Of a stretch of DNA of 64,000 bases, positions 1-64,000 are shown piece by piece. A program made the position numbers and the translations under genes. The notes below the pieces were generated by a model. That model had not been told where the DNA came from. It ran no database searches and saw only the letters and a list, made by a program, of their open reading frames with translations. Source of the DNA: Marasmius tenuissimus (Eukaryota; Basidiomycota; Agaricomycetes; Agaricales; Marasmiaceae); contig JAQOTA010000053.1 of the NCBI GenBank assembly GCA_029532415.1, positions 3,596,001-3,660,000 of the forward strand, written 5' to 3'. Each line of letters starts with the position of its first letter. The first letter of the stretch is position 1.

Positions 1-1316
1 CACCTGCGTATATGATCATGCCTTCAGGTTTTCTCTTTCGACTCACACACAACTACTTGTAGCGACCGAGCTTGTGACCCCCTGTACCCCCGAAACCCTC
101 TCAAGGATGCGTCTTGGCTGTGTATGCCGAGCAGCCAAGTTCTTCAATCACTGTGCCGGCTGTATAGAGGCGTGAAACCCGAGCGAAGAAAGGAGCGAAA
201 AACAAGGCTGGTTGATAGGTATGTTTGACCCTCATACACGTCGGTCGCTCTTGACTGACACTGCGCCAGTGGGCCGCCTGTTAGATTCCATTAGTTTTAG
301 CAATGTTTTTAAATGCTCCATTCGAACACCCATTTAAACACCTCTTTTAAACACCTCTTCCAAAAGCTCATTTAAACGCCCTTTTAAACGCCCTCTTTGC
401 TACGACCTCCGAGTCCCCGTTTTACCTACTGGCTGCGAAGACCTCTACGGAGACCGCGACCTCCTTCTTCATGATTCTCGCCTTGCGTCTACCTCGTACT
501 TATCTCATGTATCTCTGTGTGTAAGAGCTGGAAACGGTATATAGAGGTTTAGGCGCCGGGCTTTTAAAAGCGGTGCTATAGCAAAAGTGCTTTATTATTT
601 AAAAGTTTTATATTATATCCCTGTTCCATTATCATGGAGAATGGCGGATACTGGAGATGGGAATGGTTTGAAACTACGCCCTGTTGTACGCAACAGGCTC
701 GTCAAGAATTGGTGGTTTGTCTCGAGTTCTGGGAGGGTTGTGTGGGCACGAGTCGGAGCCAGACGCTCCGATTTGTTTGCCTGATATCTTCACAGTTGGA
801 CATTGGGCGTTTCTAATTGAGCTATCCGTGCTCGCCGACGATGGGGTTGCAGATAGTAGCCCGGGGTTGAGTACGCGTTGTTGGTCTCATCCTTCGTGAA
901 CTCCTCACACTGCACACAAGAGAATCCGACTATTAAAAAAAAAGATACGAACAAAGAATATGCGTACCTTTCACCCAAACACCCTCTTATACCATCCCCT
1001 CCCAACATCATGGTTTAATTTCTGAAAATGACGCCGGAGTCTCCAGCTAGTGAGAGCTCCTGAGTTCAACTGTCTAATTAGTAGGTGAGAGAAGGTACAA
1101 GGTGAGTTTTACGCACCGTTGAACGTCGTATGTATTTCGACAGTGGAAGTAGCAGAGAAAGAGGGAAGTAGCGCCCGAAGTCAAACTGCCGGCCGGTACA
1201 TCTAATAGCCGGCGATTCCTTTGTCGTCGCTGGCGCTTACAACATGTTGACGAGCACGAATGCATATAATAAAGAACAGGGATGAATACACGCGATTACA
1301 GAAGAACAATGCGGCA
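1..1316. other. Gene-free left end
   Basis: No convincing coding exon is seen; the open frames here are short and lack family signatures. Positions 300-395 hold a run of degenerate TTTAAACRCC-like units (five or six copies). The remainder has no recognisable structure. It may include the 3' flank and terminal repeat of the neighbouring transposon, but no CACTA-type terminus could be matched to the other side. Confidence 0.5.
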
Positions 1317-4300
1317 CTACGATCCTTCCTGGTGTGATAGTACCTCCTCCTCCGCCTCATTGAAACCTTGAAACCCGGAAATTGTCAGACCGGGTTTCTC
1401 AACGAGAAACCAACGGCGGTTCTCTGTTCCGTCCCGAATTCTGCATCCATAACGGGGATCCGGCGCCATAAAAACGACTGATGATATGCTTTTTGCCTCA
1501 ACTATGTGAACGTCAGTGTCCCGGAAGTGTTCCATAGTGCAATATGTTTGACTCGATTTTTTGTAGAGCTCGCGGTTGGGCTCCCCAAATAAGGAGACAG
1601 CGGCGAGATGCTTCCTGTTGCCCATAACTGTACTTTCGAAGTAAAAATGAACTTCTGCTATGCGCGTTTTGTCCTTGTAGTGCATCTTAAGGGGACGGTG
1701 AGTCTCCACAGGCTTACAGTATACATTGATGATGAATTACTTACCTTGACATGACGCGACATACGAACGTTTTCGATTCCCTTTGCTTCCTCTTTCCAAC
1801 GCGAACGGGCGATCTGACCGTTAGGAAGACCAAGTCTAGCCCAACGTACGACCTTTTGAGGTGTGTCGGGCAAATCTGATCCCGGGATGCCTTGTGAGAT
1901 CCAATACGCCCTCCAAGCCTTGTGCTCGACATCCGTTAAAAGTCGGGCAGTGCGATCTCTAGCACGTAGAAAGGTGAATTCGTCACCGATATTCAGTGCC
2001 CCGCGGGGGAGTTGGTTATCTGGAGGATCGAGATCGGGCACCAGCGCCTTTAAAGCGTTGACTTGACATCTACGTACGCCTCTCTGCTCCAAGTTGGCAT
2101 ATGGGCTACAGTGATTTTTTATTTCTTCCCCCAGGTTTCCGATGGTGCGTTCAATGACCCACTGGGAGAATATGATGTATGGTCCAAGACAAAGGGTTTC
2201 TGGAGGGATATGAGATATGCCGTGTATGCAAGGTCGGACGAAATGGATACGAGATTTCTTTCGCTGAACGTAGATCTTCTCGAAGTCGTCTGAGAAACCG
2301 CAGAACAGCTTAGAGGCTTCCTCTACCTCCTGTACCGTGATCCCCTCCTGCATCATGAGCCTAAATCCTCTAACGAGCTTGCAGTAGTGTTCCCAGATAT
2401 CATCAGGGAGGATCCCATAGAACAGACATGGTCCAAGGCCGAAGAAATACATGAGGAACTCCCAGGCCTTGTAACCACTGTTGATCTTTTCTGCGGGATT
2501 TCTAGGTGGACGGTCGAATGATCCTGGGATGTATGGGGTACAAAGTGCAACCTGGTTCCCATGCTCCTTCCAAACATCTCCTGTCAATACCGACCAGTAC
2601 CAAGAATCCTTATCATCGCCCCCCTTTGTATCACAGTCGATTCCTGTGCCACGCCAGAGGGAGATCATCAGGTCGGGTATGTTGAGGCATGGAAGATGCA
2701 TAATATCGCCGGGAAAGCATGTTGGAACGGGGAGGGAATGACGCTGATTTAGTCCACTGAAGATAGAGGGCTTTGATATTCCTGTTACGAGACGTCTCTG
2801 CTCGTAGTCGGTCTTGTGTCTAGAAGTGCGCAATATGTGCAAATTTCGTTCGTAACGCATAGCACAGTCTCTCGATGTGAAATCCCTGAGAAGATCCGAT
2901 AGTTCAACGTCAGGGTGATCACATCCCTGGACTGTGAAGTTGTCAGGTTTGAATCGCGCTGGATAGTACATAGATGCACCCTTTTTGTGTCGGCCTGTAA
3001 GTGGACAGTAATAGCGACAGTGCACCTTTCCGTGATGGCCTACACATCCACTGAGCGAAGCCATACATGGTCCATCAGCGCATGCTAGGGCAAAGAATGG
3101 GTTGATGGTGAGGGAAAGATTGGAATAGGCGTCCCATATATTCAAGCCCTCCTTCTGTATCGCTGAGAGGTGATACAAGGCACTGAAGATGAAACTGTCA
3201 ATGTGTTTTGGCTTATTAGGTCCACCAATGAAGCCACCAGGAAGAACATGCTTCTTCTTGTAGCGACGGTCAGGGGAGTAGTCGTAAATGATCCAGACAT
3301 AAATCCAACAGTCGGATGTTTTGTTACGATATAGCTGTGCGCCGTCGATGGACAGGACGAGGACCATGTCTTCTTCCTTAATCTGACCTGATTCGACAGC
3401 ATCCAGATAATCATCACCATCGAAAAAGTCAGTTATTGGTGAGGTCCTGGTCCCATCTCCTTCGTGTAGCTCTCTCAGGACTTTTTTCGTATATTGGCGA
3501 CGGTAGTGTAGGTTTTTGGCATTGTCGCGATTTCGCCAAAGTGCCTGGAGCTGCGGTCCAATCGGTATCCAGGTGAACTTCTTTCGAGGCTGACGATCTG
3601 CATTGAATCTGGGCTGTTGACAGTATTCACAACTATCGCGATCGTGAAAAGGTCCTGTGTAGCCCATGCATGAATTCACACACATGTCTCTCTCGATGGG
3701 GGTAACACCGCTGAGCTTGGCGATAGTCTTCTTCACTTCGTGGTAAGACAGCATAGAGCTCTCAGGATAGCATTTGCGAATGCTTTCCCTAACCATGGAA
3801 TATGTCTTCTCAGAGGCATTGGAGACTGCGAGAAACACCTCTATAGACAGTCGCTCGTCACTGTCGGTTATCTCGAGTGGTTCAGTGGGAGGATTCCGCA
3901 ATCGCGATATGAAGTCAGTCGGAAGAGGTTCTATGGCTGCTTCAGGACCATTAATTGTGGCCTGCTGGAGCTCGCAAATGAAGGCATCCGCTAAATGAAT
4001 CTCCTTGATCTGAGACTGAACCGTTGGCAAAGGAGCGAAATCCGTCCAAGGTTGTGTTGCGGAGGGCTCTGGCTGGGGCTGCTGGGGCGCGATATCATTG
4101 AGGCTGTTCCGATCAGGCTGATCGTATTCGTCTTCCTCAGCAGGGACATTGAGGGAATGGTTCATGGGATGAGTAGATGTCTGGGTGTTCATGGATATGC
4201 TATTATGCTCGTGCAGGTTATTCTTCAAGAGATTCAGACTATCAGTACAAAATTTCAACTGTAGATATGAGCACACGTACATCTACATTAGATCCTCCAC

Positions 4301-4634
4301 CATCAATTGGATCATGATCGAATGCGAATGGCAACTCCTCTCCTATGGGCAAGGAATAATGGGAACTCGGGGCGATCGAATTATCTGCAGAGATGTTGGG
4401 AGCATTGGGAATGTTGGGAACGTTGGGAGCGATGGGCGGAGAAATCCCTGAGTTGATTGCCGCAGCCCTCTGAGCAAGATATTTGCAATTGCTGGCTTTG
4501 TGCCGTGACTTCTGCGTCTTTGAAACCCATACCCCGATTCCTTCTGGACCACCGCACAACTTAGAGCATTTGCAGATAAAGGGTTTCCCGTCTGGAGAAG
4601 GCTGGTCTGCTTTCACAACTCGACGCGGCGGCAT
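1317..4634 (-). CDS. CACTA-like (tnp2 family) transposase, apparently intact
   Basis: Read as three exons, 4634-4281, 4222-1745 and 1685-1317 (introns of 58 and 59 nt, both phase 0), giving about 1066 residues. The N-terminal exon has a short Cys-rich zinc-binding-like segment (CKCSKLCGG) and His/Cys further on. The large central exon carries the features of the fungal Transposase_21/tnp2 group: a C-x2-C pair near residue 230, then DGAQLYRNK, PGGFIGGPNKPK, and a zinc-like block around GHHGKVHCRYYCPLTG. The C-terminal exon has the short FVVEKPGL-like tail (here FLVEKPGL) typical of basidiomycete members. It should cut and paste a CACTA-superfamily element. I found no premature stop, so the element could be autonomous, but terminal inverted repeats and a 3-bp target duplication were not located. 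The family call is from memory of motifs. Confidence 0.85.
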
Positions 4635-5600
4635 AGCGTATTAGGGAGTTACGAAAGGGGAGCAGACAATAGCCGGCAATATCCAGCAATATCCAGTAGG
4701 ATATTCGACTAGGGCCCCCAAGTGCACGTCGAGACTGGTTGAACGATGGGAGTAAAGTAGTACAAACAAATAGTGTCACTTTTACCAAATGTTTACTCGG
4801 CGAATATTCTATGATAGGTAGGAATAGGCAGGAAGGGGCTAAATGACGAGATCCCGGAGATGAAATAGCTCACAAGGTCTAACGGTAGCTGAGAATATTG
4901 TCGATTTTCACTGGGGTTAAAGCTAAAGGCCCGTGGGCCGTACTCGCCCTGCATATTCTCGTCAGCTCGTTCTTGCCTCTCAGGCCTCAGGCCTCAGGAG
5001 TCAAGAATGCACTACGGATTTCAAACGAGCATTACGCTAGACTTGCTCTTTGTAAGTATCGACCAATAATATCGGTCACTTGGTCCACGACACTCTTGTA
5101 AGACGTAAGACGTTTGTAAGTCGGTTTCCTACACACGAGAGTCATACAACTGGAGCCAGAAGCACGAAAGTGACTCTGTGAGCCGGCCTTTGGTAATGTG
5201 GAATCACTAAAGGTGAATCAGAAGGACAGATACAGCGAGGTGGGTTATGTTGAGAAGGTTCAAGTTCCACAAGGCATAAACCATTCACGGAACCCAGAGT
5301 CAGTAGCCTGGCATTTGGTTGGTCGATGGATGTGGCCAAGCTCGGGAGCTGTCAGGGCGACTGCGAATCACGATTGGCGAGACTGGAAAGGAAGACAACG
5401 ATATGGTACAATTTGAGGTGAATGGGGCCAAGCGCCCTTCGTTCTAGCACATCTGAAAAGCCTCCCTAATGAGGTACGTATACCTCCATAAGAAGAGACG
5501 TGGATAATCATAGAAGCCGAGCTTGGCAAGCATGGTCGGAAAGGCGCGAAGTCGGGATGACTAGAATTCATGTACAGCGTACACCGTGGACTTTGGACGA
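4635..5600. other. Intergenic, upstream of transposase
   Basis: No supported gene. Contains the presumed transposase promoter and possibly the 5' terminus of the element. Short CCTCAGG repeats occur near 4980-5000. A tRNA B-box-like string near 5257 has no matching A box. Confidence 0.4.
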
Positions 5601-6182
5601 TCATATATCCGAAGGGCCCTCCTCATATTCCTCCGAGTCCGCATCCTCCATTTCGTTATCTTCAGAGGCTTCGCCCTCTTCATCCATATCCTCCATTTCG
5701 GCATCGAGGTCTTGGGTAGTATCAGCGTCGTCTTCGAGACCAGACGGAGGGCCATTCGCGGATTCTCCCGTTTCTGAGCCACCTTCAGATTCCTCGTCGG
5801 CCTGGGCAGCTGTGTTAGCAATATCACTTTCAATAGAAAATACCCAGACGCACATCGTTCTTCTCCTCCTGGATCGTGAGAGTGCGTCCGATCGGTATCA
5901 TATACGCGTACCCGCGGTTTCGAATCCCGATGTTCTACGGATGAAAAGAGGTCAGTAGAAAGCCCGATATGAGTGAAGATGGACACGTACGATATCCTCC
6001 AACTCCTTCTCTTCATCACTCAAGTCATTCATGTCACGCTGCAAGTCGCGTCGCGCTTTCATGTTCCCATAGTTGCCTTTTCCAGGTACCGGAAGTGGGA
6101 CTGGATAAGGTTTTGGAGGCTCTGGTAAAAGCCTGGGGAATACCTGCGGCCTAGGAAGTATAGTTGGAGTGGCTACAGACAT
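5601..6182 (-). CDS. APC15: APC15-like anaphase-promoting complex subunit
   Basis: Three exons, 6182-5991, 5934-5854 and 5801-5601, with 56- and 52-nt introns, all phase 0, encode 157 residues. The layout matches the small APC15/Mnd2-like subunit: a Pro-rich N-terminus containing a PRLLPEP stretch, a short helix, the short conserved core ending MIPIGR (human has LVPIGK), and a long Asp/Glu-rich tail (about residues 92-157) which is the family hallmark. APC15 is needed for turnover of the mitotic checkpoint complex on the APC/C. The reading depends on both introns, each with clean GT-AG ends. The acidic tail alone would not be diagnostic; the identification rests on the PIG core and order of elements, so it is moderate. 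It diverges from ASE1, which starts 213 bp away; both act in mitosis, perhaps by chance. Confidence 0.6.
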
Positions 6183-6395
6183 CGCTCATCGACATGGACG
6201 TTGTGGACATAGAGGCGAACTAGAAGAATTCCCGCCAGTTGGGCACGTGTAGCCTCAGGGTCAGGTGATGTTGACATTTGAGCAACGCGAGGCGCGTAAG
6301 TTTGGTCTTATTTGCGAATAACAACTTGAACCTGGACGAGCAATTAGCGAGACCTGCTGCATCCTGGACGACCCCATTCTTGCCTTTTCGCCAAT

Positions 6396-9063
6396 ATGGC
6401 TCCCCCTACAGCAACCTCGGCTCTCCTCACATCACTTCTCGATTCTCTACACTCCCATCTCCAGACCCAAACACAACTTCTACCCACCCTCCATGGACAA
6501 CTAGGCCTGCCTGCGACCGCCCTTGAAGATGAACTACGAACTCTCCAGAGGAATCTGATGCATAGCGTTGAGTCTCAGATTGAGTTGCGAAAGAAAGAAG
6601 TGGATGGGTGGATGCAGAAGTGCGATATAGTTGAAGCCGAATGCTTACGATATTCAAGGGCTTTGGGCGGCAATATCAAGGCAACGGGGAGCAGTGTTGG
6701 AGAGCTGAGGAAGGAGAATGTTCTTCCCAAGAGATACGAGCTGGGCTCTGAATACCAAGAGAAATTACGACAGGTACGAGCGATTGTGGTTTCTGTGATA
6801 CCTCGTAGAGATGGTCTAATCGAGATTATAGTTATACCATACCAAACTCGAACAACTAACGAATTTAACCAATCGTCTCAATGCTTTGGCAAAGACCCTC
6901 GACTCGGGTTTCTTTGGTCCAGACATCCTAGAACCGACGTTGGCTCACGACAACAAGACGGATACACCACCTCACAAAGATGTCACCCCAGAACGTTTCT
7001 CCAGGCTAGAGAAAGAGCTCGTGAGGGGTAAAAGCGAAATAGTAAGTGCAGCCGTTATTTCTCTGTGCGATGCATCTCATCTCTTCGCAGAACAAGCGCT
7101 TGAACCATCTCTCGGAAACATTCGAAGAGATCTACATTCTCTACATGGAATTAGGGATAGTTCCACCAACCCTCGAAGACCTAGAATCCATTCCTTCACC
7201 GCCACCGTATTCCTCAACCTCCTCATCGTCCTCAGGGAAATACCTTGCGCCACCATCGCATTCTTCCGACCCGTTCATAATATCCGTTTCAACACCGACC
7301 CCTCCCTCACGTTCATCATCAAAGTCACAGATGATCTTACTTTCTTCCGATGATTGCCACTCGTCCAGCTCAGAGGAATCCTCCGATGTTGCCTACCAAC
7401 GAGTATTTGCCAACTTCGTCGCAGCGATTGAAGAGGCAGAATCTGAGGGTGGCGTCAACCCACGGTCTGGTGGCACTAATTCTAGTCCACTGGGACTTCA
7501 CAATGTCGATCCTTCACCTGGTCTCCTTAGCTGGGCTCACACGTTACAGTCTTCTCTCGACGACACAAAGCGTCGTCGGCAGGCACATATTCAAGCCATG
7601 TTCGATCAGCTCGACGGACTATGGCGAAGACTTGGTGTGGCCGATGAAGACATGGAGGCATTCGTTGAGGTGAACAAGGGTACCACAGAGGAATGTGTGA
7701 CTTCGTACGAGGAGGAGCTGGAGAGGATGTTGGAGTTGAAGAGAGAGAGAATGGGAGTTTTCGTTGGGAATGCAAGAGATGAGATACAGAAACTCTGGGA
7801 TGATCTGATGGCTGGAGACGAGGAGAGGGGGGCGTTTGGACCGTTTGCTGATGGTAAGTGATTCGGATTGTGTGGCACGGTCTTTACAGCTAATTTTCTG
7901 TTTGTAGACGAGTTCACTGAAGAGCTGTTACTCATACACGAGGAAGAGATACGGAAGTTGAAGGAGGAAAAGAGACAGAAAGCGCCATTACTAGCAAGCA
8001 TTCGGAAGTACTTCGATATCTGCGAGGAGGAGAAAGAGCTTGCAGCCGCTGCCAGTGACCAGACGAGGCTGCTAGGGCGAGGTGCCCGAGACCCGGGGCG
8101 GCTCCTCAGAGAAGAGAAGATGAGGAAGAGGGTCATGAAAGAAAAGCCGAGGGTGAGTGAATATCGATGCTGATAACCCAGGCCCTCTCTGAATGATCCT
8201 TGTAGCTCGAGCAAGACCTTCTGACGACTATTCCGGCTTGGGAACAAGAAACCGGCCGCCCTTTCCTCGTACATGGCGAGAGCATTCTTCGCGTGCTGAT
8301 GGATGCTATTAGTGCTTCCGACAAAGAAAACTCAACAAAACGTGGTACTCGACATGGCGGGCCTCCTCCGCTTAGAGCAGGCTCTGTGCCTCCCAGGGCA
8401 ACAACACCAGTGGGCCAAATGGGCAGTGGCAAGGGAGTAGTGACTCCTGCTGTGAGACCAGCACCCGGTGGAGCAAGCACAGTACCGAACAAACGCATGA
8501 AGATGAGCGACAGTGGTGACGAGGGTTACGGGAGAAGTGGCGGGAGGGCACCACTGAGTAGCTTCAGAGGGAACAATCAAGGTGCTCAGAATCTTGGTGT
8601 CAGCCAACGACGAGACGTTTCGCCGTCAAAGATCCCTGGGAGTGGTCGGGTCTCCCATAACGCAGGTGCATCATCGTCATTGCCGCGCCCGGTACCCATC
8701 GCGATGCCAATACCAAAGCCTGGAACGCAACATCATGCGCTAGGCCACGGTAGGCTTCCAACGGGTGGTGTATTCACCTCGTCCTCAGCGGCTTCATCAT
8801 ACAGTTCGGGTGGATTCCCGGTGGGGGTAAGGACTGCGTCGGGCTATGGTGGTGGTAGCACTGCTCGCGGCTACAGCTCGGGTGGATCAAGACATCCGAG
8901 TGGCGGGACAAAGTCTTCTTACGCGAATCGAAATTCCAAGGCCGCAGCACGGGTGAAGAGGGAAAGCTTCAGACCTCGGCCAAGTATGGAAGGGCACGAA
9001 GTAGCGGGCGCGAGATGGACAGGCGGTTTTGTTGGTGTGCGGGAGGAGGATGAGGATTATTGA
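6396..9063 (+). CDS. ASE1: Ase1/PRC1/MAP65 microtubule-bundling protein
   Basis: Five exons: 6396-6773, 6832-7041, 7091-7853, 7908-8152 and 8206-9063, for 817 residues. Ase1-family proteins form antiparallel dimers that cross-link overlapping microtubules in the spindle midzone. Seen here: a coiled-coil N-terminal dimerisation region (roughly 1-220, with SRALGG near residue 88 and LNALAKTLD near 145), a Ser-rich insertion at about 230-300, a helical spectrin-like region, and the highly conserved microtubule-binding core near 470-570 with IRKYFDICEEE, then LLREEKMRKRV and IPAWEQETGRPF. A basic, Gly/Ser-rich unstructured tail follows, with Ser/Pro sites of the kind phosphorylated by Cdk. The core order is unmistakable. 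The start ATG is in the context CAATATGGC. No lesion is seen. Confidence 0.93.
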
Positions 9064-9527
9064 TAGATTTATTCTATTCGCTGGGCGCATCTCTTCTGCT
9101 TTCATGTATGCTTATATGTTCTTATTTTTCCCTCCTTAGTACCTATGGCGGTAGTACGGTTGTTCATGTGCTTGTACGATAGGTAGCAGTTATACGATAT
9201 GCAGTATACGTCGATCGGGCCGATGACCTGTGTCCTCTTGGTTGACTGCGCGAGAGGGAGAAAGAGAAAACAAATTTCACGAGCACTACACTGCTATGAA
9301 TCCCACGGAGCTCAGGGCACAGCCGCCCGCTGTTCGTGCACGAGGTATAATGCGGAGCGTGAGAAGTTCCACACTACGCAACCCCTCCTCAACACCATCA
9401 CCAACCACTCTCAACATCGTTTGATACGGTGAGCAGCTATCTCGGCGCTGCGTGCTCTCTGTCACTGGCATAATTTCTAACGTATTCTCCATATTTTCAA
9501 CCCGTCTAAGATCCCAACGCCCACATA
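9064..9527. other. ASE1 3' flank and SNC1 5' region
   Basis: Holds the ASE1 3' end and the SNC1 promoter/5' UTR. No separate gene is supported; short ATG-led frames at 9199-9432 lack family features. The 5' UTR of SNC1 must reach at least to 9527 because the start codon is split by an intron. Confidence 0.45.
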
Positions 9528-10326
9528 ATGTCAGTCAACATCTACCAGCTGTCACTGAACCATCGCTCAAAGTCGCTCGAAATTCCTTCTCTCCTTCATA
9601 TCTAGGTCTGAACCTTATGACCCCTACGTTCCCCGCAATGGCGCCGGCGCAGGCTCAAGTCAGGGCGGAAATGCAAAGACAGCCGCAATCCAAGCACAAA
9701 TTGACGACACCGTTGGCATTATGAGAGAAAACATAACAAAGGTTGCAGAGAGAGGAGAGAGATTAGACTCGCTACAGGACAAGACAGGTTCGTCCAGCTC
9801 CCCTTGACATCGTTATTTCTCTTCCTCTTCTTCCAACTTCCCCGCACAATGACGGCAAGTCTGAATTGTGACTGCCACGAAGCTGCTCCTTTCGCCTCCA
9901 CGTCTCGTCTCGGAGCATCATTTCGTTCAAATCTTTCCCAAACGGTTTTGTACTGACGTTCCTTGCAGATAACCTTGCGGTTTCAGCGCAGGGTTTCCGT
10001 CGTGGGGCTAACAGGGTACGCAAGGTACGTCGTAATCATGTTTATGTCCGTCAGAGCTGTTTTGGCTAATTTCGCCCTTTCTGCTATAGAACATGTGGTA
10101 TGTTGGAATCGCCTTTCATATCGCTGGACGCTCGCTCATTATACCTTTCTTCGGTTTGGCTTTCCAGGTGGAAAGATATGAAGGTGCTTAGCTCAATCCC
10201 ACATTCATCTCAACGCCCCATCTCATCCTGTTCAATTCATAGATGCGCATCATCATCGGAGTTGCCATCGCAGTCATAATCGTGATTATAGTGGTCTCCA
10301 TCGTAAAAGCAACGCAAAACAAGTAA
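9528..10326 (+). CDS. SNC1: Synaptobrevin-like v-SNARE (Snc1/VAMP)
   Basis: Six coding exons: 9528-9529 (AT), 9606-9787, 9969-10024, 10090-10097, 10168-10183 and 10243-10326, for 115 residues (yeast Snc1 has 117). Snc proteins sit on secretory and endocytic vesicles and pair with plasma-membrane t-SNAREs. The SNARE motif spans about 28-88, with the zero-layer arginine in [10 protein letters not shown], followed by [11 protein letters not shown], the membrane-proximal NMWWKDMK and a C-terminal Ile/Val-rich transmembrane anchor. The protein reads cleanly only if the start codon is split (AT, intron 9530-9605 with donor GTCAGT, then G) and if an 8-nt and a 16-nt exon are used; yeast Snc1 has the same residue order there. 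The unspliced ATG at 9528-9530 would run into a stop. Confidence 0.92.
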
Positions 10327-11109
10327 TTGTGGTATCTACAACCCCCCGTACTGTTGTGGTAGATCGTTGCTTGCGAGCTAATTTCTTGTTTCCATCCCGT
10401 TGTGATTTCTATATTCCTGTGTCTTCATATACTTATACTTCTGGATTTCTTCTGTTTTCTACCAACATGCGACACCGGCGAGAGCCAAACTCGCCAACTG
10501 GACTTTTAAGTACCTCTATTACTCCGCCTCCTCTGTGTTGTAGTAGTAGTATCTATGCACTTCATGGTGTCACATCTCTTCGTCCAATAAGTGAACCTCG
10601 TAGACGTGAGTCGATGTGAGGGTGTGTTCACTTTAAAGCTTTCTACTCGATCCTTGAGGGCAGGCGTAGCCTGTGTATGATCGAACCGACAAATCTCCAA
10701 GATATCCATATCCCAACTTCGACGAACGTTTTGATGATTACATGTAGTCTCCCAAAGGCAGACCATATTGAACGTGACACCCGTAGGTTACATACGACGA
10801 AACCGTCTAGTCACCGTGAGGCGTAGTGGCGAAGGTACCAGTGTCAAGTCTGAGCAAGTAAGAAAACGGTCATATTCATAACTACCATAGAAAACAATAC
10901 AGTTAGAAACCGGAAGATAGGTATATTACTACTACTCATACATACGAGTACTAAACGAGAGAGAGAAAAAGAAGTTCTGTTCCAACCGGGAAACGGGATG
11001 GTAAATAATACAGTGCGGGTAAGTTCGGTGGCACACATCCAAAGGTGAGGGGACAAATACACTTTGTGAGTCCTTAGTCTAGATGTTTTTTTTTTTTTCA
11101 GAAAAAAGT
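10327..11109. other. Intergenic between convergent genes
   Basis: 3' regions of SNC1 (plus) and the reductase (minus). A 12-13 nt poly-T tract lies at about 11086-11098, close to the stop of the reductase. No gene is supported. Confidence 0.5.
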
Positions 11110-14100
11110 TCATGATCTCAGCAACCCTACTCTCCTCCAATACTCGACCCATTTATCCACGTCTTCTCTGCCTATCGGTGAAAGATCCTTCAACCACGGT
11201 ACAGTATCCACAGCGTTATTTGTTTTCATCGCAGTGAATCCGAAGGCTTCGGAGTCCGCTGCACTAGGGGGCCTCGCACTGCGATAGAAGTGTAGCAGTG
11301 ATATAGCCGGATTTGATAGCGAAGACGAAGACGGGTTACGCATCGATGATGAGGATGTCGTTGACGCCGCTGACTCAAGAGCATTGAGCCACTCCGAATA
11401 TCGCACCAGAGGCAGACCCAATTGTTCTCCCAACCTTTCCATCATGGGGGCGGCGGGAACGGGATGGGGATGGACGAGGTTGATAAATTTGACAGAGTCC
11501 GAGGTTGGAGGAGCACCTTGGGGAGTGAAAGAAGGTGGGAATGGATTGGAAGGTGACATGCGCTGGATTGACGGGGGTAATGTTGATGTTGGGCTGAGGC
11601 CATCTGAATCAGTGAACTCCAATGAGGACACAGAAGTGTCAGTGTCAGGGGAAGCAAGGTCGTCGTCAATGTCCATGTCATAGTCAGCGTCTTCGCCAAA
11701 ACAGTCTTCGAGCATCAAAGCTTTGCGTATCTCTATCAAGGCATTGGCGGCATGATGTGCTGGAATCCAAGAGATGTACTGCGTAGGTTTCCATGAGCGT
11801 CAAAGTAAAGACAGGTAAATTAGAAGGACGTACGCCCAACGCCTGAGGCAAACATCTCAACACCGGTCCAGAAGCGACCAAAGTTGGGAACCACTCAGCA
11901 GCAGACCAGCTACCATCAAGACCACCGCATATTTGTCCGATCCGGACAATGCAGGGCTTGAGCGGCGTCTGGGCAGCTGCTTTAACGAGGATCTTTTCTG
12001 CCACCCACTTAGATTCGGCCTATAATTGAATTCCGATGGGCTATGAACAAAAATATCCACAACAGCGGCAGCGTGGAATCGATACTCACATAACCAGATC
12101 CAATCGCGGTAGCAGGACGAGGGTTGAAATCCTCGGGCGCGACAGTACCTCCTGTCCAATCTGAAACGAAGAATTTAACCTGTCTGCTCTTCTATATTGA
12201 GAGTCTAGTGCGCAAGAACTCACTGTTGAAAACATTGACACTGCTGACAAACAGCAATCGAGGAGGGGTTTGATGAGGAGAACTGAGCGCCAGGTCCGCC
12301 AAACGTCGAGTAGCCGCAATCAAGGGCTCCATTGAGGATAGAGCAACATTGAAGTTGACGTTCCAGGCTACGCGTTATACCCAGGCTGTCAGCGGCGGTC
12401 TAAGGAGAAATAGGCACACACAAACACGTACCTGCGTGGATGATGCAAGTGATGCTCGTGCGAATCTCTTCGAACATTGTGACCTGGAGCCCCATGTTCT
12501 CAACAGAAGCATCTCCTTCGAGGAGAACCAGCTTGTTTGAATCGAGAATGTTGAAATCGAGCCCCCGGGCGTTTAATTGGGCGGACTGTCGTATGTAGAC
12601 AGAACGGGCGCCCCGGACATCTTGCCGATTCAGAGCATACACTTTGGACACCGTTGGATCTTTGATGAGGCTTTCGAGAATGTATGTGCCAAAGGATCCT
12701 GAGAACGAACAGACCATCAGTCAAGGCGTTGTCGATAGCCAGCGGGGGGAACTTACCTGTGCTTCCAGTCAATAGAACTATATCTCCCGGTAGTGATGAT
12801 GAAGAGGAAGCACCCGGTGATGGTCGGTGGGTTGGGAACGACGAGCCATACTTCAGCGCAAGACCCTCCATTTCGGATATTTTGCCTGACAACATTGCCA
12901 GAGCGACCGAAGAATGACCATAATGCACGATCTGGGCGATGTATGTCCCAAGGCGCTTAATGGTTGGATTGAAGTAGACAAAGTTGTGGGGTATTTGGCG
13001 CGTAGAAACCTTCATCGCCCGCCTGAGCGTCTGGAACAAAGCCATCCGGATTTGTGTTGCTTGGACACTATAAACAGCATGAGAGTGTGAATGACTCACA
13101 GAACGGGGTAAACATACCTATCACAACCAGCTTGGAAGATATCCATATCATCTCGCAGTGGCTGCATCAGCACTGTATGCACCGCCATCCTCGCGACGTT
13201 GGTGCACTCCTCCACACCCCAAGCTTCTGGCGTAGCCATCTCGGCAAGTCCCTGATAGGAATTGTCACTGAGACCATATGACTTTTCGATCTCGGGCGCG
13301 TAGGCGGCAAGAATATCATTCCTCTTCGGCGTTTGTTTGAGCGTATAGATGAATGGTTTGCTGGGCTTCGTGACCAGAATCATCTCCTTGAAGATCCTTG
13401 AGTATATCGGCGACGTCTCATTTGCTTCCTGCACGGCAGGCCTACATCCAAGCCTTTTTAGTCCGGGAACATTCATCGCACAGGTAAAACCATACCAGAT
13501 TTTGTTCCGATAACCCTCCAATTCAGTCTCATTATCCGGATCGAATGCATGTTCTGGTACCGGCTCGACAAGAATACCGATATGGTTGCGCCCTTGGCCA
13601 AACACAAGACAAGCGCGGACCAGAGGATGCCGAGATATCGCAGATTCTGTTAAGCGAAGAAAAAAATAACGAGCAAGCTGTTGAGCACGGGAGCCTTGTC
13701 ATCGGACCGAAATGCATACCAATGGGAAGCGTGTTGGTCTGTCAAAAAAGAACTCAATTCAACAGGATGCGCTCGCGAAGTTCTGAAACTCCACCCACCT
13801 TAGTTCCAGTCGAAAGGATGATCTGCTCGTCAGCCCGCCCACAAACTCTCCAAAGATCGGGAATAGTGGGATGTCTCGTGATGAGATCATTGGTATTGTA
13901 CCCGCGTTCTCCATCGTACTCAACGTTGATGACGTCCAGCGTGCACGTCGGACTTTGCTGGAATCGCCGGCGTGAGAGGAGGTATGTTGGACATGAAAAA
14001 ATCAACACCAACCATCATGATTAGCTGATAGACATCTTCAGAATGAGGAACTAGCTTTGGCTTGACATGAGGCGAGAACTGGAGAAAGAAAACACCGCAT

Positions 14101-15800
14101 TAGCATCGTCAAGATATGAAAGATCTATGAACAACGAGTTATGTGAAGATTTGCGTCCTCACCTTGAAGTATTGCCATTCCCTGGGCGCCGGGCCCTCTA
14201 AACCGCGGAGTTAGTTACCGTTTTCATATTACAACTTGTATGAGAAGAGCGCTCACTTGGAACGAAGACTGAAGCGCATCCAATTTCAGTTCTGATGAAA
14301 AGCCACCGTCAGCGGGGGGGAAATAGCAAAGCGGAAAGAAGATCGACTGACGCTCCGTAAAAGGAGTTTATTTGGATGGACTGGGAGATAGCAAGGTCAC
14401 CAGACTCTTTCCTAAGAGGAGCGCCCGCGAAAAACTATTCCCTTCTTTGAGCGGAGCAGAATTATGATGATGAAGTGATTGCGTACAATATGACTGAAAC
14501 CCCTCAAGTCGGACGCCTGGACAGGATCTTTGACCCATGCCTAGAGAGACGAGTAAAACCGTTGTCGATTGTCACGACAGAGGCCGGCGGGACATACCTC
14601 AATAAAGGCAGGGACACAGAGAATTATAGAAGATGATGTCGACAAGGCACCAGCTAGGACGCGCTCAGGCGTTGGGACCGGGGCATCCGCGGTCGGGGGA
14701 AACGTCGCCACTGTGATACCTGAGATCGGCTTATCGTAGTAACTGTCAGTCAAGAGAAGATTTGACGGGGTTAATGCGAAAGTAGCTCACCGCCCATGTT
14801 ATGCAAGTAGCACCGAGGGCATCTGTAAAGGAATGTAAATAAATATCACGTCGACATGAGAGACATGGTGGGCTCTTCTCGCTCACATGGCAATGTCAAT
14901 GAGTGGTACGACATGATGGTCCCGCACAGATCTGTTTCTCCAAAATCTGACACAGGAAATGGTGATCAACACGGCACTGTCTCCCCTCGAGAACGGCGGG
15001 AACTCACAAGGGATCATTCCCCATTGCAACAACGTTTGTTGAGAGAAGTACACTGGCTTTGGGAACGACGTTGTCCCTGCAATCGACATCAGCGCCCGAG
15101 AAACGAGGTAACAGGGGCAACAGCCTAAGTCATGACCCACCCGAAGAGTGTAATATGAGCGCTCCGTGTTTGGGTTGTGGATGAACCATGGGAGGAAGTG
15201 GAACGAATTGTGCTTCCGGCAAAAAGAGGGTATCGAATGCAGGCATGGGGTGGACACTCATGTATGATCCAACTGGCCCATCCACTGAAGGTTGAGCACA
15301 GGTTGCTGCGGCCAGACGTTGTGTTGAAGGAGTCTCTCCGACAAACATGTACTTGACCCTTGTCGTTCTTACGAGATGAGCGATACCGACGGCGGAATTT
15401 CGTGTTGATATCGGGAAAGCTTGGTACCCGGCGCGCATGATTCCAGCGACCAGGACAAAATTGGTGATGAAATCTGAGAGGGAACAATGTTCATTGGCGA
15501 TTGGCAAAAAGTCAAGTGACACGCACCTGAAGTTGAAAGAACAGCGACAACAGTCGAGTTCTTATTCCTATCCCCCGGTCGAATATGACCCTCGACCAAC
15601 CTTGCGGCAGTATGAATTGCTCGCACAAGGGTTGACCATGTTATAGTTTCCAAAGACGCGTTATCATCGTATACGAAGACAGGATGATTCGGACTGTGTT
15701 GCCCAAGAAAGTCGTAGACCTCTGCGAGATATAAGGAGCCATCGACGGGCGGTGGTGTGAAGGTAGCACTGTTAGTGCCCTGAGGAGTCGGAAAATGCAT
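11110..15800 (-). CDS. NRPS-like adenylate-forming reductase (A-PCP-R)
   Basis: Many-exon gene of roughly 1,050 residues. Exons read include 15800-15527, 15473-15141, 15076-15008, 14946-14887, 14822-14791 and 14729 onward, ending in 11778-11110. Adenylation domain: LILHSSGTT core, FFAGAPLRKESGD, NSFYGATEIGC, and TGTKTNTLP near its end. Carrier domain: FQAGCDSVQATQIR, whose Ser takes the phosphopantetheine arm; this Ser codon is created by splicing. Reductase domain: VLLTGSTGSFGTYIL NAD(P)H-binding loop, FVSSVNVF and a catalytic YAESK motif, then a Ser-rich insert and WLKDLSPI near the end. Such enzymes activate a carboxylic acid, load it as a thioester and reduce it, usually to an aldehyde. 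The domain order is that of basidiomycete Nps-type reductases and of alpha-aminoadipate reductase (Lys2). Substrate cannot be read here. No tailoring genes are adjacent. One acceptor (14730) is an AAG chosen because it alone keeps the frame. Confidence 0.92.
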
Positions 15801-16429
15801 CACGGAAGGGAGGGAGGGAAAAATGGGGATGATGACGGGGGAAAGAAGGAATAGAGAGGTCACCCGCCGGAAGAAGAGCTTTATACCATAACCTTGCGGA
15901 ATGACAGAGCGTGATGGTCGAATGTACCAATGGGCGTTGGGTCAATCTGATGGGCGCTTCCTGAGCGCAATGCTTTCTACCGTTGCGCCCGGGAAACGTG
16001 GGACATTGTTCGAATGTTTAGTTTCTCCTTTAGCCGTGACAGAATATTTGTTGATTTTTTGAGCTGTGGCCGGCTATGCCCGTTTAAACGGTCCTACCCC
16101 GGCTGAACATTGCTCAAGGGCGCTGGAATATTGAGGTCTACCGTCCCCCAAAGGTCATGCACTTGAAGCTATCTCGCCGCCCATGGGAACTTGAACTGAT
16201 TGGCGTGGTCTTTACTCATTTTAGAGGGGCACCGGCACAAGTCACAGCGCTCAAGAACTCTGCCCAGAAATGCGTTGCACGCGGATCATCTTCTCCGAAT
16301 CTAGAAAAGAACATGCTGGCATGGATAGCATGGGCGTGGCATGGATTGCACCGTGGTGAAGCGTACATAGTGCATGGCGAAAGTAAAAGTAGAAACGACC
16401 AGTAGAAGTACAACTCCATCACCCTAAGC
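15801..16429. other. Reductase promoter / RPL24 3' flank
   Basis: No coding feature supported. Expected to contain the promoter of the reductase and the terminator of RPL24. Confidence 0.45.
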
Positions 16430-17059
16430 TCATCGTCCACCTTTTCCACCCTTCATCTGTTGCTTCGAAACCTTGGGCGCAGTTGTTGTGGCAGGACGCG
16501 ATGCCTGAACACATCTTAAGCGTGTAGTTCGATGAATATGAGAGTTGACTTACCTTAGTCTTCTTGCTCTCCTTCTCCTTCTTCTCAGTCTTCGCCTTAG
16601 TGATAGCAGCCAGCCTCTGTTGGGAACGAACGGCAGCGGTCTGGTTACGCTTAGCAGCAATTGCGTTAAGGTCAGCACCGACGATTCCTCGCTGGTGCTT
16701 CACAGCTCGGCGAGAGCGCTTCTTGGCAACTTCCTCCGTGATACCCTTCTTGTGCATTCTACGGTAGACCTGTGTCCAGGCGATCTTACGGGGATTCTTC
16801 CTCTGGAGGAAGAGAGACGCATTTTTGGAAGTGGCAAAGCGGAAAACCTGGAACGATTACCGGAGACATCAGTATAAATCGGTTGGTATTCCAGAGCGGG
16901 TGGGTTCCAGCGCACTTTACTATCGCCACGGACGAAGAGTTTTCCCTTGCTGGGGTAGATACGGTAGCCGGAGAAGGAGTCAATTTCGACCTTCTGTTCT
17001 CATGAAGTTTCGCGTCAGTACTGGCTAATATATAAAGTGTACCACGAAATACGCACCAT
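16430..17059 (-). CDS. RPL24: Ribosomal protein L24 (eL24)
   Basis: Four exons, 17059-17057, 16993-16916, 16847-16554 and 16504-16430, encode 149 residues of the large-subunit protein eL24. Recognised from KVEIDSFSGYRIYPSKGK at the N-terminus, the NPRKIAWTQVYRRMHKKG core and KHQRGIVGADL, followed by a Lys/Ala-rich helix and a Gly/Lys-rich end. The first coding exon consists of the ATG alone; the intron begins directly after it (GTGCGT, 63 nt, branch-like TACTGAC). Such early introns are common in fungal ribosomal protein genes. eL24 zinc-finger cysteines are absent, as in most eukaryotic forms. Expected to be strongly and constitutively expressed. Confidence 0.95.
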
Positions 17060-17516
17060 CTAGAATTGCGGACCAAACATCCAGGAGAAAGTCAGCACAA
17101 CACTCCAGGATCGAAACAACGAGGCCAGCGTCATCCAATCTTCCAACTTCCGATCCAGCGAGAAACCATCCACAAATGGGCACCGTTTTGAGCGCAAAGA
17201 TCCGTATAGCTTGAAGAAACGATTTGCTAGCCTAAAAAGCGTAGATTCGTGCTCACCTTGAGGTATTTTCTTGCTGGTCGTTGTGTTGTGCGTTATCCAC
17301 CGAAATCTGGACACAGCGCGATGACTATTTGGCTGTGTTTGATCTAAGCGCTTATGGGCGCTTACACTATCAGCCTCTCTTCACCGACCACCAATCCCAA
17401 GGTTCCGCCTTCATCAAGGATGCATTTGAACTGTTACTTCGCGAGCCAAACTTCTGGCATAAACAGAACGAATTCGACACTCCAATCTTCTATCTATTTT
17501 CTCCCAGCCGCCCACA

Positions 17517-17692
17517 ATGCCGCTGTAAGCCTCACCGAGTCCAGTTCACTGATATGATCGAGAACTACCTCAACAGATAGGTACCGCCCTTCCAACCCGA
17601 CCGCTGTGCGTACCGCTGCTGTTCCGATTACTCCAGCTCTGTTCAAACAGCAGAACGCTCATGATCAGCGACAACAAATCAACATTCGTTGA
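17517..17692 (+). CDS. Possible small or N-terminal ORF, unrecognised
   Basis: ATG in good context (CCCACAATGCC), an 8-nt first exon (17517-17524), a clean 56-nt intron (17525-17580, branch-like CACTGAT, ends ATAG) and exon 17581-17692 give 39 residues beginning MPLYRPSNPTAV. It may instead be the first part of a longer multi-exon gene whose later exons I could not follow. It faces RPL24 divergently at 457 bp. No family is recognised; this may be chance. Confidence 0.22.
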
Positions 17693-19702
17693 TAATTCCC
17701 GCCGACTTGTCACAAGTGACCCCTTGTACCTCTCATTGTCAATCACCCCTCTCCCGTCCGCTGTTGGGCGCTCACCGCCGCAGCAGGATGTATTTTCGTC
17801 CTATACATCTTTCAGGCCTGCCACTTGCAGGAGCAATTCCGTCCCTTCCGGTGACTCACTGGCCAAGGACCGGCCAATGGCAGTGGATATCTTGATTATG
17901 CGGCACCACATATACACCTTTCGGAAGGATAGTCGATAATCTCCCATACCCTCCGAGGTATACCGTGGTCTGAGGTGTCATCGATGAACTGTACAGCTCT
18001 CTCCACCTCCAAGCCAAAGCAACGGCCGCTGTTTGGTGTCTCTCGTAACCCGGTTTACACCTACAGCATATCCCCCGCAGTGACGAAAGCAGGGTAAACG
18101 GCCATAGCAGGAACTACCCCATCCGGCGAAACAGCGCCCCCGGCGCCAGCCCGAGGCTACACCTTCCATGCGTGAGTTTGCATTCATAGTCATGTTTTTT
18201 ATTAGAGACCCGCCCACCAAGACGTGCTCTCCATTCTCTCGTGTCACTGCTGGCCAGCGCTCCCAATCAGTCTCATTCGTACGGAACGGGAGACGTCGCC
18301 CAAACATCGATGGCGGCGATTTCTGGACACCACTGACCGCGCCTGGTCGGGCTGCTGTGACTATCTCCCGCCCACGGAACGTCATCTGATTATCACCTCT
18401 GACTTTGATAATTGATACTCAAGTACTACCCACAGGCGCTGATTGATTTCTATCACAATCAGCATTCGCGACAATCACCACTTTAAACCTGTCTCTGTCC
18501 GTATTCTCAGTCCGAGCGGGTCTCTCACCACTCGACGGCTATACAATCATTCACGATACATATACGATCAATCAAATCCCACTTCCAACTCCATCTTTGA
18601 CCTGCAAACTTTGCGTTGCATTCCTTTCCACGACCTGAGCAGCCGACTTCCAGCCGTATAACCCACACACCTTTGAAACTCCCCCCAAAACGACCATCTA
18701 CCGTTTAACCGGAGCACCCTTTCTTGCGAGCTCGCCGACAGTGTGTACCGGGGTGTAAACCCTTGGCGTGTATTCCTCCAGGCTTCAATATAACTACCTA
18801 CATGACGACGATCATCTCGGTTATGGCCTATCCCGGGTCCTACAAGTCACAACTGCCATCGACACTACTCTAGTTCGGGTTGTCCTCGCACTCGCACTAC
18901 TCAGTTCAATATGGGCGCCCCCCTCCAAATTACTAGCACGCCGGAGTGTGCACTATAACCTCGCATTTCAATGCAGGTATAGCCGTGCACGTGCACCAGC
19001 CACATTCAACGATTCAATTAAATCTACAATAACCTCGGAAATTCGGATATGTGGGGACGGACGAAACGGCGTTTCACGATGTGTTCATGAACGTCTTTAA
19101 ATAATTCGTCACAATCGCTCGTTGCGGCCCTTCGGCTTTCCTGAATATTGGGAGTCACTTATCCGGTTCGGTAGCGATATAAGTCTAAGATCGACTGTCA
19201 ATGCGCGTCTCCTCTCTCCAAGGGTTACCCATGACGAATGTTACGATAGCGGCAACTCGAATGGACCGCCCAAAGATCTCTTCTCCCTTGTGTTTTGTCA
19301 ACGTGATATCGGGAATTATACGTGTGAAGAGAATAAATGAAGGTGTGAGTCTGGATCGGTGAAGGGAGAATGTCAGGTGCATTGTTTGCTCTGCATCCAC
19401 AACGACAGTCGCAGGCCCTGCTGGTAAGATGTAACAGGAGGGAGTCAAAGGTATCAACAGCGGAACGGAGACCTTTGAGATATAATGAGATGTACGCTTG
19501 TCGCTGAGTACTCTAGCTTGATCATTCTCATCCAGCCCGCGCGGGAGAATCGTGCCAGTCTACAACTTACAGTCTGGCATTCAGCTTACATTTTTGATTC
19601 GTCCACATGAGTACTAATATCCTCATTTGTGTTGCACACAAGATAGGAATTGTACTCGATGCATTCATTCAGTACGCACCTCGAGGTATAGGCTTGACGT
19701 GA
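17693..19702. other. Gene-poor stretch
   Basis: About 2 kb without a supported gene. Composition is C/T-rich on the plus strand from 17,700 to 18,770. Open frames are short and carry no family motif. Positions about 19,130-19,260 resemble 20,800-20,940 (shared CCGGTTCGGTAGCGAT and flanking blocks), so a decayed repeat is present on both sides of the CFEM gene. Confidence 0.45.
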
Positions 19703-19710
19703 GCTCTCCC

Positions 19711-19815
19711 TAGTGTTGCCCATGGCTGGCTCGGCTTAGCTTCGGCTTGGCTAGGGACGGCTCGGCTCAGGAGTGGCTCACCAGCCACCCGCAGTATAGT
19801 GGCTTGGCAACACTA
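19711..19815. mobile_element. hAT-type MITE, 105 bp
   Basis: The element starts TAGTGTTGCC and ends GGCAACACTA, a perfect 10-bp terminal inverted repeat. It is flanked by an exact 8-bp direct repeat, GCTCTCCC, at 19703-19710 and 19816-19823. An 8-bp target duplication plus a TAGTG-type end is the hAT signature. The interior is made of GGCTCGGCT-like short repeats and has no coding capacity. It sits 122 bp upstream of the CFEM start codon and may lie in that promoter. Confidence 0.85.
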
Positions 19816-19936
19816 GCTCTCCCGTGGAGAGTTCTTGGATCTCTATTTATGAGAAAAAAATTGGGCGGCGACTCTCCCGCAGTTCTTTCGTCCTCCCTCA
19901 ATCGACCTCACTCCCAATAGTCCAAAGCCTGTCAAA

Positions 19937-20325
19937 ATGCATTTATCTGTTGCTCTTTTGACTTTAGGTGTCTTTGCCGTGTTGTCATCGGCACAGAGCG
20001 TTCCTGGTACGTGCGACAAGCAGTGATTATTTCGACTTCTCCAGGCTGATATCGATATCTTTCTCAAGAATGTGCTTTGACTTGTATTAGCACAGCGAAT
20101 ACCAGTGGCTGCTCGTCCCCCACTGATCTCATGTGCTTGTGCAAAGATCCCAAGTTCATCCAAACTGCCAACACCTGCATCGATGAAACTTGCCAGAGCA
20201 ACGATATTGCCATCGCCAGAGCTGCCTTCGAAGAACTCTGCGCAGGACAAGTGCGTGTTCGACTTGGTTCAGTCCCGGTGAATTCATCTAATGCCACCAT
20301 CAAATAGGGCAACCAGAATGACTGA
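19937..20325 (+). CDS. Secreted CFEM-domain protein
   Basis: Exons 19937-20006, 20069-20250 and 20308-20325 encode 89 residues. A signal peptide (about 1-20, ending near SSAQS) is followed by one CFEM domain with all eight cysteines in the family order: ECALTC, GC, MCLC, TC, TC and LC. The Asp in LCKD sits where heme-binding CFEM proteins carry their ligand. CFEM proteins are extracellular or GPI-anchored and take part in heme capture, adhesion or host interaction. There is no hydrophobic C-terminal GPI signal; the protein ends GNQND, so it is probably soluble. A hAT MITE lies just upstream. Confidence 0.88.
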
Positions 20326-21267
20326 TCCGGATACGTGCATCGAGTTCCACTGCAGTCTACAGGAACTAGCCTTCTGCCTCAGTGCCGCGTCGTGAGAAAC
20401 GTTCTCAGTGAATCGAACTCATATTCAACACGGATACTATTCTGGGGGGGAATTGCGACTTTTTGTGAAATTTCCCTCCCTCGCTCCTACACTGTACCTA
20501 CTGCAATCTCATCATGATAGAAACATTTTATATACTAAAGAACGCTTGACCTGATTTTCTGGGATTTTTCCCCTCTCCCCTCGTTGTGTCGGGCAATGTC
20601 CGAGAAGGGAACAAGAATTGCGACCCCTTTGGATCACGGTTTGTCGCAACCGGCGGCCCTCGGCAGCCCGCCCAGGTGATGGAATCAAAGGTTTTGTGGG
20701 CTCGTGTAGTATGTGGGTTGTTTGAACTTCCGGACCGGAAACTCAGTTCATGGAAGTCATTTATCCAATATTCGTCTCCAATGATCATGGTCATCGAGTG
20801 ACCTTTCGCCACTCGGTTCTCCTGAACGAGACTTGCTTACCCGGTTCGGTAGCGATGTAGACTGCCAATGTGAACTAAACTCCTCTCCAAGCCACCGGTG
20901 AGGCGGCAGTACATAGCTTGCAATAGCGGCGCTTGCCCATATCGCTCGATCTCAGTGCACTTCAATTTCGTTCATGGGTTGAAACATACTTATCAACTCC
21001 GGAGCCTGCAGTCTCACTAGTGACGGCCGCGACTAGCTAGATTGACCAACACACAAGTGCGAATCATTCATTCCATTGAAACGTCCATGAACAATTCATA
21101 TAGGTATCTGAGAAGTCTGTATGTATCTATACAAGGAACCAACCAAGTAGCAATCAATTACATGTTTCAAGCCCGTTTGGAAGAGTTATGATAAAAGCGG
21201 GTCCATCAAGTCATCAAGATTCAAGTCCATGCCAAAATTAAAGAGGGTAAAAAGGCTATAGAGCCTT
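20326..21267. other. Gene-free interval with decayed repeat
   Basis: No gene supported. Positions about 20,800-20,940 are a diverged copy of 19,130-19,260. The remainder shows no structure that I can name. Confidence 0.4.
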
Positions 21268-22092
21268 CTAGAGTCGTGGGGAAGAGGCGCGACTGGGGAG
21301 GGGCGTAAGGGTCATGACGCCAGGGAGGGGTGTGAGTGATCTTTGTTCAGGGGCATACTTTGCCTGGAAAAGAAGAAAAAAAAAAAAACAGGATACGTGA
21401 GCGGTGACAATGTTGAGTGGATGAACGATGACGAACCATCTCGTTCTCTTTCTTGACGAAACCACACTTCTCGTAGAAAGCTACAGGGGTGGGTAAAAGC
21501 GACAAATCAGCGAACCGACGCAATGCGGCAAGGATCAATTGAGCACGCACGAATGTTGGCATCACTGCAGTTCAAGATTGTCTTGTAGCATCCAGCTTGT
21601 TCACTGAGGTGAGTGAGCACCTGGATAATCCTCAACCCAAGCTTCTTTCCCTGCTGACTCTTATCGACTGCAATATCTTCAATGTGTCCCACCATACCCA
21701 GACCACGCAAAAATTTGCGTTCAAGGAAAACACAACCGACTCCGACGATTTTGTCCGACATCCGGTCTACGATGACGATGGGGAAGTATGTGCCAGATGA
21801 GGCTCGCATCGCGTTGAATTGGTCCTGCCATGCTTCTTCACCAGGGTCAGAGACCACAGTGAGCACAGAGAGGACGGCGAGGTGACCACGACGATAGTCT
21901 GTCAATGCCAATGGCCTGACCTATTGAATTCGGGTCAGAAAAAAACTGAGATGGAGGGTGTTGGTCACATACGTGGACGTCGCTAGGTAGCTGGCTCCTC
22001 ACGTCCTCTGGAATGCGCTCAGGAGCGAAGAAGAGGTCGAGCTTTTCGTCTGGAGTGAAAGATGAAGGACCATGGGGAGTAAGAAAGGACAT
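21268..22092 (-). CDS. GNA1: Glucosamine-6-phosphate N-acetyltransferase
   Basis: Exons 22092-21973, 21920-21551, 21480-21437 and 21363-21268 give 209 residues. The enzyme transfers acetyl from acetyl-CoA to glucosamine-6-phosphate in the cytosol, a step toward UDP-GlcNAc for chitin and glycans. The GNAT fold is clear: VRPL, DYRRGHLAVLSVLT, GTYFPIVIVD, the conserved CVFLERKFLRG, VGHIEDIAVD, the acetyl-CoA loop QGKKLG, NCSDANIPFYEKCGF and KKENEM. The last exon adds an unusual Pro-rich tail of about 31 residues beyond the usual fungal end. The enzyme is essential in fungi that have been tested. Confidence 0.94.
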
Positions 22093-22649
22093 CTTTGAGT
22101 GGAGGTGAGTGGTATAGACTGGAGCGCGGAGCGAAGAAAGGATGGAAATGGAGGTTATTTGGGAACGTTCGTCTCGCGTTTATATAAGTGGGACGCGATT
22201 GCGCACGGGCTCGCTATGACATAACATAGCCTCTATCACCGCCTCACACAACCCTGACCGAACAACGAGAACCCCGACAGCTCGTATTCGCAGATTTACG
22301 ACTACAAAACGTTACGGAGATGCATAATAATCACCAAAGGAAATTTAGAAATCGATCTGGGGCCGAGCACTAGTGCACTGCGCAAGGTAGGCCTTGCAAC
22401 CACAAGCATTAGTCCTCCAATGGCAGCGGTCAGTACTAACGAAAATCGAGAGGTTGAGTGTTTGCCACCGAAATGCCCTCAGGAACGCTAAGCACTGCTC
22501 GCAACATTGGCATAGCCGCACCGCATATTTGGCGTGATTTCCTGGGCGGCCTAAGGGGAAGGAGTCGTTCATCCGTATACAAACTCAGCATCGCTGAGGA
22601 TTTAGAGATTTTTTCACCTAGCTTGAATGATTCAGAGATTGGACGCGAC
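22093..22649. other. GNA1 promoter and left edge of the duplicated block
   Basis: Contains the GNA1 5' region. From about 22,440 the sequence resembles 24,250-24,400 (shared CATATTTGG and GGCCTA(A/G)GGGG blocks), showing that the tandem duplication covering the two DUF6593 genes extends past their 3' ends. Confidence 0.5.
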
Positions 22650-22788
22650 TAGGGCTGCTCAATTCTACAGTTCGCCAGTTCGTTGCAGTTCGTAAGGTGA
22701 TTTTTGCTGAAGTGTCTCCGCGTTTATGAACTGACGAACTGGGACGAACTACGAACTGGTTACGGACTGTAAGAATTGAGCAGCCCTA
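22650..22788. mobile_element. Small MITE with TA flanks, about 135 bp
   Basis: Terminal inverted repeats GGGCTGCTCAATTCT and its complement bound positions 22652-22786, with TA on both sides. The similarity of the arms continues inward with repeated CAGTTCG units. There is no coding capacity. The TA flanks could be a Tc1/mariner-type duplication; alternatively TA belongs to the repeat and no target duplication is visible. It lies directly 3' of the DUF6593 pseudogene and is absent at the matching place of the paralog. Confidence 0.65.
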
Positions 22789-22843
22789 CTGTCACTGAAC
22801 CATAAACGACAGCAAAAAGGGCTTACTATTCAATATTCAATGC

Positions 22844-23661
22844 TTAGCGGCGTCCTCCTTGTTCTTGCGCAGCTTCTCGACGTATGAAAGTTACGAAGAT
22901 TTCCTCGACCATATGCTCCCCGCTAGGAAAAATTTCCAAATATCCGGGATGGGCCTTCCCAATCAGACCGAAGCTCTTTCGTACGGATTTGGCCAGGGTC
23001 GTCTTATTTCCGTCGTTGGTTATCAGCTTGTACTCGATTGAGCCATCATACATCAGAAACGAATCGAGCTTAACTGCGAGTGTAAGGCGTACCTCGGAAT
23101 GAAACGAGTGCTGAAGCCATTTGTATTCCTTCCCATCCTTCGCAGTGAACACCCTGTGACGTCCATACGGTCCCCAGCCTTCCTTCCTATAGAAATCTTT
23201 GGCCATTACCTCAAACCCATCTCCAAAACGAAACTAGGAACTGGTGAAGCGCCGTCAGTCAATCTCGGCGAGGTAGACGAATTTGGAACCCCTTTCTCGA
23301 CCACAGCTTCCAGGGCTAGAGGCGAGCGTTTCCTCAAGCTTATCGGGGTCCTCAAGGAGCTTCCCGTCATTGAGCTTGTCGGGATCGATACTACCTGCGG
23401 CACTTTGACCACCTGAGCTATTCCGCCGAGTACTCTGATCAGGCAGTGGTTGTTCGTAGGAATGATGCGCGAGCACATCCTCGAACGGATTCTCCTGGCT
23501 ATCGTTCACTGTCGGGTCTGTTATTTGCTCCGGGTGACGATAGTAGAGGCCCGATTAGAGAATTTGAAAGGAGTGTTAACCTTGTAAGCTGGTCGGCGGT
23601 CCTCATCGTACCAAGTGTTAGTCATAGTACTCATTGCCCACTTCTCTTGGTAGAACTTCAT
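22844..23661 (-). pseudogene. DUF6593-like paralog, broken
   Basis: Tandem duplicate of the gene at 24461-25294, aligned over its whole length from the shared start to YLEIFPSGEHM. Lesions seen against the intact copy: a small deletion with an in-frame TAA after residue about 47; TGG changed to TGA in the conserved EIDWRRF; AAA changed to TAG six codons later; and loss of two bases near TFIY that shifts the last 20 codons. The coding order is otherwise preserved, so inactivation looks recent. Confidence 0.85.
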
Positions 23662-24460
23662 CGTGGTGCGTTAGAAAGGGAAGGGCGGTTCAATTCTTCA
23701 AGTGAATACATACATACGATTATAATTTACTAATGTATGCAATCCTGTTAAAACGTGGTATTGCGCAGCCTTCCATCAGTCATGCCGCGGGCGGTCTGCT
23801 ACGACCCAATTGAGCCCTATTGCACGAGTGGACTGACAGTAGGGGCCGTCGCTCCACCACTCAGTACTCAGCGCTCGGCATTCAAGCAATCTTGTGACTG
23901 GCCGAGGAAAACTCGATAACATCGAAGTGGTGTCGGATGGTCAAATTTGTGATTGAGATCCAAGACCATCGACTGACGAATTCCTTGTAACAGAGTATAA
24001 AGGCTGTTAGTGTCGTTCTGATTGAGTGATAAATTCTTCTCAATGTCTTTACGCGTAGCTATAACGCGGTCGTCCATGGCCACACGTCGAGCTCCATAGC
24101 GGGCGCGCCTGCCAAGGCTTTCATCAAACCACTTCATCACCGCGGTCTGGAGGTATTGTGATGATATGGGGCGAATGCCTGACCGCAAGGGTGCGAATTA
24201 GGACGCGTTGCTCGGGTTCTCGAAACAAGATATCGCTCATTCCAACCACCGGCTAACATGAGGTGCAGAATCTGGCTGAGATGCCTACTAAGTGACGGCA
24301 CCACATATTTGGTGAGTTTCTTTGGAGGCCTAGGGGGACAAGGAACTGTTCATCATATGCGAACTGAAAATTGGCTGGAAACTCAGATTTGGGGCCAGCT
24401 TGAAGGTCTCAAATATTAGACGCGTCTGAACCGCAACGGGCAGCAAGGAAGACTTACGAT
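23662..24460. repeat. Spacer of the DUF6593 tandem duplication
   Basis: Parts match the regions upstream of the intact copy (25,385-25,500) and downstream of the pseudogene. A fragment at about 24,199-24,300 matches the plus-strand exon of the long-family copy at 25,805-25,915 (GACGCGTTGCTC, TCGAAAC, ATCGCTCA, ATGAGG, CTNAGTGAC). Short open frames here, such as the minus-strand one at 23,868-24,188, lie in this mosaic and are not supported as a gene. Confidence 0.5.
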
Positions 24461-25294
24461 CTAATGCTGGGCCGCGTCCTCCTTTTCTTTACGCAACTTC
24501 TCGACGTAGATGAAGGTTACGAAGATTTCGTCGATCATATGTTCCCCAGTAGGAAATATTTCCAGATATCCGGGATGAGCCTTCCCAATCAGACCGAAGC
24601 TCTTTTGTGCGGACTTGGCCAGGGTTGTCTTGTTCTCGTCATTGGTGGTTAGCTTGTCGATCAAAATCATCAGGAGAGAATCGAGCTTCAACGCGAGCGT
24701 AAGGCATACCTCGGAATGGAACGAGTGCTGAAGCCATTTGTATTCCTTCCCATCCTTCGCAGTGAACACCCTGTGACGTCCATATGGCCCCCAGCCCTCC
24801 TTCCTATAAAAATTCCTAGCCATTACCTCGAGCCCATCTCCGAAACGAAATTTGGAACTGGTGAAACGCCGCCAGTCAATCTCGGCGAGGTAGATAAATT
24901 TGGAACCCCTTTCTCGACTGAAGCTCCCGGAGCTGTGAGCGAGGGGTCCTTCTACTCTGTCGGCGTCCTCAACGAGTTCCTTCCCATCGTTGAATTTGTC
25001 AGGATCGATACTACCTGCGGCGCTTTGAGCGCCTGAGCTGTTCCGACGAGTATGATCAGGCGACGTTTGTTCGTAAGAATGATGTGCGAGCACATCCTCG
25101 AACGAATTTTCCTGGCGGTCGCTCCCTCCTGGGTTTGCTGTTTCATCCGAGTCTGTGAGGAATTTGACGATAGTGGAGGTCCGATTGGAAAATTTGAAAG
25201 GGGTGTTAACCTTATAAACTGGTCGGCGGTCCTCATCGTACCAAGTGTTGTTGGTCATGGTACTCATTGCCCATTTCTCTTGGTAGAACTTCAT
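24461..25294 (-). CDS. DUF6593 family protein, intact
   Basis: A single uninterrupted reading frame of 277 residues, unlike its intron-rich relatives nearby. Motifs recognised as the basidiomycete DUF6593 family: YKVNTPFKFSNRTSTIVKF at the N-terminus, a low-complexity middle (about 50-130), YLAEIDWRRF, FYRKEGWGPYGRHRVFTA, DGKEYKWL, SFGLIGKAHPGYLEIFPTG, and the C-terminal hydrophobic helix EIFVTFIYVEKLRKEKE. No biochemical function is established for the family; the beta-strand-rich core with one buried C-terminal helix is reminiscent of tubby-like folds, which is only an inference. It keeps every residue that the neighbouring pseudogene has lost. Confidence 0.85.
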   Translation of the reverse strand: MKFYQEKWAMSTMTNNTWYDEDRRPVYKVNTPFKFSNRTSTIVKFLTDSDETANPGGSDRQENSFEDVLAHHSYEQTSPDHTRRNSSGAQSAAGSIDPDKFNDGKELVEDADRVEGPLAHSSGSFSRERGSKFIYLAEIDWRRFTSSKFRFGDGLEVMARNFYRKEGWGPYGRHRVFTAKDGKEYKWLQHSFHSEVCLTLALKLDSLLMILIDKLTTNDENKTTLAKSAQKSFGLIGKAHPGYLEIFPTGEHMIDEIFVTFIYVEKLRKEKEDAAQH

Positions 25295-25703
25295 CGTGGT
25301 GTGTTGGAAAGGGAAGGTCTTGTTGGTTCGAGTGGTCAGCTCAATAACAATTCTCGAAGTGCATGCGAGTTATGTAATCTTGTTTGGGCGTGATACTGCC
25401 GCTGCGCAGTGCGCAGCCTTCTAAGTTACCCAAGTTCTACTTGCTTTCACCATCATGTCATGCCGGCGGTCAACTACGAACCAATCACTCAAACGGCGGT
25501 GGGAATCGTCTCAGGCTCTGGCACTCAAGTTACTTACCATTCAAGCACCCCTGTGACTGGCTGAGGCAAACTCGATGACAAGTTGAAGCGTTGCCACTGC
25601 TGGGTGGTCGGTGATCAAAGATTCTGATCCAAGATCATGCAACTCATAAGTACTTGGAACTAAGCACTGTGAGTATCATTCACCAATATCGATCCTCGTC
25701 TCA
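25295..25703. other. Divergent spacer
   Basis: Shared upstream region between the minus-strand DUF6593 gene and the plus-strand array that follows; the first 150-200 bp also match upstream sequence of the broken DUF6593 copy. No gene seen. Confidence 0.45.
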
Positions 25704-26907
25704 ATGGCTTCTTCCACTTCGTCTCAGCAGGAAGAACCTCCGGAGCGAGTACTACGCTCTCACGCTAGCACTGTGGGGCGGGTGGCAGACTGCAGAAGCG
25801 TGAGTTTTGACGCGTTGCTCAGGCTTTCGAAACGGGACATCGCTCAAGCTTCATTCCCTCAAACAATCGCCAGCCAGCATGAGGCTCAACATTTGCCTGG
25901 GATGCTTAGTGACAAAATCGTGTCAACGTTTTCACAGATATCCCAAAAACAGTGGTACTTCAACTACCGGCGTCTTTGTCTGCGGGCGTTGGAACCTTCT
26001 GTCACATATCTGTATGCAAGCCGTCGCATTGAGGCTTTCCAAGTCATTCCGCATTCCGGGCAACTAACTTTAGACATATGGAGCCCCAAGAGTCTACTTA
26101 CCTTGTGCATTAGCAGTGCGTGGAAATGACAGCTCCTGCACGATCATAACGGCGAAGGGCCATCCCTTACCGCTTAGCCATCTGCGAAGGAGGTTTAGGA
26201 ACAGGGGGATTTGTGACTGACTTCCAGTGGACCTATATCTCTCATTCCTCGATCTCGCACTGAACAAATCCGGGACAGAAACTATTCGCGATCGTGGGCC
26301 TGACCTCCACGGGTCCGTCTGCATTCGCGGAACGGAGAAGCAGATATCTCAAGTGGTTCGGGAGGTTGCAAAGACGCTCGATAAACAAGCTGCATACACT
26401 GGGGTGAGCTGAAGGTTACCCGGATTTTTCCTTTCCACAGATGTTTTCGTCTTCTTTGGCAGAAACTGGGGTACTGAAAGCTCGGCGCGACAGTAAATAT
26501 TACGAACGACAAGCTTTCTTCGACTCTCTTACAGCGAACAACTCCCGCAGGACCTTATCTGGGAATATTACGGCGATCGAAAGCAACGCCTTAACAGGGT
26601 CAGTTCAACACATCTGGGTCCCCTATCTCATGTCCGTGAATGATCTGACGGACCGTTCGCGTGAAATCAGTGCTATTCGGTCACTTCAACTTCGTCTTCT
26701 CGAGTTTCGCGTACGCTCTATGCGAAGTACAGGACACCTCATCGGCGTTTGCGCCACAGAGGAAAGGGAAGTCCTGTTTTCGACGTCACCCGAGGAGTTC
26801 ACGACATGCTCGAAGGTATGCTAGTGTCTGCTTCACTGCTAGAGAAGCTATCCGTTGCCCCCATGATGAAGTTGTCAACCCAGTCCATCGGGACTCATGG
26901 TCACTGA
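25704..26907 (+). pseudogene. Long-family copy A (DUF6593-like), degraded
   Basis: First and most diverged of six copies. Homologous blocks keep the order of the intact copies: HLPGMLSDKIVSTFSQ, CEGGLGTGGFVTDFQ, SVCIRGTEKQIS, LIWEY, and the last exon with RGKGSPVFDVTRGVHDMLEGM cut short here as an example of the repeat core. In the short exon equivalent to ELGRWKF of copy C, the Trp codon is TGA (exon starting 26472). The acceptor before the VCIRG exon is also not in frame. First intron has a GC donor (CCGGA then GCGAGT). The last exon is still open, so decay may be fairly recent or splicing altered. Confidence 0.65.
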
Positions 26908-27641
26908 CGCGCAGATCGATCAATTTCAATGAACCACGACAAAGTAGACTTGATGGATGAATAGACAAACGAAGGGCATTTGCCTTTCCTTGTACCGAGC
27001 CTCGAAATTCACACATGAACCCTTCGGTCTGTGATGGTGGCTCCAACTCCCACGTCGACTTTGGTGTGATGCAAAGAGTTGTCGTGCCAGGATATATCCC
27101 GCGGTGGAGCAAGAACCTCTCAGGGGCTCGACTGTTGATTGCGGCATCTTGGAAAGCTTGGATATTAACAGTATGTATGGTCGTACTGCTGCGCGCGGAG
27201 TCTATTCGTGCTCAATTTGCGAGGCATGGTCCGAACCTGCTAACCAACTGTGATACAAAGAACAAATACAGGGAGCAAAGTCGATAGATAATCCGTTATA
27301 TGGATAGACGGTGGGGGATAATGCCTTTCCTTTTCAATTCACAAATAGAAGCCTTCAATCTGTGATGACGGCTTCAGCTCCCGCTTCGTTGTGACGCAAG
27401 GAGTTGTCTCTGCACCAGGGTGGCCTCTTGTCGGGCCGGGCAAGGATTTTTACCCTGCTGGGGAGAGTTATGGGCGGCACGATTAGCCTGTGGAGTATCC
27501 TTTGATGTAGGTGTTCGTCAATTAGTTACCGTGGATGCTAATGACATAGCTCGATTCTCGGAGTGAGAGAGGTGGCGGGAATTCGCGAGATTGAAAAAGA
27601 CGGTGCGAACTTCTGGGCCCTTCAACTTGCTTCCAACCTTC
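26908..27641. repeat. Repeat-unit spacer A-B
   Basis: Contains the block with GGTCTGTGATGGTGGCT near 27,025 and its relative near 27,355, which recurs upstream of copies B, C and D. It marks the duplication unit. No gene is supported. Confidence 0.5.
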
Positions 27642-28989
27642 ATGTCGCTCAAGCCAAAAGAAGACCCTCCAGAGTGAGTTTGAATCCTCAGTGTACCCAA
27701 GTAACGTACAAACTTATTTCCGCCCCTCAGCTACGAGACAATCGATGGTCACGGCAGCTCACCTCGGCAAGTCCCAGCACTACCTGACTCCGATGATCCA
27801 TCTGGTTCTGGCCGGTCTTCGCATCGACCCAAGCCTGGACCATCGCGCTCGACCGTTACGAACATTGTTCTAGCATGGGATGGGCAGCACCCCGAAGCTC
27901 ACCTACCCGGAATGCCCAGTGATAGCATCATGTACACCTTCTCGCAGGTATCGTCGAAGGCAATGGTACTCTTACCACCAGCATCGCAGGGAAGCCTCGG
28001 TCCGCTGTACCACATAACTGTGGGTGAGTTCTGAAAGCCGACGTCCCTAAGTATGTTACTCCCTGACTCCGATCGGAAGCCCCGAGTCTCTTCGATGGGT
28101 CTGCAATCATAACAAGTGAGTGGCGGATATGTATCAACCCAAACATCCAGTATAAACTAACACACATCGACGGTATTAGCAATTCGCGAGGGGGGGCTCC
28201 AAAACGGGGGATTTCGTAGCTGACTTTCAGTTAGGAGTACTCCGAATTGCGTAGCGAAGACCATGGAATCTGACCGTTTCTTCAACATAACACAGGGTGA
28301 CAACCGCCGCTTCAAGCAGCTACGAGATTGGGAAGCAATGGCGGCCGGGAACTGTCTGTATACGTGGAAAGGAAGTGAATGTTTCTCGAGCGTTATCGGG
28401 CGTCCCAACATCTCTTAAAGGCTCTAAATCAGAGCCAGCCGTGAGTACCAGTACCACTAGCTTGTTATTCGTTGTCTTCAGGTGCCAAATTGTTGCCAGT
28501 TGCTCGGGGTCGTCTCAACATCTCTTAAATCGAAGCCAGCCGTGAGTACTAGTACCACCAGCTTGTTATTCGTTGTTTCCGGATGCTAACTTATTGCCAG
28601 TTGCTCGGAAACTGGCGATTCAGCCAAGCAGTGAGGAAGCGTCTTACCAGTGACACGCAGAGGTCCCTTACATTTCATTTCAATGCAGCGGCTCGAATGG
28701 GAGTACGATTGGGAACAACGAAAGGATAATATCGCACAACGCATCAATAGGGTGAGTTCATTGGCTCATCGAGCCTATGTTTCTAACCAAGTAGGACGTG
28801 CAGTGCTATCAGCACGTGGCTGGTACCGGTCACCGCATGCTATGTGCGACATTCAGGCCTCCGAACAGTGCTGCACGCCACAGACCTCAGGGAACTGCCA
28901 TTCTCGATGTCACTCAACTAGGCCATCAGTTATTAGAACAGATATTGGTGTCCGCACTGATTCTGGAAAGGCTGGTGACGACCCAGTGA
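27642..28989 (+). pseudogene. Long-family copy B, probable frameshift
   Basis: Eight-exon layout as in copies C and D. Exons carry HLPGMPSDSIMYTFSQ, APSLFDGSAI, PGTVCIRGKEVN, GNWRFSQA, LEWEYDWE and the last exon with RPQGTAILDVTQLGHQLLEQ. In the fourth exon a run of seven Gs (28190-28196) has one base more than the frame of its relatives allows, giving an early TGA; removing one G restores GGSKTGDFVADFQ. One C is missing near the end (CCCAGTGA), so the protein stops five or more residues early. The fifth intron region is internally duplicated (28402-28510 and 28511-28610). It could still be expressed if an alternative splice site is used. Confidence 0.6.
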
Positions 28990-29503
28990 TTCTCCCGGAC
29001 TCACGTCGATCATAACTCACACACGATTGCACCTACTACATTCTGTGGTTATCATCGTCGAGTCGTTCCTGCCGATGCATGTACCGATCCGGCACCCACT
29101 TGCGAAGCAAGGAGACTCGCTGGATGGCCTGTACGATGGACGGATAACTGGATGAATTGCCTAAGTGATGTGATGGGTTGATTAATATATGGTTCTTCCC
29201 TTTTCCAGTTGTATTAAACGGGAGGCCCCTCCGGTCTGAGACACTGGGTTTAACTCTTGCCTTGTTGTGGTGCAAGAAGCTATCACAGAAGGTATTCCGC
29301 AGAATTAGAACCAGGATGTGAGGCCCCTTCCAAAACTCAATTGCCCTTTTCCAAACGCGTAGTGGCACGATCAGTGTTGGTTATCAGTTCGTCTTTGATG
29401 GGCGTTCTTGAGATCATTGGGGACCGAGAACTCGGAAAGGATGCAGTGAGCATGTGAGCCCTGGAAACAAAGCTCCCCTCCTTCCGACTTGCTTTCAACC
29501 TTC
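28990..29503. repeat. Repeat-unit spacer B-C
   Basis: Spacer with the same block order as before copies B and D (GGTCTGAGAC near 29,230; AGTGTTGGTTATCAG near 29,381). No gene. Confidence 0.5.
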
Positions 29504-30769
29504 ATGTCTCCAATGAACAGAGACTCAGATCCTCCCGAGTGAGTTGCCAAACTGTCAGCATACTCGAGGGCATGCATAACTAATACGTACTGCCCTCAGT
29601 TACGAGACAACCGTCGGTGGTGCAAGTCCCCCTCGAGTCTCACCACCACTGCCTGGTCCATCTCAGGCTGCCGACCCTTCGGCGCTTCGTCCTCAGCGTG
29701 GGCCGTCGCGTCCAATCGGGATTGTTAATCTAGCATGGGACGGCCGGGTCGAACCTGAATCCGAAGCTCACCTGCCTGGAATGCCCAGTGACAGCATCAT
29801 GTACACATTCTCGCAGGTGTCGTCAACCGCAATGATTCTCCTGCCACCAGCATCATTACTAGGATGCCTCGGCTCGCTTTACCACATAACTGTGGGTGAG
29901 TTAATTTATATGATGAACCCGACACCCTGATGTGGTTTCCTACTGATTCCTTGGAGCAGCTCCAAGTCTCTTCACTGGTTCTGCAACCGTGACATGTAGG
30001 TGTTAGACGGGTGCTCACGATTCAACTCAGATTACTCAAGGCGACATTTTAGCCATCCGAGAAGGGGGTTCCGACACAGGGGTATTTGTGGCCGACTTTC
30101 AGTGAGCTGGATGTATTGAGACTTGAGCTCAAGAGCCACAAACTAAGTTTTGGCCCTATGTTGCAGGACAGCGGTCACTGGCTATAAAGTCACCAAGCAG
30201 CCGGGAACTGTCTGTATTCGCGGAAATGAACTGGACCTAACTCAAGTGCTTTCGGGCGTTCCGGAATCTGTCGACCGCCTTGCAAAGAAAGGCCCGCTCG
30301 TAAGTGGCCGCTATTTCAGTACGTCGTGCCAGGGTTGATTTGTTGATAGGAACTTGGACGCTGGAAATTCGCAGACACGGTAAGAACTCGTCTATCTACT
30401 AGAAATAGAGGTCCGACACTATTTGATTGCGCAGGAGCTTGTTTGGGAGTACTCGAACGACACTGGGTCATCAGCACGCACCAACAGCGTGAGCTCATCT
30501 ATACATGAGCCTCTCGAGGTCCTGACCAGTGAATATTGAATTTTCAGTGCCATTTGGTGATCGATAACCATCATTGCACACTATGTGCGAAATTCAAGCC
30601 ACCGCACAGGGCTGCACGCCATGGACGCAAAGGAACCGCTATTCTTGACGTGACTCGACAAGGACATCAGATATTGGAGCAGATCCTGGTTTCCGCACTG
30701 TTGATCGAAAGAATAGTTACGACCCCAGTGATTCCGGACGCTCGAAAGCGTAAATCTTCCTTTTTCTGA
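29504..30769 (+). CDS. Long-family copy C, DUF6593-like, intact
   Basis: Eight exons: 29504-29538, 29600-29895, 29960-29995, 30053-30101, 30167-30299, 30350-30379, 30435-30488 and 30548-30769, for 284 residues. All introns are GT-AG and all phases match. Layout: disordered Pro-rich N-terminus, LAWDGRVEPE, LPGMPSDSIMYTFSQ, LYHITV, IREGGSDTGVFVADFQ, GTVCIRGNELDLTQ, LGRWKFAD, LVWEYSND, LCAKFKPPH, GRKGTAILDVTRQGHQILEQ and a C-terminal hydrophobic helix with LLIERIVTT. The second half parallels DUF6593 (YKWL, GLIGKAHPGYLEIF, EIFVTFIYVEKL), so I place it as a divergent, intron-rich relative; that placement is inference. Function unknown. Confidence 0.75.
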
Positions 30770-32276
30770 GTCCAGCATTGTTCAGAGATCCGGATGTGAT
30801 ATGTACGATAGTAGTGATCAGTGGCCCAGAGCTATCAGCCCAAGCCTAGCGAATAGCATAGTTAAATTACCTGGAATACCCCGGCATGAAAGTTGATCAC
30901 GATCTCAGCCGTTTCCAAATTAAAACTATAATCAGCCAGAAGTCGCACAATCAAGTCGCCCAGTGGGTGACTTGATAGTCTGCGACGCGTTGAACTGGAT
31001 AACCTGTCCGTAGAGAAGGTTATGAACCTCCCCAAGCACCAGATTCTGTTCTTATTCGTGTTCCTCGTCATCGAATCGCGCCCAGCCTAGCTGGAGGTCA
31101 TAAATGCGAAATGAAGGCCGCTTTCCTCCGACGACCCGAAAAAGGCGCTTGACGCGTACGTAATCTGGGGCAGAATGAAACCAATAGTCCTTTTTACTTG
31201 GCTGTCTCTCATGAGCTCGACTTGAATACAAAGACTCAGAGAACGGCTTTCAGACCACGTAACACAGAGGGTTGGTATCCAGAACGTCTGGGGGGTGTGC
31301 CGAGCGGAGACTAAAAAGCGGATCAAACCACGCGAGCGGTCGAATATATATAGATCGGGGAAATCTGGCGCCTGTTGCTCGTCCTGCAGACCTCAGCGCG
31401 AAAAGCCACTTTCCTCTGACAGTCCGAAAAGGTGTTTGACACGTACTTAATGTGGGTTAGAACGAAAACCACGTCGCGGACCCCAGGGAGCTGCCTTCCT
31501 GGATGTCACCCAGCAAGGCCATCAGCTATTGGAACAATATTGGTGCCGGCGCTGATTTTGGAAAGGCTGATGACGACCCCAGTGATTCCTTGGGAATCGT
31601 ATACGAGGCCATAAGCCGCACAATGCGCTCATTCACGCACTCTGGTCCTTGCCATCGGGTCCCTGCCGATGTATGCATCGATCCGACGACCGACTACTGC
31701 CTTTTGCTGGCCTTTTTCATAATTCTTCAGAGGGCGCCTCTGAAAAACCTTTGTTTATTAGGTTTACTTGGCTCGGAACTCTATTGGGACTCCAGTAGAC
31801 CATTGAGCGCCCATCGTTACCAGGAGCATGCGATAGAATTCCAAGCCAAACAAACAAAAGTTTCGGAAGCTCGACCTCTGAAGAATTATGCAAAAGGCAG
31901 TACAGTTGCGAGACGGATGGATGGATGGATTGATGGACGGATTGATCAATGATAGATTTCTCCTTCCTCAGTTGTATTGAACTCTGAACTCTGAACACAA
32001 ACCCTTTGGTCTGAGACGATTATAGCTCTCGCCCCATTGGAACGCAAGCAGGTATTCCAATTTCGCAGGATCAGGATCTGGGAGTCTCCTTTCACCAAGA
32101 CTCTACTGTTACTCTTTCCCAAAACTTTGCACGCCCGGGGAGGGATCAGTGTTGGTTGCCAGGTGGTTGTTGATGAGTGTTCTTGAGAACAACAGGGCGC
32201 TAATCCAGCTCGTAACAATTGATCTTGCGTGCCCTGGCGTCGAACTTCTCCTCCTTTCGACTTGCTCTCAACCTTC
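30770..32276. repeat. Repeat-unit spacer with broken fragments
   Basis: Contains a 3' exon fragment of the long family at about 31,475-31,600 (RPQGAAFLD-like, then shifted), two copies of a block (about 31,110-31,210 and 31,398-31,480) related to the promoter of the first MFS gene (34,240-34,330, shared TTGACGCGTACGTAA), a short GATGGATG/GATTGATG tetranucleotide run at 31,915-31,950, and the usual block upstream of copy D. No intact gene. Confidence 0.55.
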
Positions 32277-33525
32277 ATGCCTTCAGCAGTGCACAGAGAA
32301 GATCCTCCCGAGTGAGTTGTAAAACCATCAGCATACTCGAGGTATATGCAAAACTAATGCTTGGTGCCCTCAGCTACGAGACAACTGTCGGTAGTCCGAC
32401 TTCCCCTCAGGTCTCACCACCACCGCCTGGCCCATCCACCGAAGCTTCACTTCGACCTCAACGTGGGCCGTCACACCCGACCGGGGATGTTAGTCTAACA
32501 TGGGACGGCTGGGTCGAACCTGAACCCGAAGCTCACCTCCCCGGAATGCCCAGTAACAGCATCATGTACACATTCTCGCAGGTGTCGCCGACCACGATGA
32601 TCCTCCTTCCACCAGCAACATTACTAGGATGCCTCGGCTCGCTTTACCACATAACTGTGGGTGAGTTGTTTTGCACCCGACGCCCTGATGCGGTTTCCCA
32701 CTGAATATTATTACCTGGAACAGCTCCAAGTCTCTTCACTGGTTCTGCAACTGTAACGTGTGGGTCTTAGATGGGTCCTCATAGCTCAACGCAGATTCCA
32801 GAGCTCACTCAGGTCGATAATCTAGCCATTCGAGAGGGGGGTTCCGAGAGAGGGGTGTTTGTAGCCGACTTTCAGTGAGCTGGATATGTTGAAACTCTAG
32901 TGCATGAACTAAGGTTTGTTTTTATATTACAGGACAGCTGTCACTGGTTATCAAGTTACCAAGCAACCGGGAACTGTCTGTATCCGCGGAACTGAATTAG
33001 ACATAACCCAAGTGCTTTCAGGCGTCCCGGAATCTGTCGACCGCCTTGCAAAGAAATGCCCGCTCGTGAGTGGCCTACACTTTAGTGCGTCGTACCAGAG
33101 CTGATTTGTCGCTAGGAACTTGGACACTGGAAATTCGCAGCTACAGTAAGAACTCGCCTGCCAGCTAGAATCAGAGGTCCACTACTTGATCATTATGCAG
33201 GAGCTTGTCTGGGAGTACTCAAACGATACTGAGTCGAAAGCACGCACCAACAGCGTAAGTTCATTTGTGAAGTGACCTCTCAGGGCTCTGACCAGTAAAC
33301 ACTCAGTGCTATTCGGTGATCGCTGACCATCGCATACTGTGTGCGAAATTCAAGCCACCGCACGGAGCTGCACGCCATGGACGCAGGGGAACTGCTATTC
33401 TTGACGTGACTCGACAAGGACATCGGATATTGGAGCAGATATTGGTTTCCGCGTTGATGATCGAAAGAATAGTTACGACCCCCGTGATTCCAGAAGCTCG
33501 GAAACATAAATCTTCCTTTTTCTAA
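32277..33525 (+). CDS. Long-family copy D, DUF6593-like, intact
   Basis: Eight exons: 32277-32311, 32374-32660, 32724-32759, 32826-32874, 32933-33065, 33116-33145, 33201-33254 and 33307-33525, for 280 residues. It is the closest relative of copy C: exons 3 to 7 have identical lengths, and the unit is offset by about 2.77 kb. Main features are the same, with IREGGSERGVFVADFQ, GTVCIRGTELDITQ, LGHWKFAA, LVWEYSND and GRRGTAILDVTRQGHRILEQ. The two proteins differ mostly in the disordered N-terminal part and scattered surface-like positions. No lesion is seen. Confidence 0.75.
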
Positions 33526-34361
33526 GTCGAATACTGTTCAGAGACCCGTGATGGTGTGTACAATGGTAGCGGCGAGTGGCTCAGAGTTTCTATACCCAAG
33601 CTCAGTAAATAGCATAGTCACATTTTCTGGAATACCCCGGCACGAAAGTTGATTACGACCCCAGCGTTTCCCCACAATCAACCAGAAGTCGTGACACAAT
33701 CGCACTGCACCTACTTCAGTCTTCGGAAGTTCGCATCGCAGACTAGATGGCCTATGAGCCTCCTCGAGTACAAATTCTGCTCTCGTCCGTGGTCCTCATC
33801 ATTGAATCGCTCCGAGGAGGCCATCGGCGCGAGATAAAAGCTTTTCTCCGACCCGACAGGCCAAAAATTTAAAGAGGGAGCGTGCACAAGATCTACGAGT
33901 CCACCAATGATTGACAGGTCACTCCATCCTACGATCACTGACAATCCGATCTTGCTGACAATTCTACTTGAAGTTGAACGCCATAATATGGAGCAGGTAC
34001 AAGGTTAAGGCCAGAGAGTGACGAGAAATATTGGATGCGTTGTGCTGAGCCCAGAAATTAACTATGACTCGGGAGTCGGATATAGTGATGACCTGAGGCT
34101 GAGAGCAGCATGCTACACCCGTAGTGGCATATTGTCCTATTATTCAAGCTCATACAGGGGAGAAAGGCTTGAGGCAACTTGACGCGAGGAGGTTTAGTAT
34201 GTAGTGGGAAAGTCACTGGCATGCCTGCTCGGACCTGCTCGGACTCCGGAAAGGTATTGACGCGTACGTAAACCGGGGCGGTCAGACAAAATAGAACGAA
34301 ACCACTAGTCCTATCTAGCTGTCTGAGTCTCTTGGTCCTCGTTCAATGTGCCACCCCTTCC
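33526..34361. other. Spacer before the MFS pair
   Basis: First about 200 bp match the 3' flank of copy C (CCCCGGCAYGAAAGTTGAT). The last about 120 bp hold the block with TTGACGCGTACGTAA that recurs in the C-D spacer. No gene seen. Confidence 0.5.
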
Positions 34362-36466
34362 ATGACCACCATGCCTACCAGTACTCCAGAAGGCAATAAA
34401 GCTTACAAGAAGCTAGTCCGGAAAATTGACCTCATTTGTAAGTGCTTCGGGTTTCAACCACTGCTCCAGTTATCTTTTTTTCCTAATCGCAGTTTCCAGT
34501 CTTACCAATACTGACGATCTCTTACGGCCTTCGTACGTGGTTACTGAAGACGAAGATAGACAGTTATGGTGACGATAATGATACCAGAACTCTACGATAA
34601 ACTGGTTCTCGGCTCTGCGTCAGTTTTTGGGATCATCGAAGACTTGGTGCGGTATATGACTTTACTTTGAGAGTCCAAACTGACCTTTTGTCTCTCATCA
34701 CCAACCAGGAACTATCCACGACAGTGAACGGCGTCGTTTCCACTCAACGCTACTCAACCGCCAATGCTGCATTCTATTGTAAATCCGGTCTGGCGCGTAT
34801 CATTTATTCTTCAAGCTAATTGGTTCATTAGATGGATATATCGTCGCTGTACTTCCCATTGCACTATTGCTGCAGCGGTTACCATTGATCAAAACCATCT
34901 CTGCGTTGATATTCATCTGGGGGTTTATCTGCATCTTAACGGTAGTGGTAACATCGTATCCCGGTCTGGTTGTCCAGAGAGTTTTCCTTGGAATTGCAGA
35001 GGTGCTTCATCTTTTTGATTGACGAGCTATGGTCTATATCCATTCTGACAGTCATCGGTTTCCCCTGGATTCGTATTGATCACGTCGATGTGGTATACCA
35101 AGGAAGAGCGTCAGTACACGTCCCTTTCCTCATCATCGGAGTTCGATTGACAATCAGGCGAACAGAGACGTCGAGACTTGGCATTTGGTACTCTTCTACG
35201 GGTATCTTTTCCATGTTTTCTGGTATCGTCAACTATGGTATCGGACATGCGGGCGGAAAACTCGCCACCTGGAAATACATGTACGAGGCTACATCATCTG
35301 GTATGTGTGATACTAAAAGATATTGAAAAGGTACTTCTTCGCTGGCGGTTGGACTATTCTTTGGTCCCTCGTATTTATTACTGTTCCAGAGTCGCCGAAT
35401 AAATCTGGGCGCTGGTTTACCGAGAAAGATAAGGTGCTCCTCCAGCAGCGATTATCGTCGAACATGACCGGAAAGAGTCAAACGGGATGGAAGTGGGATC
35501 AAGCCTTGGAGGCCTTGAAGGACTTGAAGTTGTGGATTATGCTGTTGTGTGCCGCTGCGATATATGTCTGCAACGGTGGTGTCAGTGTGGTAAGTTGATC
35601 GACACATTCGAGACTCGAAAAAGTCTCAAGACCTTGATACAGTTCGGTGCTCGTATCATCAAGTCATTTGGATACAGCTCCCTCGACGCGATTCTCCTTC
35701 AGATACCAGGTGGTGCGATGACCTGCGTATTTATCTACATCGCCGGCTACTGCGCCGGCAGGTTCAAAGATTGTCGCACATACATCCTTGCGGCCTCTTG
35801 TCTGCCGGTTATGGCGGGAGCCATTATGATATGGAAAGGCGATTGGGCTCACAGAGCTCTACCTCTGTGTGGATACTATCTTCTCCCCACGTTCGGCGCG
35901 CCGTACGTCCTTATACTGTCCATCGCCGCGTCAAACGTCGCTGGAGGCACGAAGAAAGCGATATGCAATGGAATGATCTTCGTAGGATACAACAGTGAGT
36001 ACTCAGTAACGCGACTGCCTTGCACTGCATATTGAGCCGCACTTTGCTCTCAACAGTCGGTAACATCGTCGGAGGATATAGTATGTTCGGTCAATTCCTC
36101 CGAGGGTGTACCTTCTAATGCCGCAAAACAGTCGTCTTTACCGAGGAAGCTGCACAACATTATCCATCGACATGGATTGCCATCATTGTGTGCATGTCTT
36201 GTGCGTCCAAGCTATGTCCTCTCGGAGAACGACCCATCTGACTCCATTTCACAGTTGTTATTGTCGCCTCTTTTGCATTACGGTTCATGATGGCCCGCGA
36301 GAACGCTAGACGGGACAATCTAGAACGCCAACAGGCCCTAGAGAAGGACGCGCGTGAAGCTGAACATAATGAAAAGGAGTCCCGCAACACAGTCGTGGAC
36401 AACGAATCTTTCGTGTTTGAGGATCTGACAGATTGGGAGCAGGAAAAGTTTAGATACGTTCTATGA
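34362..36466 (+). CDS. MFS permease, anion:cation symporter type, copy 1
   Basis: Twelve exons: 34362-34437, 34500-34532, 34588-34646, 34709-34778, 34832-35001, 35052-35109, 35166-35280, 35331-35589, 35643-35994, 36057-36080, 36132-36200 and 36255-36466; 498 residues. Family signs of Dal5/Tna1-like symporters (TC 2.A.1.14): short cytoplasmic N-terminus, RKIDLIFLPILTI opening helix 1, QLYDK, RYSTANAAFYYGY, MWYTKEEQTSRLGIWYS after helix 4, PESP loop, GYSSLDAILLQIPGG in the second half, GGTKKA and a charged C-terminal tail. Such transporters take up allantoate, nicotinate, peptides or other organic anions at the plasma membrane. The substrate cannot be read. Tandem direct duplicate follows 2.76 kb downstream with the same exon plan. 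Confidence 0.88.
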
Positions 36467-37124
36467 GCTCGGGCCGCCGTATCCCTGTTTTTTACTCTGT
36501 GTCGATCTAGGAACACGAAGCTTATTTGAGAACCTCAACTTGCAGCGCGACCTAACCGCGTCCTTCGTCTCAAGGCTCTGACTCTGACCTTCTTGTTGAC
36601 ACTCATAATTACCGCACCCGGGTGTAGCTCGACTGTCATGGACCCCCACTTCCGTCAGTCGCAGTACGTCAGGACGCCCTCTCTTGTAAGTAGCCAAGAT
36701 CTCAACGCGCCGTTGTTGATGTTCATCTGTTGTCAGCAAGGATTGACTCAACATAAGGGTGGCTAATCATTTTATCGGTACGCAGAGCACAACTCCAGCT
36801 TAAGTAAAGGAAGTGTCTTGAAGCTGAACAAAGTGTGCGACTCGAGCCGACTCGGAGGGTGATGTCTGCCCCACCGTTGCAGGGTGGTCGAGGATTGGGA
36901 ACACTACTATGCAAATATCGGGCACGGGTTTAGGCAACGGCAACGCAAGGTAAGCCCCATGTCAAGTTGGCAGATATCAGAAATGTGGCACTAATTCAAA
37001 CAGGATTGCAAACGACACCAGCATCCCAACCTGAACCACAATATATTCGAATAGATTTTGAAACCCTTTATATCGGGCTACTTTCTGTCCTGGCTCGACG
37101 TCTCGTCGCCCTTTTACGACCACC
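36467..37124. other. Spacer between the two permeases
   Basis: 3' flank of copy 1 and promoter of copy 2. It does not resemble the promoter of copy 1, so the duplicates may be regulated differently. No gene seen. Confidence 0.45.
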
Positions 37125-39220
37125 ATGTCCTCCAGTACCTCGGAAAACGATAAAATTCACAAAAGATTGGTACGGAAGATTGATCTCATTTGTGGGTGCT
37201 ATTCCAGATTTGGAGTCGCCCGAAACTTTCTAATTATTGCTTAGTCTTACCAATTTTGACCATAACTTACGGTCTTCGTGCGTCTCTACTCAAGTCCAAG
37301 ATAAAGAGCCGCAGTGACCTTAGTGCATGACAGAAATCTACGATAAAATGGTTCTTGGTTCTGCGTCAGTTTTTGGGATCATCGAAGACCTGGTGCGTTA
37401 AATTGCTTCATTTTGGGGGATATGAACTGACCTTTTGTCTCTTATCGCCAACAAGAACCTATCCACGACAGTGAATGGCGTCGTGTCCACCCAACGCTAT
37501 TCAACCGCCAACGCCGCATTCTACTGTAAATTCATTTTGGCGCGTACTGCCTGTCGAGCTAATCGGTTCTTCAGATGGATATATTGTTGCTGTGCTTCCC
37601 ATTGCACTGTTGCTACAGCGTTTGCCATTAATCAAAACCCTCTCCGCGCTGATCTTTGTGTGGGGCGTGGTCTGCCTCTTAACAGTGGTGGTAACATCGT
37701 ATCCAGGGCTGGTCGTCCAGAGAATTTTCCTTGGAATTGCAGAAGTAGGTGGACATCCTGACGACCAATACGTACTAATCGTGTTTTGATAGTCATCAGT
37801 TTCGCCCGGGTTCGTGTTCATCACCTCAATGTGGTATACCAAGGAAGAGCGTTCGTATATGTCCTTCCCCTCACCCCCAGAGTTGCTCGATTGACGATCG
37901 GACACGTAGAAACCTCACGACTCGGGATCTGGTACTCTGCATCGGGCATGTTTTACATGTTCTCCGGAATCGTAAACTATGGTATTGGCCACGCTGGCGG
38001 GAAACTCGCCACTTGGAAGTACATGTACGTGTTTCTGTCGCCAGCTTGTTGTTTCAATACTCAGCGATTCAATCAAGGTACTTTTTCGCTGGGGGATGGA
38101 CTATTCTTTGGGCATTCGTGTTCCTCGTCGTCCCAGAATCACCCAATAATCCCGGGAGCCGATTCACCGAGGAAGAGAAGGTGCTCCTTCGGCAAAGGTT
38201 ATCGTCAAACATGACTGGCAAAAACCAAACGGGATGGAAGTGGAATCAAGTCGTGGAAGCTATGAAGGACCCGAAATTGTGGATCATGATGTTGTGCTCT
38301 TCCGCCACATATATCGCCAACGGTGGCGTCAGCGTGGTAAGTGAAACGATACCTCCGAGACTCATAGAAGTTTAAAGTCGTTGTTACAGTTTGGTGCTCG
38401 TATCATCAAGTCCTTCGGATATAGCTCCCTCGACGCGATTCTACTTCAGATACCGGGTGGTGCAATGACCTGCATATCGATCTACTTTACCGGTTACCTC
38501 GCCGGTAAGTTTAAGAACTGTCGCACATACATCCTCGCAGCCTCTTGTCTGCCGGTCATAACCGGGGCCATCATGATATGGAAAGGAGATTGGGCGAACA
38601 GAGCTGTACCTCTGATCGGGTTTTATCTTCTCCCCACCTTGGGGGCGCCACACGTTCTTATATTGTCCATTGCCGCGTCGAACGTCGCCGGAGGCACGAA
38701 GAAAGCTATATCCAGTGGTATGATATTCATTGGTTACAACAGTGAGTGTTTTCGGCGACCCGCCCGTCCTGTAATACATAGTGAGCCATACTTTCCTTTC
38801 AACAGTCAGTAACATCATTGGAGGATATGGTAAGTTCATTTGGTTCAATAGTGGGCGTGCTATCAGTGTTCTGACATCGCAAAACAGTCGTTTTTACTGA
38901 GGAAGCTGCACAACATTATCCTTCGACATGGATAGCCGTCATCGTATCCATGTCTTGTGCGTCTCCCATTCACTCGTGGAGAACGATCTATCTGACTTTA
39001 TTCCGCAGTTATTTTTGTTTCCTCATTTGCCTTGCGGTTCGTCATGGCACGCGAGAACGCCAGGCGGGATAGCTTGGCACGCCAACAGGCGTTAGAAAAG
39101 GATGTGCGCGATGATGAAAATATTGAGAAGGATTCCCGCACTTCAGTCACAGACGACGAATCATTTGCGTTCGAGGATCTGACAGATTGGGAACAGGAGA
39201 AGTTTAGATACGTTTTATAA
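37125..39220 (+). CDS. MFS permease, anion:cation symporter type, copy 2
   Basis: Paralog of the gene upstream, same intron positions: exon 1 starts at 37125 and the last exon ends with FEDLTDWEQEKFRYVL in both proteins. No frame lesion was found. Differences are conservative in most helices but sharper at the extreme N-terminus (SSSTSENDKIHK here), the PESPNN loop, the helix LWIMMLCSSATYIANGG and the tail. Both copies keep the HAGGKLATWKYMYFFAGGW block and the IPGGAMT and MIWKGDWA stretches. Retention of two intact copies next to decaying duplicates suggests selection for dose or for altered specificity, which is inference. Confidence 0.88.
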
Positions 39221-39465
39221 ACTCGTGTCTCTGTGTATACCTTATAGTGAGCGCAGCCGCGAAGCTTGCTCGAATATCCGACCGTGACCGAGGTGACCAC
39301 AAAACTTAACCGTGGTCCACCGCCGGTAAGTACTTAGTAGGTACGATACCGTGAGAACTCCGTTTATATGACCTGCGAAATTGCCCTGTCATGGTTTCGA
39401 TCATTTTGTATCACCGCCATGAATCTACAGGCCAGCTCTTCACACAGCATTGAGCTTTACAGTCA

Positions 39466-40571
39466 ATGACTACCTCCGAAGGCGACTCACTAATTGCTCC
39501 CAGGATTCGTATCCACACACAATACCCTATTACCCCAAGAAAGAAGAACAAAGTAACTGATATCGTGGCGGGCCTGGGAGGCTTGCAACTCCAAGAATCA
39601 ACACCACTCCTCATAGACGGTCCTCCCCACCCCGGAAAAGGATGGACTAGATTTGTATGCATCTCGGACACTCACTCGAACATCTACACGGTGCCCAAAG
39701 GCGATGTGTTACTACATTCCGGGGATTTGAGTAGCTGGGGTGAGAAAGACCAGCTGAAAGAGACAATTAACTGGATTGCTTCTCTGGAGGGATTTCAGGT
39801 GAAAGTGTGAGTCGCCTATCACTTAAATATTTGTTTCATTGACGTGTTCTCACTGGACTGTAACAGACTGATTGCTGGCAACCACGACGTGAGCATGATT
39901 CGTGCGTGCTGAGCGTCTCCAAAGCTTAGCCACATCCACAGCTTTGTCTAGACGAGTGGTGGTGCTCTGCACGTTTCCGAGGCTCTCAAACATCACCGGA
40001 AGAGAAGGAGCATGAGGAGGCGGTGGAACTAGTAACCGGCGAGGAGGCCGTCAAGAAGGGTATTTGCTACCTAGTACATGAAAGGCTCGACTTCATGACG
40101 AAGGAAGGAAAGAAATGGGTCATTTACGGCTCTCCCGTAGGTTCCGAAGTTATAGCAAAACTCCGAATACCCACTAACTAGTAGTAGGCCGCCCCTGTTT
40201 ACGCGTTAGGCGCATTCCAATACAAGAACTCGGAAGAGGCTGAAGGTAATTTACTTTACCAGCGCTCTGCGCCCATGCCCACTCTGACATATCACATAGA
40301 AATCTATCAATGTATACCAGACGACACAGACATCTTGTTAACGCATACTCCGCCTCATGGCATTCTGGACAAGACGAGGAAAGGGAAGTTGGCAGGATGT
40401 CAAGTCTTGAAGAACGTGTTGGACTCTGGAAGACTCGAGTCGTTACGACTTCACGTATTCGGTCATATCCACGAAGGATATGGCGCGGAGGTCAGAGATA
40501 ATGGCACGGCGGAGATCAATGCGGCCGTCGCATGGGGTGGTAAACCTATAATAGTGGATCTGAAGAATTGA
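39466..40571 (+). CDS. Calcineurin-like metallophosphoesterase
   Basis: Five exons: 39466-39806, 39867-39888, 39942-40136, 40188-40245 and 40300-40571; 295 residues. The dinuclear-metal motif set is complete and in order: ISDTHSN (D-x-H), GDVLLHSGDLSS (GD), LIAGNHD (GNHD), LTHTPPHG (H) and VFGHIHEGYG (GHxH). It belongs to the MPPED/239FB-like single-domain group of fungal phosphoesterases, whose natural substrates are mostly unknown. The N-terminal 65 residues before the domain are variable. No signal peptide; probably cytosolic. Confidence 0.9.
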
Positions 40572-40805
40572 GTGCCATCCATTGTTGTATTTGTTGCAGT
40601 CCCTATTGCTCCAGCAAAGACAGACTGACCTACTTTGAACAACATAAGGAATCCGAGAACAGTCTCAGCCGGTGGTGCTTGACCGGGCCTCGAGGCAAAA
40701 AAGGTGACGCGCAACCGAATGATCCTCAAAATCGGTTGGCTGGCCGGCAATGCCTGCCCTCACTTGATTCCAAACCACCATCCGCGAGTCAACGAATCAC
40801 GAGTC

Positions 40806-41399
40806 ATGAGCAACAACCCACCTCCCTACACGGGGATACCCACTTTATATGACGAAACTCATCACGGAAAATGGTACATGCAACCTGAAGTAGCCAGCAT
40901 GGGCAATCTTGCCAACCTCATGGGTTACCTCGAACATCACGGTCCACACACCGACGGGAGCTTCGCAATCACTGTGGCCGGTGGAAATGTCACACTGGTC
41001 AGTAAGGTAGGCACTGAATCTCCGAGTTACGGACTTGCAGCACTTTTTTATTCAACATCTACTTGTAATTTTCAGAAATTGTACGAGTCAATCCCAGAAC
41101 AACACCGTCCTCCACTTGACACGACCGCGAACGTTCAAACCGTGTCTTTCTTGATGGGCAGTCCCCAACAAGCCCTTGGAAGCACGATCATGCCCGTCGT
41201 GCTCACAAACGCGACGACGGGACGGAAGTTCTGCATTAAATTATATGCTCTGGTGATGGAAAACCTTTTGATGGGAATGTTCATTGGAAGGGGGGATAAA
41301 ACCATCTTCGCTCGATCAATTTGGGAGGATGGGCAGGTTACATATCTCCTTCAGTTGGGGAATGAGGAAATTCCGGTCGTGCATCGATTACAGCGTTGA
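40806..41399 (+). CDS. Hypothetical protein, unrecognised
   Basis: Start chosen at MSNNPPPYTG; a 69-nt in-frame intron (41007-41075, donor GTAGGC, acceptor TTTTCAG) is likely because of its poor coding look, giving exons 40806-41006 and 41076-41399 and 174 residues. Without splicing the protein is 197 residues. No signal peptide or membrane helix. The stretch KLYALVMENLLMGMFIG has a hydrophobic pattern vaguely like the C-terminal flap of retropepsin-type folds, too weak to name. It follows the phosphoesterase by 235 bp. Confidence 0.5.
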   Translation: MSNNPPPYTGIPTLYDETHHGKWYMQPEVASMGNLANLMGYLEHHGPHTDGSFAITVAGGNVTLVSKVGTESPSYGLAALFYSTSTCNFQKLYESIPEQHRPPLDTTANVQTVSFLMGSPQQALGSTIMPVVLTNATTGRKFCIKLYALVMENLLMGMFIGRGDKTIFARSIWEDGQVTYLLQLGNEEIPVVHRLQR

Positions 41400-41488
41400 A
41401 GGCTAGCTAAGTAGTGCCAAGCAGATTGTGGACACGTTCTGAATAGGCATACGCTGGTGATAAATAATGTTACTGAACCTCAACTTCG

Positions 41489-43114
41489 CTACAAATCAAT
41501 GACAGCCTCCACCAACCCGGGTACCGTGTCGAAGAAATCTAGCACTAAGTGCGCCATGTATTCGTTCAATGTGGTTCGGCGATTAGACGGGAATCGAAGC
41601 ACTCACTGACGATGCCGCGCCTCTGCCCCCTTTTCTCTCCGAGCCATTCCAGCAGTCTTTGATTGACACCAGTTGTCAACGTTCCATTCCCAAGTGCCAT
41701 TATCTGTAAGTGGGATGTTCAGTTTCCCTCAAGCTCGCTACCTCCAAGACGCAAAGCTACCTTGGGAAACACATGTTCTTCGTTATTTTCCGCACTGGCG
41801 AACGTTATGAATAACTGATCCTTCGTAGTCTCGTTGCTCGAATCGCCCGCGCGTTCCAGATGGGTAATTGTCGCGTTAAACTTCCAAAGGATGTTTATTT
41901 CAGCCCGGTTGTCCGGCGGTTCATTTGTTGGTGGATGGGGTTCATAAAAGTCCTTCAAGGACGCGTGATGGTGATGTCAGTACACCAAACCAGACCGAAA
42001 GAAACTCTGCCTCACTTCGATATACGCGATCCGGTCTTCATCCTGGTTATAAACCAACTCGATATTAGGTCCATTGTCCGTCCACAGATCGGGGGGAAGC
42101 GCAATCCCAATGCGGTTCGTTAAGTCACCTGGAAGAAGGGAATACGCGAATCTCTGAAGAAGTATGATCTTGCCCCGCGCTTCGCCCAAAGTACCGAGCT
42201 GGAGTATATCAACCTCTGCCTCCGATATGACGGTACAATCCTATCTTACCCGTCCATTGGTTTGCATCCAGTAACGCTTCGCGAGTGGCGATTCAAACAA
42301 GTTGTAGATATGTTCCTGCAGCTCAGCAGTGTTCTCTCGTCTTGGTCCACCTTCATAGTTCATCGAGACGAGAATTGTTTCCGTAGGATGCGCGTCGAGC
42401 CATGAGTAGAAGCCGAAGAAGACGTCCTCTATACGCGTCGTAGGAGCAAGTAATGCGGCACCTATAGCATTATCAGCGATGTGACGGAGTCGATGAAATC
42501 GGATACACACCATGGTAGAACCCAACCGTATCATTTCCCGGGTTCCAGGAGTAACGCAGGTCAAAAACACGTATTCCTGCGTTCAACATATCGAAGAGCG
42601 AGTGTTCCTGGCACCTGAAGACTTTCGCTGGGGGGATGCTACACAAACACCGTAAACCCGTGTCGTCCATCGTTTGAATGAAATGACGCACTCCGAACCG
42701 GTGTATCGAATCAACGAGTCTTGGGTAGCCTGAGAGTAGTTCCCTATGGTATGTGACAAGCCATGAAACATTCAGTAAAACTCGACAGAGAGCAATACGT
42801 ACAGGTAGCAGCGTCATGAGTCCCTGGCAAGTTCATATGCACGATTTGAGTCTCGTCAGGGACTTTGGCCATCCAGTCGCAGGTTGGGGAGTCTTGACCG
42901 CATCCCATATCGGATCCTTTAGTTCAAGAGCAAGTTTCGCATTAGTATTGTTTGGCCGTCGAAAAACTCCGGTATCTCGTACCTAGAATTGGTGCTCCTC
43001 GTCCAAGAATGTCTGAGAGGGCATCTTGAGCAAGTGTTTGTTGCGACTGTGCGACAGAGTAAGGAATGTGATTGACGATCCCAAGAATAGGAGGGAGACC
43101 TCAAGAGCTTTCAT
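41489..43114 (-). CDS. PI-PLC X-domain-like (PLC-like phosphodiesterase) protein
   Basis: Multi-exon gene of about 400 residues running from ATG at 43114 to TAG at 41489. The TIM-barrel X-domain signature is present in order: HMNLPGTHDAATW (first catalytic His), QATQDSL, LFDMLNAGIRVFDLRY (second block), GFYHGAALL (second His), FFGFYSWLDAHPTETILVSM, then YWMQTNGR and, at the C-terminus, LGNGTLTTGVNQRL and GIVMLDFFDTVPGLVEAVI. This is the bacterial-type/single-domain PI-PLC-like family common in basidiomycetes, usually secreted or lipid-associated. The first exon is short (MKALE) and the second junction uses a weak donor (GTCTCC), so the N-terminus, including any signal peptide, is uncertain. 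Confidence 0.8.
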
Positions 43115-43435
43115 GGCGTTGTCGATGGGATGATCGTGGGGATGTCGAGAGATTCGGTTCCATTCAAACGTGCGACAATAAATAGGGATTAGCGAGTAGT
43201 GCGGTCAGCTGCCTGAGAGAATCTGAAGCCGTCTGCCTAGTCCTCACTGACCGACTATGCTGAGTAATCGAGCTTTATGAGTAGTACGCTTGTTGGGGAA
43301 CCCATACGAAGTAGGAGCAATCGCCGCAAAGGAAAGCTGGGAGTCGGGAGGGTGCAAGGTGCGTGAGTTGCGATGATTGTGTAGGTGCTTGCAGGTGCAT
43401 TTTGAGATGTTTGGGATGTCAACATTGACACAGCA
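43115..43435. other. Divergent promoter interval
   Basis: About 320 bp between divergent coding regions. No structure recognised. Confidence 0.4.
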
Positions 43436-44456
43436 TTGACACAATCGTGCCAATATATTAAGTCGATCGCCAGCCTTCGTGGCTTCCCCTCATCCATTCA
43501 TGTTTCCAACACATTCGTTCAACCCCATCCTCCTTTCCAAGATCGCCCTCGCTCAGGCCAACATTACTCTCACTCTGAGCTCTTCCAAGTCATTTGTGCT
43601 GCCTCCGCCGCTATCCGACAAGCAGGCTACGGATGCTACCTCTTCGGCAGCGCAGCGGTCTACTTTACATGCCCAAACCATCGACGTCCTGGAGACATCG
43701 ACCTCGTTGTCTTCCGCTGGCGGGACAACCACCCATATATGATGCAGAGAAGGTCAAGATGGAGATCCAGATTCAGGATCCACGGTTTACAGCGTTGCAG
43801 CTGGGACCCCCGGTGCGCCGTATACAGTGTTCTGGTTTTCATTTTCAAATGATCCCCAGCATCCCGATTGTACTCACTCGATAAAAGTGGATATCGTAGC
43901 GGTTGACGATGAAGCTTTCAAGGTTCCGAGAATACCTGTGAAGGAGCTCGTCGTCAAGTCGATGCAGGGACCATCGTTCCCGCAACGTCCCTATCATGCC
44001 ATCGGAGGAACATTTAGCGTCGTACCTCCCTTCGCTTTGCTTCTCATGAAGCTCAGAGGCTGGTTCCACAACCGCACCTCTTCGAAGTTTTGGCTGCGAA
44101 GGAAAATAGGGACCGATGCCGTCGATATTCAGGCTCTCCTTCACCAAGTCATCAAGTTGAACTCTCCAACACAAAGCTGGTTCCCTGCTTGGTTCACTGA
44201 ACAAGGCAAGGAACACGCTAGAGAGTTCTTGCGGCGCAACCCAGATATCAGTCGTCGTACCGAGGAACCTGACTGTTGGATCAAGGTGTGGCTCATTGAC
44301 GCTTCGCAAGGTCGCAAACTCCAACCAAAGTCGGTCGCTTTGGTTTCGCTCGCTCTTCTCACTCTCGATTATCTGAGGAATAATCTTGAGAGCGATGAGG
44401 ACGCTGGCATTGCAAAGGAGTACTTGGTCAGAGTAATCAAGACTGGTAAGGTCTAA
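43436..44456 (+). pseudogene. Nucleotidyltransferase-like protein gene, frameshifted
   Basis: Three consecutive open frames are needed to follow one protein. Frame one gives SELFQVICAASAAIRQ and GCYLFGSAAVYF then PGDIDLVV, the G-S and D-x-D pattern of the nucleotidyltransferase fold. Frame two gives EKVKMEIQIQDPRF, and frame three starts YSVAAGTPGAPYTVFWF and runs to the stop. The first switch lies at a short ATATATG run near 43,737 (two extra bases) and the second in GGTTTACAG near 43,788 (one base missing). No intron of normal size bridges either place. The remaining 630-nt frame is fully open. Either a young pseudogene or two assembly errors. Confidence 0.6.
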
Positions 44457-45158
44457 TGGTGTGTAAGGTTTCGGCTGACTGTATTCGTGGGTCTTACGCC
44501 CAACCTGGCGTTGAACGTAAGGCTCACGACGAGAGTACGTAGCAGGTCTATGTGTATGTATGTGTCTATTGTCAATTGAAGTGGTTTGCTCGGCCCTGGA
44601 GGCCAGATGCTCATCCTTTGCTCCGATTGAACCTTGGTCACTGCACAGTGGCTGCCTTGAAAGTTGACGCTAATTTAATTCAAAGTAAGCGCTCATCTTA
44701 TCATGAGATAAGGCGGGCGTTTGGCATCTTATCATTGAGTCTTATCAGTCACATGATGCTTCGGAGTAAATGACCCATTGACCTCCGAGTCCAGGTAACT
44801 TAATTACCAGTAACTTACCGGTAAGTTTGGTTTTTTTGTGTATTTTTGGTCGAGTTACTTACGCGACCCTTGCCCGTCCCAACATGATTCTGTGTCTTTC
44901 AGCTCTGGTCATTACAGACGGTCGGACTGTTGTCACCAGCTTTGAGGTTATCGAAGACTGGTCCATGGCCTACTTGGTATCACATTTAATGCTGAAGCTT
45001 CAATATTCAATTTCCACAAGAGACGATTGGATCGCAACAATTTGCTAGCTTTGGATGGGGGTGGGAAACACGATCCTGGGCCGTGGGCACGTCCCAAGCC
45101 CCATGACAGTGCCGCTTCGAATTTTCCTACCTCCACCACAAACCGTGGAGTAACGACC
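44457..45158. other. Intergenic
   Basis: No gene supported. A short palindromic CTTACCGGTAAG with nearby related pieces occurs around 44,790-44,825. Presumed promoter of the F-box-like gene at the right end. Confidence 0.4.
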
Positions 45159-46275
45159 ATGGACTCAACTTCTGATTCTCCAATGGCCTCAGCACCTCCT
45201 CTCACGTTCAACATTGACGTGTTCTCCTGTATCCTTATGTTCATTGGGACAAAGGACCGGGATATGTTGTGGTTGTGGACGACATGTCGCGAAGTATCTC
45301 GAGACTTCAAGGAGGCAGTCGAACAAGTTTTCATCTTGAGGCACCTCAAAAAAACTTGGCTCAAAGTCGACGGCGGTGAGTGTACCTCCAATAATCGACA
45401 GGCCATAGAAGGCGGGTATTTATCCTCTTTTTGTTTTTTCTGCGCAGGATGGAACTATTCAGAGAAACACGGAAAAGTCTCGCTCGCGACCGAATTCAGC
45501 TTCTCGCATCTCGATCCCAACGATCCCACTCGTGCCATTTTTCGGGACGTCGAGTGTCACGACGACTTCAAGCCCATGTTGAAGCGCCACCTGAAGTCAC
45601 AGTTCGAATACGGGAATCCCGTTCACTGTCCGAAGATTGTCATTCAAATTCGAAGACAAGCCAACGATACCCTGATTCCCGGCTTGGAGTTCAACTTTGA
45701 CGATTTGGAAATGAAGTTGGACTGGAAGGGAATGTACTCGGAGTGGTTCAAGGAGGAAAAAGAACATACCAGATACTTGGCCAACATGGTACGTTTTCTC
45801 ATCCAGCCTCTTCGACTTAAAATACTCATCTGAAATGGTGGCAAAGGTGCATGATGACGGCGAACTCGCGGCCAAAGCGATTGAAATGCGCGAAAAGGTC
45901 GAGAGGGGAGAGATGGACATGATGGAATCAGTTGAATGGGCAATCAAGGCTTTCTTAAATGGCCACACGGACGCATCGCAAAAGATACGGGCTGAGCGTA
46001 TTGCGCGAAATGTTCGCAACGACGGAGGGATCGACGACTGGAATGATCCGGACACGAGGGGATATCAGCGGCTGAAGGATATGCGTCTTTACATCAGCAT
46101 GGAGGAGACGTATAGTGACGAAGAGGAGGAGGAGGATCAAAGAGACGCGAAAGACGACGAGGACGACGAGAATGATGATGAAGAGGACTGGGAGGACGAG
46201 GACGAGGAATTCAGTGATGAGTACGAGAGTGACAACGCGGATGGAACACCAACGACCTCAGGGCAAGGTGCATGA
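45159..46275 (+). CDS. F-box-like protein with acidic tail
   Basis: Exons 45159-45375, 45448-45788 and 45847-46275 encode 328 residues. The N-terminal block LTFNIDVFSCILMFIGTKD then WLWTTCREVSRDFKE fits the degenerate F-box of a lineage-expanded basidiomycete family. The body has FSFSHLDPNDPTRAIFRD, LIPGLEFNFDDLEMKLDW and GMYSEWFKEEKEH, characteristic of that family by recall. The C-terminal 55 residues are almost all Asp and Glu. F-box proteins link substrates to SCF ubiquitin ligases; no substrate-binding repeat is visible. No lesion is seen; its tandem partner downstream is broken. Confidence 0.65.
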
Positions 46276-46443
46276 ATATAAAATGATAATAATTTCACGA
46301 CAGTGTATCTTTTCCCTTCTCAATCTTTTGTAGTATTCAGACGCGGAAACGTTCGTCTTTGCGTTCGCATTACCCTGCGGCATTTCCCGGCCAAGGCGTC
46401 CATTTGCAATCGCACTACTCCTAGTTAAGCTCTGACCACAACG

Positions 46444-47450
46444 ATGGACTCGACTTCAAGCGACCTTCGATCGACGCTCCCCTGCGATATATTCATGCAG
46501 ATCCTCATGAAAACTGGAGTCAGAGACCGTGACATGGTGTGGTTATGGGCCTGTCGACAAGTCTCTCGAGCATTTCAAGCAAATTTCAAGACGCCGTCGA
46601 ACGTGGTTTCATCGCCAAACATATCAAAAAAACCTATCTAAAAGTCAGAGAAGGTCGGCGATTCTTTCCAATCCCAAGGCGTCGTACCTACTCAATTCTC
46701 ACAGCATGGAATGCACCCGCATCAACATTCACTTTCTCTCACCTCGATCAGAGCGACCGTACTCGGGCAATTTGCTGTGAAAAAGGATGTTCCAACGAAT
46801 GCAAACCACGCCTGATCAAGCATCTGCGAGGTTTCAACAACTGGGAATCCTTGAGCCGTCGCAAGGCTGTTCTCGTTCAATTCGAAGGTACTCCAATGAC
46901 TCGCCGATTCCTGGTCTCGAATGTAAACCTGACGAACTGGAGATACATGTGGACTGGATAGGAATGTACTCGGAGTGGTTCAAGGAGGAGAGGGAACACA
47001 ACAGGCGCCTCGAACATAGCGTGCGTTCATGCCCACATGGGGTCTGGGTTTGCTGCTGATTGGAGATCTACCAGATCGACACGGGCGAGGTCAAAGAAAA
47101 ACTCCTCGATATACGACGGAGAGTCGACGAAGGCGAGCTGCTGATGAGACATTCGTTCGAAATGGTTTTCAATCTATTCACCGATGCATACGACGAGAAA
47201 TGGCTAGAGATCCGCACAGGCGCATTGCTCGATGTACCCCGACAACTTGGACCTTGACAAGCTGACGAGACTAGACAAAGTGATCTACAAAGACATTAAG
47301 CAGTCGCGAGATTCCCTCGGTTTCATGGATCCAGACAGCGATGAGGAAAAGGAGCAGAATGAAGAAGAGGGATCTGAGAAGAATGTGGACGATAGCGATA
47401 CTGGAAGTACGGCGACGAGGAGGCTGATGAAGAACCATGAAATCCGCCAT
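46444..47450 (+). pseudogene. F-box-like paralog, broken
   Basis: Same order of blocks as the gene upstream (MDSTS start, DRDMVWLWA, TFTFSHLDQSDRTRAI, PIPGLECKPDELEIHVDW, GMYSEWFKEEREH, acidic end), but the blocks fall in three reading frames. The first switch is at about 46,565-46,600, where extra bases sit after the QVSRAF stretch, and the second at about 46,835-46,850. An in-frame TGA also follows the DUF-like part at 47,257. The intron after the EWFKEE block is still recognisable. Confidence 0.7.
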
Positions 47451-47570
47451 CTTAGGCCTCCATTCCACATTTGCAGCTTTCCTTCCTATATCTCGACCGA
47501 TGCCATCGCGTCGCCCATCAGTATCGACTTGCGGGTTGAACACTGGAATTTGGCAGTCTGAGGTCTCGAA

Positions 47571-48594
47571 TACACCTGGCCAAGATAATATCAGACTGTG
47601 CCCAACATAAACCCCGAGTGGCTTTGGAAGCCGATGGCAATGTGCTAGCAGGATTGCGCGACGATCAAGCCGAGTTACCAAGACGGAAGGCGCTCTAGGG
47701 CGCTCTGAACGATGGAGGCAGGGACGACGAGATGGACGAGGGAGGCCAACAGGAATCGACGCATCATCGGAACGGCCATTTGGAGGCCTATTCCGGTTCT
47801 CCATACGAAAAGAGCTCTGCCAAGCCTCGTGATGTTGCCCATTTCCTGGATCTTCTCTCTCGGTTCGCGAACCTTCTAATGTTGATGCTGGAGGATGTCG
47901 TCCAGTGTCGTCTCGCAAGTCTCGGTGTTTTCGGGAAGCCTTTCGGCCTGATTGAGTAGCCTTCACCTCAATAAACTCTCTGATTCTTCTGACAGCCTCT
48001 ACAAGTTCCTGCATTTCGAGTGCGTTCGTTCTTGTGGTTCATCAGAACATCACATCAACGAAGGTGAAATGAAATGATGAATGACCAATATGGGCGGTTG
48101 TAGTGTACGCTTGGGTTCTGGAAAACTGGTTGAGGTCGCGTTTAGACGAGCCCTTCTTTCGGCTTGAGATAGTTCGCCCGTTCTTCTACCTCTATTTCAT
48201 TCCTGTGGAATAGACAAGGGCTAGATGATGGCTGAAAGACAATTTGGTTCATAGGCGCGCAAGATGAATTACGGTTGCCGAGTACATTTGTGTGGCAATG
48301 GCACTGCTCCACCGTGATGGCACCCCTAGATTCGAAACAATGGACGCCGGTTTACCGATCTCCTTGTGTCCAACAAAAGATTGATAAAAGGGCCATCTCG
48401 GTGTCCTTTGCATTCAGCCCCTTCCTTTCCCTTTTTACTTCACGATCACATAGCCGAGCAGAGCTCGTGCAATCTATTCGGGCCCAGTACTTATACCAGT
48501 GCTCAGGATCGACGACTCATTCAACTCTCTCTTCTCAACCCTTCCCGTCCTTCAGGTTTCCTTCATTTTCACGAGTTTCTAATATCCTTCAATC
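47571..48594. other. Intergenic with a long antisense open frame
   Basis: A 247-codon open frame runs on the minus strand from 48014 to 47271, overlapping the end of the F-box pseudogene. Its first 25 residues look helical, the rest is Arg/Pro-rich with no family motif. I do not call it a gene. The right end holds the promoter of the lactonase-like gene. Confidence 0.35.
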
Positions 48595-50053
48595 ATGGTC
48601 AACTTCACAATCCTTGCTGGCGGTTTCGCAGGCTTTGTCGCCACCTACAACTTCGACTCTGAAGCTGGATCCCTCTCGTTGTTGGGACAGAGTACCACTG
48701 GAGAAAACCCGTCGTGGATAGCTTTGCATCCTCAGAACCGCAGCATCCTCTAGTGCGTTAATACCTCCATCATGATCTTCTCAGGATAACTGATCATGAT
48801 GTCCTGATCTCCCCCAAACAGTGCTGTGAACGAACTTGTTCCCGATGGTCAGCTCCAGTCATTCACCGTCGAATCCAACGGCTCGCTTTCCCTAGTGGAT
48901 ACAGTGGCCACCGGTGGAGTTGGACCGACGTTCACCGATGTGCTGTCGACTGGAGAGGTCTCCGCTATGAACGTGAGCGATCGTCGGTAGCACATCTCGG
49001 GGATCCCGCTGATGGATATTCATCACTGTTTCAGTTCGGATCGCCCAACTCTAGCTTTGTAGCCACCGACCCCAATGATCCCTCCCGCTTCCTGAAAGAT
49101 TCTCCCGTCTTGTCGTTCCCAGCTGAAGTGGGCAAATCGAACCCGCACATGTCCCTCGAGCACAACGGTGAAATCTTCGTCCCGGACTTGGTACGTTCCC
49201 GATTTGCATCTCACGCTCTATTTGTCTAATGCTGTACTCTACAGGGTGCTGACAAGATTTGGCGCGTTGTGAACGACGGTGCACCCGGAAAGTTCAAAGT
49301 GCAGGGTCAAATTGACATCGACGCAGGCGCTGGGCCACGCCACATTGCCATTCAAGGTGCGTCTCATTTAACCTCCTTTCCTTCAATCGCAAAACCTAAT
49401 GAATTGGCTTCTCTAGACGACATCCTCTTCACCGTTCACGAAAAAACCTCCACTCTCACCGCTCAACGCATCCCCACCGCTCCCAATGGCACCACCTTCC
49501 CCCTCATTGCCAACGTCTCGGTCGTCCCATCCAACCCTCTCAACGGTACCAAGTTCGCAGCTGCTGAGATTCTGATCTCCAAGCCCACGGAGAAGTTCCC
49601 CAACCCGCTTATCTACGTCAGCAACCGTAACATTGGCGAGACTATCGACCCCGAAGGTGATACCATCGCTATCTTCGAGTTCACCAACGGTACCTCCGCC
49701 GACACCAACTCGACTGCTGCTACCGCCAACACTGTGGCAAAGACCATCTTCGGAACGCCCGCTAAGCGTATGATCAGAGGAGCAAGTGGGCACGCCAGGC
49801 TGAGGAGGAGGCTGAGGCCGAGGGTGCCGGAGAGGGTGCATTGACTTTGCTCGCTCAGGTTCCTACTGGTTTGCAGCAGATTCGTTCGATGGCTCTGGGA
49901 AGAGTTGAAGACGGTGGAGACGAGTTCATCATTGCTGGTGCCAACACTCAGGGTGGTGTTGCCGTCTTCCAACGAGTGGACGGCGGCAAGAATCTCACGC
50001 TCGTCGTGAGAAACGAGGAGATCGCGAACAGGACGAGCTTCGTGTTCCTCTAA
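48595..50053 (+). CDS. Lactonase-fold (7-bladed propeller) protein
   Basis: Exons start 48595-48752, 48822-48972 and 49035-49190; at least six exons, about 380 residues. Family features of PF10282 lactonases (6-phosphogluconolactonase / carboxymuconate cyclase fold): LAGGFAGFVATYNFD start, ENPSWIALHPQNRSILYAVNE, SNPHMSLEHNGEIFVPDLGADKIW, GPRHIAIQ, LIYVSNRN, LQQIRSMALG and DGGKNLTLVVRNEE at the end. The part near 49,745-49,800 needs care: the frame changes between GTPAK and WARQAEEEAEA. A 44-nt GT-AG intron (GTGGCA to ATCAG) would restore it; otherwise one base is missing. The Ala/Glu-rich insert is unusual. Probably acts on a sugar or aromatic lactone; the substrate is unknown. Confidence 0.75.
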
Positions 50054-50268
50054 AGCAGGAGACCTTTTTCTTTGGCTATTTGACTGATGGATATTGACGT
50101 ACTTACTCATGACTGACCGACTGAAGGATCGTATTTATCGTTCTCTATGGGCTTGGAACCATAGCTAACTTATTTTTGCTGGAGCATAGTTCATTCCTTT
50201 GTACATCTTAATAGGCTCAAAAACAAATACATCAAAAAACACACATAACCCTCCTATTGCGAAGCATT

Positions 50269-51724
50269 TCAGTCCAGCCAGATAGCATGACTCCCTCCTT
50301 GCATCCTTTCCTCTCCTTTGGGCACATCGGAGGGCGTAGGCCAACCAGCCACCTCTTTCAAACCGCCGGTACCCCACCCATCCCATTCCAATACCCGCAC
50401 ACCACCTCCACCTTCTTGTGACGCAGCAAACTCGGAGTCGTCTGTGAGAAGCATCCAAACCGCTCCATCAATTTGACCCGCATCGTTGGCGGCGGCGGTG
50501 GGCTCATTCACCAGTTCCTTCGGGTACAGATCGATTGCGTGAGCTTTGCCCCCAGATGTCGGCATCTCGTATCGTTCCGTCTCGTTGGGGGCGACAAACT
50601 TGCCTCCGTCGTCCAACTTGAAGACGCTGACCCAGCCTTTGTCGGAATCTTTAGAGCCTCGAGTGGTGGCCCAGATAGAGTGAGGTGCAGGGTTCGAAGG
50701 AGTGGACGGGGTTAAGAGAAGGGTGTCTCCCCGAAAGCGTGATTGCTCGGAGAGAAGGGTATCAGGTATGATGGGTTGCGAAGAGAGGTAGTCCAGCGAT
50801 GTGGGGGTTATTGAGTAAGAATCTAGGAAGTTTGCTATATGAGAAAAGCGTTTTAGCTTGTTAGTCTTTCTCGGTATATTGACTAGACAACTTACTATGC
50901 TCGGTAACACAGTATAATATCCTGCCATTGGGATGGATTTTGACGTGTCTGGGTCCATCATGGGCGGATGGTCCGCGGGGAGAAGGCGACGAGTATAAAT
51001 GTGTCAATAACCCTGATGACTTGTCCCACTTGTAAACCTCTATAGAATCAGTACCCAGGACTGGAATGAAAGCCAATCCCAGGGAGATGGAGAATTCAAC
51101 GCCATGAGAGCCATACCGCTGTTAGTGGTTTGTCAAACGAGCCGACCAATCAAATCAGGGTTATATACTCACCAATGCCTTGCGTGTTTTGTCTGCCTGT
51201 TCCAACTCGTCCTCGGGAACGAAGAGTACTTGTTGAAGTTTATCCCCAAATCCCCCGTTGGACGGATCGACAGCGTGGACTTCACCCGTTGGACCTCCAG
51301 CGGAATATATGTGTGTATAGGGTGGTGGGAGAATGACATACGAAGACGTAGCAGCTAAAGTGATTAGTAGCTGAAGTGAGTCCTAGCGAGGCTGTCTGCT
51401 CAACGACGCACTGATTGGTGCCGCATTGAGATTATTGACCCTCCAGTTGGTCTCGTCGTCCTCATGACGGTCTACCTGCCAGCTATACAGTGCTGGAGGT
51501 TGTGCCCAACTAGTAGCGTAAACTCTGTCCTTTCTTGCATTCGTTGCCAAGTATTGATGGGGTCCAAAAGCATCGATTGTCTGTATCAACGAAAGCGTGC
51601 GTTTGAGAGGAGAAAACGCGAGAAGGAACAAAGATAGCGAGCGAAAGGACCCAGAAATGACGTGAAGAGTTGTTGAGGAGGCTGTCGCGTTGTTGAAAGT
51701 GAGAATCGACTGGGCCGCTTCCAT
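50269..51724 (-). CDS. Carboxy-cis,cis-muconate cyclase-like lactonizing enzyme
   Basis: Exons 51724-51412, 51354-51173, 51118-50896 and 50834-50269; 427 residues. Matches the fungal muconate lactonizing family (PF10282): HVISGSFRSLSLFLLAF, L-x-LIQTIDAFGPHQYL, RVYATSWAQPPAL, YIL-type strand then IYSAGGPTGEVH, RYGSHGVEFS, GPRHVKIHPNGRILYCVTEH, PHSIWATTRGS, and GGSHAIWLD at the very end. In the fungal beta-ketoadipate route this class cyclises (carboxy-)muconate to the muconolactone. It is divergent from a ring-cleaving dioxygenase at 225 bp, strongly suggesting that the two act in sequence. The lactonase-fold gene ends 216 bp from its stop. Confidence 0.87.
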
Positions 51725-51949
51725 CGTACTCGTACAGGAATCGAAGCTAGAGCTCGGGCGGGGCCCGGCTATCCGTTCACTTATAGGAAAAATAAGCGAG
51801 CCCCTAACCCGAGTGAAAGGTTTGAGGGATCACCCGGATCTCAACCAATTGCCGAGGAGGGAATTACAGGGAATTACGGATTGAAGGTGCTCCGCTCTTA
51901 TTTAAGGCCAATCTGCCCCTTCAACTTTCCCCACAATACAACTGCCACC
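51725..51949. promoter_or_regulatory. Shared divergent promoter of cyclase and dioxygenase
   Basis: 225 bp separates two divergent start codons. On the plus strand the start codon lies in CCACCATGG, a strong initiation context. A GGGGCCC-type GC-rich site near 51,760 and a TTATTTAAGG box at about 51,896 (roughly 50 bp upstream of the dioxygenase start) are visible. Co-regulation is inferred from the layout. Confidence 0.5.
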
Positions 51950-53335
51950 ATGGTGTGCAGGCGTTCACTTCTCTACGCCCTTGCTGCTACCTCCGTCGCT
52001 CTAGCACACAAAGAACCGAAGACCGACAAGGAAATCGAAGTCCAAAGGGCATTGCAGGCAGCCGCATACCATGTACGCGTGTTTCTTTGTCGTTTACTGG
52101 ATCCCCACTCAGACATATCTTCAGTGCGCACCAGCAGTGGCCGAGTTCACTGCTGCCCGTCAACGATCATGGGCTCAGAAGGTTCTCTCGGGTGCTAGTA
52201 CACAACTACCGGGTTACGATGATCTCTTCGCCGACCAAAACACTCAACAACGAATCGCCGACAAGGAGCATGATAAGACGTTCCTCGAATGCTCACCCGT
52301 AGAAGATACGAAGATAGAGAACAATACTTGTGTTCTCAGTGCGTGTGTAAAGTTTTCGTCGTATACGTCCCGTTGACCCGAACTTTCGACAGCACCTGTT
52401 GTGACCGAGGGACCATATTACCATACGGCCGGACACCTCCTCCGCCGCAACATCGCAGAGTACCAGTTCGGTCTGCTCACAGTGCGTTTCCTCTGAGGCA
52501 TACCCCTTAACCCCTACTTATCCGCTTCACCAGTTATTGGATATCGGAGTCATCGATATCGAAACATGCAAACCTCTACCCAATGTCCTCGTGGACATAT
52601 GGCATGCTAATGCCACTGGCCACTATGCTGGCCACCCCGAACCCAGGCCTGAACTCAGGGATGAAAAGCCTCAAGTTGGTGGGAAGCGAAGTGGCCTGCT
52701 ATCAGCATTCCCGAGAACGAAGCATGAAGAAACTTGGCTTCGTGGAGCGTGGCCCACCGATAGGAACGGTGTTGCCCAGTTTACTAGTGCGTTAACTGTA
52801 GCGATGTGCCGAACATATTTCTGACCCCCTCTTCTGTGAACAGCTATCTTCCCTGGATATTACACCGGTCGTGCGACCCACGTTCACACCAAGGTCTTCA
52901 CTTCGTGGACACCCCTACCCAATGGCACTTTCGAAGCTGGTAACCTCGCTCACGTTGGTCAGTTCTTCTTTGAAGACGAGTTGAACCTCCAGGTGGACAA
53001 GGTTCGTAAACCCTCCCGAACGTTACCCTGCACAATACCCTGACTACTTTTCGTCCTCGTACAGATGCACCCCTATACAACCAACCCTATTCGCGATACA
53101 AACGGCCGTACGCGAAACTGGCGTGATTCACTGAACATCTTCGAGGACTCGCACGGTCCTGAAGGTAAATATAACCCTGTCTTCAATACGCATCTCCTTG
53201 GCGGGATCCTCAATCAAGGTGTTGTCTCGTACATCACGATGGTAAGTTTATTTGGCTTCTGAGTTTCTCGATGACTGACGTCCTCTTCAGGGCATCAACG
53301 CCAGCGCCTCTTACGACAACTGGTGGAAGGGCTAA
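51950..53335 (+). CDS. Secreted intradiol ring-cleavage dioxygenase
   Basis: Seven exons: 51950-52072, 52125-52338, 52393-52481, 52534-52786, 52844-53001, 53065-53241 and 53291-53335; 352 residues. The signal peptide (about 1-21, LLYALAATSVALAHKE) and the dioxygenase core (PF00775) are clear: TEGPYY (first Fe ligand Tyr region), LLDIGVIDIETCKPLPNVLVDIWHANATG, FPGYYTGRATHVHTKV (ligand Tyr and two His), then QFFFEDELN and ASYDNWWKG at the end. It belongs to the extracellular fungal group that opens catechols and hydroxylated aromatics to cis,cis-muconates using Fe(III). In a wood- or litter-associated fungus such enzymes handle lignin-derived phenols. Divergent with the cyclase. Confidence 0.93.
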
Positions 53336-54499
53336 TTGTGGAGGTAGAATTCTTCGCAGTGATGTTAATGACGCGTATGACATGTACCTCTGTAAGGAAT
53401 AGGACCTTTTTCTAAATCTCCGGGTTTGGACCTGCATCGCGTTTAACTGAGCAATCCAGTGGTCCCCTCCGACTCGGACGCTGATGATGTCGATGAGGTA
53501 TTGTGGGGAGGTGGGCCCGGGATGGCGCGATTCGCCCGTGGCCGACGCTCGCGCACATGAGTCTTGGGCCTCGGTTGTTGTTCGAACTTTGCTCAGCACC
53601 GGATGATGGACGGAGCTTCAAAAGCGCATCACAGATTCAGCGGCACAGATACCTCCGTATACCCGACAGCCTTGGCAGAATGGGTAGGCCACAACTTTTC
53701 GAGTCTCGACATGTCGCGTTTTGACCTACCCTCAACCAGCTCACGTGTGATCAGATTTGATGTAGACGCAAACCTCCAACGCAGCACGTTTCTTCCTTAT
53801 TCTCCCTTGCCTTATTCGACAGGATCTCCGTTCTTGGTAGTCTGGTTACTGCTATTTCTGGTTTCCAATATTCTGACGCCGAGTCTTAGCTCTCTGGGTC
53901 GTCTCTGTGCTCGTCGACATATACACCGGACTCAGTATTTGACTGCAAAGAATAGCAACTTCACGTCTGAAAGGTGACAAGTCAACGTCTCAACGCTCAG
54001 CTTGCCGGACTTGTGGGTTTTGTCAATGCCAATCATCTCTGGCAGACTGCTTCGCCAGTTCGGGGTTCGGGGTCAAAGGATGCTCAAACAGGCCCTCTTC
54101 GTATATGAGGACAGGAACGGATACCAATGCTACTTGTTGGTATACCACGAATCAGGAGGAATTGATGAAACAATTCTTCGTGATGAATCTTTGGACGACC
54201 AGGCGCGACTCCGGTATCTCGCAGTCATAACTGGCACAAATCGTCGCGTTCACTACACCTCATTCAACCCATGGTAGCGACGGATTCAGGCTTCACCAGT
54301 CGCTTTCGTTTTACATCTCGTTTCACTTCACGTCACTCCTCACTATATTAACTGCATATCGGAGCACAGACAACGGAATCTGGCACTTGCGATGCATCTG
54401 AAGGCCTTTTGTATTGTCGTCTCCTCCCGACAGTCCGCTGTAGGAAGACCTACAATCGGTGCCATTCTTGGCCATTACGTGCGGTCCTGTGCAAAGTCA
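53336..54499. other. Gene-free interval
   Basis: Holds open frames at 53,564-53,977 (137 codons, with one hydrophobic stretch) and 54,002-54,277 (91 codons), neither with a family signature, Kozak context or intron evidence. I do not call them. The right edge carries the 3' flank of the inverted long-family copy E. Confidence 0.4.
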
Positions 54500-55688
54500 T
54501 TACTTATCGCCGGGAATCACTGGGCTCGTCACTATTCTTTCGATCATCAACGCGGACACCAATATCTGTTCAAGTATCTGATGGCCTTGATGAGTGACAT
54601 CAAGGATAGCAGATCCCTTTCGCCCGTGACGCTCAGCTCCGTGCGGGGGTTTGAATTTCGCACACAGTATGCGTTGGTCAGCGAACACAAAATAGCACTG
54701 ACCAGTCTACCTGATCAGATTCATGAGAAATCAATGTGTAATGAACTCACACTGTTGGTGCGTTCCGTTGTCTCAGTGTCGTTCGAGTACTCCCAGGCAA
54801 GTTTCTGCATAAATGTATAGTGAACCTCTGTGTCACCGATAGATTGACTGCTTACCCTTCCTGTGAATTTCCAGTTTCCAAGTCCCTGACAACGAATCAA
54901 TACCGGGGAAGGCGAACTAGATTCTACATGCTCACAAGAGGGCATCTTGTCGCAAGGCAATCGACGGATGTTGGGACGTTCGATAGCACTCGACTTATAC
55001 AGACAGTTCCTGGCTGCGTGCCAGCGACTGCCGTCCTGCAGCACAAAAAAAAAAAAAACAGAGCCTCAGCATTGAATCTGTTGTTGCAACGATTCCTGCT
55101 CACTGAAAGTCAGCTACAAACTCCCCCGCTTCGGAACCCCCTTCCCGAATGGCTAGGTTGCCGCCCTAGGTGAGTCCTGTTTCTGTTCATGAGAATCTGT
55201 CGACTACCTACTCGTTATGGTTGCAGAGCCATTGAAGAGACCTGGGGCTATTTAGGAGAACAGCGCTCAATGCTACAGCGGACGGAGCACATCAAGGGGA
55301 AACCACTCTCACCCACGGTTATATGGTAAAGCGGCCCGAGGCTTGCTAATGATGCTGGCGGTGAGAGTACCATTGCGCTCGATGACACCTGTGAGAAGGT
55401 GTACATGATACTGTCGTTGGGCATTCCAGGTAGGTGCTCGGGTTCGGGCAGGGGTTCGGGTTCAGCCCACCCGTCCCATGCCAGAACAACGTCCCCGGTC
55501 GAGCGTGTTGGAACACACTGCGAAGACTCATTGGAGAGCCTGGGTAGTAATCGTGAGACTCGAGGAGAGCTACCGTGACCGTCGATTGTTTCATAGCTGG
55601 GTGGTAAACATGGGTTATCGATGTAACTTGAGTACGCTGGTAGCTCAACTCACTCTGGAGGATGATCTTCTCCGCGATTGAAAGACAT
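54500..55688 (-). CDS. Long-family copy E, DUF6593-like, inverted, intact
   Basis: Eight exons on the minus strand, first 55688-55654, second 55596-55313, last 54697-54500; 261 residues. Same order as copies C and D: EHLPGMPNDSIMYTFSQ, APGLFNGSATIT, IREGGSEAGEFVADFQ, PGTVCIS, LGNWKFTG, LAWEYSND, LCAKFKPPHGAERHGRKG and HQGHQILEQILVSALMIERI. Compared with C, D and F it lacks about eight residues after VCI (the RGxELDLTQ part), an in-frame deletion. A run of 14 Ts precedes an acceptor (55,045-55,058). All splice sites are GT-AG. No stop or frameshift. Confidence 0.7.
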
Positions 55689-56160
55689 GAGGGTTGGAAG
55701 CGAGTCAGAACTTGGACTCTTGGAGACCTTCGATGTGAAGCCTAGTCACAGGCTCATGGATGATGGCACAGCGTCTTTTGCCGCGAGCTGTCATCGTCCT
55801 GATGACCTCCCGCTATATCATACATTGATGCTCAGCAGCTGCCAGCCTCAGCCTGTTGTGATTCCTCACGTTCATAACAGTCGGATGATCTGTAGAGCAG
55901 CCACTCAAATATCCAACGTTTGCTATAACGACTCTCTTCTAGGAGCTGCGGAAGTGTTGGCTTGACCCGACTACTTTCCAGGCCGCCGCGGTAAATGATC
56001 AAGCCTCTGAAGAGGTATCCATGATCCCGCCCCACCACGGAATATCATACGCGACAGCTCTTTGTATCCCAGTCGTGAGGTGCTAGTCTAAACTATTGTC
56101 ACAGACCGAAGGCTTTGTGTTTGACATCTGGATTTTAAGACAAGGAAAGATGTATTCCCG
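55689..56160. repeat. Spacer E-F
   Basis: Short spacer of the inverted pair. No gene supported. Confidence 0.4.
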
Positions 56161-57453
56161 TCAATAATCATCTCCCCATGACCGATGGTTCTGTGGGTGC
56201 TCCCGGGGAATCACTGGGGTCGTAACTAGCCTTTCCAGGATCAGCGCGGACACCAGTATATGTTCCAATAACTGATGGCCTTGTTGAGTGACATCGAGAA
56301 GGGCAGTTCCCTGGGGTCCGTGACGTGCATTTCTGTTCGGAGGCTTGAATTTCGCACACAGTGTGCGGTGATCTTCACTAGCCACTAAATAGCACTGAAC
56401 ATCCTACCTGGTCAGAATCATAAGGATTTCGAATTGAGTGAATCGACCAACCCTATTGATGCGCTCTGCAGTATCACCGTTCAACCCTTTTTCCCAAACG
56501 TATTCCCAATCGAGCCGCTGCCAAATGAGATATGGGGGACTGTGCGTGTCACTGATGAAATGCCTACTTACCGCTTGGGCGAATCTCCACTTTCCGAGCC
56601 CCTAAAAATAGATCAGTACCGGCAACAACATATCGAAGTTGGGGCTACTCGCAATTGGGTGTCTTGGAGCGTTGGGCTCGAGGGATGTCGGAACCGTGCC
56701 CCCCAATAACGCTCGAGCCAGGTTCATTTCTTTCCCACGGATACAGACAGTTCCCGGTTGCCAATGCTTCTGACTATTATTCTTGTTCGCGATAGTGATT
56801 GACGTCCTGAATCATGAAGAAACGATCAGAATTTATGACCTTCAGTATGTAGCTTGAAGCTCTCCTAACTGAAAGTCGGCTACGAAATCCCCAGTTTTGG
56901 AACCCCCTTCACGAATGGCTACATCGTCTCCACGAGTAAGCTTTCATGATTGTTCGATGTTGACATTCGTACGCCACCCACTCGTTATAGTCGCAGACCC
57001 ATCAAAGAGACCAGGGGCTTCCGGTGATTAGGGTGATGGTAGTCAGGAAGAAGTATGGCAAAGGTATTTGGCTTCAGCGATCTCACCGACAGTTATGTGA
57101 TAAAGCGGACCGAGGGATGCCAGCGATGCTGGTGGTGATAGTACCATTGCCTTCGACGACACCTGCGAGAAGGTGTACATGATGCTGTCACTAGGCATGC
57201 CAGGTAGATGGGTTTCAGGGAGTTGCCCGTCCCATGCTAGAACAACATCCCCCGTCGAGCGCGATGGTTCAGGTTGGCGTCGCTGCGAAGATAGGCGGGA
57301 TAGGCTAGGTAGCGTTGAGACTTGACCCAGAGAGCCACGGCGACCGTCAATTGTCTCGTAGCTAGGGAGCATTGAACATAAATCTGCACGTAACTCGAGT
57401 TCGCTGATAATTCAAACTCACTCTGGAGGATCTTCTCTAGGCTCGGAAGACAT
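56161..57453 (-). CDS. Long-family copy F, DUF6593-like, inverted, with GC-AG intron
   Basis: Eight exons: 57453-57422, 57361-57087, 57017-56982, 56918-56870, 56806-56653, 56601-56572, 56517-56452 and 56403-56161; 294 residues. Same domain order, ending LVTTPVIPREHPQNHRSW. The fifth intron must start with GC (ATT then GCGAGT, at 56652): all phases then agree, and in copy B the aligned donor is GTGAGT. It is closest to copy B in the N-terminal half (YETIDG, SKTGDFVADFQ). No lesion is seen. The GC donor agrees with the known minor GC-AG class, so the gene is probably functional. Confidence 0.7.
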
Positions 57454-57886
57454 GAGGGTTGGAGAAATGTTGGGAGGAGGGGTCGTTCAATCCCACGGCC
57501 CACAGTGTCACAGCACCTTTTCTATAAATTCTCGCCGTGCCATCGATGTGTCATAGACGCCGATCAGCGTAGCTGACAACCTTGAACAGCAACACCCGCA
57601 CTGTGCAGTGGATAGTGATAGATGCCAGGCTCCTTGCATCCGTCTCAGAGCATTGGCTCCCAGCGGCGAAGCCCGCCCCGCTGTAAGTTGGTTGACAGGT
57701 TCCATATGCACTGAGTCAGATTTAGGATTCTGGATGTGTTTCCCCACTGGGTGTCTGCTGTGTTAGTAACAGGCAAAGTACGGATGTCGTGGGATGCGGA
57801 GTAAGCGATATGAAACATGAGACGTCTCATACAGTTGTATATCCGAGAGCATCATCGAGGACATTACGATATCAAACTTCGCCTTC
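57454..57886. other. Divergent interval before the transcription factor
   Basis: Shared 5' region of the minus-strand copy F and the plus-strand regulator. No additional gene supported. Confidence 0.4.
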
Positions 57887-60800
57887 ATGTCTTCCTCCAT
57901 CATATTCGAAGAACCTTCCCAGCACAAGCAGACCAAACGTTTGCCCGGTGCATGCGATATTTGCAGTATGTCCCCCTTGCTTGGTTCTGCCTTAGACTGA
58001 CTTTTTGTGGCAGGACGGTAAGCGGTTGGAGGCTTATTGACATGAAGGACCACTGGCAATTTATTGACGGATGAGGTCGGCAGAAAGAAGAGTACGTCCA
58101 TCCCAACCTATAATATGCTCGTTCCAAATCGTACTAACCAATGAAATTAGTCAAATGTGAGCTCTTGTACATCTCGAAGAGTGAATTGATCGGCGCGTTA
58201 ATGACAATCTTGGAACCTGAAGGCGATAGTGCAAGCAAACCGGACAAGCGATGTACACACTGTATCTCCTACAGCTTGGAATGCACTCACACCATGCCGA
58301 CAAAGGTAGCAGGGCTTCATTTCTCCCCCATATGATCCTCATACTTACATCAATTCATCCCCGAGTAGAAGAGAGGCAAGAGCGCGTTTGTACCCCTCGC
58401 GCCATTCAACTCGGACCTTCAAGCTGAAACAAGGTTTTTGCAAGGTACATGACAGTGCTTGAGAATCGCGTAAAGAGCTTGGAGAGCACAGTCCAAAAGG
58501 TCCGTCTTGCTACAATTTACTATCTAATCGGCGTGTAATACCTACCTGTATTTTAGATGGGCGACCTCACGGTGTCAAATGTCGTCGAACCAACGCCTTC
58601 AGCATCAGGCTCAAGCAATCAAAGCAACCATTCGTCTCCAGAAGCACACGTTCACCTATCGCCATCATCCCAATCCTTGGAAGAAGCCGAAGACGAAGAC
58701 GATGAAGATTTATCCCACATTGAGATTTCGTCACGTTTGGAGTCGCTGTCTCTGACCATCTCGGGCCTTTTCTTTGGATCCTCTAGCTCGTTCGCGCTTA
58801 CCAGAGATGCACACGGGGCGAAGCAGGAGATAACAGGTCAAGACGACTTCGAGGTTCTGCGACACAAAAAGCGTGATTACTTTTGGCGCACACCACCGGT
58901 AAGTAGCCCGCATCGCCTGCCCACTCAGGCCGAGCGCTGATCCACGGACATCAAGTGGGAACAAGAAATCACGAGTACAGACAAGTTGTCTTTCAGCTTC
59001 CCAGAGAATTCCCTATTGGTCTCCTTGATCTCCCTCTACTTCCACCACGTCAATATACATCTCCCGATACTCCATGAACCCACCTTCAGAAAGAACGTCG
59101 TCGAAGGGCTGCACTACAGGAATAGTCATTTCGGAGCCGTGGTTCTGGCCGTGTGCGCAATCGGTGCCAGATACTCCGACGATCCACAGGTGTTCTCCGT
59201 ACCCGGTCACCCGCCATCTGCTGGTTGGAAATGGTTTGAACAGATACACCCTATTCGTCGGTCTATGTTCGAGACGCCTTGTTTGTACGAGCTTCAATGG
59301 CATTGTGTGAGTTCCGTACAGTGGCATCATGACTCAATCGCGACGCTGACCCACACCCTTTGGCTAGCTGATGGCTAATTATGTGTACGGGACTTCAATG
59401 GCGTCCACCGCTTGGGGGCTAATTGGGGCAGGTCCGTCTGCGTATCGGATGGGACCTTCGCACCATTCTGACTAGCTTACTATAACTTATGAGCAGGGAT
59501 CAGACGTGCAGTTGAGATGGGTGCCCATCGGCGCATGCCAAGTCGACACAAGCTTACCGTGGAGGATGAACAAAGGAAGCGGGCGTTCTGGTTTGACAGA
59601 TCTCTCCCAGATTTCCTCGAGTGGTCTACTAATCCTTTTAGTCAACAGGGTCCTCATTGTAACTGATCGATTGGTTAGCAACTTTTTTGGACGGCCGTCA
59701 GCTATGCGAGACGAAGAGTGTGTCTTCTCCAGTTTCGCGGACCCCTGCTCTACATTTGATTGACAACCACCTCCTTGGACTAGCTTTGACCTGGAACTAC
59801 CTGTTGAATGCGACGACGAGTATTGGGAGAACGAAGATCCCGAGAAAGCGTTTCAACAGCCGCCCGGAAAACCGTCAGCCGTGTCATCCTTCATCGCCAC
59901 GATCAAACTGTGCGAGATTTTGGCCATGGTTCTGAGGGCGATGTATCCCTTAAAGAAATCCCAGCTGGTGGTGGGAATATTAGCCGATTCCTGGGAGCAG
60001 AAAATGGTCGCGGAGTTGGACAGCACATTGAACGATTGGAAGGGCAAGCTACCAGAACATCGTATGTCTTCTTCCTGCTTCCATGTTGAAACAACATGCG
60101 CCTACCCACGCTTCATAGTTCACTGGGATCCCGACATGGAAGATCCCCTCTTCTTCTGCCAATCAGCGGCGATACACGTATTCTATTATGGGGTACAAAT
60201 CCAAACTCACCGGCGTTTCGTTCAAAAGTCGTCACAATCCTCGTCTTTCGCTAGTCTCGCGATATGTTCAAACGCTGCGAGGTCATGCATTCGTATCATT
60301 GATGCGATTTCTCGGAGAGGTTCACTGACGGTGCCGTATGTCGTGGTGTGTATTCATTTTCTCCCTCTCAGTCCTCCGCAATTAATACACAGTAAGGGCT
60401 TTGGCTACACTTCTGGTATTCTACTTCTCACAAACATATGGGGGAGTAAACGTGCAGGGTTAAAACTGGACGTTAGGCAGGCGTCGAGAGAAATGGAGAA
60501 GTTGATACGAATCCTGCACTCTACGGAAGGCCGGTGAGTGAAATTGGCGGGATTCGTCACATTTTGTTTGCGTTCGTGCTCGTTAAAACACTCGACAGAT
60601 TTATGATTGCTGGTAGATTTGTGTGGGTGTCCTCCTTTCAATGAAGACTCATATACTGGCCTGTCCAAACTTACTTTTTCTGGACTCTGTTCCACATTGC
60701 CAGGGATATACTGAGCGAGCTTACGCGAGGTATTGAGGATGCCAGTTATCCGAACGCAAATAACGGCGCTGCGTCTTCCCCTCACCCGCCGGACGATGTA

Positions 60801-61199
60801 ATCCAAGCGGAGGTCAATCGTCCGAGCCCGTTCGCTGGCGGAGGGGGTCAAAGCGTTATACAGCATTCCCAGGTTTCGGACTCTCAACCTCAGACGTTTC
60901 TACAGCCAGCCTCTGCGTCACTCCCCACTGCTGCATCTCCAATGCCATTCCAGGAAGCCACTGATGGAGCCAACGTTGGCGCGTTCTTCGAAATGGATTT
61001 GTGGAACGAGCTGCAAAACTCGGGAATGCAGTCAGTGTCATTTTTCGCCAGGTCATCCTCGTCTTTTTCCTCATTCTGACCTTTCTTCTTCCTCGGGATC
61101 TATAGATTTGAGTTCGAAGACTGGAATTCATATGCCAAGAACGTATCGTCGATGGATCTGGATGCCTTCATGGTAGACAATCCCGGTGTCTTTCGGTGA
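57887..61199 (+). CDS. Zn2Cys6 transcription factor (PF00172 + PF04082)
   Basis: Multi-exon gene of roughly 750-800 residues. Exon 1 from ATG at 57887 gives QTKRLPGACDIC, then an 8-nt exon (58084-58091), a 6-nt exon (58151-58156) and exon 58223-58305. Joined, these form the binuclear zinc cluster: CDIC, a K-rich link, then KCDSASKPDKRCTHC and LECTH. A short coiled-coil (VLENRVKSLESTVQ) follows. The middle-homology region (about residues 190-560) shows YFHHVNIHLPILHEPTF, ANYVYGTSMASTAW, GAGIRFAVEMGAHR, ECDDEYWENEDPEKAF and AELDSTLNDW. The C-terminus is Ser/Pro-rich, ending DLDAFMVDNPGVF. These bind CGG-type sites as dimers. The exon 1 / exon 2 junction looks damaged by one missing G (see findings). 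Converges with an O-methyltransferase gene. Confidence 0.82.
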
Positions 61200-61578
61200 G
61201 ACCCTCTCCGTCAAGTACTTATGTATATGTTTATCATGTATCCGTAATCTTGCACGTATCGGATTACTTTCGAACTGCATTCCTTCATGCAAGTGCACTC
61301 AATGAACATCGGATAATGGAGCGATGGCGTGTTAATTCCTCAATTACGCCCCAAAAAAAATCCCAAGCTGAGGGGCTGACGCCACGAGTGGAACGTACCG
61401 TCAAATGACTGTAATATTGCGCCGGGTAGACTCACGAATGTTCGCATAGATGTCCTTCAACGAGAGAGACCCACTGGAAGATCGAGCTTTGAGTTTTGAG
61501 AAACTCGGAGCGTGCCAGCCATCCCGGCGCAAGACGCAAGTCGACACATAAGTTTTAGTCGCCGGTGAGAGAGGTTGT
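61200..61578. other. Intergenic between convergent genes
   Basis: 3' ends of the regulator and the methyltransferase. No gene seen. Confidence 0.45.
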
Positions 61579-63537
61579 CTACATAGGTACGGCTTCCATG
61601 GACTGCATAAAAGTACTATCACCCGGTTGGCGGTTGACCACCTTGAGTTTCCATCCAGAACTAGCGAATAGACGGTCAAAGTGATGGACCGTGCGCTCTT
61701 GAGAATTAAAGAGAATGAACATCTAAAGTAGCCTGTGAGCTCGCCATGGATCATTCAAAACGGCGCACGTACATTGATGTCCGCGAGGTAACCCAATTCA
61801 TTGGCGGCGCCATAGTTGGCGAGCAAGGGTGGAGGTGCCTCCTTTGGTACAGCACCGGGGATGCCTTTATTATCGTGCGCGGATGGGTCATGACAAGCGT
61901 AAGGCAGAATGCTCTCGAGGACAAGCAGAGTGGTGCTGGGTGTCGCTGCAGCTCGGAGCTGCTTCAAGATCTTGACGCAATACTTGTCGGACCAGTCGTG
62001 AAGGATTTGTTTGACCATGAAGACTGCGGCATTTCTCTGTGGCTGAGGAGTAAAGAAGTCATGGGCTAGCACGAGAACGCGTAAACGATTCATAATCATG
62101 GGAGGCGACTGGTGAATGAGCGTGGAGTACACACCTTGAAACGAGACTTGTCCAGACGACAGGGCTTTTGGCATCATAGACGACCACCACTAAATAACAA
62201 ATATCAGTCTATAGTGACCGGAAGGCCCCGGTGATACGTCGAGTGGTACCTTTGCACCGTCTTCGACCACTCCAGGAAGATCTTGAACGACAAATTTCAG
62301 GTGCGGATTCAACTTGAAGATGCTGTGGGTGACACTGCCAATACCGCCTCCCATATCAACGACGAGGGATCCAGCAGGAAGTTTTTTCCAGTCATAGGCT
62401 TCAGTTTCCGAGCCAATTAGCAGGAAAGGGAAGAACGAGGCGCGATCCCACGATTACCTTTCAAAACCGCATTGGGAGGTTGGAAAGCATTGACACCGCG
62501 CATACCAATCCCAAATCGAGCCCGACGTGATGCCTGCGTGGGACGGGCGAGATACTGCCACAACGTTTCGCCCGGACAAACGGCTCCTGCGAAAGGGGAG
62601 GCATGTGGTCCCGCTTCACCCAAAAGTGCGATCTTAGGGTCGGAACAGGCTTCCCATGCATATGCGGACCCTTTGAAGGCCTCGTCGAGGCTGCGTAAAA
62701 GTATATTAGATTATAACGTATACGTCGACGTAGAAAAGGCGTTTCCAACACTCACAGATGCGACATGAGGGCAGTCAGGCCCACGGTACCATCATGTTTA
62801 TGTTCGGGACTGACGCGAGTAACGTGTTACTGGCTGCACGGAAGAAGATCAGATCGACACGCACTTGGAGAGAACAACTTCACTGGGCTTGAAGGTGTCT
62901 AAGAGGCTTGAAATCCTGGTGTTCGTGAAGACCTCCGGTGTAATTTCCTTGTAGATGTGATGCATTGCAAGAAGACGAAGAAAACGGCCTAGAAAGACTG
63001 GTCTCAAGCTCGAATCAAATACAGACAAGGACTCACTGAGTTTCTGTGGGTCCACACCATTCTTCTTCGAGATATCTTCAACATGCATTCCCTATCCGGA
63101 TAAATCATCCTTGGCGGACAGTCCAGCACAACAAAGAGAACTCACCTGAGGTCCAGCCTCACGCAGAATTTCTGTAACACTGGACTCAAGACATATGCGA
63201 ATAGCTGTTGACTTGAAATGCTGCAAAGGATAGACATGAGAAAGCAATCATCAAACAGTATAGACAAGCAAAGCCCACTAACCCCACCAACAACATGAAA
63301 TAGCGCGATAGGTGGCGGCGTCAAGATCGCCGCAAGATGATGAGCGGCAGCGACAATAACATTCGATGCCTCCGCCGCATCTGGATGGGTACGAAAAGCT
63401 TCGGAGGAGGGGCGGAAAGACGTCCCTAGATCTGGAACGACCGTCCCATTGGCCTTGCAAGAATTTTCCAGGATTTCTACATTCTTGGTCAAGATATCCA
63501 GGATGGCTCGAAGAGGAGAAGTTTTAGACGAGGACAT
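61579..63537 (-). CDS. COMT-type S-adenosylmethionine O-methyltransferase
   Basis: At least eight exons from ATG at 63537 to TAG at 61579, about 470-480 residues. N-terminal helical dimerisation part (ILDILTKNVEILENSC, PSSEAFRTHPDA) is followed by a winged-helix region (GMHVEDISKKNGVDPQKLG, LLAMHHIYKEI). The SAM site LVVDMGGGIGSVTHSI and the acidic strand motif HLKFVVQDLPGVVEDG follow, then AHDFFTPQ, VFMVKQILHDWSDKYCVKIL with the catalytic His, LLVLESILPYA, and the C-terminal HHFDRLFASSGWKLK. This is PF00891; such enzymes methylate hydroxyl groups on aromatic or polyketide scaffolds. No lesion seen. With the regulator it may form a small secondary-metabolism or phenol-detoxification pair. Confidence 0.88.
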
Positions 63538-64000
63538 GCTACTGGATAGAGTTCAACCGCGAGATCTTTGCACAGTGTACCCTCTAAGACCTCCAAGCAG
63601 CTTGAAGACCTAGAATGGGATAGGTTCCGGGAGTGGTCGTCAGCCAGTCTGATCTATCTGCTATTCGAGGTTGCATTTAGCCGGCCCGTCAGATCAGGAC
63701 TGTTTTGCTGTTTTTTTCTCATACTGAGAACGCGGCAGATATAGGGGCTGCAGTGATGTGCTCAGATGACGATCCATAGAGCTACGACCTGATTTCGGGA
63801 TCAACGACATCGAGTGGGTATACCTATTCCAGTAAAGAGCCAAGTAGCGCTGTGTAGAGCCATGTAGTCGTAGAGTCGGCAGAAACCAGAGAAAGTCGAA
63901 GTCCAGAGGCAGAAGATTCCCGACTCCGTAAGGAGAAGGGTTCTATCTGGCGCTCGAAATTATTTTTTACTTAGCAGCCTGTCTTATCCGGATCCATGTG
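63538..64000. other. Right edge, presumed OMT promoter
   Basis: Contains the promoter of the methyltransferase and short AGAGCCAAGTAG / AGAGCCATGTAG repeats at about 63,835-63,868. No coding exon. Confidence 0.45.

Follow-up and report, generated by a model that had tools for sequence, protein, structure and literature searches.

What are the repeated, intron-rich genes that lie in two arms of this 64,000-nucleotide stretch of the Marasmius tenuissimus genome (the window), how did they come to be clustered there, and what might their products do?

Gene copies in the two arms of the window

A paralogous family is present at both arms, with a likeness far above chance. With the protein of copy E as tblastn query, the other copies are recovered at E values of 1e-11 to 1e-55 (A more weakly, at 1e-8), and DNA identity to copy C is 81% for D, 68% for F and 65% for E. 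These copies, referred to as the long branch, and the canonical DUF6593 neighbours of the left arm are:

22840..23661, minus strand: canonical DUF6593 copy, broken by two in-frame stops and frame changes (tblastn with P0015, P0016 and P0017; PF20236 match)
24461..25294, minus strand: canonical DUF6593 gene PM082_008476, 258 aa, two exons, with a 57-nt in-frame intron in phase 0
25704..26868, plus strand: copy A, a decayed long-branch copy, with tblastn pieces in differing frames over 25890-26868
27642..28989, plus strand: copy B, eight exons recognisable, frame lost in exon 4
29504..30769, plus strand: copy C, open across eight exons, 284 aa; the deposited PM082_008480 begins three residues later (281 aa)
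31460..31596, plus strand: seventh copy, reduced to a last-exon remnant that lies in two frames (tblastn E 8.5e-11)
31710..31898, plus strand: MITE-like palindromic repeat (inverted arms of 56 nt) that adjoins the remnant in the interval from C to D
32277..33525, plus strand: copy D, eight exons, open, 280 aa, equal to PM082_008481 (100% over 280 aa)
54500..55688, minus strand: copy F, eight exons, open, 261 aa, equal to PM082_008497
56161..57453, minus strand: copy E, eight exons, open, 291 aa, with a GC donor at intron 5

An earlier, sequence-only reading described six copies built on one plan. The paralogy at both arms stands, as does the plan in C, D, E and F, which each have eight exons and intron phases of 2,1,1,2,0,0,0; the count fails, as the last-exon remnant is a seventh copy that had been missed, and so does the integrity of the set, as A, B and the remnant are broken. 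All four open copies have exons 3, 4 and 6 of 36, 49 and 30 nt, and exons 5 (133 nt) and 7 (54 nt) are equal in C and D, so that the constancy earlier remarked between C and D for exons 3, 4, 6 and 7 extends to exon 5. In copy B, exon 4 is one nucleotide too long (50 against 49 nt) and so disrupts the frame; a tandem duplication of 101 bp (1.8 copies, 28425-28608) also begins at the end of exon 5 and extends into exon 6. Three-frame translation of copy A reveals frame shifts near 25.93-25.95 kb and an in-frame TGA at the exon-6 equivalent.

Copy E is deposited as PM082_008498, a 116-aa model that reads into intron 2, and the model P0008 from Marasmius sp. AFHP31 is short in the same manner. 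A truly short E protein was considered but is less likely, being opposed by the open frame, the conserved splice sites and the domain dN/dS over the remaining exons.

The two canonical neighbours had been taken for single-exon genes, a reading that is not confirmed. The 277-aa frame of PM082_008476 reads through its intron and the deposited protein lacks exactly those 19 residues; P0015 aligns to this stretch with zero mismatches apart from a 19-residue gap that corresponds to the intron. The second neighbour is the broken copy, whose close AFHP31 relative P0017 is deposited as an open model of 257 aa.

Twenty neighbouring ORFs were scanned in Pfam, and with an E limit of 0.001 eight of them have a family: Transposase_21, MAP65_ASE1, AMP-binding_C_3, GNAT, Lactonase, Dioxygenase_C (below its cut-off), Fungal_trans and Methyltransf_2. 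The transport genes said to adjoin the cluster are not confirmed, as the three ORFs of the tandem pair at 34.7-39.2 kb, scanned as unspliced frames, have no Pfam family. A tRNA search returned none.

Membership in DUF6593 and history of the array

The cluster genes almost certainly belong to DUF6593. Three of the four open copies pass the PF20236 gathering cut-off of 27 bits (E at 31.0, F at 28.7 and C at 27.2 bits), with D below it at 19.7 bits, and in hmmscan at E up to 10 PF20236 is the sole family listed for all four, as opposed to a different well-known family. With the same E limit, all 26 relatives were matched to PF20236 too, and five other families came up in one member each (E 0.15-0.59). 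The profile check thus makes the kinship stronger than first claimed; the likeness is not confined to the second half of the family, as had been proposed, since the alignment runs from position 13-15 through 142-143 of the 146 in the model.

Gene structure points the same way. Intron 7 of the long branch and the canonical intron are both in phase 0 at a similar position after the Y-x-W strand, 1-2 residues apart by an hhalign offset extrapolated past its aligned columns. At 21 genome targets, a phase-0 intron after this strand is the top-scoring solution at 14, second at one and outside the best two at six; it is a feature found in this analysis and no Pfam criterion.

The two branches are therefore alike in their near-whole-domain model match, in a similar order of predicted strands ending in a helix and in the phase-0 intron. 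C-F differ from canonical members in having a PPxY-bearing tail of about 60-75 residues ahead of the barrel and eight exons; an insertion modelled with low confidence in P0015, the canonical protein of the window (residues 51-129), is missing from them.

For E, F and B, the tree pairs every copy with an AFHP31 relative of its own (ultrafast bootstrap 91-92, under the tool's star), and each of the four cluster lineages (C/D, E, F and B) has an AFHP31 relative; neither the branching among C, D and P0002 nor the deeper order of the lineages is fixed by the tree. Local duplication produced the array, probably before the split from AFHP31, and copies have since been lost in M. tenuissimus, where the damaged members are A, B, the remnant and the second DUF6593 gene, in keeping with the local birth-and-death evolution proposed earlier. 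Clustering as such is ordinary for DUF6593, because the exon-level PF20236 search of the genome, with at least 36 matches, also finds tandem groups on C68, C19 and C7.

Pairwise dN/dS of the domain is 0.18-0.33, i.e. below 1, an average that may mask single selected sites. These values bear on two other explanations of the array. In one, it is neutral or decaying and its duplicates are without present function, as the breakage of A, B, the remnant and one of two DUF6593 neighbours might suggest; this is quite unlikely, as C, D, E and F retain open eight-exon frames, splice sites and the low domain ratios. In the other, the genes form a fast-turnover defence or conflict family, serving self/non-self recognition or antagonist sensing, in which copy-number change would itself be the function. 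Local duplication, decayed copies, looser tails and the tandem groups elsewhere are all compatible with such a family, but the AFHP31 counterpart of every lineage and the same dN/dS range, with the caveat on averages, make it rather improbable.

Predicted fold of the DUF6593 domain

The models of both branches contain a beta-barrel of about twelve strands surrounding a hydrophobic C-terminal helix, which is the fold of the Tubby-like superfamily clan (CL0395, named in the available parts of PMC10584680 and PMC12095923). Comparison of the long family with the DUF6593 protein by structure prediction, as earlier advised, gave identical best structural matches for the two separately predicted folds. 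The DUF6593 domain is thus probably, as judged from these models, a Tubby/LURP-one-like barrel closed by its hydrophobic C-terminal helix; confidence is tempered because the five models of C diverge and by the usual background of Z.

"Tubby-like" is used here of the predicted fold, and the domain is filed under none of Tub, LOR or Scramblase, because hmmscan, with an E limit of 10, listed none of these Pfam models for the four copies or the 26 relatives. Against the PDB, Foldseek by itself yielded no match under E 0.001 for either model; a profile search among sequences of solved structures turned up only weak, unrelated matches for A3 (the best at E 0.034), and for A4 there were none. Arrestin titles are absent from the best 50 structural matches listed per model, which does not in itself exclude arrestin. 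A literature search combining Tubby C-terminal, scramblase and LURP-one had no match.

A basic loop before the last helix was also considered as a lipid binder; its basic character, present in C, D and F, is not conserved in the M. crinis-equi relative P0009, and the idea was rejected.

The PPxY tail, its possible partners and comparison with known systems

The tail ahead of the barrel carries a conserved PPxY motif, found in 11 of 14 long-branch proteins:

29531..29609, plus strand: PPDYET motif in copy C, interrupted by the phase-2 intron 1; also in B, D, E and F

In the model of C, residues 8-63 have pLDDT below 50, placing the PPxY in a predicted disordered region. The genome has 20 WW matches, the strongest two of which lie in long ORFs (C20 and C28) with three WW domains each; the one on C28 has, in addition, a match to HECT (positions 2-95 of 306), and the one on C20 has WW alone. 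Matches elsewhere include those in two short C10 ORFs (four and three) and at places on C7, C31, C14, C3 and C5.

From these computed features we infer a possible mechanism. The barrel would attach to the membrane either through its phospholipid, in the manner of Tubby domains, or through a membrane protein. The disordered tail, through PPDY/PPSY near the N-terminus, would be gripped by the WW domains of a Rsp5/NEDD4-type HECT ubiquitin ligase, which the protein would then serve as an adaptor at membrane sites or as a regulated substrate. Taken whole, the reading of a locally duplicated array of PPxY-tailed, Tubby-like DUF6593 proteins acting in this way is given a probability of about 0.4. 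Alternatively, a Tubby-like lipid-binding or membrane-tethered regulator might use its tail to bind a WW protein that is not an E3 ligase, or for its own turnover only. The same fold evidence serves this alternative, and several of the 20 WW matches fall outside the two long ORFs; against it, the top two fall within them and one reads on into HECT. It is possible but on the unlikely side, and the present data do not separate it from the adaptor reading.

A full-text search for DUF6593 had no match among the papers covered. This fungal family, for which no described function was found, gains testable roles: the fold assignment turns "unknown function" into direct tests of phosphoinositide binding and membrane localisation, and the PPxY branch adds a test of WW-domain binding, with tail-less canonical members as a natural control. 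More tentatively, DUF6593 may be a fungal branch of the Tubby/LURP-one/scramblase superfamily, with one PPxY-tailed branch acting as Rsp5-dependent membrane-docking adaptors, analogous but structurally unrelated to the arrestin-related trafficking adaptors (ARTs).

Among known proteins of similar fold, the LURP-one-related (LOR) protein AT5G01750 (PDB 1zxu) aligns structurally at 7-10% sequence identity, with no Pfam LOR match by hmmscan, and the Tubby/TULP C-terminal domains (PDB 1i7e, 1c8z, 1s31, 3c5n and 2fim) are without sequence match to the cluster proteins. Phospholipid scramblases (PLSCR) are described in the accessible text of PMC4725246 as having a Tubby-like globular domain, and in that of PMC9158361 PLSCR1 has N-terminal PPXY motifs. 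On these accounts they resemble the cluster proteins in a Tubby-like domain (predicted here) and in PPXY, and differ in the PF03803 match that the latter lack. That the cluster encodes true scramblase enzymes, a reading which superfamily membership and the PPXY of PLSCR1 would favour, is very improbable, as PF03803 is matched neither in hmmscan with an E limit of 10 (HMMER filters drop most matches above ~0.1) nor in the genome by the exon-level search, which can miss intron-split genes. To the ARTs of Rsp5, as far as the sources consulted describe them, the likeness is one of proposed principle only, an adaptor bringing Rsp5 to membrane cargo; ARTs are arrestin-like, whereas the cluster proteins are predicted to be Tubby-like and have no arrestin family listed in the Pfam scan of the four open copies.

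Gene plan and state of the copies

Splicing by homology and GT/GC–AG signals resolves four long-family (long-branch) DUF6593 copies, C and D in the left arm and E and F in the right, into open frames; these, with neighbouring elements and a distant relative on another contig (C5), are as follows.

Long-family copies and other features (window positions unless a contig is given)
29504–30769, plus strand, copy C: one open frame, eight exons, 284 residues
32277–33525, plus strand, copy D: one open frame, eight exons, 280 residues
54500–55688, minus strand, copy F: one open frame, eight exons, 261 residues
56161–57453, minus strand, copy E: one open frame, eight exons, 291 residues
31460–31596, seventh copy: last-exon remnant in two frames
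31710–31898, MITE-like palindromic element between C and D: 56-nt inverted arms, 77% complementary
1658–4282, minus strand, 874-aa open frame: Transposase_21 (PF02992), E-value 6.2e-8
C5:1616166–1616923, distant long-branch relative: read at 4164–5131, minus strand, of fetched locus L029

The four open copies share intron phases 2,1,1,2,0,0,0 and the lengths of exon 3 (36 nt), exon 4 (49 nt) and exon 6 (30 nt), and 27 of their 28 introns have a GT donor, with a GC donor in intron 5 of E. Across 280 residues, model D shows no difference from PM082_008481 of Marasmius tenuissimus; C corresponds to PM082_008480 (whose deposited start lies three residues later) and F to PM082_008497, whilst E is represented in the deposited set only by the 116-residue PM082_008498, which reads into intron 2.

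The sequence-only reading had assigned the eight-exon plan to six copies, which holds for C–F but not for A and B, both of which are broken. Eight exons are recognisable in B. Its exon 4 measures 50 nt, not 49, the extra nucleotide falling within a G run, where it may stem from misassembly. A tandem duplication with a 101-bp unit (1.8 copies, 28425–28608) starts at the end of exon 5 and extends into exon 6. Copy A matches piecewise, with frame changes near 25.93–25.95 kb and an in-frame TGA at the exon-6 equivalent. Taken with the remnant at 31460–31596, the tally is therefore four open copies, one nearly intact, one decayed and one remnant. The two canonical neighbours (DUF6593 genes without the PPxY tail) had been described as single-exon genes, which they are not: a 57-nt intron lies in frame within the 277-residue reading, and the deposited 258-residue PM082_008476 omits it; the other is interrupted by two in-frame stops and by frame changes.

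The MITE-like element has 15 near-full-length copies (77–82% identity) among the matches listed elsewhere in the genome. A second tandem duplication occupies 34678–39234 (spacing ~2.75 kb, pieces 76–87% identical), and three of its ORFs, scanned as unspliced frames, matched no Pfam family.

Relationship to DUF6593 and the shared intron

In a Pfam-A scan at E-values up to 10, DUF6593 was the sole family listed for C, D, E and F, with scores of 31.0 (E), 28.7 (F), 27.2 (C) and 19.7 bits (D, under the cut-off of 27 bits). At the same E-value limit, which is not the cut-off, DUF6593 matched all 26 proteins of the alignment, 11 of them long and 15 canonical, and precomputed annotation places it on 9 of 14 long-branch proteins. 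Profile–profile comparison of the long and canonical alignments gave a probability of 89.6 (P 1.9e-6, 54 columns). With three of the four open copies over the cut-off, this match bears out the proposed kinship; the likeness had been placed in the second half of the proteins, but it spans model positions 13–15 to 142–143 of 146 and thus reaches beyond that half. Across the genome, the long branch turned up solely at this locus and in one relative on C5, these numbers being minimum counts.

Two DUF6593 proteins, P0002 (Marasmius sp. AFHP31) and P0009 (M. crinis-equi), are deposited under 'para-aminobenzoate synthase (PABA)', which is probably a misname; both are in the 26-member alignment, whose Pfam scan listed no para-aminobenzoate synthase domain. 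The LOR family proper (PF04525) has one match in the genome (G000:C25:219202-219414, 33.0 bits).

Twenty canonical loci were fetched, of which L044 produced no HMM hit at the chosen threshold; the other 19 hold 21 DUF6593 targets, at which candidate splices were scored by HMM plus a splice-signal bonus, in-frame stops carrying no penalty. At 14 of the 21 targets the best candidate was a phase-0 intron lying after the Y-x-W strand and before the strand that follows; at one more it ranked second, and at six it was not among the two candidates shown. PM082_008476, the canonical gene of the window, carries this intron too. In the long copies, intron 7 is likewise phase 0 and lies at the matching strand, one to two residues from the canonical intron by an hhalign offset extrapolated beyond the aligned columns. 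The C5 relative, read by eye, has equivalents of introns 4, 5 and 7 in the same phases and none of introns 2, 3 and 6; the small 30–49-nt exons of the cluster thus reflect either introns gained there or introns lost on C5.

History of the array

The protein tree joins F to AFHP31 P0005 (91/90), E to P0008 (91/88) and the N-terminus of B to P0006 (92/92). All three pairs fall short of the tool's star (95 and 80), and two of the rows, B and P0008, are partial; the tree gives no firm order for C, D and P0002. Judged from these sequence pairings, the copy lineages are probably older than the M. tenuissimus/AFHP31 split. Copy B and the second canonical copy represent losses in M. tenuissimus, because both are broken there and their AFHP31 relatives, P0006 and P0017, are open in the deposited models. 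P0002, P0006, P0016 and P0017 are listed on contigs of equal size (38,315), with consecutive tags in three of the four, a pattern suggesting synteny of the left arm in AFHP31. Local birth-and-death, as originally proposed, agrees with both the pairings and the losses, and in itself the cluster is an ordinary case of a known family expanding locally.

The PPxY tail and comparison with known systems

Of the 14 long-branch proteins identified, 11 have a PPxY motif near the N-terminus; these 11 are kin and therefore not independent cases. The exceptions are P0005 (partial, without its start), P0009, whose N-terminus appears to come from a faulty gene model, and P0013 of Leucocoprinus, in which the motif is absent. 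PPxY occurs in none of 24 canonical proteins and on the coding strand of none of 19 canonical loci, the antisense controls being positive in 5 of the 19. The C5 relative carries TPPVYSS, and copy A has PPER at the motif position. When six tails were shuffled singly, PPxY arose in 1.6–5.1% of trials.

The codons for PPDYET vary among C, D, E and F by synonymous changes alone, at four of the six positions. The domain is constrained (pairwise dN/dS 0.18–0.33, NG86); tail values are 0.31–0.71, above the domain value in all six pairs, if barely for C–E (0.31 vs 0.29), with tail dS >1 in some pairs and no tail value from YN00 for four of the six. An unrelated ORF at 40683–41399 (plus strand), without a Pfam match, also has a PPPY motif near its possible start.

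WW domains of Rsp5/NEDD4 bind PPxY, and arrestin-related trafficking adaptors (ARTs) bring Rsp5 to membrane cargo. The genome has 20 WW-domain matches, with three in each of two long ORFs, one of which continues into HECT. DUF6593 is predicted to adopt a Tubby-like fold; its barrel would dock on a membrane lipid, and the PPxY tail would recruit an Rsp5-type ligase. This fold and the PPxY-tailed branch may be new: a full-text literature search, whose coverage leaves out most subscription journals, found no publication on DUF6593. PLSCRs are thought, according to PMC4725246, to have Tubby-like domains, and PLSCR1, as described in PMC9158361, has a similar layout, with a proline-rich N-terminal region bearing PPXY motifs.
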